From: Hyphomicrobiales bacterium
Lineage (GTDB): Bacteria > Pseudomonadota > Alphaproteobacteria > Rhizobiales > Xanthobacteraceae
NCBI GenBank assembly: GCA_009377695.1
Contig: WHTP01000045.1
Span: 1-41,046, forward strand
Direction of reading: 5' to 3'
DNA length: 41,046 nt
The notes under the pieces are model-generated. The model ran no database searches, was not told the DNA's origin, and saw only the letters and a program-made list of their open reading frames with translations. The translations under genes and the position numbers were made by a program. This document shows, one piece after another, positions 1 to 41,046 of this stretch. Positions within the stretch are counted from its first letter, which is position 1; the number at the start of each line of letters is the position of its first letter.

Positions 1-310
1 AAGGACCGATCGGTACGCCGTCGATGGCGTGCGAATAATCTTCGGGCAGGCTCGGGCTAACGAGGTGGTTTACGCGGCCGTCGGCGCCGACAGCGAGGAC
101 GGAACAGATGACCGATGGCGCCAGGCGTTCGGCTTCGCGGCCAAAGTACATCCATGCAGCCACGACCGCGCCGCCGCCAACAACAATGCCTCCTATACAC
201 TTCAAGATCCAAGTCAGGTCTTGCTTCGCGGGAGCCAATTCAGTGCTGACGGCGTTCGCTTTGTGCCGCGCCTTCTTGTCTTCGGGCCGCGAGCATGTCT
301 GCCCACTCAC
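1..310 (-). CDS. Unrecognised small membrane-anchored protein, 3' end outside window
   Basis: An open minus-strand frame runs off the left edge of the window. It could start at GTG 308-310, overlapping the end of the next gene upstream, or at TTG 236-238 just after that gene's stop. The readable part has a short basic N-terminus, a glycine/valine-rich hydrophobic stretch (CIGGIVVGGGAVVAAWMYF) that fits one membrane segment, and then a soluble-looking part containing ICSVLAVGADGRVNHLV. The close spacing suggests an operon with the 124-residue membrane protein upstream. I do not recognise the family. The local base composition is more AT-rich than the rest of the window. The start codon is uncertain and the C-terminus is missing. 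Confidence 0.4.
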   Translation of the reverse strand, partial: MSGQTCSRPEDKKARHKANAVSTELAPAKQDLTWILKCIGGIVVGGGAVVAAWMYFGREAERLAPSVICSVLAVGADGRVNHLVSPSLPEDYSHAIDGVPIGP

Positions 311-614
311 TCAATTTCTCATACATAAAAAACGACACGACAGCGACGCCAACGAGGAACGCAACCCCCGACTGGTCGAGGAACCAGTTGTAAATATGCT
401 GCCCACCCAAGCCGCTGAGAGACTCAATTCCAAGACCTAAAGGGTTTAGTGCTTGGAACACATCGGCTACCGAATAGGGCTTCCATAGAGCCGTCTGCCA
501 CGACTGTTGGAGTTGACTCAAGAACTTGAGGCCACCCCATACGCCGGCAACCCAAGCAACCGTCGCCACGCAGAAGAGTACACACGCCAAGATCAATTGG
601 ATGATAAGCATCAG
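240..614 (-). CDS. Unrecognised small two-helix membrane protein
   Basis: This is a 124-residue frame starting at ATG 612-614, chosen over the longer start at 677 because a G-rich ribosome binding site (GGGGGGA) lies a few bases upstream. The N-terminus is one long hydrophobic helix (LIIQLILACVLFCVATVAWV). A second hydrophobic segment (VAFLVGVAVVSFFMY) lies near residues 80-95, followed by a charged tail rich in Arg, Gln and Glu. No conserved motif is recognised; small phage or mobile-element membrane proteins can look like this, but nothing proves it. It is followed by a second membrane-anchored frame, and the pair lies in AT-richer DNA left of a tRNA-Arg gene, which is compatible with an integrated element. 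Confidence 0.5.
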   Translation of the reverse strand: MMLIIQLILACVLFCVATVAWVAGVWGGLKFLSQLQQSWQTALWKPYSVADVFQALNPLGLGIESLSGLGGQHIYNWFLDQSGVAFLVGVAVVSFFMYEKLSEWADMLAARRQEGAAQSERRQH

Positions 615-677
615 TCCCCCCGCAACATTATCTACAGCGCATCCTGCGCACTTGCGACGACAAAACATCAAAAACAA

Positions 678-1019
678 ATAGTCGCATACCGTGCTGGTGC
701 ACCCCGCTGTATGGGCCGAGCGCCGACATAATCAAGTTCCGAGGAAAGGTTCCAACGCTTATCGCATTCGGTTAAGCACCTCTGTTGGCTAGCAGTTATG
801 TTTCCAATTAAGCATAATTGTCTTTAAGGCGGCGCGGTACTGAACCACCGCAGCGGGCAGGGACTTTCTTTCTAGGCTTACGCCGCGGTGTCTTCGGAAC
901 CGGGTAACAGGCCACTGACGCGGTCGCGCTGCAAAAACTTTTTGGCCAACTTCCGCAGACTAAATCGCAGACTAATCGGATTTTCTAGTCTGCGGCGCAT
1001 CGCTAAGTCATTGAAAAGA
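678..1019. other. AT-richer gene-free stretch beside tRNA-Arg
   Basis: No convincing gene is seen on either strand. The stretch is visibly poorer in G+C than the housekeeping DNA to the right (for example around 790-830 and 940-985) and contains several CTAG tetramers. At its right edge, just 3' of the tRNA gene, lies a cluster of three copies of a CGCAGACTA core, described separately. It may be the end of an integrated element or simply a promoter and terminator region. Confidence 0.4.
953..995. repeat. Triple CGCAGACTA repeat: two direct copies plus one inverted
   Basis: CCGCAGACTA at 953-962 is repeated as CGCAGACTAA at 966-975 (12-nt period) and appears inverted as TAGTCTGCGG at 986-995. 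The outer copies can form a 10-bp hairpin. On the minus strand this structure follows the tRNA-Arg gene by about 25 nt, so it could be a transcription terminator. The direct copies could equally be protein-binding sites. Confidence 0.5.
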
Positions 1020-1096
1020 TGGCGCGCCCGAAGAGATTCGAACTCCTGACCCCCAGATTCGTAGTCTGGTGCTCTATCCAGCTGAGCTACGGGCGC
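1020..1096 (-). tRNA. tRNA-Arg (anticodon ACG)
   Basis: On the minus strand the 77-nt gene begins GCGCCCG and closes with CGGGCGC, a discriminator G and an encoded CCA. The D-arm contains AGCTCAGCTGGATAGAGC. The anticodon stem CCAGA/TCTGG encloses the loop CTACGAA, giving anticodon ACG, which reads CGU and, after A34-to-I editing by TadA, CGC and CGA. The T-arm contains GTTCGAATC. All arms pair without mismatch. It is the last gene before the AT-rich left edge, and tRNA 3' ends are common integration sites. Confidence 0.97.
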
Positions 1097-1240
1097 GTCG
1101 TGCGCATCGCGCCGAAACGGCGGATTGCGCGGGGCATCCGGGAGCGGAGCGCGCCCGGAACGCGCTCATAGCTATAGGGTCCGTTCCGCGATGGCAAGTG
1201 AGCCGAAAGGGATCTATTCGGTTCGGCAATCCTTTGATTC

Positions 1241-1372
1241 GTCATTGTCAGGAGGCCGCGACAGCGGCCCTCGAAGGGGACATGACCCGGGCCGTCGTGC
1301 TTCGAGGGCTCGGCGCCATCGCGCTCGAAGACGGGCGTAAACGCGCTTGTAGCGCCTCGCACTCAGGATGAC
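1241..1372. repeat. REP-type repeat with GTCAT...ATGAC ends (diverged copy)
   Basis: The block opens with GTCATTGTCAGGAGG and closes with CACTCAGGATGAC, a degenerate form of the GTCATCCTGAGG / CCTCAGGATGAC palindrome found more intact at 11311-11363 and 16319-16466. Inside it are CTCGAAG-type arms (CCTCGAAGG, CTTCGAGG). It fills the gap between the histidine kinase and the tRNA gene. Long intergenic palindromes of this type are widespread in Hyphomicrobiales genomes. Confidence 0.65.
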
Positions 1373-1407
1373 GGAGATAAGCTTGTGCCTGGGTGAAGAA
1401 ACCCGGT

Positions 1408-2889
1408 TCAGGCGCTCGCCCGCGCGCCGCGGCGCACCTGCAGCTCGACGGTGCGGTCGGGGATGGTGACACGGAAGGTCGCGCCGATCGTGCCCTCCGC
1501 CAGCCGGATGTCGCCGTCGTGGGCGCGCACCAGCTCGGCGGCGATGACAAGGCCGAGGCCTGAGCCGCCGACGCGGTTCGAGCTCTTGAACGGCTCGAAC
1601 AGGTGGGCGCGCGCTTGCTCCGGGACGCCGGGGCCGGTGTCGGCGACTTCGATCTCCACCACCGCGCCTTCGCGGCGGCCGGTGATGCGGATCTGGTCGC
1701 GGCCGGGATCGCGGGCGTCGCGGCTCTCCAGCGCCTGCACCGCGTTGCGCGCCAGATTGAGCACGATGCGGAACAACTGATCGGGGTCGGCATCGACCAT
1801 CAGCCCGCGCTCCACCGCGCTGATCCAGCGGATCGGCGAGTCGGGCGCGAGGTCGATCGACTCGCGCACCTCATTCACGAGGGGTTCGAGCGCGATCGGG
1901 CGACGGTCCGGCGGCGGCTCCTGGGCGCGGCCGTAGGACAAGGTCGACTCGCAGAACGAGATCGCGCGCTCGAGCGCTCGCATCAGCTTCGGCGCAAAGC
2001 GCTGCACCTGCTGGTCCTGCGACACCGAGAGCCGGTCGGAGAACAATTGCGCGGATGAGAGCAAGTTGCGCAAATCGTGATTGATCTTCGACACCGCGAG
2101 GCCGAGCGCTGCCAGGCGGGTCTTCTGCTGCAGCATTGCGCCAAGATCGCGCTGCATGTCGGCGAGCTCGCGCTCGGCGGTGCCAATCTCGTCCTGCCGG
2201 CGGGAGGCGACGATGATGCGGGCAGGATTCTCCGGCTCGGCGCGGAAGGCCGTCATATTGGCGGTGATCCGGTGCAGCGGCCGCACGAACAGATAGTGCA
2301 GCGCCAGGTAGACCAGCGCCGCGGTGATGGCGGAGATGATCAGCGACAGCAGCAGGATGGTGCTGGAGAACTTCAGCATGGCCGCGCGCAGCGGCTTCTC
2401 ATCGAGGATGATCTCGACGAACTCACCGCCCCGCGGCGCGTGACCGACCACGCGGATCACTTCATTGCCGTTCGACAGTAAGGTCGCGAAGGCGTGGATG
2501 ATGGCTCCGTGCCAGGACATCTCGCGCAGATCGATGTTGTGGTCGACCGAGGGCGGCATATCGCCGACCATCAGCAGCCGGCGCTGCTGTCCCATTTTCA
2601 TGGCGACGGCGTGCGCGCCGATCGAGTCGAGCACCTGCCGGGTCAGACCGTCGGGCACCTGCGGCGTCGCCTCCAGCACCAGCGCGGCAGTGTACGCGTC
2701 GGAGAGCTTGTCGCTCAGCCAGTTGAGCCGGTAGTTCGCGATCGACGGCACATAGATGAGCACTTCCGCGATCATCACGAACAGGATCGTCAGGACGAGG
2801 AGCTTGTCGGACAGGCCAAGCCGCGCGGCAAGGCGCCGTTTCAGCCCTGCCCCGGCTTTCACCTCAGTGTGATCAGTCGCCTTATCCAT
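1408..2889 (-). CDS. Membrane-bound sensor histidine kinase with HAMP domain
   Basis: This 493-residue protein is an inner-membrane sensor kinase. A first membrane helix lies at about 31-50 and a second at about 176-198, enclosing a periplasmic sensor region of about 125 residues without a recognised fold. A HAMP-like linker follows (about 200-255). The phospho-acceptor box reads KINHDLRNLL with His271. The ATPase domain has an N box (NLARNAVQALES, Asn382), a G1 box (DTGPGVPE, Asp417) and a G2 box (GGSGLGLVIA, about 441-450). By family knowledge it autophosphorylates on His271 and passes phosphate to a response regulator. None is encoded next to it, so it is an orphan here and its signal is unknown. 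It is not an obvious part of the downstream tRNA unit, from which a repeat separates it. Confidence 0.9.
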   Translation of the reverse strand: MDKATDHTEVKAGAGLKRRLAARLGLSDKLLVLTILFVMIAEVLIYVPSIANYRLNWLSDKLSDAYTAALVLEATPQVPDGLTRQVLDSIGAHAVAMKMGQQRRLLMVGDMPPSVDHNIDLREMSWHGAIIHAFATLLSNGNEVIRVVGHAPRGGEFVEIILDEKPLRAAMLKFSSTILLLSLIISAITAALVYLALHYLFVRPLHRITANMTAFRAEPENPARIIVASRRQDEIGTAERELADMQRDLGAMLQQKTRLAALGLAVSKINHDLRNLLSSAQLFSDRLSVSQDQQVQRFAPKLMRALERAISFCESTLSYGRAQEPPPDRRPIALEPLVNEVRESIDLAPDSPIRWISAVERGLMVDADPDQLFRIVLNLARNAVQALESRDARDPGRDQIRITGRREGAVVEIEVADTGPGVPEQARAHLFEPFKSSNRVGGSGLGLVIAAELVRAHDGDIRLAEGTIGATFRVTIPDRTVELQVRRGARASA

Positions 2890-3143
2890 ACTCGATCGTG
2901 GACTTCAAAGCGGAATTCGCCGCCGCCCGTCTTATCAGCACGACGTAACCCGATGATGCGCCGCACAAATACACGCGTCAAACGCAGCATCACATAGCCG
3001 ATACCGACGCATTTACCAATTAAGCCAAAGGTCGGAGACGGCATCCCGTTACCGAAACGACGCCGCAACCAACCGCTGACGGGGCCCCCGGGGGCGCCGA
3101 TTTTGCCTCGACTTTCACGGGCTTGCGGCAATCCCCTGTTGCA

Positions 3144-3172
3144 TTGACGAGCGAGGGCGCCCTCCCTTATAA
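3144..3172 (+). promoter_or_regulatory. Sigma70-type promoter of rpmH-rnpA-yidC
   Basis: TTGACG at 3144-3149 and TTATAA at 3167-3172 are separated by exactly 17 nt, close to the housekeeping consensus. Transcription would start near 3180, leaving a leader of about 120 nt before the GTG of rpmH at 3298. The rest of the 2890-3297 gap shows no gene I can support. Confidence 0.65.
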
Positions 3173-3297
3173 GCCGCGGGACTTGAAAAGTGCCGGCGAT
3201 CCCCACAGATGGCGGTTTTCGGGCGCGGAGCCCTCTTTGGCGTCCGCTCCGGGGCGATCCTTCGGCGACACCTTAATATGCAGGCGGAGAAGCACCC

Positions 3298-3432
3298 GTG
3301 AAGCGGACCTATCAACCCAGCAAGATCGTGCGCAAGCGCCGTCACGGATTTCGCGCTCGTATGGCGACGACCGGCGGTCGCAAGGTCGTTGCCGCCCGGC
3401 GCAATCGCGGCCGCAAGCGGCTGAGCGCCTGA
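3298..3432 (+). CDS. rpmH: 50S ribosomal protein L34
   Basis: A 44-codon frame starting with GTG (3298-3300) translates as the complete L34 protein: it opens [21 protein letters not shown] and closes [11 protein letters not shown], matching the family along its whole length, including the invariant KRTYQPS start. L34 is a small, very basic protein of the large ribosomal subunit. It is the first gene of the rpmH-rnpA-yidC transcript; rnpA begins 22 nt after its stop, the usual bacterial arrangement. The TTGACG-N17-TTATAA promoter lies about 125 nt upstream, as expected for a strongly expressed ribosomal gene. Confidence 0.97.
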
Positions 3433-3454
3433 TCCAGCGAACTCGCGCATCACG

Positions 3455-3850
3455 ATGGTCCGGTTGAAGCAGCGGGCGGATTTCCTGGCCGCAGCCAACG
3501 GTGCCAAGGTTGCGACGGCGGCATTCGTGCTGCAGGGACGCAACCGCGACGACGACGGGCCGGCCCGTATCGGTTTCACGGTGTCGCGCAAGGTTGGAAC
3601 GGCAGTCGAGCGCAATCGCGTGCGCCGGCGCCTGCGTGACATCGTGCGGTGTTCGGCGGCGGACGCTTTGCGGTCGGGCTACGACTATGTGCTGGTTGGA
3701 CGGCGCACCGCCTTGAGCAGGAAGTTCGACCAGATGATCGAGGACTTTACAAACGCGCTGCGACGCATCGAGCGCCAGCGTTCAACCGTCCGCCAAGCGC
3801 AGCCGCGCGCTGGCGATCCGCCGGGCGACGGGCGCAGTACGGGCCGATGA
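3455..3850 (+). CDS. rnpA: Ribonuclease P protein component
   Basis: This 131-residue basic protein binds the RNase P RNA and helps it cut 5' leaders from pre-tRNAs. It opens MVRLKQRADFLAAANG, the usual alphaproteobacterial N-terminus, and carries the family signature region RNRVRRRLRDIVR (about residues 53-65) after GFTVSRKVGTAVE. The C-terminal 25 residues, rich in Gln, Pro and Arg, are not conserved in the family. It lies 22 nt after rpmH, and its TGA (3848-3850) is separated by a single base from the ATG of yidC (3852), so translational coupling to yidC is likely. No yidD gene is present between rnpA and yidC. Confidence 0.95.
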   Translation: MVRLKQRADFLAAANGAKVATAAFVLQGRNRDDDGPARIGFTVSRKVGTAVERNRVRRRLRDIVRCSAADALRSGYDYVLVGRRTALSRKFDQMIEDFTNALRRIERQRSTVRQAQPRAGDPPGDGRSTGR

Positions 3851-3851
3851 G

Positions 3852-5768
3852 ATGAACGACCAGAAGAACATGCTGCTCGCCATCGTGCTGTCGGCCGTCG
3901 TGCTGATCGGATGGCAGGTCTTTTTCGGCATGCCGCACATGGAGCAGCAGCGCAAGCAGGCGCAACAGCAGCAACAAGTCCCGCAGCCGGGGACGCCAGC
4001 ACAGCCGGGGACGCCGGCACAGCCGGGGACGCCGACCGCGCAGCCTGCCCCCGGCCAGACCGCGCCGGTACCGGGTCAAGTGCCCGGCCAGACCATGACC
4101 CGCGAAGCGGCGCTCGCCACCTCGCCGCGCGTCCGCATCGAGACGCCGCGGGTCGCGGGCTCGATCAACCTCAAGGGCGGCCGCATCGACGACCTGTCGC
4201 TCTTGCAGTATCGCGAGACCGTCAATCCGAAATCGCCGCCGGTGGTGCTGTTGGCACCGTCGGGCGCGCCGCTCCCGTTCTATGGCGAATTCGGCTGGGT
4301 CGCGGCGGCGGGCAATACCATGCCGCTGCCGAATAGCGACACCGTCTGGCAGCAGCAGGGATCGGGAACGCTCAGCGTCGGCCATCCCGTTACCCTCGTC
4401 TACGACAACGGCAAGGGCCTGGAGTTCCGGCGCACGATCTCGGTCGACGACAAGTACATGTTCGCGGTGCACGACGACGTCGTGAACAAGAGCGGCGAAG
4501 CAACCACGATCTATCCCTATGCGCTGATCTCGCGGCACGGCCATCCGCGGCTGGAAGGCTTCTACATCCTGCACGAAGGCCTGATCGGCGTGTTCGGCGA
4601 CCAGGGCCTGAAAGAGGTCGGTTATGCCGAGCTCGAGAAGCAGAAGCAGATCTCGTTCAAGGCCACCAATGCGTGGCTCGGCATCACCGATAAATATTGG
4701 GCGGCGACGCTGCTCCCGAACACCGATGCGGCCGTGCAGGCGTCTTTCACGGCCGGTCAGAGCGGCACCATCAAGACCTACCAGACCCAATATCTGCTCG
4801 ATCCCGTGACCATCCAGCCGGGCGCGACCGGCTCCGCCGATGCGCGCATGTTCGCGGGTGCCAAGGAGGTCGAGACGGTCGACGGCTATGATCGGCAATA
4901 CAAGCTCAACCGCTTCGAATTGCTGATCGACTGGGGCTATTTCCACTTCATCACCAAGCCGCTGTTTCTGGCGATGGACTGGATCTACCGCTATTTCGGC
5001 AATTTCGGCGTCGCCATTCTGTTGATCACCGTCATCATCAAGCTGTTCTTCTTCCCGCTCGCCAACAAGTCCTACGCCTCGATGGCGAAGATGAAGGCGG
5101 TACAGCCGGAAATGCTTGCGATCCGCGAGCGCTATGGCGACGACAAGGTGAAGCAGCAGCAAGCGATGATGGAGCTCTATAAGAAGGAGAAGATCAATCC
5201 GATCGCGGGCTGCCTGCCGATCCTGATCCAGATCCCGGTGTTCTTCGCGCTCTACAAGGTGCTGTTCATCACCATCGAAATGCGCCATGCGCCGTTCTTC
5301 GGCTGGATCAAGGATCTCTCGGCGCCGGATCCGACCACGATCTTCAACCTGTTCGGCCTCATTCCCTGGGACCCGTCGGTCGTGCCGGTGATCGGTCCGT
5401 TCCTGATGCTCGGCGTGTGGCCGATCGTCATGGGAATCACGATGTGGTTCCAGATGAAGCTCAACCCGGCGCCGCCGGACCCGACCCAGAAGATGATCTT
5501 CGACTGGATGCCGCTGATCTTCACCTTCATGCTGGCGAGCTTCTCGGCCGGCTTGGTGATCTACTGGGCCTGGAACAACCTGCTGTCGGTCATGCAGCAG
5601 AGCTTCATCATGCACCGCAACGGCGCGAAGATCGAGCTGTGGGACAACCTCAAAGAGCTGTTCGGCAAGAAGAAGGCCGAGACCTGCCGTCCGAAATCTT
5701 CCACTCGTCCTCGCGCAAGCGGGGACCCAGAATCAAATAGCACTGGATTCCCGCGTTCGCGGGAATGA
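3852..5768 (+). CDS. yidC: Membrane protein insertase YidC
   Basis: YidC inserts and folds inner-membrane proteins, alone or with SecYEG. This 638-residue protein has the Gram-negative layout: an N-terminal helix (about 6-24), a Gln/Pro-rich linker with three QPGTPA repeats, a large periplasmic domain (about 90-350), and a C-terminal insertase core with helices around FGVAILLITVIIKLFFFPL, CLPILIQIPVFFALYKVLF, PFLMLGVWPIVMGITMWF and LIFTFMLASFSAGLVIYWA. The charged hairpin MAKMKAVQPEMLAIRERYGDD follows the second helix. The natural C-terminus seems to end near LFGKKKAE. The last 25 or so residues are encoded by a palindromic repeat that also supplies the TGA stop, so the tail is probably unconserved. 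It is the last gene of the rpmH operon, facing a minus-strand methyltransferase gene. Confidence 0.96.
   Translation: MNDQKNMLLAIVLSAVVLIGWQVFFGMPHMEQQRKQAQQQQQVPQPGTPAQPGTPAQPGTPTAQPAPGQTAPVPGQVPGQTMTREAALATSPRVRIETPRVAGSINLKGGRIDDLSLLQYRETVNPKSPPVVLLAPSGAPLPFYGEFGWVAAAGNTMPLPNSDTVWQQQGSGTLSVGHPVTLVYDNGKGLEFRRTISVDDKYMFAVHDDVVNKSGEATTIYPYALISRHGHPRLEGFYILHEGLIGVFGDQGLKEVGYAELEKQKQISFKATNAWLGITDKYWAATLLPNTDAAVQASFTAGQSGTIKTYQTQYLLDPVTIQPGATGSADARMFAGAKEVETVDGYDRQYKLNRFELLIDWGYFHFITKPLFLAMDWIYRYFGNFGVAILLITVIIKLFFFPLANKSYASMAKMKAVQPEMLAIRERYGDDKVKQQQAMMELYKKEKINPIAGCLPILIQIPVFFALYKVLFITIEMRHAPFFGWIKDLSAPDPTTIFNLFGLIPWDPSVVPVIGPFLMLGVWPIVMGITMWFQMKLNPAPPDPTQKMIFDWMPLIFTFMLASFSAGLVIYWAWNNLLSVMQQSFIMHRNGAKIELWDNLKELFGKKKAETCRPKSSTRPRASGDPESNSTGFPRSRE
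3984..4037 (+). repeat. Three tandem 18-bp repeats inside yidC (QPGTPA)3
   Basis: Three nearly identical 18-bp units beginning CAGCCGGGGACGCC lie head to tail and encode QPGTPA three times in the flexible linker after the first YidC helix. The units differ only near their ends (CCAGCA, CCGGCA, CCGACC). The high identity points to recent slippage or unequal crossing-over; copy number may vary between strains without harming the insertase core. Confidence 0.9.
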
Positions 5769-5772
5769 GCGG
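5704..5772. repeat. REP palindrome overlapping the end of yidC
   Basis: Two hairpins lie side by side: CCTCGCGCAAGCGGGG around 5709-5724, and TTCCCGCG-TTC-GCGGGAA spanning 5748-5765. The linker contains ACTGGATTCCCGC, a string common to a repeat family of proteobacterial genomes. The yidC stop codon (5766-5768) directly follows the second hairpin. Lying between convergent genes, the hairpins could also serve as the terminator of the rpmH operon, although no T-run follows. Confidence 0.75.
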
Positions 5773-5786
5773 AGGGAGCGAGACGC

Positions 5787-6572
5787 TCACTCCTTCCGTG
5801 CGATGAAGACGTCTTGCCGCCAGGGATCGCTGCGCACGGTCGGCGCGGCGAAGCCGGCGCGCTTGAACGCCGCGATCCATGCCGCTCGCGGAAACACCCC
5901 GAACGTATGGCGGTCGTGAACGGCTTCGACCGAGCCATCGGGTTTGCGCAACAGCATCAGGAAGTCCTCATGAAACGCGGTGGCGCCGCTCACCGGCTCC
6001 TGACACCAGATGAGATAGCGCATACTGCGGCCGTCCTCGCCATCTTCACCGCCGGTCTCGACATTCGGCGTGTAGGTCTCGCTGACGCAGTCCGGCAGCA
6101 CGATGACAGCGCCGCCGGGCTTTAGGTGCACATGCGCGGTCGCGATCGCCGCGGCAAGGTCGTCTTCGGTGAGGAGATACATGATCGCGTCGTGGATCAC
6201 GACGGCGTCGAACGCCCGTCCAAGCCGCACGAAGCGCATGTCCCCGGCAACGTGCTCAGCCTCGGCATTGATGCCGCGGCTGACCTCGAGCATGTCAGGT
6301 GCGAGATCGACCAGCGTCATCCGGGCGTGGCGCTTGAGATAGAACGCGTTGTTGCCGCCGCCGGCTCCGAGTTCGAGGATCGTCGGCGGGCATCGGCCGA
6401 GCGTCTCGCTCAGCATGTCGATGATCGCCGCCGCTTCCGCGGCATAGCTTTCGTCCGGCGGCGACAACAGCGGCCACCAGCTCGCCAGATCGGTGTAAAG
6501 GCGTGGTAGAGGCGTCAAGCGTGACTCGTGGACCGGCTCCTCGTGAAGCCGCTCGAGGCTTGGATCATACAT
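5787..6572 (-). CDS. Class I SAM-dependent methyltransferase, substrate unknown
   Basis: This is a 261-residue protein of the class I methyltransferase fold. Motif I reads ILELGAGGGNN (about residues 65-75), followed by the acidic strand end MTLVDLAPDM, then motif II/III regions GDMRFVRLGRAFDAVVIHDAIMYL and LKPGGAVIVL. The second half (VETGGEDGEDGRSMRYLIWC..., HEDFLMLLRKPDG, DRHTFGVFPRAAWIAAFKRAGF) fits the substrate cap of small-molecule methyltransferases, but the substrate cannot be read from sequence. It begins 18 nt after the stop of an AraC-type regulator on the same strand, so the two are probably cotranscribed. It lies in the accessory block between yidC and engB, which are close together in many relatives. 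Confidence 0.85.
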   Translation of the reverse strand: MYDPSLERLHEEPVHESRLTPLPRLYTDLASWWPLLSPPDESYAAEAAAIIDMLSETLGRCPPTILELGAGGGNNAFYLKRHARMTLVDLAPDMLEVSRGINAEAEHVAGDMRFVRLGRAFDAVVIHDAIMYLLTEDDLAAAIATAHVHLKPGGAVIVLPDCVSETYTPNVETGGEDGEDGRSMRYLIWCQEPVSGATAFHEDFLMLLRKPDGSVEAVHDRHTFGVFPRAAWIAAFKRAGFAAPTVRSDPWRQDVFIARKE

Positions 6573-6590
6573 ACCCTCGGGCCAGGGCTT

Positions 6591-7595
6591 TCACGATGCT
6601 CGTGGCGGTTCAGTATTGCACAGCACCTTCGCGCGTACGTCAGACGGGCGCATGCCAAATTGCCGACGGAAACAGCGGTTGAAATAAGACACGTCGCTGA
6701 ACCCCGAGTCCAACGCGAGCGCACTGACGTTCCGTCCGGCATGACGTCCGTCACTCAGGAGGCCGTAGGCGCGTGCGAGCCGCTGGCTCAGCAAGAAATC
6801 TGAGAACGTGGTGCCCTCGCTCTCGAACAGGCGCTGGACGGAGCGCGGCGTCAGGCGATACTGCGCCGCCACCGCGGCGACAGTCAGGCCGTGATGGCAC
6901 AGATTGTCTGCAACGTAACGCTTGATTGCCCACAATCGCGCGGCACGCAGCCCGCGCCCCTGCGCCACGAAGGCCGTGTCGCGCGTGGCCCCAAGCACGA
7001 GCGCAGCGAGCTCGCACACATGAGTCGCGGCAACCTGCGCCAACCCCGGATCGGCCAGTGTGTGCGCCCTCTCAAGAAAGTCGACATAACCCAGCAGATG
7101 CCGCAGCGCCTCAGTCTCCTGCACGACCCGACGCAACAATGAAGCATCGAGGTTGGTCACGAGCGGCGCCAACGCCGCACGGCGTATGTGCAGGCAGGAA
7201 AAGCGAGACACGCTCGGCGCGGCGATCGTGGCGACTTCCGCTGTTCCGACCAGCACCGCGTCCCGCGGCCCATAGATTCTTTCCTTGCCGCGCTGCGACA
7301 CCATGCCGCCGCTGGAGCTCACGATAAGGCAGAGCTCATCATGACCGTCGGCGAGGAGAGCGGGCGTTCTTGAAAAGCGCGCCGGCGAGCTCGTGGCCGA
7401 TACCAGGCTGACGTCCGGGAGCAGACGGACGGTCACGTCGGCATGAAATGGCACGTCGAAAGCCGGCTCGATTTCCATTCCGAAGACCCGCGGCCCAAAG
7501 AAGTCCCGGCAGGCGGCGATGCGGTCCCGCTCCGGCAACTGATTTGTCGAAAATTGGAGAGGTCTGACGTTGGCGCGATGGACGTCCATGAGCAT
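6591..7595 (-). CDS. AraC-family transcriptional regulator
   Basis: The C-terminal third is a typical AraC/XylS DNA-binding domain with two helix-turn-helix units: LTVAAVAAQYRLTPRSVQRLF and VSALALDSGFSDVSYFNRCF, closing with FRRQFGMRPSDVRA. The N-terminal 200 residues resemble the AraC-binding-like sensor domain (STNQLPERDRIAACRDFFG..., then beta-rich sequence), so a small ligand is likely but unknown. The frame is open to 7634; ATG 7593-7595 is preferred because it leaves a typical short N-terminus before STNQLPERDR, with ATG 7587-7589 as an alternative. The gene runs into the methyltransferase and diverges from three small exported-protein genes, either of which could be its target. Confidence 0.88.
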   Translation of the reverse strand: MLMDVHRANVRPLQFSTNQLPERDRIAACRDFFGPRVFGMEIEPAFDVPFHADVTVRLLPDVSLVSATSSPARFSRTPALLADGHDELCLIVSSSGGMVSQRGKERIYGPRDAVLVGTAEVATIAAPSVSRFSCLHIRRAALAPLVTNLDASLLRRVVQETEALRHLLGYVDFLERAHTLADPGLAQVAATHVCELAALVLGATRDTAFVAQGRGLRAARLWAIKRYVADNLCHHGLTVAAVAAQYRLTPRSVQRLFESEGTTFSDFLLSQRLARAYGLLSDGRHAGRNVSALALDSGFSDVSYFNRCFRRQFGMRPSDVRAKVLCNTEPPRAS

Positions 7596-7814
7596 TTCCG
7601 CCGCTCGTTGTCCCTTCCCGACACGCGAAAACATTAGTTGCCGGTCACGGCGGCGTCGAGCCCATTCTGGTCGTTACCGTCCAAGGCCTGTCGCGTCAGC
7701 CCAAGATTTCGTGAAGCGAAAGCACTATGAGTCCGTCATCGCGAACCTTGCGGAGAGTCTTTGCGACAACAATAGCGAGCGGCCGTTGTTGTTGGCGAAA
7801 CCCAGGAGGCGATG

Positions 7815-8198
7815 ATGCTCCGACGATCTCTCAAGACGACTCTTATCGGGTCTGCGATTCATTCTGCTTTTCGTTGCGGAGCGCTCGGTTTGATTGCGCT
7901 GGGCGCGATCTCACTGTCATCTTTGCCGGCGGCGTCGCATTCGGCGGCCAAGTGCAAATTCGAAAAGTTTGACGCCTGTCTCCGAAACGGAGGCTCCCAT
8001 GCGGTCTGCGTCAACTACACGGAACTGCAATGTGCGGGACATAGTCACGGAAGCGGGACCGGCAGCAGCAAGCACGCGGTCGGAGGCAATCTGCATAATC
8101 CGAACTCAGGCCCGTCGCGCTGGCACCGACGCCAGCAATTCAGTGCGCCCAAGCCGCCTCAGACACAGAGAATGTATCTCAAGCGGAGCAGACACTAA
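7815..8198 (+). CDS. Small exported Cys/His-containing protein, unrecognised
   Basis: This 127-residue protein has a basic N-terminus (MLRRSLKTTLIGS) and a hydrophobic stretch (LGLIALGAISLSSLPAASHS) that fits a signal peptide. The mature part begins with four cysteines within about 35 residues (KCKFEKFDACLRNGG, AVCVNYTELQCAG), enough for two disulfides in the periplasm, and continues as a His/Ser/Gly-rich and then Arg-rich low-complexity tail. ATG 7815 is preferred over ATG 7812 because the AGGAGG at 7804-7809 is 5 nt from it. It heads a row of three small exported-protein genes on one strand, with gaps of 39 and 28 nt. I recognise no family. Confidence 0.65.
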   Translation: MLRRSLKTTLIGSAIHSAFRCGALGLIALGAISLSSLPAASHSAAKCKFEKFDACLRNGGSHAVCVNYTELQCAGHSHGSGTGSSKHAVGGNLHNPNSGPSRWHRRQQFSAPKPPQTQRMYLKRSRH

Positions 8199-8237
8199 AC
8201 GCAATCGTCCTCGAGTAAACCGAAAGGAAGCAGGCAA

Positions 8238-8693
8238 ATGACCCGGATGATTCTATCGGGCGTCGCTGCCGCAGCGATGGTGCTGGCCGCGGCAGGGGGC
8301 CAAGCCCACAGCCAAAGCGGTACCGGCAACGCCGGCAGCTACCAAAACAGTTTCTTCGCGATTCCGTCAGCCGGCGCCGCGCCATCGCGATCCAGACTGC
8401 ACGGGAACGCTTCCGGACATCACAGTGCCGTGGGAGCAAACCAAAGGCCGACCGCGAGCGGGGTAAAGACCGCGAGAATGAAGCGATCGCGAGCGAAGAC
8501 GTCGAAGCACAAGGGGGAAATCGAAGTCCACTCGTTCCAATGGAACAGGGGGCACTCCCGTTCATCCACGTCCGGGATGCCAGCGATACGCCGGAACGCG
8601 GCGGGAGGCGCCGCGAAATCAACGAGCGGGAGCCAGATGAAACAGATTCCGCTCCCGCTTTTCCAACCCACACCCGCCTTTCCAGGACATTGA
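8238..8693 (+). CDS. Small exported basic protein with a short Hcp-like motif
   Basis: This 151-residue protein starts at ATG 8238, behind AAAGGAAG. A clear signal peptide (MILSGVAAAAMVLAAAGGQAHSQ) is followed by a Ser/Gly/Arg/His-rich mature part of low complexity. Near residues 90-105 it has KHKGEIEVHSFQW, which looks like the KHKGEIEVxSFSW stretch near the start of the type VI tube protein Hcp family. The rest of the Hcp fold is not evident and a signal peptide is not typical of Hcp, so I do not call it Hcp. It is the middle gene of three adjacent exported-protein genes. Confidence 0.6.
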   Translation: MTRMILSGVAAAAMVLAAAGGQAHSQSGTGNAGSYQNSFFAIPSAGAAPSRSRLHGNASGHHSAVGANQRPTASGVKTARMKRSRAKTSKHKGEIEVHSFQWNRGHSRSSTSGMPAIRRNAAGGAAKSTSGSQMKQIPLPLFQPTPAFPGH

Positions 8694-8721
8694 GGGGCGC
8701 TCCAAAGCAAGGAGACAAACC

Positions 8722-9093
8722 ATGGTCCGCACGACCTTTTCGTGTCTCGTAGCCACAATGATATTTTCGATGGCCGCAAGCGATCATGCGGTCGGAAAGG
8801 CGAGTTCTTCGTTTGCGACCACCGACAATTCGCATCCATCGCAGGATGTCGTTGCCGGAGACCAGAAATACACTGCTGGCATCAAGACTGCCTACATGCT
8901 GATCGAACTGCTGCCCGTCAATCCGCCTTCGATTGACGCCTACAGCCACGGGAAGAGCGGCAAGGCGGTCCACAAAGGACGCCGCCAGGGCAACTTCACC
9001 GGAAAGCAGCGCAGGCAGGGGGTCGGCATGGTGACGCCTGCCATTCAGGGAATCAGGAAACCTTCGAGATCATCATCAAAACGCCGTCGATAG
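8722..9093 (+). CDS. Small exported basic protein, unrecognised
   Basis: This 123-residue protein starts at ATG 8722 with AAGGAGA just upstream. The N-terminus (MVRTTFSCLVATMIFSMAASDHAVG) fits a signal peptide. The middle (YTAGIKTAYMLIELLPVNPPSIDAY) is the only part of normal complexity, and the tail is strongly basic (SGKAVHKGRRQGNF, SRSSSKRRR). It is the last of the three exported-protein genes, 28 nt after the second, and converges on the minus-strand spermidine-synthase-like gene, whose stop lies 12 nt beyond. The family is not recognised. The Arg/Lys-rich tail would suit binding to nucleic acid or a charged surface, which is a guess. Confidence 0.55.
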   Translation: MVRTTFSCLVATMIFSMAASDHAVGKASSSFATTDNSHPSQDVVAGDQKYTAGIKTAYMLIELLPVNPPSIDAYSHGKSGKAVHKGRRQGNFTGKQRRQGVGMVTPAIQGIRKPSRSSSKRRR

Positions 9094-9105
9094 CGATCGG
9101 CCCAC

Positions 9106-10083
9106 TTACTTGGTCCGGCGCATAGGCTCGCGAACTGCATTGTGGAGATTGACCGGAGCGAAATCGTCAGTCAGCAGTTCCCCGCCGCCCGCCGGCGTCC
9201 CCTCGGCCCGCTGCTCCAGTAGAGACGGCAGCGCAAAGCGAAAGTTATAGCGTTGCTGCAATCCGGCGGCTCGGCGTGCCAGCACGTCGCCGTCGGGCGT
9301 TGCCGAAGCCGCTGCCACAGCGATCACCCCCTGACCGGACGGAAACACGTGGACACTTGGAAAGACGGATCTCAACGTCACCAGCGTTGACGCATAGAGC
9401 TTGGTACCTTCGACGACGTTGAAGGTGGCAACGCCACCCGGCGTCAGCCGTTCCTTGAGAAGCGTGTAGAATTCCCGAGTCGCCAGATGGAACGGCACGG
9501 TGCTGCCATTGAAGGCATCGACCAGGATCAGATCGTATGTCTTTCTGCTCCGGTTGAGGAAGACACGGGCGTCGCCATCGAGATAGCGCACGCGCTCAGT
9601 CTCGCGGATGCCGAAATACCTTTTGGCAGCGGCGATGACGCCCGGATCGATCTCGATCGTGTCGATTGAGACGTCCGGCATGAAGCGGCCGAGGTAAGTC
9701 GAAATCGTGCCGCCGCCGAGCCCGATCATCAGGATGCTCTTGAGTTCGTGCGGATAGGCGGCGCCGACCGTCATCATCCAAGTGTAGCGGCCGGGCAAAT
9801 CGTCGGGGTCGGCAAGATTGGTGACTGATTCGGTGTAGTATCGGCCCTTAAGCCGGAAGGACATCGCCATCAAGTCGCGCCGTTTGGTAATGAAAATATC
9901 GTTATAGACGGTTTCGATCCGCGCGATTTGACCATCTGGACGCTTGAGCAACGCCGCCCGGATTTCCCGGTCTACCAGTTCCTCGCAGAACGCGACCGAC
10001 GCAACGAATGACAGGATGACGAGCGCTGCCCCATGGAGCAAACGCAATGAAAGCGGGGCCGATCGATACGCGTTGGGTCGCAT
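9106..10083 (-). CDS. Spermidine-synthase-fold protein with N-terminal export or anchor segment
   Basis: This 325-residue protein has the Rossmann core of the spermidine synthase superfamily: ILMIGLGGGTISTYLGRF (nucleotide loop), TIEIDPGVIAAAKRYFG, RVRYLDGDARVFL and YDLILVDAFNGSTVPFHL, followed by LTPGGVATFNV. Unlike cytosolic SpeE it begins with a hydrophobic segment (LLHGAALVILSFVASVAF) after a short basic N-terminus, which predicts a signal peptide or membrane anchor. Membrane-fused members of this superfamily exist and mostly lack a known substrate. Whether it makes a polyamine is unproven, as no decarboxylase gene is nearby. It converges on the three exported-protein genes, within the accessory block between yidC and engB. 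Confidence 0.75.
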   Translation of the reverse strand: MRPNAYRSAPLSLRLLHGAALVILSFVASVAFCEELVDREIRAALLKRPDGQIARIETVYNDIFITKRRDLMAMSFRLKGRYYTESVTNLADPDDLPGRYTWMMTVGAAYPHELKSILMIGLGGGTISTYLGRFMPDVSIDTIEIDPGVIAAAKRYFGIRETERVRYLDGDARVFLNRSRKTYDLILVDAFNGSTVPFHLATREFYTLLKERLTPGGVATFNVVEGTKLYASTLVTLRSVFPSVHVFPSGQGVIAVAAASATPDGDVLARRAAGLQQRYNFRFALPSLLEQRAEGTPAGGGELLTDDFAPVNLHNAVREPMRRTK

Positions 10084-10370
10084 GGTACTGCATGGCCCCG
10101 GCCTACTGCTGATTCATCCACCTGCCGGCGCGTCCGGATGATCAGAAGCATGTCGATAAGGTACACGGATGATCTGAGGCATGGAAATTTCGGCCGAACG
10201 CATCAGGCACATACCTTGTCGCGCCAGTCCAAGTCGTGTCGCCGATGGCCAAAGTCAACACGGTTCGATAGCTTCACGGTCGTCAACTCCTGGGCACATC
10301 GGAGCGGCGCGCAATGTGCGCCGCGGGTCCATCCAGGGCATCACCACCGAACACGGCACCGCCACGTGAC

Positions 10371-11024
10371 ATGACGGCTGACATCTACACCCCCGACGAG
10401 ATCGAAACCGGCCGCAAGCTGTTCGCGGCCGACTGGCGTTTCGTCGCCGCCGCCGGCAATTTTGAGGCACTGCCGCCTATGCGCGGCTTGGAGATCGCGT
10501 TTGCCGGGCGCTCCAATGTCGGCAAGTCGAGCCTGATCAACGCGCTCACCGGGCGCAATGCGCTCGCCCGCACGTCGCACACGCCGGGCCGCACCCAGGA
10601 GCTGATCTTCTTCGCCGGCCCTCTTCAGCTCTCGTTGGTTGACATGCCGGGCTACGGCTACGCCGCCGCCTCCAAGGCCAAGGTGAAGGCGTGGACCGGG
10701 CTGATCCACACCTTCCTTGCCGGCCGCGCGAACCTTGCGCGCGTCTATCTGCTGGTCGATGCCCGGCATGGCCTCAAGCCGGTGGACGACACCGTGTTGC
10801 GGACGCTCGACAAGGCGGCAGTGAATTACCAGCTCGTGCTGACCAAGGCCGACCAGGTCAAGCCGTCCGATCTCGAGGCACGGATCGCCGCAACCAATGT
10901 GGCGCTCGCCAAGCACCCGGCGGCGTTCCCGGAGGTGCTTGCAACGTCCTCGCACACCGGGACCGGCATGCCCGAACTGCGCGCCGCCATCGCGAGACTG
11001 TGCGCCGAGCGCGCCAGAGCGTAG
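10371..11024 (+). CDS. engB: Ribosome biogenesis GTP-binding protein EngB (YihA/YsxC)
   Basis: EngB is a small essential GTPase of large-subunit ribosome assembly. The 217-residue frame has GRSNVGKS (G1, residues 46-53), a switch region HTPGRTQEL, DMPGYG (G3), TKADQ (G4) and ATSSHTGTG (G5). GYGYA after G3 is typical of this subfamily. ATG 10371 (MTADIYTPDEIETG) is preferred; an upstream ATG at 10314 adds 19 unconserved residues. No strong ribosome binding site is visible. In relatives engB usually follows yidC closely and precedes argB; here a 4.6-kb accessory block separates it from yidC and 370 bp of repeats from argB. Confidence 0.94.
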   Translation: MTADIYTPDEIETGRKLFAADWRFVAAAGNFEALPPMRGLEIAFAGRSNVGKSSLINALTGRNALARTSHTPGRTQELIFFAGPLQLSLVDMPGYGYAAASKAKVKAWTGLIHTFLAGRANLARVYLLVDARHGLKPVDDTVLRTLDKAAVNYQLVLTKADQVKPSDLEARIAATNVALAKHPAAFPEVLATSSHTGTGMPELRAAIARLCAERARA

Positions 11025-11073
11025 GCGGCACGCGTCACCGGTCCGTCACCGATCGCACGCACGCGGCGCAGGG

Positions 11074-11148
11074 CTAGTGTCCCGATTCCGAAGTTCGTTC
11101 CATTTCGCAGCGGCCTTTTATACGAACTTCGGAATCGAAGGACACTAG
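11074..11148 (-). repeat. CTAG palindrome B, locus I
   Basis: A 75-nt imperfect palindrome with CTAG at both ends. The arms include ACTTCGGAATCG and its partner CGATTCCGAAGT around an unpaired centre, with outer termini CTAGTGTCC/GGGACACTAG. The 13-nt spacer CAACTTATTGATT separates it from palindrome A, so the unit reads A-spacer-B on the minus strand. Confidence 0.9.
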
Positions 11149-11161
11149 CAACTTATTGATT

Positions 11162-11239
11162 CTTGTGTGGCTTTGGTTCAGAAGTCCGCATGTTGGATTC
11201 GCCGCAAGAATGATGCGGACTTCTGAACCGCCACACTAG
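11162..11239 (-). repeat. CTAG palindrome A, locus I
   Basis: A 78-nt imperfect palindrome paired with B at 11074-11148. The stem uses GGTTCAGAAGTCCGCAT and the partner ATGCGGACTTCTGAACC, with outer arms GTGTGGC/GCCACAC. The left terminal CTAG is mutated to CTTG in this copy and the right CTAG is intact. It lies between engB and argB. Confidence 0.9.
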
Positions 11240-11310
11240 CGATTCCGCCCTTCCCCCTCGCCGCCCCGCCCGCTAAAAGGCAGCGCGACCCGATACTCCG
11301 CATTTGATCC

Positions 11311-11363
11311 GTCATCCTGAGGTGCGAGCGAAGCGAGCCTTCGGCCGAGCACCTCAGGATGAC
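11311..11363. repeat. REP-type palindrome (GTCATCCTGAGG family)
   Basis: GTCATCCTGAGGTGCGAGCG at the left pairs with GAGCACCTCAGGATGAC at the right, enclosing AAGCGAGCCTTCGGCC. This is the most compact of the GTCATCCTGAGG copies in the window. It ends 33 nt before the argB start codon, so it lies in the argB leader. Confidence 0.85.
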
Positions 11364-11396
11364 GGGTCGGAAACCGAGTTCTGCTGAGGATCACCC

Positions 11397-12281
11397 ATGA
11401 CCGTTACGCCCCACGATATCGCCCACGTCCTGTCGGAGGCGCTGCCGCACATGCAGCGCTATGACGAGGAGATCGTGGTGGTGAAGTACGGCGGCCACGC
11501 CATGGGTGAGGAGGAGATGGCGCGCAGCTTCGCCCGCGACATCGTGTTGATGGAGCAGACCGCCATCAATCCGGTCGTGGTGCACGGCGGCGGCCCGCAG
11601 ATCGGCGGCATGCTCAAGCGTCTCGGCATCAAATCGGAGTTTGCTGACGGGTTGCGCGTTACCGACGCCGCCACCATCGAAGTCGTCGAAATGGTGCTGG
11701 CGGGCTCGATCAACAAGCAGATCGTCGGCTTCATCAACGCGGCCGGCGGCAAAGCGGTCGGCCTGAGCGGCAAGGACGGCGACATGGTCAAGGCGCGCAA
11801 GCTCAGCCGCCACGTGGCCGATCCCGGCTCCAATATCGAGAAGGTCGTCGACCTCGGCTTCGTGGGCGAACCGGAGCGGGTCGACACCATGGTGCTCGAC
11901 CAGATCCTCGGGCGCGATCTGATCCCCGTGCTGGCGCCGCTCGCGACCTCGGCCGATGGCACCACCTACAACGTCAACGCCGACACCTTTGCCGGCGCCA
12001 TCGCCGGCGCGCTCAAGGCAAAGCGCCTGCTGCTGCTCACCGACGTGCCGGGCGTGCTCGACAAATCGAAGAAGCTGATCGACCAGCTCACCGCTGACGA
12101 GGCGCGCCGCCTGATCGCCGATGGCACCATCTCCGGCGGCATGATCCCGAAGGTCGAGACGTGTCTCTATGCGCTCGATCAGGGGGTCGAGGGCGTCGTC
12201 ATTCTCGACGGCCGGGTGCCGCACGCGGTGCTGCTGGAACTGCTCACCGATCACGGTGCCGGCACGCTGATGCGGCGGTGA
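11397..12281 (+). CDS. argB: Acetylglutamate kinase
   Basis: ArgB phosphorylates N-acetylglutamate, the second step of arginine synthesis, in the cytosol. The 294-residue protein matches the family throughout: VVKYGGHAM near residue 29 (phosphate-binding Lys and Gly-rich loop), [14 protein letters not shown] (about 60-73, acetylglutamate site), [42 protein letters not shown] and [10 protein letters not shown] near the C-terminus. GAGGAT sits a few bases upstream of ATG 11397. In relatives argB follows engB and precedes a HAD nucleotidase. Here it is cut off from engB by repeats and from the nucleotidase by chrA and a radical SAM gene. Its stop is only 18 nt from the convergent chrA stop. Confidence 0.96.
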
Positions 12282-12299
12282 TTTCCCGCATCGGTCTAA

Positions 12300-13517
12300 T
12301 CAAGCTGCCGCCAGGTAAGACAGGGCAGAGCCGCCTAACGCGCAAAGCAGCACGACCAGCCATGGCGGCGTCTGCCACATGAACAGAAGCAGGAAGGCAA
12401 CGACGGCGAGCGCATAGTCCGCCGGGGTCAAAATCCCCGCGGTCCAGACCGGATGGTAAAGCGCAGCGAGCAGCAATCCGACGACAGCGGCATTGATGCC
12501 GCGCAACGCGGATTGAGCGAGGACTTGGCGACGAAGGGCCTCCCAGAAAGGAAGCGCACCGACAACCAGAAGAAATGACGGCAGAAATACTGCGACCAGG
12601 CACAACGTCGCGCCGACCCAACCGTTCGGGGTGGAGCGCATGACAGCCCCAAGATAGGCCGCGAACGTGAACAGCGGTCCAGGCACGGCCTGCGCTGCTC
12701 CGTAACCTGCGAGGAACGTATCGTTGTCAACCCAGCCTGGCGGCACGACCTCCGCCTGGAGAAGCGGAAGAACGACGTGCCCCCCGCCGAACACAAGCGA
12801 TCCCGCACGATAGAATGCGTCGAACAGATCGATGCTCTGACTGGTGGTGGCCCCCGCCAACAATGGCAACCCGATCAATAGAGCGAGGAAAATGACCAGG
12901 GCAGCGACGGCCTGTCTTCGCGTGATGGAAAGCGTCAGCGGGACGTGATCGTCGGCCGGCGGCGCGCTTCGCATCAGCGTCAACCCAACGATCGCGCCCA
13001 GCACGATGGCCCCCACCTGTCCCCAGGCGGTCGGAATTGATATCGCGAGGACGGCGGCAGCGACCGCGACCGATGCTCGCTCCCGATCCGGCGCCAGCGA
13101 ACGCGCCATGCCCAACACGGCGAGCGCGACCACCGCGACGGCTGCGACCTTCAATCCATGGAGCCAGCCGGCTCCAGTCACGTTGCCAAACGCTGAGAGA
13201 CCATATGCAAAGAGCACCAGCGCGACGGCGGACGGCAACGTAAACGCGGTCCATGCGGCCAGTGCGCCAAGATACCCGGCGCGGGACAACCCAATAGCCA
13301 TGCCGACCTGGCTTGACGCGGGGCCAGGAAGAAACTGGCATAGGGCTACGAGGTCGGCATAGGCCCGTTCGTCGAGCCATTTGCGGCGCTCCACAAACTC
13401 GTGGTGAAAATACCCAAGGTGTGCGACGGGGCCACCGAACGAGGTCAAACCCAACTTCAAGAAGGCGATGAATACTTCGACGGCATTGCCGGGATTCGAG
13501 CCACCGTTCATGAACAC
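12300..13517 (-). CDS. chrA: Chromate transporter, long-chain CHR family
   Basis: CHR-family proteins export chromate from the cytoplasm, usually by proton-coupled antiport; some members may carry other anions. This 405-residue protein shows the duplicated layout. The first half has GLTSFGGPVAHLGYFHHEFV and LVALCQFLPGPASSQVGMAIG; the second repeats the pattern in GSLVFGGGHVVLPLLQAEVV and FLAGYGAAQAVPGPLFTFAAYLG. About ten or more hydrophobic segments are present. GTG 13515-13517 opens the frame, and ATG 13509-13511 two codons in is an equally possible start. No chrB regulator is adjacent. The gene lies between argB and the nucleotidase gene, an insertion relative to the usual order. Confidence 0.92.
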   Translation of the reverse strand: MFMNGGSNPGNAVEVFIAFLKLGLTSFGGPVAHLGYFHHEFVERRKWLDERAYADLVALCQFLPGPASSQVGMAIGLSRAGYLGALAAWTAFTLPSAVALVLFAYGLSAFGNVTGAGWLHGLKVAAVAVVALAVLGMARSLAPDRERASVAVAAAVLAISIPTAWGQVGAIVLGAIVGLTLMRSAPPADDHVPLTLSITRRQAVAALVIFLALLIGLPLLAGATTSQSIDLFDAFYRAGSLVFGGGHVVLPLLQAEVVPPGWVDNDTFLAGYGAAQAVPGPLFTFAAYLGAVMRSTPNGWVGATLCLVAVFLPSFLLVVGALPFWEALRRQVLAQSALRGINAAVVGLLLAALYHPVWTAGILTPADYALAVVAFLLLFMWQTPPWLVVLLCALGGSALSYLAAA

Positions 13518-13639
13518 GGCGCACCCATCGCCATCCCTTCATCGCTTCCCCGGTAAATTCCCGGATATGCACCGCATGCAGCACCAGATAGATGGTACCG
13601 AGACGTAGACGATAACCATGAATTTCCCAGCTCGTCGAG

Positions 13640-13718
13640 TGGGGTGGGGTTTGGTTCAGAAAACTCCCTTATCGGACTCGCGGCTCAACCGAGGGGCGTT
13701 TCTGAACGACCACGCGGG
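13640..13718 (-). repeat. Diverged solo copy of CTAG palindrome A
   Basis: The stretch aligns with palindrome A: TTTGGTTCAGA is identical in position and sequence, the central TCGGACTCGC is kept with a 1-nt shift, and the far arm ends TTCTGAAC-GACCAC where A has TTCTGAACCGCCAC. The CTAG termini and the middle of the stem have decayed. No B partner is seen. It overlaps the last codons and stop of the radical SAM gene. Confidence 0.55.
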
Positions 13719-15309
13719 CGGCGTATCGCTCCTGCGGCGACAGATACCTGCTGCCGCGTTCCATTTCGGCGATCCACTGCTCCATCTGCAACGTCATCGA
13801 ACGGGCAAACGGTCCGAGGTGCAGATAGAGCACCATCAACTTGACGACCGTCTGAACTGCGCGCGGATTGATCTTCAGGCAATGCACGAATGTTCGCCAG
13901 AACAGGTGCCCGTGCTCGGGCATCTGATCGATCAGCTTCTTCACCATTTCGATGCCGGCAATGTTGTAACGCCGGTTTGAACGCATCGCGGCGTCCGGGC
14001 GCTGCGAGTAGTCGAGCAAGCCAACCAGCCGCCGGATGCGGTCGCAATAGGCCTCCGGATCCAGCACGTCCCGCACGATGTCCACGTAATCGCGCAGCAC
14101 GTCGCGCTGCGGCCGAAGGGTGTCGAAGTTCAACCCTTGGCCGCAGGTATCGTTCAGCCCGTCGGGCATCAATTCGTGCCCGGAATGCAGCCGACCTTCC
14201 TTGGCGAGCCGGCGCGTCAATTGCGTGTTCGGCAGTGCCGTGAGCAGGCTGACAAGGCTGATCGGGACCGCGGAATCCTGGATGAAGGCGATCATTTCCT
14301 CGGCGACGCGGTTCTTCTCGGTGTCGAAGCCGACAATGAAGCCGGCGGTCACGAAGATGCCGTGGGCATAGATCTTGTGAACGCTGTCGACCAGACTGCG
14401 GCGGGTGTTCTGCTTCTTGCGCATCGCCACGAGCGCATCGGTATTCGGCGTTTCAAGCCCGACGAACACCAGGAAGAAATTCGCTCGGCTCAGCAGCGAG
14501 AGCAGTTCGTCGTCGTCGGACAGATTGATCGACGCCTCGGTCGAGAATTCAAACGGATAGCTCTTTTCCTTGACCCATGCGACCAGGTGCGGAAGGAAGG
14601 CCTTCACCGCTTTCTTATTTCCGATGAGGTTGTCGTCGACGAAATCGACATGGCCGCGATAGCCGAGGTCATAAAGCCGTTCGAGCTCGGAGAGCATCTG
14701 CGCATGTGTCTTGGTGCGCGGCGAGCGGCCGTAGAGCTCGATGATGTCACAGAATTCACAGGTGAACGGGCAACCGCGCGAATATTGCAGGCCGATATAG
14801 AGGTACTGATCGAACTTCAGGAGATCGAAGCGCGGGATCGGAGTCGTGGTGACATCCGCCTTGTAAGGCTCCGCCACGAAAACGCCTTCGCGCACATCCG
14901 CGTTCCAGGCCTCGATGAATTTGTCGAGGATTCCTTCCGCCTCGCCGAGCACCTGGAAATGTGCCGCCTTGTAGACATGCGGGCTCGACGTGGCATCGGG
15001 ACCGCCGACAACAACCGGCGTGCCACGTGCGCGGCACATTTCGATGATGCGCAACGTGTCGGGCTGCTGCACCATCATGCCCCCGGTCATCACCATGTCG
15101 GCCCACGCGAAGTCGTCCTCAGCGAGCTCTTCGGTGTTGCGATTGACGAGCCGCACCTCCCACGCGGGTGGCAGCATGGCCGCGACCGTGATCAGCCCGA
15201 GCGGGGCGGTCGGATATTTGGCGCCGACAAATGCGCAGGACGCCTGATAGCTCCAGAACGAATGGGACCCAAAGCGCGGGTACACCATCAGGACGCGTGG
15301 CGCCTGCAT
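13669..15309 (-). CDS. B12-binding radical SAM protein, HpnP-like
   Basis: This 546-residue protein has an N-terminal cobalamin-binding-type Rossmann domain (VLMVYPRFGSHSFWS, APLGLITVAAMLP, VVVGGPDATSSP) and then a radical SAM domain with the cluster motif RGC-PFT-C-EF-C (Cys180, 184, 187). The downstream part (ALPNTQLTRRLAKEGRL, GQGLNFDTLRPQRDVL) is that of the DUF4070 group containing the hopanoid C-2 methylase HpnP. GHVDFVDDNLIGNKKAVK and GFIVGFDTEK are typical of that group. A B12-dependent radical methylation is therefore plausible, with hopanoids as possible substrate, but no other hopanoid gene lies nearby and the substrate is not proven. Its last codons (KRPSVEPRVR) come from a decayed copy of palindrome A. 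Confidence 0.85.
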   Translation of the reverse strand: MQAPRVLMVYPRFGSHSFWSYQASCAFVGAKYPTAPLGLITVAAMLPPAWEVRLVNRNTEELAEDDFAWADMVMTGGMMVQQPDTLRIIEMCRARGTPVVVGGPDATSSPHVYKAAHFQVLGEAEGILDKFIEAWNADVREGVFVAEPYKADVTTTPIPRFDLLKFDQYLYIGLQYSRGCPFTCEFCDIIELYGRSPRTKTHAQMLSELERLYDLGYRGHVDFVDDNLIGNKKAVKAFLPHLVAWVKEKSYPFEFSTEASINLSDDDELLSLLSRANFFLVFVGLETPNTDALVAMRKKQNTRRSLVDSVHKIYAHGIFVTAGFIVGFDTEKNRVAEEMIAFIQDSAVPISLVSLLTALPNTQLTRRLAKEGRLHSGHELMPDGLNDTCGQGLNFDTLRPQRDVLRDYVDIVRDVLDPEAYCDRIRRLVGLLDYSQRPDAAMRSNRRYNIAGIEMVKKLIDQMPEHGHLFWRTFVHCLKINPRAVQTVVKLMVLYLHLGPFARSMTLQMEQWIAEMERGSRYLSPQERYAARVVVQKRPSVEPRVR

Positions 15310-15573
15310 GAGCCCCTCCCCAATGAAAAAATGCTCCCTACCTCCTTACCATGACACAAAATCGCCATCATCCGCGACAGTCACACAAACCATTGCAGAT
15401 GCATGATTTTTCTCGCGGAAGCGGCTGTCGCCGCAGGCCGGCAGCAACAAATCTTAACATTTCTGCGGGCGATGTCCCCGCGACATTCCGACTCTCCCCG
15501 GAACGCCGCGAGACGGCCGCGAGACAGCCGCTAGACAAAGGCGGCCAATCGCCGTAACGCCACCAAACAAATC

Positions 15574-16287
15574 ATGACCGCCCCTGCCCGCCCTGCTGCG
15601 CCGCGATCCTTCGACCACGTCGACACCTGGGTGTTCGATCTCGACAACACGCTCTACCCGCATCACGTCAATCTCTGGCAGCAGGTGGACGAACGAATCC
15701 GCGACTACATCGCGGACTTCCTCAAGATCGGCCACGAGGAGGCATTCCGACTGCAGAAGGACTACTACAGGCGCTACGGCACCTCGATGCGCGGGCTGAT
15801 GACCGAGCATGGCATGGCGCCTGACGATTTCCTGAAGTTCGTGCACGAGGTCGATCACTCGCCGCTCGAACCGAATCCATCGCTCGGTGATGCGATCGAA
15901 CGGCTTCCCGGCCGCAAGCTCATCCTGACGAATGGTACGCGCAGCCATGCCGATGCGGTGCTGGCGCGGCTGCAGCTCGATCGGCATTTCGAGGACGTGT
16001 TCGACATCGTGGCGGGCGAGCTCGAGCCAAAGCCCTCGCCGGCGGTTTACGACCGCTTCCTGAAGACGCATGGCGTCAAGGCCGAACGGGCCGCCATGTT
16101 CGAGGACCTTGCGCGCAACCTTACCGTGCCATATCGGCTCGGCATGATCACGGTGCTGGTGGTGCCGGAGAACACCCGCGAGGTCTTCCGCGAGGACTGG
16201 GAGCTCGCGGGCCGCGACGAGCCGCACATCGACCACGTCACCGACAACCTGGTCGGATTCCTGGAAACCATTGCCGCGAAACGGTAA
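15574..16287 (+). CDS. HAD-superfamily pyrimidine 5'-nucleotidase-like phosphatase
   Basis: This 237-residue protein belongs to the SDT1/pyrimidine 5'-nucleotidase branch of HAD phosphatases, which hydrolyse nucleoside monophosphates in the cytosol. All four HAD motifs are visible: FDLDNTLYP (Asp nucleophile, motif I), LTNGT (motif II), a conserved Lys in ELEPKPSP (motif III) and FEDLARNL (motif IV, where the acidic pair is E-D). The cap domain lies between motifs I and II. In Hyphomicrobiales this gene usually sits between argB and dapD, which fits this position despite the added genes on both sides. The 15310-15573 gap before it holds no gene I can support. Confidence 0.92.
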   Translation: MTAPARPAAPRSFDHVDTWVFDLDNTLYPHHVNLWQQVDERIRDYIADFLKIGHEEAFRLQKDYYRRYGTSMRGLMTEHGMAPDDFLKFVHEVDHSPLEPNPSLGDAIERLPGRKLILTNGTRSHADAVLARLQLDRHFEDVFDIVAGELEPKPSPAVYDRFLKTHGVKAERAAMFEDLARNLTVPYRLGMITVLVVPENTREVFREDWELAGRDEPHIDHVTDNLVGFLETIAAKR

Positions 16288-16318
16288 GCAATGCCACCGC
16301 GGATGATTCACTCTCGCC

Positions 16319-16466
16319 GTCATCCTGAGGAGCGAGCCATAAGCGCGTTCACGCGCGTCGTCGACACGCTATGGCGAGCCTCGAAGGACGACGGCCCGGA
16401 TGTTGCAAGACCGTGGCCGCGCATCCTTCGAGGCTCGCCGCTACGCAGCTCGCACCTCAGGATGAC
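16319..16466. repeat. Long REP-type repeat (GTCATCCTGAGG family)
   Basis: GTCATCCTGAGGAGCGAG at the left pairs with CTCGCACCTCAGGATGAC at the right. Inner arms GCGAGCCTCGAAGGA and TCCTTCGAGGCTCGC form a second, nested stem. The 148-nt block lies between the nucleotidase and the monooxygenase gene and ends 39 nt before the latter's start codon. It is an extended form of the palindrome at 11311-11363. Confidence 0.85.
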
Positions 16467-16505
16467 GGATCAAAATTGAATGTCGGTGATAGTATAAGAA
16501 GCGTC

Positions 16506-17681
16506 ATGCGGAACCAGCAGAAGCTCTCCGTTGCGATCGTGGGCGCCGGCATCGGCGGCCTCGCCGTTGCCGCGGCGCTGCGGAAACATTTCATCGAGCC
16601 TGTCATCTACGAGCAGGCGGAGGCATTCGCCCGTGTTGGCGCCGGCATCCAGCAGAGTCCCAATGCCGTGAAGGTCCATCGCTGGCTCGGCATCGAGGAG
16701 CGCACGCGCGCGGTCGCGTTCACACCGGCGACCTCGCTCAACCGCGACGCCCTCTCCGGCAAGGTCACCAACGACCATCCGCTCGGCCGCGAGGTCGAGG
16801 CCCGCTACGGCGCGCCCTACCTGACCATGCATCGCGGCGACCTGCATGACGCGCTCGCATCGATCGTGCCGAATGAGAGCATCAGGCTCGGCAAGAAGCT
16901 CACGCAGATCCGTGAGCGCGGCGCGCGGGTCGAGCTCACCTTTGCCGACGGCAGTGAAGCCGAGGCCGAAGCCGTCATCGGCGCCGACGGTGTGCACTCC
17001 TTGATCCGCGACCATGTCACCGGGCCCGAGCAGCCGCGCTTCACCGGCCGGCTCGCTTATCGCACCACGTTTCCAGCGGCGCTGCTGCGCGGCGTTGACA
17101 TCGGCTCATCGCGCACCAAGTGGTGGGGCAAGGACCGCCACATCGTGATCTATTTCGTCACCGCGGACCGCGACGAGGTCTACTTCACCACCAGCCAGCC
17201 GGAAAAGGCCGACTGGATGACAAAAGAATCCTGGTCGATGAAAGGTGATCTCGGCGAGCTGCGTGATGCGTTTGCGATGTTTCATTCCGCCGTGCAGCGC
17301 GTGCTCGCCGCCGCGCCCGAGGTGCACAAATGGGGCATCTATGAACGCGATCCGCTGCCGGTCTGGTCCAAAGGGAAAGTGGTCTTGCTTGGTGACGCTT
17401 GTCATCCGATGACGCCCTACATGGCCTCGGGCGCGGCGATGGCGCTGGAAGACGCCGCCGTACTGGCCCGCGCGATCGATGAATCCGACACACTCGACGG
17501 TGCGTTCCGCCTCTACGAGCAGACGCGCAAGCCGCGCGCGAGCATGGTGCAGACCGGCTCCAGCGCCAACAATTGGATGCGCAACGAAACCAATCCCGAC
17601 TGGCTCTACGGCTACGACGCCTCGCGCGTTCCGTTGCGGTCCTCGCTCGCGGCCGAAGCCTCGACCTACTACGAAGCATGA
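16506..17681 (+). CDS. FAD-dependent aromatic monooxygenase (salicylate hydroxylase/NicC-like)
   Basis: This 391-residue protein is a group A flavin monooxygenase, which uses NAD(P)H and O2 to hydroxylate an aromatic acid. Visible motifs are GAGIGG (residues 13-18, FAD dinucleotide fold), the GADGVHS motif for FAD/NADPH, and LLGDACHPMTPYMASGAAMALEDA, which binds the flavin ribityl. The C-terminal NPDWLYGYDASRVPL resembles the DPDWxYGYDAW stretch of salicylate hydroxylases and 6-hydroxynicotinate 3-monooxygenase. ATG 16506 is chosen because the longer frame upstream reads through the repeat at 16319-16466. Its TGA overlaps the ATG of the next gene (ATGA, 17678-17681), so the two are translationally coupled and probably act in one aromatic-acid degradation step sequence. 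Confidence 0.88.
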   Translation: MRNQQKLSVAIVGAGIGGLAVAAALRKHFIEPVIYEQAEAFARVGAGIQQSPNAVKVHRWLGIEERTRAVAFTPATSLNRDALSGKVTNDHPLGREVEARYGAPYLTMHRGDLHDALASIVPNESIRLGKKLTQIRERGARVELTFADGSEAEAEAVIGADGVHSLIRDHVTGPEQPRFTGRLAYRTTFPAALLRGVDIGSSRTKWWGKDRHIVIYFVTADRDEVYFTTSQPEKADWMTKESWSMKGDLGELRDAFAMFHSAVQRVLAAAPEVHKWGIYERDPLPVWSKGKVVLLGDACHPMTPYMASGAAMALEDAAVLARAIDESDTLDGAFRLYEQTRKPRASMVQTGSSANNWMRNETNPDWLYGYDASRVPLRSSLAAEASTYYEA

Positions 17682-18526
17682 CAACACACATAAACTCCCG
17701 TCCCGCCCTCATTGAAGCCCTCGACAACACCTCGACCCGCCGCACCACCCCGGTGGGCGGCGGCGACCTAGTCTGGCGCATCTGGGGCAGCGGCTCGCCG
17801 CTGCTGCTGCTGCATGGCGGCACCGGAAGCTGGATGCACTGGATGCGCAACATTGAGGATTTGTCACGTGATTACACGCTCTTGGTGCCGGACATTCCGG
17901 GCTCGGGTGAATCCGCGAGCCCACACCTGCCGACCAACGTGGAGAAGGTCGCCGTCGCATTGCTCGCCGGAATCGACGTGATCCTCGGGCCGGAGCGCCG
18001 CTTCGCTGTCGCTGCGTTCTCGATGGGCGGGCTGGTTTCCGGCTATGTGGCGAAGCTCGCGGGCGAGCGCGTCACCACCCTGGTGCTGGTTGGCGCCGTC
18101 GGCACCACGGCCCGGCGCCCGGAGATCGCGCCGATGAAGTCATGGCGGCGGCTGTCGACCGACGAGGCGAAGTGCGAGGCGCATCGCACCAATCTCAGCA
18201 TTCTGATGGTTCACGATCCGAAGGCGATCGACGAGCCCGCACTTTATATGCAGTTCAACAATGCCGAGCGCTCGCGCGTGCGCGGCAAGCACATCAACCC
18301 GACCGGCGATCTCTCGCAGACCCTGCCGGGATTCAAGGGCCGGCTCGCCAGCATCTGGGGCGAGCATGATGCCACTGCCGGTCCCTATCTCTTCGAACGG
18401 CGGGAGAAGCTCGAGCAGTTCAAGCCGGGCGCGACCTTCGACGTCATTTCCGGTGCCGGGCATTGGGTGCAGTACGAAGCCCCCGACGCGTTCAACCGCC
18501 TGCTGCGCGAACGCCTGAAGGATTGA
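17678..18526 (+). CDS. Alpha/beta hydrolase coupled to the monooxygenase
   Basis: This 282-residue protein has the alpha/beta hydrolase fold. The oxyanion-hole loop is LLLLHGGTGSWMHW (about 42-55), the nucleophile elbow AFSMGG places Ser115, and the C-terminal GAGHWVQYEAP places the catalytic His near residue 262; an acid in SIWGEHDATAG is a plausible third member. The start overlaps the monooxygenase stop in ATGA. Enzymes of this type in aromatic degradation clusters cleave C-C or ester bonds of ring-opened or side-chain products, but the substrate is not readable here. A longer TTG-start frame from 17573 is less likely. Confidence 0.87.
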   Translation: MTTHINSRPALIEALDNTSTRRTTPVGGGDLVWRIWGSGSPLLLLHGGTGSWMHWMRNIEDLSRDYTLLVPDIPGSGESASPHLPTNVEKVAVALLAGIDVILGPERRFAVAAFSMGGLVSGYVAKLAGERVTTLVLVGAVGTTARRPEIAPMKSWRRLSTDEAKCEAHRTNLSILMVHDPKAIDEPALYMQFNNAERSRVRGKHINPTGDLSQTLPGFKGRLASIWGEHDATAGPYLFERREKLEQFKPGATFDVISGAGHWVQYEAPDAFNRLLRERLKD

Positions 18527-18540
18527 GCCTCATAGCAAAG

Positions 18541-18560
18541 CTGCGATATTGAAATCGCAG
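18541..18560. terminator. Short hairpin between convergent genes
   Basis: CTGCGAT at 18541-18547 and ATCGCAG at 18554-18560 form a 7-bp stem with a 6-nt loop, 14 nt after the hydrolase stop. No T-run follows, so any termination role is weakly supported. Confidence 0.3.
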
Positions 18561-18623
18561 GACTTGTCCCGGCCATCGGGAACGCACCTGAAAACGACGC
18601 ACGATCCTTGGAACGACACCCAT

Positions 18624-19070
18624 TCAACGCACGATAAGAACCGGAACTTTGCTGTGCGTAACGACTTCGTTCGCCTGGCTCCCCAGGAGCAAGCGGTCGA
18701 TGTTGCGGCGTCCATGGGAAGCCATAACGATCAGATCGGCGCCAACCTCCTCGGCGGTCGCCACGATACCCTCCGCGGGGCGCTTGTCCGCAACATGGAT
18801 CAAGGCGCAGTCAACGTTCTGCGACTTTGCAACCTCGCCAGCATTATCGAGAATGTTTTTCGCAGCCGCGCTCATCACCGCTTCATAGTTGCCGATCGGA
18901 TCCTCCTTACCGCGATCGTAGTCATGAGCCATCTCGAAGGGGGACCATGAATCCGTGACGGTCACCACCGATACGGGCGCTTTGGCCAGTTTCGCCAGCT
19001 TGATACCGTGAGATACGGCCCTGCTTGCCAGCTCGGAGCCGTCAGTCGCGATCAAAATGCGTTTGTACAT
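18624..19070 (-). CDS. Universal stress protein, UspA family
   Basis: This 148-residue single-domain Usp protein opens MYKRILIATDGSELASRAV and carries the ATP-binding-type signature MASHGRRNIDRLLLGSQANEV near the C-terminus, ending in the family-typical SKVPVLIVR. The G-x9-GS part of the nucleotide motif is intact, while the first Gly of the longer G-x2-G motif is Ala (ASHG), a common variant. Such proteins respond to stress or energy limitation and may bind ATP; the exact role is unknown. It is divergent from a Na+-dependent transporter gene across a 293-bp gap in which I see no clear promoter, and convergent with the hydrolase gene. Confidence 0.93.
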   Translation of the reverse strand: MYKRILIATDGSELASRAVSHGIKLAKLAKAPVSVVTVTDSWSPFEMAHDYDRGKEDPIGNYEAVMSAAAKNILDNAGEVAKSQNVDCALIHVADKRPAEGIVATAEEVGADLIVMASHGRRNIDRLLLGSQANEVVTHSKVPVLIVR

Positions 19071-19363
19071 CCTCGCCCTCCAAGGCCGTCTCGGCTCAAA
19101 TGTTATTTTGTGTTCTCATAACCATTCGCCGCCTCTTTGATTTGATCTATGTCATTCGCCTCCCTGAGAAATTCCAGACTGTAGAGGCATTCTACGACGA
19201 AAACTCATCCCGGGGGCCCAATGCAACCGGGGCGCGGTGCGGCCATGTGGCGCCCGTTTAACTATTGCCCTGCACCTGATGCGTTTTCAATGGTGCACGG
19301 CAGCAGGATTGTACGCGTCATTTGAGCTAGACTTGTATTTCGTAGTTCGGAGCCATTTCAAAC

Positions 19364-20710
19364 ATGTTGGACTCGATGGGCCCGCGCGCGCAGTGGCGAA
19401 CTCAAAGCGGATTCATTCTTGCGGCGCTGGGAGCCGCCATCGGCCTTGGGAATATCTGGCGCTTCTCTTACGTCGTTGCCGACAATGGTGGCGCTGCCTT
19501 TCTCGCCGTTTATTTCGGAACCATTGTCCTTGTCGGTCTGCCTTTGTTGTTGGTCGAGCTTGCAATCGGCCGCTTGACGCAGCGTGAGGCCGCGTCGGCC
19601 TTTTGGCAACTAGGTAGAACCGCACCCTGGCGCGGCGCAGGCCTTATCGGGGTTTTGACCTCGTTCGTTATTCTCACTTATTATGGCGTGATTACCGGAT
19701 GGGCGTTGAAATATTTTGCCGCTTTCGCGACCGGTCTTTATCCGCTGCAAGCGGGTACGGCGGATGAATACTTCCGAGCTTTTTCCGCCAGTCCAATCGA
19801 ACCGATACTGTGGCAGATCTGCATTATGAGCGTCACTGTCGGCATTGTGCTGGCGGGGATCGAGGGTGGAATCGAGCGAGCCAACAAGATCCTGATGCCC
19901 GTGCTCGCCGCCCTTGTTATCGCACTGGCAATCCATAGCCTGGCGCTTCCCAATGCCGGCCACGGACTGACCTTTCTGTTCGCGCCGAGTTGGGAAGCCT
20001 TGTTGGAGCCGCGCGTTTATCTTGCCGCGCTCGGCCAAGCATTCTTTTCTTTGGGCTTGGCGATGGGCATATTGGTGACCTACGGCAGCTACTTGCCGAG
20101 GCATCAAAGACTCCCAGCGGCCGGTGCGGTCATCGTGCTGGGGGACACGCTGTTTGCAATGGCGGCAGCGATCATTCTTTTTCCGGCGATCTTCAGCTTT
20201 GGAATGAGCCTGGATCAGGGACCAGGATTGGCCTTTGTCACGCTCCCTGAAATCTTCGCTCGGATGACCGGCGGGCAGTTCGTCGGGATTGCATTCTTCG
20301 GCCTGCTGGTGCTCGCCGCACTTACCTCCTTCGTTGCGCTCCTCGAAGTCCCGGTTGCGTTTGCAATCGAGTGGTGGGGCATGAGCCGCGCCAAAGCCAC
20401 GATTTCGATCGGTGTTACGGCTGTCATTCTCGGCGTGCCGAGTTCACTCGGATTTGGTCCCTGGTCTGGCATCACGCTCGTCGGCATGCCGATCATGGAC
20501 GCCATCGATTTGGTGGCTTCGAATATCCTGTTGCCGCTGAGCGGACTGGCAATCGTGCTGTTTGCCGGCTGGCATTGGCATAAAGCCGATGCATTCGCGG
20601 CGGTTGGATTTACAAGAGGATGGCTGGCCGGGCTATGGTGGGGCTTGGTTCGCTACCTCGCGCCGGCTGCGATCATCATCATCTTTCTGCGGTCGCTCGC
20701 TGTGTTCTGA
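19364..20710 (+). CDS. Sodium-dependent transporter, NSS/SNF family
   Basis: This 448-residue inner-membrane protein belongs to the neurotransmitter:sodium symporter family, which in bacteria mostly moves amino acids with Na+. Helix 1 shows the unwound substrate and Na+ site AAIGLGNIWRFSYVVADNGGAAF, the best family signature. About eleven hydrophobic segments are countable, including ALGQAFFSLGLAMGILVTYGSYL (the helix 6 region with its FFSLG turn) and ALTSFVALLEVPVAF. The eleven-helix bacterial form would fit the length. The substrate cannot be assigned. It is preceded by a divergent stress protein gene and followed 30 nt later by a bipartite CTAG repeat. Confidence 0.92.
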   Translation: MLDSMGPRAQWRTQSGFILAALGAAIGLGNIWRFSYVVADNGGAAFLAVYFGTIVLVGLPLLLVELAIGRLTQREAASAFWQLGRTAPWRGAGLIGVLTSFVILTYYGVITGWALKYFAAFATGLYPLQAGTADEYFRAFSASPIEPILWQICIMSVTVGIVLAGIEGGIERANKILMPVLAALVIALAIHSLALPNAGHGLTFLFAPSWEALLEPRVYLAALGQAFFSLGLAMGILVTYGSYLPRHQRLPAAGAVIVLGDTLFAMAAAIILFPAIFSFGMSLDQGPGLAFVTLPEIFARMTGGQFVGIAFFGLLVLAALTSFVALLEVPVAFAIEWWGMSRAKATISIGVTAVILGVPSSLGFGPWSGITLVGMPIMDAIDLVASNILLPLSGLAIVLFAGWHWHKADAFAAVGFTRGWLAGLWWGLVRYLAPAAIIIIFLRSLAVF

Positions 20711-20740
20711 TCGACAGGCGAGAACAAAGAAAACGACGCG

Positions 20741-20818
20741 CTAGTGTGGCGGTTCAGAAGTCCGCATCATTCTCGCGGCGAGTCCGACATGCGGACTTCT
20801 GAACCAAAGCCACACTAG
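20741..20818 (+). repeat. CTAG palindrome A, locus II
   Basis: A 78-nt palindrome with intact CTAG at both ends. The stem is TTCAGAAGTCCGCAT paired with ATGCGGACTTCTGAA, and the loop contains a small inner hairpin CTCG-CGG-CGAG. It is followed by the 13-nt spacer ATTAAATGAGTTG and palindrome B. Confidence 0.93.
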
Positions 20819-20831
20819 ATTAAATGAGTTG

Positions 20832-20906
20832 CTAGTGTCCTTCGATTCCGAAGTTCGTATAAGCGGCCGCTGCGAAATGGTACGAACTTCGGAATCGGGA
20901 CACTAG
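20832..20906 (+). repeat. CTAG palindrome B, locus II
   Basis: A 75-nt palindrome with intact CTAG ends. The stem is CGATTCCGAAGTTCGTA paired with TACGAACTTCGGAATCG. It ends 2 nt before the stop codon of the convergent HupE gene, so the A-spacer-B unit fills the whole space between two convergent genes and may act as a two-way terminator. Confidence 0.93.
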
Positions 20907-20908
20907 TA

Positions 20909-21523
20909 TCAGGCCCCCGTCGCGTAGCGCTGCAGCAGAATCGCGGCGCCGGCGCCGACCGCGAAGGCACCGATCACGCGCATGGCGAGCAGTTGCAGCG
21001 ATGCCCGTTCGATGAGCATGCGCACACCGGACATGATCGCAAGCGCGATGGCGGTCTGGATCGCCGCGAGCCCGATGAAATAGGCAAGGATCGGCGTACG
21101 CTCAGCGCCGGCGATGGTCTCGCCGAGCGCATAGCCGTTGATCAATCCGGCAGCCACGAACAGCGCGAAGGCGAGATCGCGCCGCAGCGGGTCCTTGCGG
21201 AACACGATCAGTCCGAGCGCGACCACCGACAGTGCGACGAAGATTTCCGCGTTCGGCACCGTCGCCTCGCCGATATGTGCGGCCGCACCGATCACCGTCG
21301 CGATCACGTAACCGGCGGCGAGCAATGCGCCCTTCGGCTGCGCCGCCGCGAGGCATCCGATCGCGACGATGGCCGCCAGATGGTCGAGCCCGATGACCGG
21401 ATGCCCGAGGCCGGAGAGCAGACCGTGCCAGAACGTCGTCGGCATCGCACCGTCCATGGCGTGATGCGCGAACGCCGGATCGGCAGCGAGGAACAGCGTC
21501 AAGGCAAGGATCGTTTTGGCCAT
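20909..21523 (-). CDS. HupE/UreJ-family metal (nickel/cobalt) permease
   Basis: HupE/UreJ proteins are small secondary permeases that bring Ni2+ or Co2+ across the membrane for hydrogenase, urease or B12 enzymes. The 204-residue protein starts at ATG 21521-21523 with a signal-like helix ending AADPAFAHHAMD. It then shows the family motif FWHGLLSGLGHPVIGLDHLAAIVAIG, whose His and Asp residues are the presumed metal ligands. Five or six further helices follow. A longer upstream frame to 21676 is not needed. No urease or hydrogenase gene is nearby; the B12-binding radical SAM enzyme 6 kb away is only a possible user of cobalt. It is divergent from dapD. Confidence 0.88.
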   Translation of the reverse strand: MAKTILALTLFLAADPAFAHHAMDGAMPTTFWHGLLSGLGHPVIGLDHLAAIVAIGCLAAAQPKGALLAAGYVIATVIGAAAHIGEATVPNAEIFVALSVVALGLIVFRKDPLRRDLAFALFVAAGLINGYALGETIAGAERTPILAYFIGLAAIQTAIALAIMSGVRMLIERASLQLLAMRVIGAFAVGAGAAILLQRYATGA

Positions 21524-21636
21524 TTCAAGTCTCCACCAGCCGCATGAAGAGTAGCCAAGTTCGGTCGCCTTGACATCCCCCGCCCTTCCCTCGACAAAAC
21601 GCACTCTCAACCGCCCAAGAACCGATCGAGACACCC

Positions 21637-22467
21637 ATGTCGCACGCTGAGCTTGCCAAGACGATTGACGATGCATTCGAGAAGCGCGACGGCATCGGCC
21701 CGTCCACCAAAGGAGCGGTGCGCGACGCGGTGGAGAGCGCGCTCGACCTGCTCGATCGCGGCGCGGTGCGCGTCGCCGTGAAGGGCGACAACGGCAACTG
21801 GTCGGTCAATCAATGGCTCAAGAAGGCGGTGCTGCTGTCGTTCCGCCTCAACGACATGAGCGTCGTGTCCGGCGGTCCCGGCCAGTCGGTATGGTGGGAC
21901 AAGGTCGCCTCCAAATTCGAAGGCTGGGACGACGCGCGCTTCCGCGAGGCCGGCTTCCGCGCGGTGCCGAACTGCGTGGTGCGGCGCTCGGCCTATGTCG
22001 CACCCGGCGTCGTGCTGATGCCCTCCTTCGTCAATATCGGCGCCTATGTGGATTCCGGCACCATGATCGACACCTGGGCGACCGTCGGCTCCTGCGCCCA
22101 GATCGGCAAGAACTGCCACATCTCGGGCGGTGCCGGCATCGGCGGCGTGCTGGAGCCGCTGCAGGCCGGCCCAGTCATCATCGAGGACAACTGCTTCGTC
22201 GGTGCCCGCTCCGAGGTCGCCGAGGGCGTGGTCATGCGCGAGGGCTCGGTGCTCTCCATGGGCGTCTTCATCGGCGCGTCGACGCGCATCGTCGACCGTG
22301 AGACCGGTGCGATCCATCAAGGCGAGGTACCGCCCTATTCGGTCGTGGTGCCGGGATCGCTGCCCGGCAAGAACGGCGGGCCGAGCCTTTATTGCGCGGT
22401 GATCGTCAAACGCGTCGACGAGAAGACGCGCTCCAAGACATCGATCAATGAGCTGTTGCGGGATTGA
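21637..22467 (+). CDS. dapD: 2,3,4,5-tetrahydropyridine-2,6-dicarboxylate N-succinyltransferase
   Basis: DapD adds succinyl from succinyl-CoA to tetrahydrodipicolinate in the lysine/meso-diaminopimelate pathway. The 276-residue protein has the family N-terminal helices ([17 protein letters not shown]) and then a left-handed beta-helix of hexapeptide repeats: [70 protein letters not shown]. The C-terminal [19 protein letters not shown] is typical. The length agrees with the family. dapE of the same pathway follows after two DUF805 genes, a common arrangement in Hyphomicrobiales. Confidence 0.97.
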
Positions 22468-22481
22468 TGAATGGCTCGTGT

Positions 22482-22603
22482 CCCGGGCCAACGCAGCACG
22501 TAGTGTTGCGTGGCGGACCGGGGACCCCGGTTTCTTATAGGCCAAGAAAACAACCGGGGCCCCGGATCAGCGGGGCACCACTACGTGCTGCACCGCGTCC
22601 GGG
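22482..22603. repeat. Long inverted repeat between dapD and a DUF805 gene
   Basis: CCCGGGCCAACGCAGCACGT near the left end is matched, with mismatches, by ACGTGCTGCACCGCGTCCGGG at the right. Inner arms GACCGGGGACCCCGGTT and AACCGGGGCCCCGG form a GC-rich nested stem around a short AT-rich centre. This cruciform-like block of about 120 nt differs from the CTAG and GTCATCCTGAGG families. It could end dapD transcription. Confidence 0.75.
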
Positions 22604-22660
22604 GCGCGCAAACCGTCGCGTTCTGCTTTCGCGGTGAAAATGGAATTTCGAAAGACGGCG

Positions 22661-23080
22661 ATGAACTGGAGCTACCTGCTCACCAGCACAGAAGGCCGCA
22701 TCAGCCGCAAGCCCTTCTGGATCGCGCTGGCATTCCTGTCGGTGATCGAACTCGCTGCCCATTTAGCACTGGGCGAACGCTGGAGCTCCATCGTCAGCCT
22801 GCTGATCGCCTATCCGGAATTTGCGCTGTTCGCCAAGCGAGGCCATGACCGCAACGTGCCGACCTGGGTCGCCGGTATGTTCATCGTGGGCGCTACCGTC
22901 CTTAATCTGCTGGTGTTGCTCGATCTGTCAGGACCGATGGAAAACCCGAATACGCTGTTCTACGTGCTCGCAATTCCCGTCGGCATCGTGGGCCTCATCC
23001 TGCTCGTCGATTTCGGATTCCGCCGCAGCACTGTCGGTCCCAACCAATACGGTCCCGATCCGCTCGCGGCTTCTCGCTAA
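22661..23080 (+). CDS. DUF805 family membrane protein
   Basis: This 139-residue inner-membrane protein has the DUF805 pattern: an N-terminal MNWSYLLTSTEGRISRKPFW (GRISRKPFW is the family entry motif), four hydrophobic helices, a middle FAKRGHDRNVPTW that corresponds to the family's KRLHDxxxS loop, and the C-terminal signature VGPNQYGPDPL. The function of DUF805 is unknown. ATG 22661 is chosen by family N-terminus; GTG 22634 or ATG 22640 would add nine or seven residues. A second DUF805 gene starts 99 nt after it, and both lie between dapD and dapE. Confidence 0.85.
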   Translation: MNWSYLLTSTEGRISRKPFWIALAFLSVIELAAHLALGERWSSIVSLLIAYPEFALFAKRGHDRNVPTWVAGMFIVGATVLNLLVLLDLSGPMENPNTLFYVLAIPVGIVGLILLVDFGFRRSTVGPNQYGPDPLAASR

Positions 23081-23179
23081 CGAGAATGGATGCCCATACG
23101 GCCTAACTGACATTGTCCCATCTCCTTTACCGCACGCAATCGAGGCAATAGAGTTCCTGCGGAGCTGGGGGAGAATCAC

Positions 23180-23677
23180 ATGTCAAATATCAACTGGGGC
23201 AATCTGCTGTTCAGTTTCGGCGGACGGATCAATCGCGCCAAGTGGTGGCTGACCGTTCTTGTTTCAATCATCATCAGCGTCGTAGCCGCGATCGTGACGG
23301 CCGTAATTCCGTCTGAGGCTTTTGGTACTGTTGTATCGCTCGCTTCCTTCATTCCGCAGTTTTGGATCTCCTTGGCCGCCGGCGTCAAACGACTGCATGA
23401 TCTCAACCGCAGCGGGGCTTGGCTCGTTTTGTTTTATCTCGGGCCCGCTCTCCTCATATCCGTCTTTTTCGCTGTTGTCGGTGTCGACGTCATGGCCGCC
23501 CTGCTGTCGGACAAGTCTCTCGACTCTGCCATCATCGCTCGCGTGGGCACCACCGCAATCCTTGTGGGGGCCCTCATGTTCATCCTGGCCGTCTGGGCAT
23601 TCATCTGGTTCGGCTGTCTGCGCGGCACCGTCGGTCCTAACCAGTACGGTCCGGACCCGCTCGAACGCCAAATCTGA
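23180..23677 (+). CDS. DUF805 family membrane protein
   Basis: This 165-residue inner-membrane protein is a paralogue of the preceding gene. It opens MSNINWGNLLFSFGGRINRAKWW, has the loop AGVKRLHDLNRSGAWLV typical of DUF805, four membrane helices and the C-terminal GTVGPNQYGPDPLE. GGGGGAGA lies just upstream of ATG 23180, a strong ribosome binding site. The family has no established function. Pairs of DUF805 genes between dapD and dapE are seen in relatives, but no link to lysine synthesis is known. Confidence 0.9.
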   Translation: MSNINWGNLLFSFGGRINRAKWWLTVLVSIIISVVAAIVTAVIPSEAFGTVVSLASFIPQFWISLAAGVKRLHDLNRSGAWLVLFYLGPALLISVFFAVVGVDVMAALLSDKSLDSAIIARVGTTAILVGALMFILAVWAFIWFGCLRGTVGPNQYGPDPLERQI

Positions 23678-23725
23678 GAGACGCCACGCGTTGACGGGCG
23701 TGCGTTGTCCCCTTAAAGGCGGGCT

Positions 23726-24940
23726 ATGCCGCAATTCGCCACCGATCCCGTTGCCCTCGCGCGCTATCTGCTGCGCTGCCGGTCAGTGACACCGGCCGAG
23801 GGCGGCGCACTGTCGTTGCTCCAAGGCGTCCTCAAATCCGCGGGATTTGACGTTCACCGGCTCACATTCTCCGAGCCCGGCACGGCGCCGGTCGAGAACC
23901 TCTATGCCCGGATCGGCGCCGGCAGCCCGCACCTCGTGTTCGCCGGCCACACCGACGTGGTGCCGTCCGGAGACGATACGGCGTGGTCGCATCCGCCGTT
24001 CGCGGGTGAGATCGTAGACAATGCCCTCTATGGCCGCGGCGCCGTCGACATGAAGGGCGCGATCGCCTGCTCGATCGCGGCGACCCTCGACTGCCTGGCC
24101 GAAGGGCCGCCCCCGGGATCGATTTCGTTCCTGATCACCGGCGACGAGGAAGGCATCGCCGTCAACGGCACGGTGAAGCTCCTGCAATGGGCCGCGGAGC
24201 GCGGCGAGGTTTTCAACCATTGCATCCTCGGCGAGCCCACAAACACCGACGTGCTCGGCGACATGGTCAAAGTCGGCCGGCGCGGATCGCAGAACGGCAC
24301 GCTGGTGGTGACCGGCAAGCAGGGCCACGTGGCCTATCCCGAACGCGCCGACAACCCGGTACGCGGTCTCGTCGCTTTGATGGGCGCGCTGATGTATGAG
24401 CCGCTCGACAGCGGCACCGCGAACTTCGGCCCGTCGAACCTCGAATTCACGTCGATCGACATCGGCAATCCGACCGTGAACCTGATCCCGGCTGTGGCGC
24501 GCGCGCGCTTCAACGTGCGCTTCAATGACAACTACACGCACGAATCACTGCGCGCGCTGCTCGAGGTCCGCGCGCAGGCCACCGCGCGCAACTTCATTCG
24601 CTGGCACATCGAATGGGAGCCGTCGAACGCGGATGCCTTCCTTGTCCCGTCGGGGCCGTTTGTCGATATGGTGGTCGGCGCGATCGCCGAGGTGACCGGG
24701 CGCACGCCGGTGCTGTCCACGTCGGGCGGCACTTCCGACGCCCGTTTCATCAAGGATTACTGCCCGGTGCTGGAGTTCGGCCTGGTCGGCCGGACCATGC
24801 ACCAGGTCGACGAGCATACGCCGGTCGCCGACCTCGTGCAGCTCACGGCAGTCTATCGCAAGATCTTGGAATGGTATTTCGCTTACGCCGACACGTTCAG
24901 GGGGCCAGACCGCGAGCAGAGAATCGCGAACAGCGAATAG
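23726..24940 (+). CDS. dapE: Succinyl-diaminopimelate desuccinylase
   Basis: DapE hydrolyses N-succinyl-diaminopimelate, two steps after DapD, using two zinc ions. The 404-residue M20-family protein shows the metal ligands and catalytic residues in their usual motifs: [11 protein letters not shown] (His), [10 protein letters not shown] (bridging Asp), ITGDEEG (catalytic Glu and Glu ligand), ILGEPTNTD, and GRTMHQVDE near the C-terminus (last His ligand). The dimerisation lid lies between about 180 and 290. The final 13 residues ([13 protein letters not shown]) look like read-through into a low-complexity stretch (GCGAACAGCGAATAGCGAG) and are probably not conserved. It is separated by only 48 nt from the second DUF805 gene, suggesting cotranscription. 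Confidence 0.96.
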
Positions 24941-25052
24941 CGAGCGCGAAAACTGCAATCAGCCGCCATCCACCTCTGACTGCAGCGTGCCGCTGGACGG
25001 TGGGAACGGTAGATCGCATAAGGCATTTCAGTTCTCAGCATGCGAGATCACC

Positions 25053-26585
25053 ATGCCTATGGTTTCTGCTGCGACCGCAACCAACCAAGCCAGCGCCGAG
25101 GAAGCCGATGTGCTCGTCGTCGGCGCCGGCATGGCTGGCCTCAGTGCGGCCATTGCCGCACGCGAGGTGGGCGCCTCGGTCATCGTGATCGAGAAGGCGC
25201 CGGAAGCGGAACGCGGAGGCAATACGCGGTTTTCCAACGGCGCCATCCGCGCCGTCTATCGTGGCATCGAGGATATCGATGCGCTGGTCGGCGGCTTGAG
25301 CGCGACGGAGCGAGAGCGCGCCGAATTCGGTTCCTATTCACGCGAGCAGTATTACGACGATCTGGCGCACGTCACCCAATATCGCAGCCATCCCGACATG
25401 GCCGATATGCTGATCGAGAACAGCCGCGATACGCTGTTCTGGCTGCGACAGCATGGCCTGCGCTTCTTGCCGCTGTACGAATGGCAGTTCAAGCTTCCGG
25501 ACAGCCGCATCCGCTTTTCAGGTGGATCGGCGCTGGAAGTCTACGGCGCTGGTGAAGGCGCCTCGGAGGCCATGTTCCGTACCGCTGAGCGGCTCGGCGC
25601 GCACGTCTTCTATCGGACCAAGGCGCTGTCGCTCCTCGACGAGAAGGGACGCATCGGCGGCGTCATCGTCCGCAGGGGCGAGGACGACATCGCCATCCGC
25701 GCGCGCAGGGTGATCCTCGCCTGCGGCGGGTTCGAGGCGAATACCGAATGGCGCACGCGCTATCTCGGCCCATCGTGGGATCTCGCCAAAGTCCGCGGCT
25801 CGCGTTTCAACACGGGTGACGGCCTGCGAATGGCGCTCGCCTGCGGCGCGGCACCGTTCGGCAACTGGTCTGGATGCCATTCGGCGAGCTGGGATCTCAA
25901 CGCACCCGACGTGAACGAACTCGAATACGGCGCCGTGTTCAAGCGCGATGACTATCTCGAAGGGATCGTCGTCAACGCCGATGGCGAACGCTTCTTCGAC
26001 GAAGGCGCCGACATCCGCGCGTTGACCTATGCCAAGCTCGGTCGCACCATTCTCGCCCAGCCGGGCCAAGTCGCCTGGCAGATTTTCGACAAGCACGGCG
26101 CCGCGCGGCTGCACGGCGAATATCGCGTCAAGCAATCGGCGCGCTTCAAAGCCGATACCCTGGAAGCGCTCGTCGAGCGGCTCGACGGGATGAAGCGCGA
26201 CGCCTGCCTTGCCACCATCAAAGCGTTCAACGAGGCGGTGCGGACCGACATTTCCTACGATCCCGGCAAGAAGGACGGGCGCCGCACGGAGGGGCTCGCA
26301 ATTCCGAAATCCAATTGGGCGCTCGCCATCGCCGAGCCGCCGTTCGAAGCCTATGCGGTGACCTGCGGCATCACGTTCACGTTCGGCGGCTTGCGCGTCG
26401 ACACGGAGTGCTGCGTGCTCGACGAGGGCGGCCTGCGCATCATGGGCCTTCATGCCGCGGGCGAAATGGTCGGCGGCCTGTTCTATTTCAACTATCCGGG
26501 CGGCTCGGGCCTGATGTCCGCCGCCGTCTTCGGGCGGATCGCCGGCCGATCGGCCGCGCAGGCCGCCCTGGCCAACGCATTCTGA
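25053..26585 (+). CDS. FAD-dependent dehydrogenase, tricarballylate dehydrogenase (TcuA)-like
   Basis: This 510-residue protein belongs to the fumarate reductase/succinate dehydrogenase flavoprotein family. ADVLVVGAGMAGLSAAIAA (about 19-37) and VIVIEKAPEAERGGNTRFS bind FAD; VILACGGFEAN and the C-terminal GLHAAGEMVGGLFYFNYPG close the cofactor site. EKAPEAERGGNTRFSNGAIR is close to TcuA, which oxidises tricarballylate to cis-aconitate, rather than to the quinone-linked enzymes. ATG 25053 is chosen because the longer frame adds unconserved residues. A Bug-type binding protein gene follows 122 nt later, and an aconitase-superfamily enzyme pair lies beyond. Together they suggest breakdown of a tricarboxylate-like acid; the true substrate is not proven. 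Confidence 0.82.
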   Translation: MPMVSAATATNQASAEEADVLVVGAGMAGLSAAIAAREVGASVIVIEKAPEAERGGNTRFSNGAIRAVYRGIEDIDALVGGLSATERERAEFGSYSREQYYDDLAHVTQYRSHPDMADMLIENSRDTLFWLRQHGLRFLPLYEWQFKLPDSRIRFSGGSALEVYGAGEGASEAMFRTAERLGAHVFYRTKALSLLDEKGRIGGVIVRRGEDDIAIRARRVILACGGFEANTEWRTRYLGPSWDLAKVRGSRFNTGDGLRMALACGAAPFGNWSGCHSASWDLNAPDVNELEYGAVFKRDDYLEGIVVNADGERFFDEGADIRALTYAKLGRTILAQPGQVAWQIFDKHGAARLHGEYRVKQSARFKADTLEALVERLDGMKRDACLATIKAFNEAVRTDISYDPGKKDGRRTEGLAIPKSNWALAIAEPPFEAYAVTCGITFTFGGLRVDTECCVLDEGGLRIMGLHAAGEMVGGLFYFNYPGGSGLMSAAVFGRIAGRSAAQAALANAF

Positions 26586-26707
26586 GATTTGGCGGCGTGC
26601 CGTTGAAGCTCCGGCCGGCAACTGGTTATCTACGCACCACGGGCTTTGACCTTCGCGCCAATGAAAATCACACCGGGAGGAACTAAGGACATGGCAAGGA
26701 GATGGCA

Positions 26708-27715
26708 ATGAGGGTCGGTGTTCTGACGTTGGCGCTCCTGATGGCCCTATCGAGCGGCGCATCGGTGCAAGCCCAGACTGACTTCTATCGTGGCAAGACG
26801 CTTCGGATCGTCGTCGGCAGCGACGCGGGCGGCGGCTTCAGCGTCTACTCGCTGCTGCTGTCGGCCCATCTTGGCAAGCATATTCCCGGCAATCCGACCG
26901 TTACGATCGAACATCGGCCGGGCTCGGGTGGCGTCAACGCCATCGATTATCTCGCCAATGCCGCCCCAAAGGACGGCACGGTGATCGCCGTCGCCATGCC
27001 GAATTTCTTCGTGACGCCCTTCGTCGAGCCCCGCGCCGCCAAATTCAATCCGGCAGAATTTCGTTTCATCGGCCGGATGAGCGACTTCGGCCGCGTGCTG
27101 GCGAGCTGGCACACGAGTGGCACGAAGACCATCGACGATCTGAAAGCCAAGGAAACCATCCTTGGCGCCTCGGCGCGCCGTTCGACCACCTCGATCCAGC
27201 CGTTGCTCGTCAACGAGTTCCTCGGCACCAAGATGAAGGTCATCACCGGCTTCATGGGCTCGGGACCGACGGCCGTGGCGCTCGAACGGGGCGAGGTTCA
27301 GGTCACCACCATCGCCTATTCGACCCTGCAAAGCCTGCATCCGCAGTGGCTGCGCGACAAGAAGGTCAACATCATCGCGGGCCTCGACTTCACCGACATT
27401 CCCGGCGTGCCGAAAGTGCGCGATCTGATTGATGATCCGCGAAAGAAAGCGACGTGGGATTTCGTCGCTCTGGCCGCGGAGTTCGGCACGGCCTATGTCG
27501 CCGCGCCAGGCGTGCCGGAAGAACGCCTGCGCATCCTACGGCAGGCTTTCGATGCGACCATGAAGAGCGATGAACTCATCGCCGATGCGAAGAAGCGCGT
27601 TCTCGGCATCAATCCGAAGTCCGGCGATGAACTCGATCAGCTCTTCGCCAAGATGGGCTCGCCGACGCCGGAGATCACCAAGCACGTGGCACGCATCATG
27701 GGTATCGGCAGCTAG
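26708..27715 (+). CDS. Bug/TctC-type periplasmic substrate-binding protein
   Basis: This 335-residue protein has a signal peptide (MRVGVLTLALLMALSSGASVQAQ) and the start of a Bug-family binding protein: DFYRGKTLRIVVGSDAGGG, then GKHIPGNPTVTIEHRPGSGG and NYLANAAPKDG-type sequence (DYLANAAPKDG). Such proteins carry carboxylic acids to tripartite tricarboxylate transporters, though many are orphans. It resembles the DFYxGKTxxIVVG subgroup common in Bradyrhizobiaceae. AAGGAG precedes ATG 26708, preferred over ATG 26702. No TctA or TctB membrane gene is present in the window, so the partner must lie elsewhere. It follows the TcuA-like gene and converges on the LeuD-like gene. Confidence 0.85.
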   Translation: MRVGVLTLALLMALSSGASVQAQTDFYRGKTLRIVVGSDAGGGFSVYSLLLSAHLGKHIPGNPTVTIEHRPGSGGVNAIDYLANAAPKDGTVIAVAMPNFFVTPFVEPRAAKFNPAEFRFIGRMSDFGRVLASWHTSGTKTIDDLKAKETILGASARRSTTSIQPLLVNEFLGTKMKVITGFMGSGPTAVALERGEVQVTTIAYSTLQSLHPQWLRDKKVNIIAGLDFTDIPGVPKVRDLIDDPRKKATWDFVALAAEFGTAYVAAPGVPEERLRILRQAFDATMKSDELIADAKKRVLGINPKSGDELDQLFAKMGSPTPEITKHVARIMGIGS

Positions 27716-27725
27716 TCTAGTCTAG
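27712..27725. repeat. Three CTAG tetramers in tandem (5-nt period)
   Basis: CTAGTCTAGTCTAG places CTAG at 27712, 27717 and 27722, beginning with the stop codon of the binding-protein gene. The same TCTAGTCTAGCG string occurs at the edge of the 42-nt CTAG palindrome near 28544-28555. Confidence 0.7.
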
Positions 27726-27732
27726 CGAAGCA

Positions 27733-27787
27733 GATTCGACATTCGCGACACACCTCGCAGCAGACACGCGACGCGAATGTTAGAATC
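27733..27787. terminator. Inverted repeat between convergent genes
   Basis: GATTCGACATTCGCG at the left pairs with CGCGAATGTTAGAATC at the right with one or two mismatches, around a loop of about 24 nt. It sits between the convergent binding-protein and LeuD-like genes. A terminator role is possible but no T-run is present. Confidence 0.4.
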
Positions 27788-27802
27788 GGACCACTGGACC
27801 GC

Positions 27803-28417
27803 TCAGTCGGTCGCAGTGATCTGCTGCAGCCACGGCTGATGCAGTGCTGTTTGCTTTTCCCAGGCATCGATCAGCGATCGATGCCGCAAGGTCATGGCGA
27901 CATCGTCCAGGCCTTCGAGCAAGGCAGTGCGCTCGCCGGCATCCATACCGAACGCAAATGCGGCGCCGTCCGGGCAGGTGATCCTGTAGGCGGCCAGATC
28001 GACCTCAAACGGCGCCTGACCGTCCGCAGCGACGACGCGCGCCTCGAAGTCGGAACGGAGTGCCGGATTGAGCACCACCGGCAGCATGCCGTTCTTAAGA
28101 AGGCTTTCGCGGTAGACCTCGGAGAAACTGCGCGCGACTATACAGCGGACGCCGTGGGCAGCGAGCGCCCACACCGCCACCTCGCGGGCGCTGCCACAGC
28201 CAAAATTACTGCCGGCCACGAGGATCGGTGCGCGGCGAAAACGCTGCTCGTCCAGGACAAAGGGCGCGTTCGGGTCGCCTCGCCAGCGGGCAAACAGCGC
28301 CTTCTCGTAGTCCGGCTCCAACGCGCGCATGAACTGCACCGGCGCGATCTGATCGGTGTTGATGTCGTCGATCAGCAAGGGCGCGGCCGCGCCGCGGACG
28401 GAGGCGAATTTTTCCAT
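27803..28417 (-). CDS. LeuD-like small subunit of an aconitase-superfamily dehydratase
   Basis: This 204-residue protein is the swivel-domain subunit that pairs with LeuC-type large subunits. It shows LLIDDINTDQIAPVQFMRAL (family NTDxIxPxxF), GSNFGCGSAREVAVWAL, the substrate loop with the catalytic Ser region, and LKNGMLPVVL. Canonical LeuD has GSSREHAPWAL where this protein has GSAREVAVWAL, and the N-terminus differs as well, so it is a divergent paralogue rather than a clear leucine-synthesis enzyme. It lies downstream of the LeuC-like gene on the same strand, after a repeat-filled gap of 132 nt. A substrate related to isopropylmalate, dimethylmalate or aconitate is possible. Confidence 0.85.
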   Translation of the reverse strand: MEKFASVRGAAAPLLIDDINTDQIAPVQFMRALEPDYEKALFARWRGDPNAPFVLDEQRFRRAPILVAGSNFGCGSAREVAVWALAAHGVRCIVARSFSEVYRESLLKNGMLPVVLNPALRSDFEARVVAADGQAPFEVDLAAYRITCPDGAAFAFGMDAGERTALLEGLDDVAMTLRHRSLIDAWEKQTALHQPWLQQITATD

Positions 28418-28430
28418 CTCGTTCCTTTAG

Positions 28431-28496
28431 AGCACGATCCCGATAGAGCACGACCCCGAAAAATGGATACCGATTTTCGGAAAAGATCATGCTCAA
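28431..28496. repeat. GAGCATGATC-type Hyphomicrobiales repeat
   Basis: GAGCACGATCCCGA is followed by a second GAGCACGACCCCGAAAAATGG and then by CCGATTTTCGGAAAAGATCATGCTC. The arms GAGCACGAcCCCGAAAA and TTTTCGGaaaAGATCATGCTC form an imperfect stem. This matches a repeat I know to be common between genes in Hyphomicrobiales. It lies between the LeuC-like and LeuD-like genes. Confidence 0.7.
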
Positions 28497-28506
28497 ACGC
28501 AACAAG

Positions 28507-28548
28507 CTAGACCATGATCCGTTTCATCTGAAACGGATCATGGTCTAG
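28507..28548. repeat. Perfect 42-nt CTAG-ended palindrome (class C)
   Basis: CTAGACCATGATCCGTTTCA at 28507-28526 is mirrored exactly by TGAAACGGATCATGGTCTAG at 28529-28548, with TC in the centre. Both ends are CTAG, as in palindromes A and B, but the inner sequence is unrelated. It ends 1 nt before the stop codon of the LeuC-like gene, so the hairpin is well placed to stop or stabilise that transcript. Confidence 0.9.
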
Positions 28549-28549
28549 T

Positions 28550-29959
28550 CTAGCGCTCCTGCACGAGCGGACGCGGATCGCAGATCTCGCCCTTGATCGC
28601 AGCGGCCGCCGCGGTCGCGGGGCTTGCCAGGTGGGTGCGCACGCCGGCGCCCTGCCGACCTTCAAAGTTTCGGTTGGTGGTCGAGACGATGCGCTCGCCG
28701 GCTGTGACTTTCTCGCCACCGCCGCCCGCGCACATGGAACATCCGGGCTCGCCCCACAGGAATCCTGCGTCCTCGAAGATATCGCGCAGGCCGTGTTCCT
28801 GCGCCCTTCGGCCCACCGCGCGCGACCCCGGCACCACGACAGCCTTGACGCCATCGGCGATCTTACGACCGGTGACGATGCGTGCCGCGATTTCGAGGTC
28901 GCCGAAGCGCGCGTTCGTGCAGGACCCGATGAAAACACGATTGATCCTGGTGCCGGCGAGGCATGTGCCCGGCGTCAAATCCATGTAGCCGAGCGCACGC
29001 CGCCAGATCGCTTCGTCGAGCCCCGCCTGCGCCGCCGTGTCCGGCACATGGCCGGCGACGGAGGCGACCTGCGCCGGCGTCGTCCCCCACGTAATCTGCG
29101 GCGCAAGACCAGCGCAATCGATCTCCAATTCGACATCGAACCTCGCATCACCGTCGGACCGCAGATCCCGCCACTGGTCGTGCGCCCTGCGCCAAAGGTC
29201 GGCCCTCGGGGCATGCGGAGACGTCGCGAGCCACGCGAATGTCGTTTCATCGGGCGCGACGATGGACGTGCGGGCGCCGAGTTCCACCGCCATGTTGCAC
29301 AGCGTCAGCCGCGCCTCCACCGACAGCGAGGCGATCAGGCCACCGGCGAATTCCAGGGCAATACCGCGCGCCGCGTCAAGGCCGAGCCGGCCGATCAGAT
29401 GAAGGATGACGTCCTTCGCGTAGACGCCGTCGTCCAGACCGCCCTCAAGCCTGACACGCATCTGCCGTGGCTTGCGCACCCACATGGCTTGCGTCGCCAG
29501 CGCATGCTCTAGTTCCGAACTGCCGCAGGCAAGGCCGAGCGCGCCGACGCCGCCGACGGTCGGCGAATGGCTGTCGACACAAAGATAGGTCGAACCGGGT
29601 AGCACGAGGCCGAGTTCCGGCATCACCACATGGGATATACCTTGCTCCGCGTCGCCGACATCGAGAAGCCGCAGGCCATGGCGGTGCGCCGCTACGCGCG
29701 TTGCATCGACAAAGTCGTTGCCGCCCAGACCCGAATGGGTCTGGAACGATGGAACCGAATGGTCTTGCACCACCACTGACAAATCGGGGCGGCGGATAGC
29801 CAGCGCGCGCCGTTCAAGGTTCTTCAAAACCTGCGGCGCGCGCACGTCATCGACGACGACCCGGTCGATATAGAGCAACGTCTTGCCACCCTCATCCCCG
29901 GCAAGCCGATGCCGCGACCAGATTTTTGTCGAACAGTGTCGCGCCCATAGCGCCGTCAC
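28550..29959 (-). CDS. LeuC-like large subunit of an aconitase-superfamily dehydratase
   Basis: This 469-residue protein carries the [4Fe-4S] ligands of the aconitase superfamily: Cys347 in RVFIGSCTNARFGDLE, and Cys407 and Cys410 in GEPGCSMCAGGGGEKV. TLLYIDR, VVQDHSVPSFQ and NRNFEGRQGAGVRTHLASPA are also family motifs. After the CxxC, canonical LeuC reads LGMN- or LAMN-like sequence where this one has AGGGGE, so the substrate may differ from isopropylmalate. The frame opens at GTG 29957-29959 with AGGAG 10 nt upstream. The expected N-terminus (MGATLFDK then IWSRHRLAG) is split between two frames by a run of five A, suggesting a 1-nt insertion or a sequencing error. It forms an operon with the preceding Bug gene and the LeuD-like gene. 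Confidence 0.85.
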   Translation of the reverse strand: MTALWARHCSTKIWSRHRLAGDEGGKTLLYIDRVVVDDVRAPQVLKNLERRALAIRRPDLSVVVQDHSVPSFQTHSGLGGNDFVDATRVAAHRHGLRLLDVGDAEQGISHVVMPELGLVLPGSTYLCVDSHSPTVGGVGALGLACGSSELEHALATQAMWVRKPRQMRVRLEGGLDDGVYAKDVILHLIGRLGLDAARGIALEFAGGLIASLSVEARLTLCNMAVELGARTSIVAPDETTFAWLATSPHAPRADLWRRAHDQWRDLRSDGDARFDVELEIDCAGLAPQITWGTTPAQVASVAGHVPDTAAQAGLDEAIWRRALGYMDLTPGTCLAGTRINRVFIGSCTNARFGDLEIAARIVTGRKIADGVKAVVVPGSRAVGRRAQEHGLRDIFEDAGFLWGEPGCSMCAGGGGEKVTAGERIVSTTNRNFEGRQGAGVRTHLASPATAAAAAIKGEICDPRPLVQER

Positions 29960-29974
29960 CCACTATTTGCTCCT

Positions 29975-30976
29975 TCACGGGCTCAGCTTGATGTTCGCCT
30001 TCTCAGCGAGGCCGAGCCACTTGGCGATGTCCTTGTTCACGAACGTGGTGAACACGTCGGGCGCGTTCGGCGCCGGCTCGGCGCCCGCATCCGTCAGCCG
30101 TTTCTTCGCATCATCGAGCGCGAGGATCGTCGCGGTGTCGGCGCTGATCTTGCGTACGATCGCGGCCGGAGTCTTGGCCGGCGCGAACAATCCGAACCAG
30201 CCGACCGAGGAATAATTCGGCAAGCCGGTCGACGCGATGGTCGGGAAATCCGGGAACATCGACGAGCGCTCGGCACCTGTGATCCCGATCATCCGGAGCT
30301 TGCCGGCCGCAATGTGCTGCGTCACCACCTGCGGCGGCGAGAACAGCATATTGATCTGGCCGCCGAGCAGGTCGTTCACCGCCGGGCCGGTGCCGCGATA
30401 AGGCACGTGCTGCAGGTCAACACCTGCCATCTGGGCGAACAGCGCACCGGACAGATGTGATGCCGTGCCGGCGCCGGACGAGCCGAAGGTCAGCTTGCCA
30501 GGATTGGCCTTGGCGTAGGCGATGATCTCGGCCGCGTTCTTCACTGGCACCGATGGATTAACCACCAGGATGTAGGACGGCGCGGCGACGAGCGAGATCG
30601 GTGCGAGCTCGCGCGTGACGTTGTAGTTGCCGGGCTTGGCGCCCTGGCTCGCGGCCACCGACAGGATCGCCCCGGTCGACGCCAGCATCAGCGTGTAGCC
30701 ATCGGCTGGCGAGGCAATGACCTGCCGTGCGCCGAGGAGCCCCGATGCTCCCGGCTTGTATTCGGGCACGACGGTCTGGCCCCACAGGCCCTGAAGATGA
30801 TGCGCGACCACGCGGCCAAGCACATCAGTCGCCCCACCCGGAGGGAACGGTACGATGATCCGCACGCCATTGTTCGGGTAGCCCTGCGCCCGCGCGGGGG
30901 TCGGTCTTAATGGGGGCACGAGTGCGGTCGCGCCCGCCGCAGTCGTGGACGACAAGAATGCACGACGTGAGAACAT
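29975..30976 (-). CDS. Bug/TctC-type binding protein with twin-arginine-like signal
   Basis: This 333-residue Bug-family protein opens MFSRRAFLSSTTAAGATAL, with a twin-arginine-like motif and a cleavable region ending PTPARAQ. The mature part shows the family markers IIVPFPPGGATDVLGR, VVPEYKPGASGLLGA, SPADGYTLML and HVPYRGTGPAVNDLLGGQINMLF, which line the carboxylate pocket. The family delivers dicarboxylates, tricarboxylates or similar acids to tripartite transporters or to sensor proteins. It is the first gene of the minus-strand unit; the LeuC-like gene begins 15 nt after its stop. Its different signal peptide and low resemblance to the plus-strand Bug protein show they are not a recent duplication. 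Confidence 0.9.
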   Translation of the reverse strand: MFSRRAFLSSTTAAGATALVPPLRPTPARAQGYPNNGVRIIVPFPPGGATDVLGRVVAHHLQGLWGQTVVPEYKPGASGLLGARQVIASPADGYTLMLASTGAILSVAASQGAKPGNYNVTRELAPISLVAAPSYILVVNPSVPVKNAAEIIAYAKANPGKLTFGSSGAGTASHLSGALFAQMAGVDLQHVPYRGTGPAVNDLLGGQINMLFSPPQVVTQHIAAGKLRMIGITGAERSSMFPDFPTIASTGLPNYSSVGWFGLFAPAKTPAAIVRKISADTATILALDDAKKRLTDAGAEPAPNAPDVFTTFVNKDIAKWLGLAEKANIKLSP

Positions 30977-31110
30977 GTGCTCCTCCCCAGAAGCGAATAG
31001 ATGGCCCGTTTGCGGATTAATACGGCCCGCTTGCGGTTAATGATGACATCAATTCCAGCCGCGTGCACCGTCCCTGCGGCCTTGGCTGTGGTAGGATGCC
31101 GCACCGTCGC

Positions 31111-31611
31111 ATGATCGATTTTGTGGTGCCCGCTCGCCCGAGGAATGGCCGCTTGACCGAGACCCCCGCGAGAAGTCGTTTCGGCGCCTTCATCGATCTG
31201 TTGTTCGGCTATGACGAACGGATCGGCCGCATAGCCTACTGGCTCGGGCTAGCGGCGGCGTGGGCCATCACCGGCTTCTTCGCCGCGATCGCCGAGGACG
31301 TGACGGCCGGGACCGGCGACATCGGGCGTTATGTGGCCTTGGTTTTCATCGTCGGCACGTTCGTCTGGATGCACTCAGCGATCACGGTCAAGCGGCTGCA
31401 TGACCGCGATCGGTCGGCCTTGTGGTACCTGATCTACGGCATCGCGCCGCCCGGGCTCTTCATCGCGGCAACTTATTTCTACACGACAAGGTCCTTTGCG
31501 CTGGCATCGGTCCTTTACGTGCTGTCCTTCCTGGGGCTGTTCTGGGTGATCATCGAGCTCGGCCTGATGCGCGGAACGCCGGGACCGAACCGCTTCGGCC
31601 CCGCGCCCTGA
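31111..31611 (+). CDS. DUF805 family membrane protein
   Basis: A third DUF805 protein: FIDLLFGYDERIGRIAYWLG at the N-terminus (GRIAYW replaces GRISRKxFW), four membrane helices, the loop ITVKRLHDRDRSALWYLIYG and the C-terminal GTPGPNRFGPAP. The start is uncertain. ATG 31111 gives 166 residues. TTG 31153 has GAGG at a better distance and would give a length closer to the family. The gene lies between the divergent Bug-LeuCD operon and the convergent truA, 51 nt from the truA stop. Its function is unknown. Confidence 0.82.
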   Translation: MIDFVVPARPRNGRLTETPARSRFGAFIDLLFGYDERIGRIAYWLGLAAAWAITGFFAAIAEDVTAGTGDIGRYVALVFIVGTFVWMHSAITVKRLHDRDRSALWYLIYGIAPPGLFIAATYFYTTRSFALASVLYVLSFLGLFWVIIELGLMRGTPGPNRFGPAP

Positions 31612-31662
31612 CCACGGACAATCCGTCTTGCGACCCGCGCGTGCCGCGCCGCCGCTGCCCGC

Positions 31663-32400
31663 TCAATAGTCCACCCTGACCAAATACAGCCCCTCCGGCG
31701 GTGCGACGGTGGCGCAGGCGGTGCGGTCGCGGGCGGCGAGCGCGGCGGTCAGATCATCGGCGCTCCAGCGCCCCTCGCCCACCGCCACCAGCGACCCCAC
31801 CATCGAGCGCACCTGCGAATGCAGGAACGAGCGCGCCGAGGTGATGACGCGCACCTCGTCGCCCTCGCGCACGACGTCGAGCTGGTCGAGCGTCTTGACC
31901 GGCGATTTCGCCTGGCACTCGGTATCGCGGAAGGTGGTAAAATCGTGCTTGCCGATCAGCCGCTGCGCGGCGGCCTGCATCGAGACTTCGTCGAGCCGCT
32001 TCGGCACCCGCCAGGCGCGATGGCGGTCGAGCGTGAGGTCGCCACGCCGGTTGACGATGCGGTAGCGATAGTGGCGCTTCACGGCCGAGAACCGCGCATC
32101 GAAATCCGCCGCCACCCGCTCGGCGGCGACCACCGCCACCGGATGCGGCCGCAGATGCGCGGTGAGCGCGTCGCGCACGGTGTCGGTGTCCCATGCCTTG
32201 GACAGATCAACATGCGCGACCTGCCCAAGCGCGTGCACGCCGGCATCGGTGCGGCCCGCGCCATTGACGGTGACGCGCTCGCCGGCGAACGCCGCGACCG
32301 CGTCGGTCAGCACGCCTTGCACCGTCGGGGCCGTGGCCTGGATCTGCCAACCGGCGAACGGCGTGCCGTCGTATTCGATGGTGAGCTTGTAGCGGGGCAT
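31663..32400 (-). CDS. truA: tRNA pseudouridine(38-40) synthase TruA
   Basis: TruA makes pseudouridine at positions 38-40 of the tRNA anticodon arm. The 245-residue protein is full length: [41 protein letters not shown] with the catalytic Asp in GRTDAGVHA (about residue 52), a second half-site [16 protein letters not shown], and [21 protein letters not shown] near the C-terminus. In many Hyphomicrobiales truA follows def-fmt directly on the same strand; here a c-type cytochrome gene on the opposite strand separates it from fmt, so truA must have its own promoter. Confidence 0.97.
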
Positions 32401-32463
32401 GGCAGAGGTCGTATCATCGCCACAGAAAAATTGTTAGATACCATCTCCCGGAAGAAGATCACG

Positions 32464-32498
32464 ATGCTTGCAGGAAGGAGGTCACCATGCTTGCAGGA
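32464..32498 (+). repeat. Duplicated start segment before the cytochrome gene
   Basis: ATGCTTGCAGGA occurs at 32464-32475 and again at 32487-32498, a 23-nt period. Between the copies lies AAGGAGGT, an ideal ribosome binding site for the second ATG. Because 23 is not a multiple of three, the first ATG opens only a short out-of-frame peptide. Confidence 0.85.
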
Positions 32499-33005
32499 CG
32501 TTATCTTTTCGCGTGCGTGACCGCGGCAGCGGTTGCGGGCCTGTCATCCGCTGCGCTGGCGCAGGACGCGGTCGCCCGCGGCAAGTATCTCGCGACGTTC
32601 GGCGGATGCCATGACTGCCATACGCCGGGGTATTTCTTCGGCAAGCCGGACGAGAAGCGTTATCTCGGCGGGTCCGAGGTCGGCTTCGAGATTCCCGGGA
32701 TGGGCGTATTCCACGGCCCGAACCTGACGCCCGACAAGGAGACCGGCCTCGGCAACTGGTCGAGCGACGAGATCGTGACCGCGTTGCAGACTGGCGTGCG
32801 CCCCGACAAGCGCGTCCTGGCGCCGATCATGCCGTGGAAGGCGCTGGCGCAACTCACCAGGGACGACGCGACGGCGATCGCGCTCTATCTCAAGAGCATC
32901 CCGCCGGTGAAGAACAAAGTGCCGGGCCCGTTCGGCGCGACGGAAAAGCCGACCGGTTTTGTGATGAAGATCGTGCCGCCGCCAGGCGCGCCAGCGCCGA
33001 AATAG
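32487..33005 (+). CDS. Periplasmic c-type cytochrome
   Basis: This 172-residue protein has a signal peptide (LFACVTAAAVAGLSSAALAQ) and one heme-binding CxxCH motif, GGCHDCHTPGYF (Cys41, Cys44, His45). The distal ligand is probably Met115 in LAPIMPWKAL. The sequence between them (FHGPNLTPDKETGLGNWSSDEIVTALQTGVRPD) resembles the cytochrome subunits of membrane alcohol, aldehyde and related molybdenum dehydrogenases. No dehydrogenase gene is nearby, so its electron donor is unknown. The start is fixed by AAGGAGGT 5 nt upstream. It is encoded against the direction of truA and fmt, with its stop only 4 nt from that of fmt. Confidence 0.9.
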   Translation: MLAGRYLFACVTAAAVAGLSSAALAQDAVARGKYLATFGGCHDCHTPGYFFGKPDEKRYLGGSEVGFEIPGMGVFHGPNLTPDKETGLGNWSSDEIVTALQTGVRPDKRVLAPIMPWKALAQLTRDDATAIALYLKSIPPVKNKVPGPFGATEKPTGFVMKIVPPPGAPAPK

Positions 33006-33009
33006 CGGT

Positions 33010-33945
33010 TCAGGTAAGCCGCGTCCCGACCGCGAGCACGTTGCCGCGTAGGAACTCCTCCGCGCTCATCGGCTGCTTGCCGGCGCGCTGCAGCTCGACG
33101 ATGCGTACGGCACCGTCACCGCAGGCGATGGTGAGGTTTGCGTCGAGCACGGTGCCGGGCGCGCCGCGGCCCTCGCCTTTGGTGGTGCGCAACACCTTCA
33201 CGCGCCCCGGCGCGCCCTCGCCCGGCAGTTCGAACCAGGCGCCGGGAAACGGCGACAGCCCGCGGATATGGTTGTGCACCTGCCGCCACGGCTTCGACCA
33301 GTCGATGCGGGTCTCGTCCTTGGATATCTTGGTCGCATAGGTAACGCCCGCCTCCGGTTGCGGCGTCAGCGTGAGCGTGCCGCGCTCGAGCGCGCCGAGC
33401 GCCCGCACCATGAGATCGGCGCCGCGGCGCGCGAGCTCGTCGTGCAGATCGCCGGCGGTCATGTCCGGCGCGATCGCGATGCGTTCGGCCATGGCGATCG
33501 GACCGGTGTCGAGCCCCTCCTCCATCTTCATCACCACGGCGCCGCTCTCGATATCGCCCGCCATGATCGCGCGGTTGATCGGCGCAGCGCCGCGCCAGCG
33601 CGGCAGCAGCGAGGCGTGCAGGTTGAAGCAGCCGAGCGGGACGGCATCGAGCACCGGCTTCGGCAGGATCAGCCCGTAGGCGACCACGACGGCGGCATCG
33701 GCGCGATGCGCGCGGAAGGCGTCCTGCGCTTCCTCCGTGCGCAACGTCGCGGGCGTGAGCACCGCAAGGCCGAAACGGCGCGCCTCGTGCTCGACCGGGG
33801 TCGGCTGCAACGCCAGACCACGGCGGCCGGCAGGCTTGGCCGCGCGGGCGTAGACCGCCGCAACCTCGTGCCCGCGCCCGACGATCTCCGCCAGCGCCGG
33901 CACCGCGAAATCGGGCGTGCCCATGAAGATCAGGCGGAGGGGCAA
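33010..33945 (-). CDS. fmt: Methionyl-tRNA formyltransferase
   Basis: Fmt formylates initiator Met-tRNA using 10-formyltetrahydrofolate. The 311-residue protein matches the family: [15 protein letters not shown] at the start, [15 protein letters not shown], the catalytic [18 protein letters not shown] region with Asn, His in [13 protein letters not shown], and a C-terminal RNA-binding domain ([20 protein letters not shown]). The start is TTG 33943-33945, directly after the def stop (TGATTG), with GGAGGG a few bases upstream; it gives the expected [13 protein letters not shown]-terminus. def and fmt thus form a tight two-gene operon. Confidence 0.97.
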
Positions 33946-34464
33946 TCAACCCTCCACTGCACGCTTTGCGGCCTTGGAAAACTTCTTGGTGATACGGTCG
34001 CGCTTGAGCTTGGAGATGTGGTCGATGAAGAGCACACCGTTGGTATGGTCGATCTCGTGCTGCAAGCAAATCGCGAGCAGGCCGCTCGCTTCGAGCGCGT
34101 GTTCCCGGCCGTGAAGATCGAGATATTTCACACGCACCTGTGCCGGGCGCTCGACGTCTTCATAGTATTCCGGGATCGAGAGGCAGCCCTCCTCGTGCAC
34201 GTCCTTTTCATCCGAGGACCACACGATCTCTGGATTGATGAAGACGCGCCGCTCCTTGTCCTCATCCTTCTTGGACAGGTCCATGGTGATGATGCGCCGG
34301 GCCACGCCGACCTGGATCGCCGCCAGCCCGATGCCAGGCGCGTCGTACATGGTCTCGAACATGTCCTCGACAAGCTTCTTCACGTCCGTGTCGATCTTCT
34401 TGACCGGTTCGGAGACGAGCCGCAACCGCTTGTCGGGAAGGATGAGGATATCGCGCAACGCCAT
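33946..34464 (-). CDS. def: Peptide deformylase
   Basis: Def removes the formyl group from new proteins, reversing the work of the next gene, fmt. The 172-residue protein has the three family motifs: [10 protein letters not shown] (motif 1), EEGCLSIPE (motif 2, Cys metal ligand) and [18 protein letters not shown] (motif 3, HEIDH with two His ligands and the catalytic Glu). ATG 34462-34464 gives [15 protein letters not shown], the typical start; the longer frame upstream has no support. The C-terminal [18 protein letters not shown] is normal for alphaproteobacteria. It is divergent from rmuC. Confidence 0.97.
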
Positions 34465-34612
34465 GCGCGCGATGTAAGCGGTCGCCGGAAATCGGTCAAT
34501 CCGATGGCGTCCGGGAGGCCGGCAGAACACACAGGCATAACCCCTTGAAGCCTCTTGATATCTTGTTCACTTTTTGTTCCTATGCTCCGAATCGCTGTAG
34601 AGTGGGGCTGCC

Positions 34613-35746
34613 ATGACCGACGATCCTTTCATCCTTGCCGGCGCCGCATCGGCGGCCGTAGCGGTCCTCGCGGGCCTGATCGCGATCATTGTCGCCTCCA
34701 TCCGAAAAATGCGCCGCAACGACGCCGAGGCCGCCGAGAAGCGGATGGCGGAGCTGGCGCGGCTACAGATCGAGACCTCGGCTCGCCTGAACGAAATGCG
34801 CGACATGCTGGCCGGCCGGCAGGCCGAGCTGCATCGGGCGGTCAACGAGCGGCTGGATTCGGTCACCCACCACCTCAGCCAGTCGATGACGGCAACGCGC
34901 CAGCACACCGCCGACAACCTTGCCAAGCTCAACGAGCGGCTCGCGGTGATCGACGGCGCCCAGAAGAACATCACCGACCTCGCCACTCAGGTGACGTCGC
35001 TTCAGAACGTGCTCTCGAACAAGCAGAGCCGCGGCGCCTTCGGTCAAGGCCGGATGGAGGTCATCATCCAGGATGGCTTGCCCAAGGGTAGCTACGAGTT
35101 CCAGTTCACGCTCTCGAACCGCAGCCGGCCGGACTGCGCGATTTTCCTGCCCGACCAGCGGCCGCTGGTGATCGACGCGAAATTTCCGCTTGAAGCGGTG
35201 ACCGCATTCCGTGACGCCAAGACAGACGACGCGCGCAAGATGGCGGCGGCGCGGCTGCGCGCTGACATCGGCAGGCATGTCGGCGACATCGCGGCGAAGT
35301 ATCTGATTCCCGGCGAGACCCAGGACCTCGCGATGATGTTCGTACCGTCGGAGTCGGTCTATGCCGAGCTTTATGACGGGTTCGACGATGTCGTGCAGAA
35401 GGCCTACCGCGCCAAGGTGATCATCGTGTCGCCCTCGCTGTTGATGCTCGCGATCAACGTGGTGCAGCAGATCCAGAAGGACGCGCGCATGCGCGAGGCC
35501 GCCGACAAGATCCACGCCGAGGTCGGCCACCTGATGGACGACATCAAGCGGCTGCAGGAGCGCGTGCTGCGCCTGCAGCAGCATCACGGCCAAGCCGGCG
35601 AAGACTTGCGGCAAATCCTCATTTCGGCCGAAAAGGTGGAGAAGAGAGGAACGCGCATCCGGGAGGTCGAGTTCGACGATGTCGATCAGCCAGCCGACAA
35701 CGTCATCCCAGCGCCGATCCCACGCAAGCTGCAGGTCGGGGAGTAG
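34613..35746 (+). CDS. rmuC: DNA recombination protein RmuC
   Basis: RmuC proteins limit DNA inversions at short inverted repeats and are thought to be nucleases or nuclease partners. This 377-residue protein has an N-terminal membrane helix (FILAGAASAAVAVLAGLIAIIVASI), a coiled coil (about 35-130, rich in Glu, Arg and Ala, with NERLDSVTHHLSQSM), and the restriction-endonuclease-like core: SRPDCAIFLPDQRPLVIDAKFPLEA (with the D-x(n)-D-x-K pattern), YLIPGETQDLAMMFVPSESVYAEL and VIIVSPSLLMLAINVVQQI. It is immediately followed by a block rich in inverted repeats, which may be chance. It diverges from def. Confidence 0.93.
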   Translation: MTDDPFILAGAASAAVAVLAGLIAIIVASIRKMRRNDAEAAEKRMAELARLQIETSARLNEMRDMLAGRQAELHRAVNERLDSVTHHLSQSMTATRQHTADNLAKLNERLAVIDGAQKNITDLATQVTSLQNVLSNKQSRGAFGQGRMEVIIQDGLPKGSYEFQFTLSNRSRPDCAIFLPDQRPLVIDAKFPLEAVTAFRDAKTDDARKMAAARLRADIGRHVGDIAAKYLIPGETQDLAMMFVPSESVYAELYDGFDDVVQKAYRAKVIIVSPSLLMLAINVVQQIQKDARMREAADKIHAEVGHLMDDIKRLQERVLRLQQHHGQAGEDLRQILISAEKVEKRGTRIREVEFDDVDQPADNVIPAPIPRKLQVGE

Positions 35747-35772
35747 CCCTCTAAAGTTCCACTCGCTTGTTC

Positions 35773-35826
35773 CGTCACCTGAGGCGGCCGCAAAATGGCC
35801 ACCTCAGGCGCCATAGCAAGATGACG
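35773..35826. repeat. Degenerate REP-type palindrome after rmuC
   Basis: CCTGAGGCGGCC pairs with GGCCACCTCAGG around GCAAAAT, and GATGACGG follows at the right. It is a decayed form of the GTCATCCTGAGG family. The stem lies about 30 nt after the rmuC stop, so it could terminate that transcript. Confidence 0.6.
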
Positions 35827-35873
35827 GATACAGATTCCCAGTCCGGATAAAGACAGAGGAAACCGCGGGGGTG

Positions 35874-35951
35874 CTAGTGTGGCGGTTCAGAAGTCCGCAT
35901 CATTCTCGCGGCGAGTCCGACATGCGGACTTCTGAACCAAAGCCACACTAA
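35874..35951 (+). repeat. CTAG palindrome A, locus III, first copy
   Basis: A 78-nt copy identical in plan to the locus II copy. The left CTAG is intact and the right one is mutated to CTAA. It is followed by the 13-nt spacer ATTCAATGAGTTG. Confidence 0.93.
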
Positions 35952-35964
35952 ATTCAATGAGTTG

Positions 35965-36039
35965 CTAGTGTCCTTCGATTCCGAAGCTCGTATAGGAGGC
36001 CGCTGCGAAATGGTACGAACTTCGGAATCGGAACACTCG
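35965..36039 (+). repeat. CTAG palindrome B, locus III, first copy
   Basis: A 75-nt copy. One arm carries a point change (GAAGCTCG for GAAGTTCG) and the right end is CTCG rather than CTAG. That terminal tetramer at 36036-36039 is shared with the start of the next palindrome A. Confidence 0.92.
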
Positions 36040-36113
36040 TGTGGCGGTTCAGAAGTCCGCATCATTCTCGCGGCGAGTCCGACATGCGGACTTTTGAACC
36101 AAAGCCACACTAG
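36036..36113 (+). repeat. CTAG palindrome A, locus III, second copy
   Basis: A 78-nt copy starting on the shared CTCG at 36036. One stem base is changed (ACTTTTGAACC for ACTTCTGAACC). It ends in an intact CTAG, followed by the spacer ATTCAATGAGTTG at 36114-36126. Confidence 0.92.
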
Positions 36114-36126
36114 ATTCAATGAGTTG

Positions 36127-36201
36127 CTAGTGTCCTTCGATTCCGAAGTTCGTATAGGAGGCCGCTGCGAAATGGTACGAACTTCGGAATCGGGACACTA
36201 G
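36127..36201 (+). repeat. CTAG palindrome B, locus III, second copy
   Basis: A 75-nt copy with intact CTAG at both ends. It stops 8 nt before the start codon of the AmpG-like permease gene, so the right arm of its hairpin makes up the translation-initiation region of that gene. Confidence 0.93.
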
Positions 36202-36209
36202 ACAATCGC

Positions 36210-37583
36210 ATGACCGCCACGCCTGATTCCGCGCCGACACCTGTGCCGGCCTCCTATCTCGACACGATCGCGGTCTACCTGCGCCCGCGGGTCCTGCTCG
36301 TGATGTTCCTCGGCTTCTCATCCGGGCTGCCGCTCGCGCTGTCAGGCTCGACCTTGCAGGTGTGGAGCGCGGAGAGCGGCGTCGATCTCAAGACCATCGG
36401 CTTCTTCACGCTGGTCGGTACGCCGTATACGCTGAAGTTCCTCTGGGCGCCGGTGGTCGACGCCATCGATATCCCGATCCTGTCGCGTCTGCTGGGGCGA
36501 CGCCGGGGCTGGCTGGTGTTCTCGCAGTTCCTGCTGATGGCGGCGATCGTGTTCCTCGCCTTCTGCGATCCCGCGATCTCGCCGTGGCAGGTTGCCTTCG
36601 GTGCGCTGCTCGTCGCCACTGCATCGGCGACGCAGGACATCGTCATCGACGCGTTCCGCGTGGAAAGCCTCGACAAGAGCGAGCAGGCCGCCGGCATGGC
36701 GTCCTACGTCGCCGCCTACCGGATCGGCATTCTCGCCTCGACCGTCGGCATCCTCTATCTCGTCGCGGCCTTCGAAATCTTCGGATTCGCGAAAACGGCG
36801 GCGTGGAACCTGGGATTTATCGGTATGGCGGCGCTGGTGCTGATCGGCATGGCCACCACCATCGCCGCTACTGAACCGCAGCAATCGAAGGATGCGGAGG
36901 CGGCACATGCCGCCGAAAAGAATTCGGTCACGCGCGTGTTGCAGGCCGCCTATCACGCCTTCGCCGACTTCCACGCCCGCGACGCGGCGATCATCGTGCT
37001 GCTGTTCGTGGTGTTCTACAAGTTCTGCGATGCCTTTGCGGGCGCAATGACGGCGGCGTTCGTCATCAAGATCGGATTCTCGGTCGTCGATTACGCCAAC
37101 ATCGTGAAGGGCGTCGGCCTCGCGGCGACGCTGATCGGCGGCTTTGCCGGCGGCGCGCTGGCAGCGCGCTACAGCATGGTGACCTGTCTCTGGCTCGGCG
37201 CGCTGCTGCAGATGGCGTCGAATCTCACCTTCACCTGGCTCGCGCTCATCGGCACCAATCATTGGGCGCTGGTGACCGCGATCATCGCGGAGAATTTCGC
37301 CGGCGCGATCGGCACCGTGATCTTCGTCGCGTATCTGTCGGCGCTGTGCCAGAACCCGTTGCACACCGCGACGCAGTTCGCCTTGTTGACGGCTCTTGCC
37401 GCGGTCGGTCGGACCTATCTCTCGGCCAGCGCCGGGATCGTCGCCGAGGCCACCGGCTGGCCCCTGTTCTTCGCGATCAGCGCACTGGCCGCGATTCCGA
37501 GCCTGCTGCTGCTCGCGTATCTGCAACAGCGCGGGCACTTTGCCTATCTCGGACCCAAGCGCGTCGTTCGCCTGGACGATTGA
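36210..37583 (+). CDS. AmpG-like MFS permease
   Basis: This 457-residue protein of the major facilitator superfamily resembles AmpG, the permease that brings peptidoglycan breakdown products (anhydro-muropeptides) back into the cytoplasm. Family-like stretches are RVLLVMFLGFSSGLPLALSGSTLQVW at the N-terminus (helix 1), TPYTLKFLWAPVVDAIDIP, and ATQDIVIDAFRVESL with the acidic loop. About twelve to fourteen helices are present. The assignment to muropeptides is by similarity only. ATG 36210 has no good ribosome binding site; a GGGACA lies inside the preceding palindrome. The gene converges on recR. Confidence 0.85.
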   Translation: MTATPDSAPTPVPASYLDTIAVYLRPRVLLVMFLGFSSGLPLALSGSTLQVWSAESGVDLKTIGFFTLVGTPYTLKFLWAPVVDAIDIPILSRLLGRRRGWLVFSQFLLMAAIVFLAFCDPAISPWQVAFGALLVATASATQDIVIDAFRVESLDKSEQAAGMASYVAAYRIGILASTVGILYLVAAFEIFGFAKTAAWNLGFIGMAALVLIGMATTIAATEPQQSKDAEAAHAAEKNSVTRVLQAAYHAFADFHARDAAIIVLLFVVFYKFCDAFAGAMTAAFVIKIGFSVVDYANIVKGVGLAATLIGGFAGGALAARYSMVTCLWLGALLQMASNLTFTWLALIGTNHWALVTAIIAENFAGAIGTVIFVAYLSALCQNPLHTATQFALLTALAAVGRTYLSASAGIVAEATGWPLFFAISALAAIPSLLLLAYLQQRGHFAYLGPKRVVRLDD

Positions 37584-37596
37584 GCCAGCGGATTCT

Positions 37597-38202
37597 TCAA
37601 ATCGCCGTACGCTGGCGCATCGCGGCTGAGAGCGTGCCCTCGTCGAGATAGTCGAGCTCACCGCCCACGGGCACCCCATGTGCAAGGCGAGTCACCGTCA
37701 CGTTGGCGTCGTGCAGCAGGTCGGTGATGTAATGCGCCGTGGTCTGGCCATCGACCGTCGCATTGAGCGCGAGGATGACCTCCTTCACCGCCGGATCGTG
37801 GGCACGCGATACCAGCGCGTCGATCGTCAGGTCGTGCGGGCCGATGCCATCGAGCGGCGACAGCGTGCCGCCGAGCACATGATAGCGGGCATTGACCGCA
37901 TGCGCGCGCTCCAGCGCCCAAAGGTCGGCGACGTCGGCGACCACGACGATGATCGCAGGATCGCGATTGAAGTCGCGGCACACCGTGCAGGGATTCTGCG
38001 TGTCGACGTTGCCGCAGGTGCTGCAAATCTCGATCTTTTCCAGCGCGGTCTGCACCGCGGCCGCGAGCGGCGCCATGATCTGTTCGCGCTTCTTGATCAG
38101 GAACAGCGCGGCGCGGCGCGCTGAGCGCGGACCAAGCCCCGGCAGCCGTGCCAGGAGCTGGATCAGGCGTTCGATCTCGGGTCCGGCAACGGCGCTGGGC
38201 AT
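37597..38202 (-). CDS. recR: Recombination mediator protein RecR
   Basis: RecR acts with RecF and RecO in loading RecA at gaps. The 201-residue protein is full length: an N-terminal helix-hairpin-helix ([21 protein letters not shown]), the zinc finger [16 protein letters not shown] with four cysteines (about residues 59-74), a Toprim domain ([47 protein letters not shown]) and the C-terminal [21 protein letters not shown]. It is the last gene of the dnaX-ybaB-recR order, a widely conserved bacterial operon, though a 72-nt gap with a palindrome separates it from ybaB. Confidence 0.97.
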
Positions 38203-38224
38203 TGTCGTGAGGCTTGCTCCGTTA

Positions 38225-38248
38225 CCCCTCTCCCCTCGAGGGAGAGGG
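38225..38248. repeat. Palindrome CCCTCTCCC...GGGAGAGGG between ybaB and recR
   Basis: CCCTCTCCCCTCGAGGGAGA and the following GGG form a near-perfect palindrome at about 38225-38248, followed by GTGGCACCGCGATCGGTGAGGG. This is another short intergenic repeat type common in Hyphomicrobiales. It lies inside the presumed ybaB-recR transcript. Confidence 0.65.
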
Positions 38249-38274
38249 TGGCACCGCGATCGGTGAGGGAATTT

Positions 38275-38595
38275 TCAGAACAGTTTCATCCCCGGCGGCA
38301 GCGGCAAACCGCCGGCGACACTCTGCATCTTGTCCTTCATCAGCGTTTCGACCTTACGGCGCGCATCGGCATGCGCGGCCACAATCAGGTCCTCGAGAAT
38401 TTCCTTCTCGCCCGGCTTGATCAGCGTCTCGTCAATGCGCACGCCCTTGAGGTCGCCCTTGCCGTTGAGCGTCACCGCGACGAGGCCGCCGCCGGCAACA
38501 CCCTCGACCTCGCTCGACTCGAGCTCAGTCTGCATCGCTTCCATCTTGGATTTCAGTTCGGCGGCCTGTTTCATCAGACCTAAGAAATCGGCCAT
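38275..38595 (-). CDS. ybaB: YbaB/EbfC-family nucleoid-associated protein
   Basis: This 106-residue protein is of normal family length. It opens MADFLGLMKQAAELKSKMEAMQ, followed by SSEVEGVAGGGLVAVTLNGKGDLKGVRIDE and the C-terminal EKEILEDLIVAAHADARRKVE. YbaB proteins form tweezer-like dimers that bind DNA. The gene starts 11 nt after the dnaX stop, so the two are surely cotranscribed, and recR follows. Start ATG 38593-38595 agrees with the family. Confidence 0.96.
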   Translation of the reverse strand: MADFLGLMKQAAELKSKMEAMQTELESSEVEGVAGGGLVAVTLNGKGDLKGVRIDETLIKPGEKEILEDLIVAAHADARRKVETLMKDKMQSVAGGLPLPPGMKLF

Positions 38596-38606
38596 GCCAT
38601 CCTCGT

Positions 38607-40457
38607 CTAATTCTTCGGATCGTCGTCGCGGATCCAGTCCGCACCATTGGAATCGTCGTCGGCGGGCGGCAGTTCCGGCGGCATCTCGTCATCATCGCCG
38701 GACGGCAGTGCCGCCACTTGGTCGGGCGCACGCACATCGACGATCTCCGCACCAGGGAAGCGCGACATCACCGCCTGCACCAGCGGATCGGCACGCACGC
38801 CGGTCTTGAGCTCGGCCTGACGCGCGTCGATTTGCGACTTCACCGTCGGCTGCGCCAACTCGCGGGATACGACGACGACCCAACGCCGGCCTGTCCACTG
38901 CGTGAATTTATTCGAAAGATCATTGACCAGCGTCTTCATGGCGCTGGGCTCAAGTGCGACATCGAGCCGCCCGTCCTCGCAACGCACCAGCCGCACGTCG
39001 CGTTCGAGCGCGGCCTTGACTGAAAGGTCGCGCTTCTGCACGGCGAGCGCGATCAGCCCCTCGAAGCTGTCGATCGCCAGGATCGGCGCAGTCGCTTCCA
39101 CCGCCGGCGCGACGTTGCTCATTGGCTGCGCGGTCGCGAGCGCGGCCCGCGGAGCACCACGCGGCGCATCGGCACGCGGCACGTCGCTACGGGCGCCTTC
39201 GAACCGTGACGCCGCCGTTCCCGTCGGAGCGGCTCCGCCGCCGTTTCCGCCCGGGCGCGGCGCCGGCGCGGAACCATTGCCGTCGAGTGAGCGGATCACC
39301 TCGTCGGGCGTCGGCAGGTCGGCGGCATAGGCGAGCCGCACCAACACCATCTCGGCCGCCGCCAGCGGGCGACCCGACTCCTCGACTTCGGTGATGCCCT
39401 TGAGCAGCATTTGCCAGGCGCGCGCGAGCACACGCATCGACAGCGTCTGAGCAAAGGCGTGGCCCCGCACGCGCTCCGATTCGGCAAATGAGACATCATC
39501 GGCGACCGCCGGCACAATCTTCACGCGGGTGACGAAATGCGTGAACTCGGCAAGGTCGGACAGCGCGACCGCGGGATCAGCACCGATATCGTATTGCGCG
39601 CGCAGCTCCTTCATCGCGGCCCCGGCGTCGCCGCGCATGACAGCCTCGAACAGGTCGATGGTGCGGGTGCGGTCGGCCAGGCCGAGCATCTGCCGCACGT
39701 CCTCGCCGCGGACCGTGCCCGCCGCATGCGCGATCGCCTGGTCGAACAGTGACAGCGAATCGCGCACCGATCCCTCGGAAGCACGCGCAATCAGTGCCAG
39801 CGCCTCGGGCTCGACTGAGATTTTTTCGGTCGCGGCAATACCCTGCAGGTGCCTGACCAGCACGTCGGCATCGACGCGGCGCAGGTCGAACCGCTGGCAG
39901 CGCGATAACACCGTCACCGGCACCTTGCGGATTTCGGTGGTGGCGAAGATGAACTTGGCGTGCGGCGGCGGCTCTTCCAGCGTTTTCAACAGCGCGTTGA
40001 ACGCCGCCGGCGACAGCATGTGCACTTCGTCGAGGATATAGACCTTATAGCGCGCCTGCACCGGCGCGTAGCGGATCGCGTCATTGATCTGTCGCACGTC
40101 GTCGACGCTGTTGTGCGAGGCCGCGTCCATCTCGATGACGTCGAGGTGGCGGCTCTCCATGATCGATTGGCAATGCACGCCGAGCGTCGGCATCGAGATC
40201 GTCGGTCCGGTGACCGATCCGTCCGGCAGCTCGTAGTTCAGCGCGCGCGCGAGGATGCGCGCGGTCGTGGTCTTGCCGACGCCGCGCACCCCGGTGAGGA
40301 TCCACGCCTGCGGAATTCGGCCGGCCTCGAACGCGTTCGAGATCGTGCGCACCATTGCGTCCTGGCCGATGAGGTCGTCGAACGTCGCCGGGCGATACTT
40401 GCGCGCCAGCACCCGGTAGCCGGTGCCTTGCGGAGCGGATTGCGTGGCGTCGTTCAT
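38607..40457 (-). CDS. dnaX: DNA polymerase III subunit tau (and gamma)
   Basis: DnaX is the clamp-loader ATPase of the replicative polymerase. The 616-residue protein has YRVLARKYRPATFDDLIGQ at the start, Walker A GVRGVGKT (residues 56-63), Walker B YKVYILDEVHML, and sensor 1 VTVLSRCQRFDLRR. The usual zinc-ligand cysteines after Walker A are missing: NYELPDGSVTGPTISMPTLG takes their place with a single later Cys, as is usual in alphaproteobacteria. A Pro/Gly/Ala-rich linker near 395-460 precedes the tau C-terminal domain. ATG 40455-40457 (MNDATQSAPQ) is chosen; the longer frame reads through a palindrome. A frameshift site making gamma was not identified. The gene is preceded by ffs. Confidence 0.96.
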   Translation of the reverse strand: MNDATQSAPQGTGYRVLARKYRPATFDDLIGQDAMVRTISNAFEAGRIPQAWILTGVRGVGKTTTARILARALNYELPDGSVTGPTISMPTLGVHCQSIMESRHLDVIEMDAASHNSVDDVRQINDAIRYAPVQARYKVYILDEVHMLSPAAFNALLKTLEEPPPHAKFIFATTEIRKVPVTVLSRCQRFDLRRVDADVLVRHLQGIAATEKISVEPEALALIARASEGSVRDSLSLFDQAIAHAAGTVRGEDVRQMLGLADRTRTIDLFEAVMRGDAGAAMKELRAQYDIGADPAVALSDLAEFTHFVTRVKIVPAVADDVSFAESERVRGHAFAQTLSMRVLARAWQMLLKGITEVEESGRPLAAAEMVLVRLAYAADLPTPDEVIRSLDGNGSAPAPRPGGNGGGAAPTGTAASRFEGARSDVPRADAPRGAPRAALATAQPMSNVAPAVEATAPILAIDSFEGLIALAVQKRDLSVKAALERDVRLVRCEDGRLDVALEPSAMKTLVNDLSNKFTQWTGRRWVVVVSRELAQPTVKSQIDARQAELKTGVRADPLVQAVMSRFPGAEIVDVRAPDQVAALPSGDDDEMPPELPPADDDSNGADWIRDDDPKN

Positions 40458-40487
40458 ACTTTCGTTGCTCCGCCCCTCCGCGTCGTC

Positions 40488-40510
40488 ATTGCCGGGCTTG
40501 ACCCGGCAAT
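40488..40510. repeat. REP palindrome ATTGCCGGG-CTTGA-CCCGGCAAT in the dnaX leader
   Basis: A 23-nt palindrome with 9-bp perfect arms and a 5-nt loop, flanked by GTC and CCATC. This short intergenic repeat is widespread in alphaproteobacteria. It lies about 30 nt upstream of the dnaX start codon, inside the presumed leader. Confidence 0.85.
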
Positions 40511-40637
40511 CCATCATTTTTCCAGAAAGATGGATACAACCCCGAGTTCGACCGCCCATTTAAGAGCTCTGCAAGCCGGAAACATCCGACTTGCAACGGT
40601 CAAGCCCGCGCATGACCGAGATGTGCAAAGAATTCGG

Positions 40638-40735
40638 TGGGAGGCTGACGAGCGACCCGAACCGGAGCTCGTTAGGGCTGCTTCCTTCCGGACCTGACCC
40701 GGTTGGCGAGTGGCTCGTCCACCGCCAACCTCCCG
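40638..40735 (-). ncRNA. ffs: Signal recognition particle RNA (4.5S type)
   Basis: The minus strand carries the invariant SRP tetraloop domain GGTCAGGTCCGGAAGGAAGC (around 40677-40697), with the GGAA tetraloop and the asymmetric loop bound by Ffh. Outward from it, GACGAGC pairs with GCTCGTC, and the ends GGGAGG (40729-40734) and CCTCCC (40639-40644) close the hairpin, giving an RNA of about 98 nt. The RNA joins Ffh and FtsY to target membrane proteins co-translationally. It lies upstream of dnaX on the same strand, the usual alphaproteobacterial order. The exact ends are set by pairing and may be off by a few bases. Confidence 0.94.
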
Positions 40736-40740
40736 GCCTC

Positions 40741-40769
40741 TATATCGGCGGAACGGAACGCGAATGCAA
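40741..40769 (-). promoter_or_regulatory. Promoter of the SRP RNA gene
   Basis: On the minus strand TTGCAT (40764-40769) and GATATA (40741-40746) are separated by 17 nt. The -10 box ends 6-7 nt before the predicted 5' end of the RNA, as expected for a stable-RNA promoter. A CTAG palindrome B ends 10 nt upstream of the -35 box. Confidence 0.55.
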
Positions 40770-40779
40770 GCGCGCCATG

Positions 40780-40854
40780 CTAGTGTCCCGATTCCGAAGT
40801 TCGTACCATTTCGCGGCGGCCTCCTATACGAACTTCGGAATCGAAGGACACCAG
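40780..40854 (-). repeat. CTAG palindrome B, locus IV
   Basis: A 75-nt copy in reverse orientation with left end CTAG and right end CCAG (one change). The arms are CGATTCCGAAGTTCGTA and its partner. The spacer CAACTCATTGATT (40855-40867) joins it to palindrome A. Confidence 0.92.
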
Positions 40855-40867
40855 CAACTCATTGATT

Positions 40868-40945
40868 CTAGTGTGGCTTTGGTTCAGACGTCCGCATGTC
40901 GGACTCGCCGCGAGAATGATGCGGACTTCTGAACCGCCACACTAG
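40868..40945 (-). repeat. CTAG palindrome A, locus IV
   Basis: A 78-nt copy with intact CTAG at both ends, in reverse orientation. One arm carries a change (CAGACGTCCGC for CAGAAGTCCGC) that leaves a mismatch in the stem. It is the fifth A-spacer-B unit of the window. Confidence 0.92.
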
Positions 40946-41017
40946 CCCATCTTTCACGATTCGCGGCGATTTGCTCGTTTTTCGGGGTGCGAAGGGGGCA
41001 AAAACCGAGTCGGATCA

Positions 41018-41046
41018 ATGGCGAGTTTGCGAGATCGGCGTGTAGT
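41018..41046 (+). CDS. Possible start of a gene cut by the window edge
   Basis: ATG at 41018-41020 opens nine codons (MASLRDRRV) that run off the window. There is no good ribosome binding site, so this may not be a gene. It is listed only because the frame is open to the edge. Confidence 0.15.

Follow-up and report, generated by a model that had tools for sequence, protein, structure and literature searches.

Paired hairpin units in the window

The window, which is the whole stretch of DNA analysed here (41,046 nucleotides of contig WHTP01000045.1 from a Hyphomicrobiales bacterium), contains five copies of a unit composed of a hairpin A, a linker and a hairpin B (Table 1). Direct reading, an HMM and a covariance model all placed these units where a first-pass annotation of the sequence had put them, and the proposed lengths of A (78 nt), linker (13 nt) and B (75 nt) are constant over all five. 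Units 3 and 4 form a tandem pair overlapping by a single tetranucleotide (36036-36039). Unit 1 is flanked by a GTPase-type ORF (MMR_HSR1, 10314-11024) and an amino-acid-kinase ORF (11397-12281), and unit 2 lies between the convergent ORFs of an SNF symporter (ending at 20710) and HupE/UreJ (ending at 20909). The ATG of an MFS ORF (36210) stands 8 nt past the end of unit 4, and the SRP RNA gene (40637-40733, minus strand) has its 5' end 46 nt from unit 5. Two relics were also recognized, the hybrid one being matched by the covariance model at 27733-27787 (19 bits, E 0.0019).

Table 1. Paired hairpin units and relics in the window
Feature	Position	Strand	Composition or basis
AB unit 1	11074-11239	-	B 11074-11148, linker 11149-11161, A 11162-11239
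Relic, decayed A-type hairpin	13644-13715	-	E 0.00094 (HMM); 17.3 bits, E 0.0051 (covariance model)
AB unit 2	20741-20906	+	A 20741-20818, linker 20819-20831, B 20832-20906
Relic, hybrid hairpin	27722-27797	+	By eye; arms look E-type (left) and C-type (right), with linker and inner arms missing
AB unit 3	35874-36039	+	A 35874-35951, linker 35952-35964, B 35965-36039
AB unit 4	36036-36201	+	A 36036-36113, linker 36114-36126, B 36127-36201
AB unit 5	40780-40945	-	B 40780-40854, linker 40855-40867, A 40868-40945

The CTAG ends ascribed to both palindromes hold in general, but several feet are mutated, to CTCG at 36036, CTTG at 11162, CTAA at 35951 and, on the reverse strand, CTGG at 40854. The description of A and B as otherwise unrelated has to be given up, because their outer arms are identical at 20 of the first 26 nucleotides (unit 2, counted by eye). 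Both palindromes are asymmetric, with an extra TTT in A and TT in B on the arm beside the linker. CTAG is indeed rare when judged by base composition (0.67 per kb versus 3.3 expected), but its 30 occurrences in the window represent only a mild deficit against dinucleotide shuffles (44.3, sd 6.1).

Copy number, folding and distribution

Allowing up to 2 mismatches, the A arm motif was found 257 + 261 times and the B arm motif 304 + 286 times genome-wide, compared with 0 + 0 and 2 + 0 for the reversed motifs. These arm counts correspond to about 260 A hairpins and about 295 B hairpins in the genome. The units are thus present in many copies and are short (160-170 bp), with no room for a transposase, as is typical of MITEs. 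That A and B might occur mostly alone had been set beforehand as a refuting test; among 135 palindromes from 0.70 Mb of this genome, 126 had a neighbour hairpin within 40 nt under a relaxed criterion and nine were solitary, so this objection to a composite family fails. When the same stretches were reversed, the palindrome scanner gave no match. As single-stranded DNA, the hairpins of unit 2 were far more stable than shuffled sequences on both strands (z from -8.9 to -10.4, 0 of 200 shuffles in each case).

Units are present in many alphaproteobacteria, with covariance-model matches in 88 of 149 genomes of the same bacterial family and 20 of 289 genomes of the class. The AB query had no match among plasmids and none among phages, and two pattern searches of viral contigs returned 3 and 1 stretches. 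No Rfam family reached its gathering score for the units, and the matches below threshold were mostly microRNA-like hairpins.

Bulge side and stem covariation of the paired hairpins

A stem of about 26 bp with a CTAG foot on both sides is common to the hairpins. The asymmetry seen in the window is general: 475 of 483 distinct palindromes were asymmetric, 459 of them by an insert of 2-4 nt, and nearly all have a T-rich insertion on one side of the stem. Of 215 adjacent pairs with a spacing of 10-16 nt, 194 had the bulges turned towards the linker, and 191 of these 194 combine an A-type with a B-type hairpin. Likewise, bulges pointed inward in 73 of 75 pairs from named public contigs, which had been picked by a pattern specifying the feet and their spacing but leaving the side of the bulge free.

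Five more subfamilies could be placed in one alignment with the first, giving six that follow the same plan with compensatory changes in their stems. Paired cells made up 97.8% of the stem alignment; both sides had changed at 30 of 54 pair positions (shuffle mean 17.8) and in 137 cells (shuffle mean 43.8), and the number of further pair types was not in excess (50 versus 49.2 in shuffles). Moreover, distal-stem matching is higher between the partners in a unit than between re-paired hairpins (8.12 versus 6.50, sd 0.35; 0 of 2000), in a test resting on 17 clusters that are not independent. The resulting grammar is fixed: an A-type hairpin, 12-14 nt, a B-type hairpin, inward bulges, CTAG feet and matched distal stems.

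Correction of quasi-palindromes by template switching could be a source of such stem covariation. An entirely mutational account, in which one arm is repaired from the other and the bulge persists only since the copies are young, would fit the eight symmetric palindromes among the 483, some of which carry the bulge copied onto the other arm. We regard this account as very improbable, given that all six aligned subfamilies and most of the relatives read at class level retain the bulge, and their divergence is far too great for young copies.

Insertion of units at CTAG

Ten cases were found in which one unit is inserted inside another at a CTAG foot. The guests lie in the same orientation as the host in 6 cases and in the opposite one in 4, and 5 sit beside A and 5 beside B. 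A further 17 outer tandems have a tetranucleotide in common, and the four-base joint reads CTAG in 34 of 36 joints; in stretch L046 a triple nest can be read by eye. The scanner required feet with at most 1 mismatch in six, and the nesting counts cover joints at feet only. These nested insertions show that the units have moved and that CTAG is their target. In the ten nestings the guest has CTAG on both sides and the uninterrupted host has one, a configuration in which target duplication is indistinguishable from a target plus an element-end CTAG. Outside the units, C is favoured at the first outward position of either flank (p 0.0016 and 4e-8), and position 3 of the B-side flank deviates weakly (p 0.02).

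Unit ends fall on TAG stop codons in excess of expectation. The CTAG of a unit places TAG in the stop frame at 80 unit ends, versus 24 and 38 in the other frames (479 ends, p 2e-8). For the 242 ends that were set against other CTAGs, the stop-frame excess is less marked (32 versus 12 and 18, p 0.003), and CTAGs outside units also have a weak one (144 versus 83 and 137). A filled site in Roseibium reads GATCTAG directly followed by the unit, and the homologous gene in Paracoccus, which lies on another replicon and is not an allelic empty site, ends in GATCTAGAGG; two Sulfitobacter homologues of the same gene have TGA at that end. The unit was present in all nine Roseibium plasmid records covering the query. 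Two relatives (G005 and G006) have no unit at the window sites, where their intergenic DNA is too diverged for the target to be read.

The coincidence of stop codons with unit ends, together with the very stable RNA fold of the whole of unit 2 (-97.8 kcal/mol, z -13.6), might suggest that pairs are mainly kept for an RNA role, be it at the 3' ends of mRNAs, in termination or in transcript stability, with spread being secondary. This is improbable in view of the nesting in both orientations, of window units that closely precede a start codon in one case and the SRP RNA gene in another, and of a copy number that varies between members of one genus from zero matches to about 260 pairs.

Search for a mobilizing enzyme

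The classification of the repeat as a composite, MITE-like mobile family is borne out by the nested insertions and paired hairpins, but its proposed link to an IS630-type transposase is not. DDE_3, the IS630-type domain, had no match in this genome at E<=1e-6, and its occurrence in 43 of 88 unit-bearing and 25 of 61 unit-free genomes shows no association (p=0.40), so that IS630 was rejected as the mover. Besides DDE_3, the transposase search covered DDE_Tnp_1 (IS4/IS5), which was undetected in 10 of the 29 genomes searched, all ten being unit-rich. With the cut-offs applied, nine unit-rich genomes yielded no DDE_3, DDE_Tnp_1 or RAYT match. An IS or transposase with the same ends as the units, which the first-pass annotation had suggested looking for, was not seen in the loci examined. 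Apart from unit arrays, no repeated IS of more than 350 bp was detected in 0.70 Mb of this genome, in a draft assembly of the kind that collapses IS copies.

These results bear on the reading of the units as ordinary MITEs, for which a DDE transposase (IS630-, IS5/IS427- or other) would use the outer duplex TIRs of about 25 bp and duplicate TA or CTAG; the inner arms would arise as a side effect when palindromes form, and the T insert would only prevent them from acting as ends. The units do resemble MITEs of the IS630 or IS5/IS427 type, being short and gene-less with outer ends related like imperfect TIRs and a palindromic, TA-containing target entered without preference for orientation, and IS711 of Brucella favours Bru-RS palindromes and seems to duplicate the TA of YTAR (PMC2266754). 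However, the searches above found no matching transposase or full-length parent, and ordinary MITEs leave the complementarity of the inner arms across subfamilies without a reason. We consider this reading rather unlikely.

A RAYT (HUH) enzyme moving the units as REPIN-like elements, by reading bulged hairpins with a tetranucleotide foot, was also weighed. Like REPINs and GTAG REPs, the units are high-copy intergenic palindromes, often dimers, with two bulged hairpins in inverted arrangement and a tetranucleotide foot, and this genome has two full-length RAYT matches and one partial match. However, RAYT occurred in 32 of 88 unit-bearing and 15 of 61 unit-free genomes without association (p 0.15), was missing from 31 of the 45 genomes in which 16 or more unit matches were scored, and was present in two unit-free genomes of the genus. 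Five stretches with RAYT genes (L086, L087, L089, L090 and L091) were scanned, and none has a unit adjoining the gene; the nearest units lie 2-4 kb away (L091 and L087). In addition, GTAG REPs, as far as the accessible text describes them, have stems of 6-13 bp with GTAG at one end (PMC3733652), unlike the hairpins found here, which have stems of about 26 bp and a CTAG foot at either end. RAYT was therefore rejected as the mover, and a REPIN-like origin is decidedly improbable.

Within the genus only, the Y1 transposase PF01797 was found in 4 of 8 genomes, comprising carriers (G000 and G006) and non-carriers (G001 and G007). The loci scanned held no convincing autonomous copy with separated A and B end hairpins. 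Each of two scans gave one widely spaced pair, and both were rejected: the first consists of C-type hairpins from different arrays, 3.4 kb from each other, and the second has a gap of 69 nt. Clustering of ORFs around the units gave no telling neighbour gene, the widest cluster having 19 ORFs from 11 genomes; by eye, this cluster resembles an ABC transporter.

A model for movement of the hairpin pair

We favour, at about even confidence, a model in which the units are non-autonomous elements of 160-170 bp that use the hairpin pair as ends and insert into CTAG through an enzyme, supplied in trans, that reads the folded hairpins and their bulge. The A-type left hairpin and the B-type right hairpin would be the two ends of one element, and insertion would take place into CTAG, weakly within G-CTAG-C, leaving CTAG at either side. 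The predicted enzyme would bind the folded hairpins, probably on single-stranded DNA. Situated about one helical turn from each inner foot, the T-rich insert may mark outer versus inner among the four CTAG feet; cleavage would then be confined to the outer feet, and the two hairpins would travel together. The distal stem, common to both hairpins of a unit, may serve as a family-specific address. The paired plan, the side of the bulge, the covariation of stems, the matching of partners and insertion into CTAG feet of other units are shown by the results above; recognition of single strands, the role of the bulge and the existence of a trans-acting enzyme are what we infer.

More tentatively, the units may belong to a separate Alphaproteobacteria-wide system, in which a putative, perhaps single-copy enzyme acting in trans reads bulged pairs and parks 166-bp units harmlessly at CTAG, often at TAG stops. 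Such use of CTAG in stop codons suggests a route to hundreds of copies without gene breakage. The fixed grammar makes the mover searchable and hairpin recognition testable.

Relation to known repeats

A literature search by titles and abstract starts recognized no description of the present family. Br-REP1 and Br-REP2 of Bradyrhizobium are likewise palindromic intergenic repeats of related bacteria, but are short and have other consensus sequences in the part of the source available (PMC5082802). CIR of Caulobacter and Brucella is closer: it is intergenic in alphaproteobacteria and has two inverted-repeat arms joined by a linker, with TA termini, similar to the A-13 nt-B plan with CTAG ends found here; however, it is about 110 bp long with GANTC at the terminal loop as its hallmark, and the accessible portion of its description, on which the comparison is based, mentions no CTAG feet, inner bulge or nesting (PMC2229807). 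GANTC was located in the loop of 134 of 692 present palindromes, so that the CIR hallmark is not general among the units.

RIME1, the Rhizobium-specific intergenic mosaic element, is reportedly a 108-bp intergenic element with two large palindromes, and would thus resemble the units in having two different large palindromes per element. Six 50-kb pieces of pSymB (0.3 Mb), which presumably contain RIME1 copies, held no palindrome of the present kind. The earlier statement that no paired design had been described was too strong: paired palindromes as such are known from CIR and RIME1, and the present units are a new superfamily of such elements. They represent abundant, strictly built and gene-less mobile DNA across Alphaproteobacteria, and may join RIME and CIR, older and separately named elements, under a common architecture. 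On pSR3 of Aminobacter, a repeat that we take to be RIME1-like carries a unit at its CTAG end, so that the two look like separate elements.

The A and B hairpins are one kind of object

The five units proposed by the first-pass annotation, each consisting of hairpin A, a linker and hairpin B between CTAG feet, were confirmed by direct reading and by profile and covariance-model matches. In each of them hairpin A is 78 nt, the linker 13 nt and hairpin B 75 nt in length, and units 3 and 4 overlap by one common tetranucleotide. Hairpins A and B of unit 2, folded as single-stranded DNA, gave z-scores of −8.9 to −10.4, with 0 of 200 shuffles each as good. As contig 209, the window belongs to a draft genome of 5.85 Mb in 235 contigs. 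With ≤2 mismatches allowed for either motif, that of the A arm was found there 257+261 times (reversed motif 0+0) and that of the B arm 304+286 times (reversed motif 2+0). With two arms per hairpin, these counts give about 260 A and 295 B hairpins. The annotation had named hairpins standing mostly alone as an observation that would refute it, and this is not what was seen: in a 0.70-Mb sample of this genome, 126 of 135 palindromes had a neighbour hairpin within 40 nt under a relaxed criterion. Another repeat of the window belongs to an inverted repeat close to unit 1.

Coordinates of units and other features in the window and in further loci (L-numbers)
Feature	Sequence	Position	Strand	Remark
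Unit 1	window	11074-11239	−	
Unit 2	window	20741-20906	+	
Unit 3	window	35874-36039	+	
Unit 4	window	36036-36201	+	
Unit 5	window	40780-40945	−	
SRP RNA gene (Rfam RF00169)	window	40637-40733	−	46 nt between 5' end and unit 5
Another repeat (CCGTCATCCTGAGG...)	window	11309-11379; 16317-16350		
Intact RAYT gene of this genome	L091	8110-8640	−	NF047646, 182 bits
Symmetric hairpins	L058; L095	9490-9570; 7377-7453		bulge on both arms
Insert in B hairpin	L051	~797-1319		inverted ends GGTGCTGTCCTAA / TTAGGACAGCACC
1.25-kb sequence, two copies	L113; L127	16792-18040; 6483-7728		relative G006

The view that A and B share only their termini had to be abandoned, as by eye their outer arms agree at 20 of the first 26 bases. 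The linker-side arm carries an extra TTT after ten bases in hairpin A and an extra TT after nine bases in hairpin B; the two are one kind of object. Asymmetry was found in 475 of 483 distinct palindromes of the loci scanned, and the T-rich insert begins 9 or 10 bases from the foot in the commonest forms. Among 215 adjacent palindrome pairs spaced 10-16 nt, the bulged arms face each other in 194, with 191 of these composed of an A-type (left) and a B-type (right) hairpin, while the remaining 21 include nesting-made neighbours and symmetric hairpins. Two loci have symmetric hairpins in which both arms carry the bulge, an outcome that quasi-palindrome correction would produce.

Subfamilies and stem covariation

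Further sequences of the same design (EC, DF, GH, A'B' and D'C'' pairs, the letters denoting hairpins of other subfamilies) were found by reading weak matches, an EC example being CTAGTGGAGTGGATTTGACATTCG with CTAGTGGTCCGATTCTAACATTCG. In an alignment of 19 units of six kinds including AB (173 columns), the two-hairpin structure was kept in 97.8% of cells. Both-side changes occurred in 30 of 54 pairs and 137 cells, compared with 17.8 pairs and 43.8 cells upon shuffling, the structure itself being derived from these 19 sequences; the number of further pair types was not above shuffles (50 versus 49.2). Such both-arm changes can also come from template-switch correction of palindromes, in favour of which symmetric hairpins do exist (8 of 483). 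In their distal stems, hairpins of the same unit were more alike than re-paired ones (8.12 versus 6.50, sd 0.35), with 0 of 2000 permutations as high for 17 mutually non-independent clusters.

Nesting and the CTAG target

In ten nestings a whole guest unit separates its host's linker from one of the host's hairpins, and is bounded on either side by a CTAG-like foot where an intact host has a single one. Guest and host orientations were the same in six and opposite in four, and five guests adjoin A and five adjoin B. A further 17 tandems have one common tetranucleotide, and the four-base joints read CTAG in 34 of 36 cases and CGAG in two, in a scan that covers guests at unit feet and needed feet with ≤1 mismatch in six. 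One locus (L046), read by eye, has three nesting levels: B, linker, C, (D, linker, F), linker, E, A. Orthologous sites in relatives of the genus were too diverged for an empty target to be read. By eye, a ~520-bp insert interrupts a B hairpin in L051 and probably represents a different small mobile element.

Immediately outside CTAG, C (read outward) is favoured at both flanks (p 0.0016 and 4e-8), and the next three bases deviate weakly at position 3 of the B side only (p 0.02). The supposed rarity of CTAG holds for this genome (0.67/kb versus 3.3 expected from base composition) but in the window amounts to a mild shortfall below dinucleotide shuffles; 204 of 470 CTAGs in a sample of this genome lie within these palindromes. 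At 479 unit ends, an open frame of ≥150 codons ended at the TAG of CTAG in 80, compared with 24 and 38 in the other frames (p 2e-8), and a subset of 242 ends gave 32 versus 12 and 18 (p 0.003). Non-unit CTAGs (1049 readings) gave 144 in the TAG-stop frame versus 83 and 137.

On Roseibium plasmids, an oxidoreductase gene has its annotated stop within a unit's CTAG; a Paracoccus homologue ends GATCTAGAGG without a unit, and two Sulfitobacter homologues have TGA at that codon. The stop of an RraA-family gene of Agrobacterium sp. T29 likewise lies in a unit's CTAG. On pSR3 of Aminobacter sp. SR38 (L397 1420-1505), a unit adjoins the CTAG end of a repeat that we take to be RIME1-like, and a query including this repeat matched 1180 places in 354 plasmid records.

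Candidate movers

IS630 fared poorly as the proposed mover: its DDE_3 domain was found in 43 of 88 unit-bearing versus 25 of 61 unit-free genomes, and is absent from this genome. RAYT (REP-associated tyrosine transposase) genes were found in 32 of 88 versus 15 of 61, and 10 of the 29 genomes examined for the IS4/IS5-type DDE_Tnp_1 lacked a match. All three were without match, at the cut-offs used, in nine genomes with ≥18 scored unit matches. In the loci scanned, neither a convincing transposase-carrying unit nor an informative neighbour gene came to light, and no unit abuts the intact RAYT gene. Besides unit arrays, 0.70 Mb of this genome held no repeats >350 bp, draft assemblies being prone to collapse IS copies. 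The main rival is a MITE moved by an unseen DDE transposase. We consider a hairpin-reading enzyme acting in trans the most likely mover, because it gives a reason for the inner arms staying complementary and bulged in every subfamily. The relative G006 carries two copies of a 1.25-kb sequence at 91% identity.

Known repeats and distribution

No described family with a paired design had been known to the first-pass annotation. Intergenic repeats of alphaproteobacteria that pair two palindromes have precedents, however: RIME1 reportedly holds two palindromes. CIR has two arms, a linker and TA ends (PMC2229807). The CIR hallmark, a GANTC loop, is no general feature of the present palindromes (134 of 692), and GTAG REPs differ in foot and stem length (PMC3733652). 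In the open-licence literature, no description of a CTAG-footed, inward-bulged hairpin pair was recognised. Short-loop relatives of ~130-133 nt and similar plan, nearer in size to that reported for CIR, were seen in genomes of the class (L388, L389).

AB-like units were found in 6 of 8 genomes of the genus, from 2 scored matches to ~260 pairs in this genome. The 19-unit covariance model matched 88 of 149 genomes and 33 of 47 genera of the family, and, under strict filters, 20 genomes (this one among them) out of 289 sampled across the class; its matches per genome are a lower bound, and one unit may count on both strands. Scanning species genomes for an exact pattern yielded at least 102 stretches. 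The 80 loci listed include Nitrobacter, Afipia, Rhodopseudomonas, Acidiphilium, Paramagnetospirillum, Devosia, Hyphomicrobium, Parvularculaceae and others, with alphaproteobacterial titles for all but five ("Proteobacteria bacterium" only), and bulges point inward in 73 of their 75 recognised pairs, under a pattern with pre-set feet and spacing. Pattern scans of viral contigs yielded 3 and 1 stretches. No phage or plasmid record matched the AB unit as query; matching plasmid records numbered 11 for an EC unit and 8 for another unit. In one complete genome (G049; L247-L256), units are very dense, forming arrays that reach seven hairpins, and several subfamilies are nested in one another.
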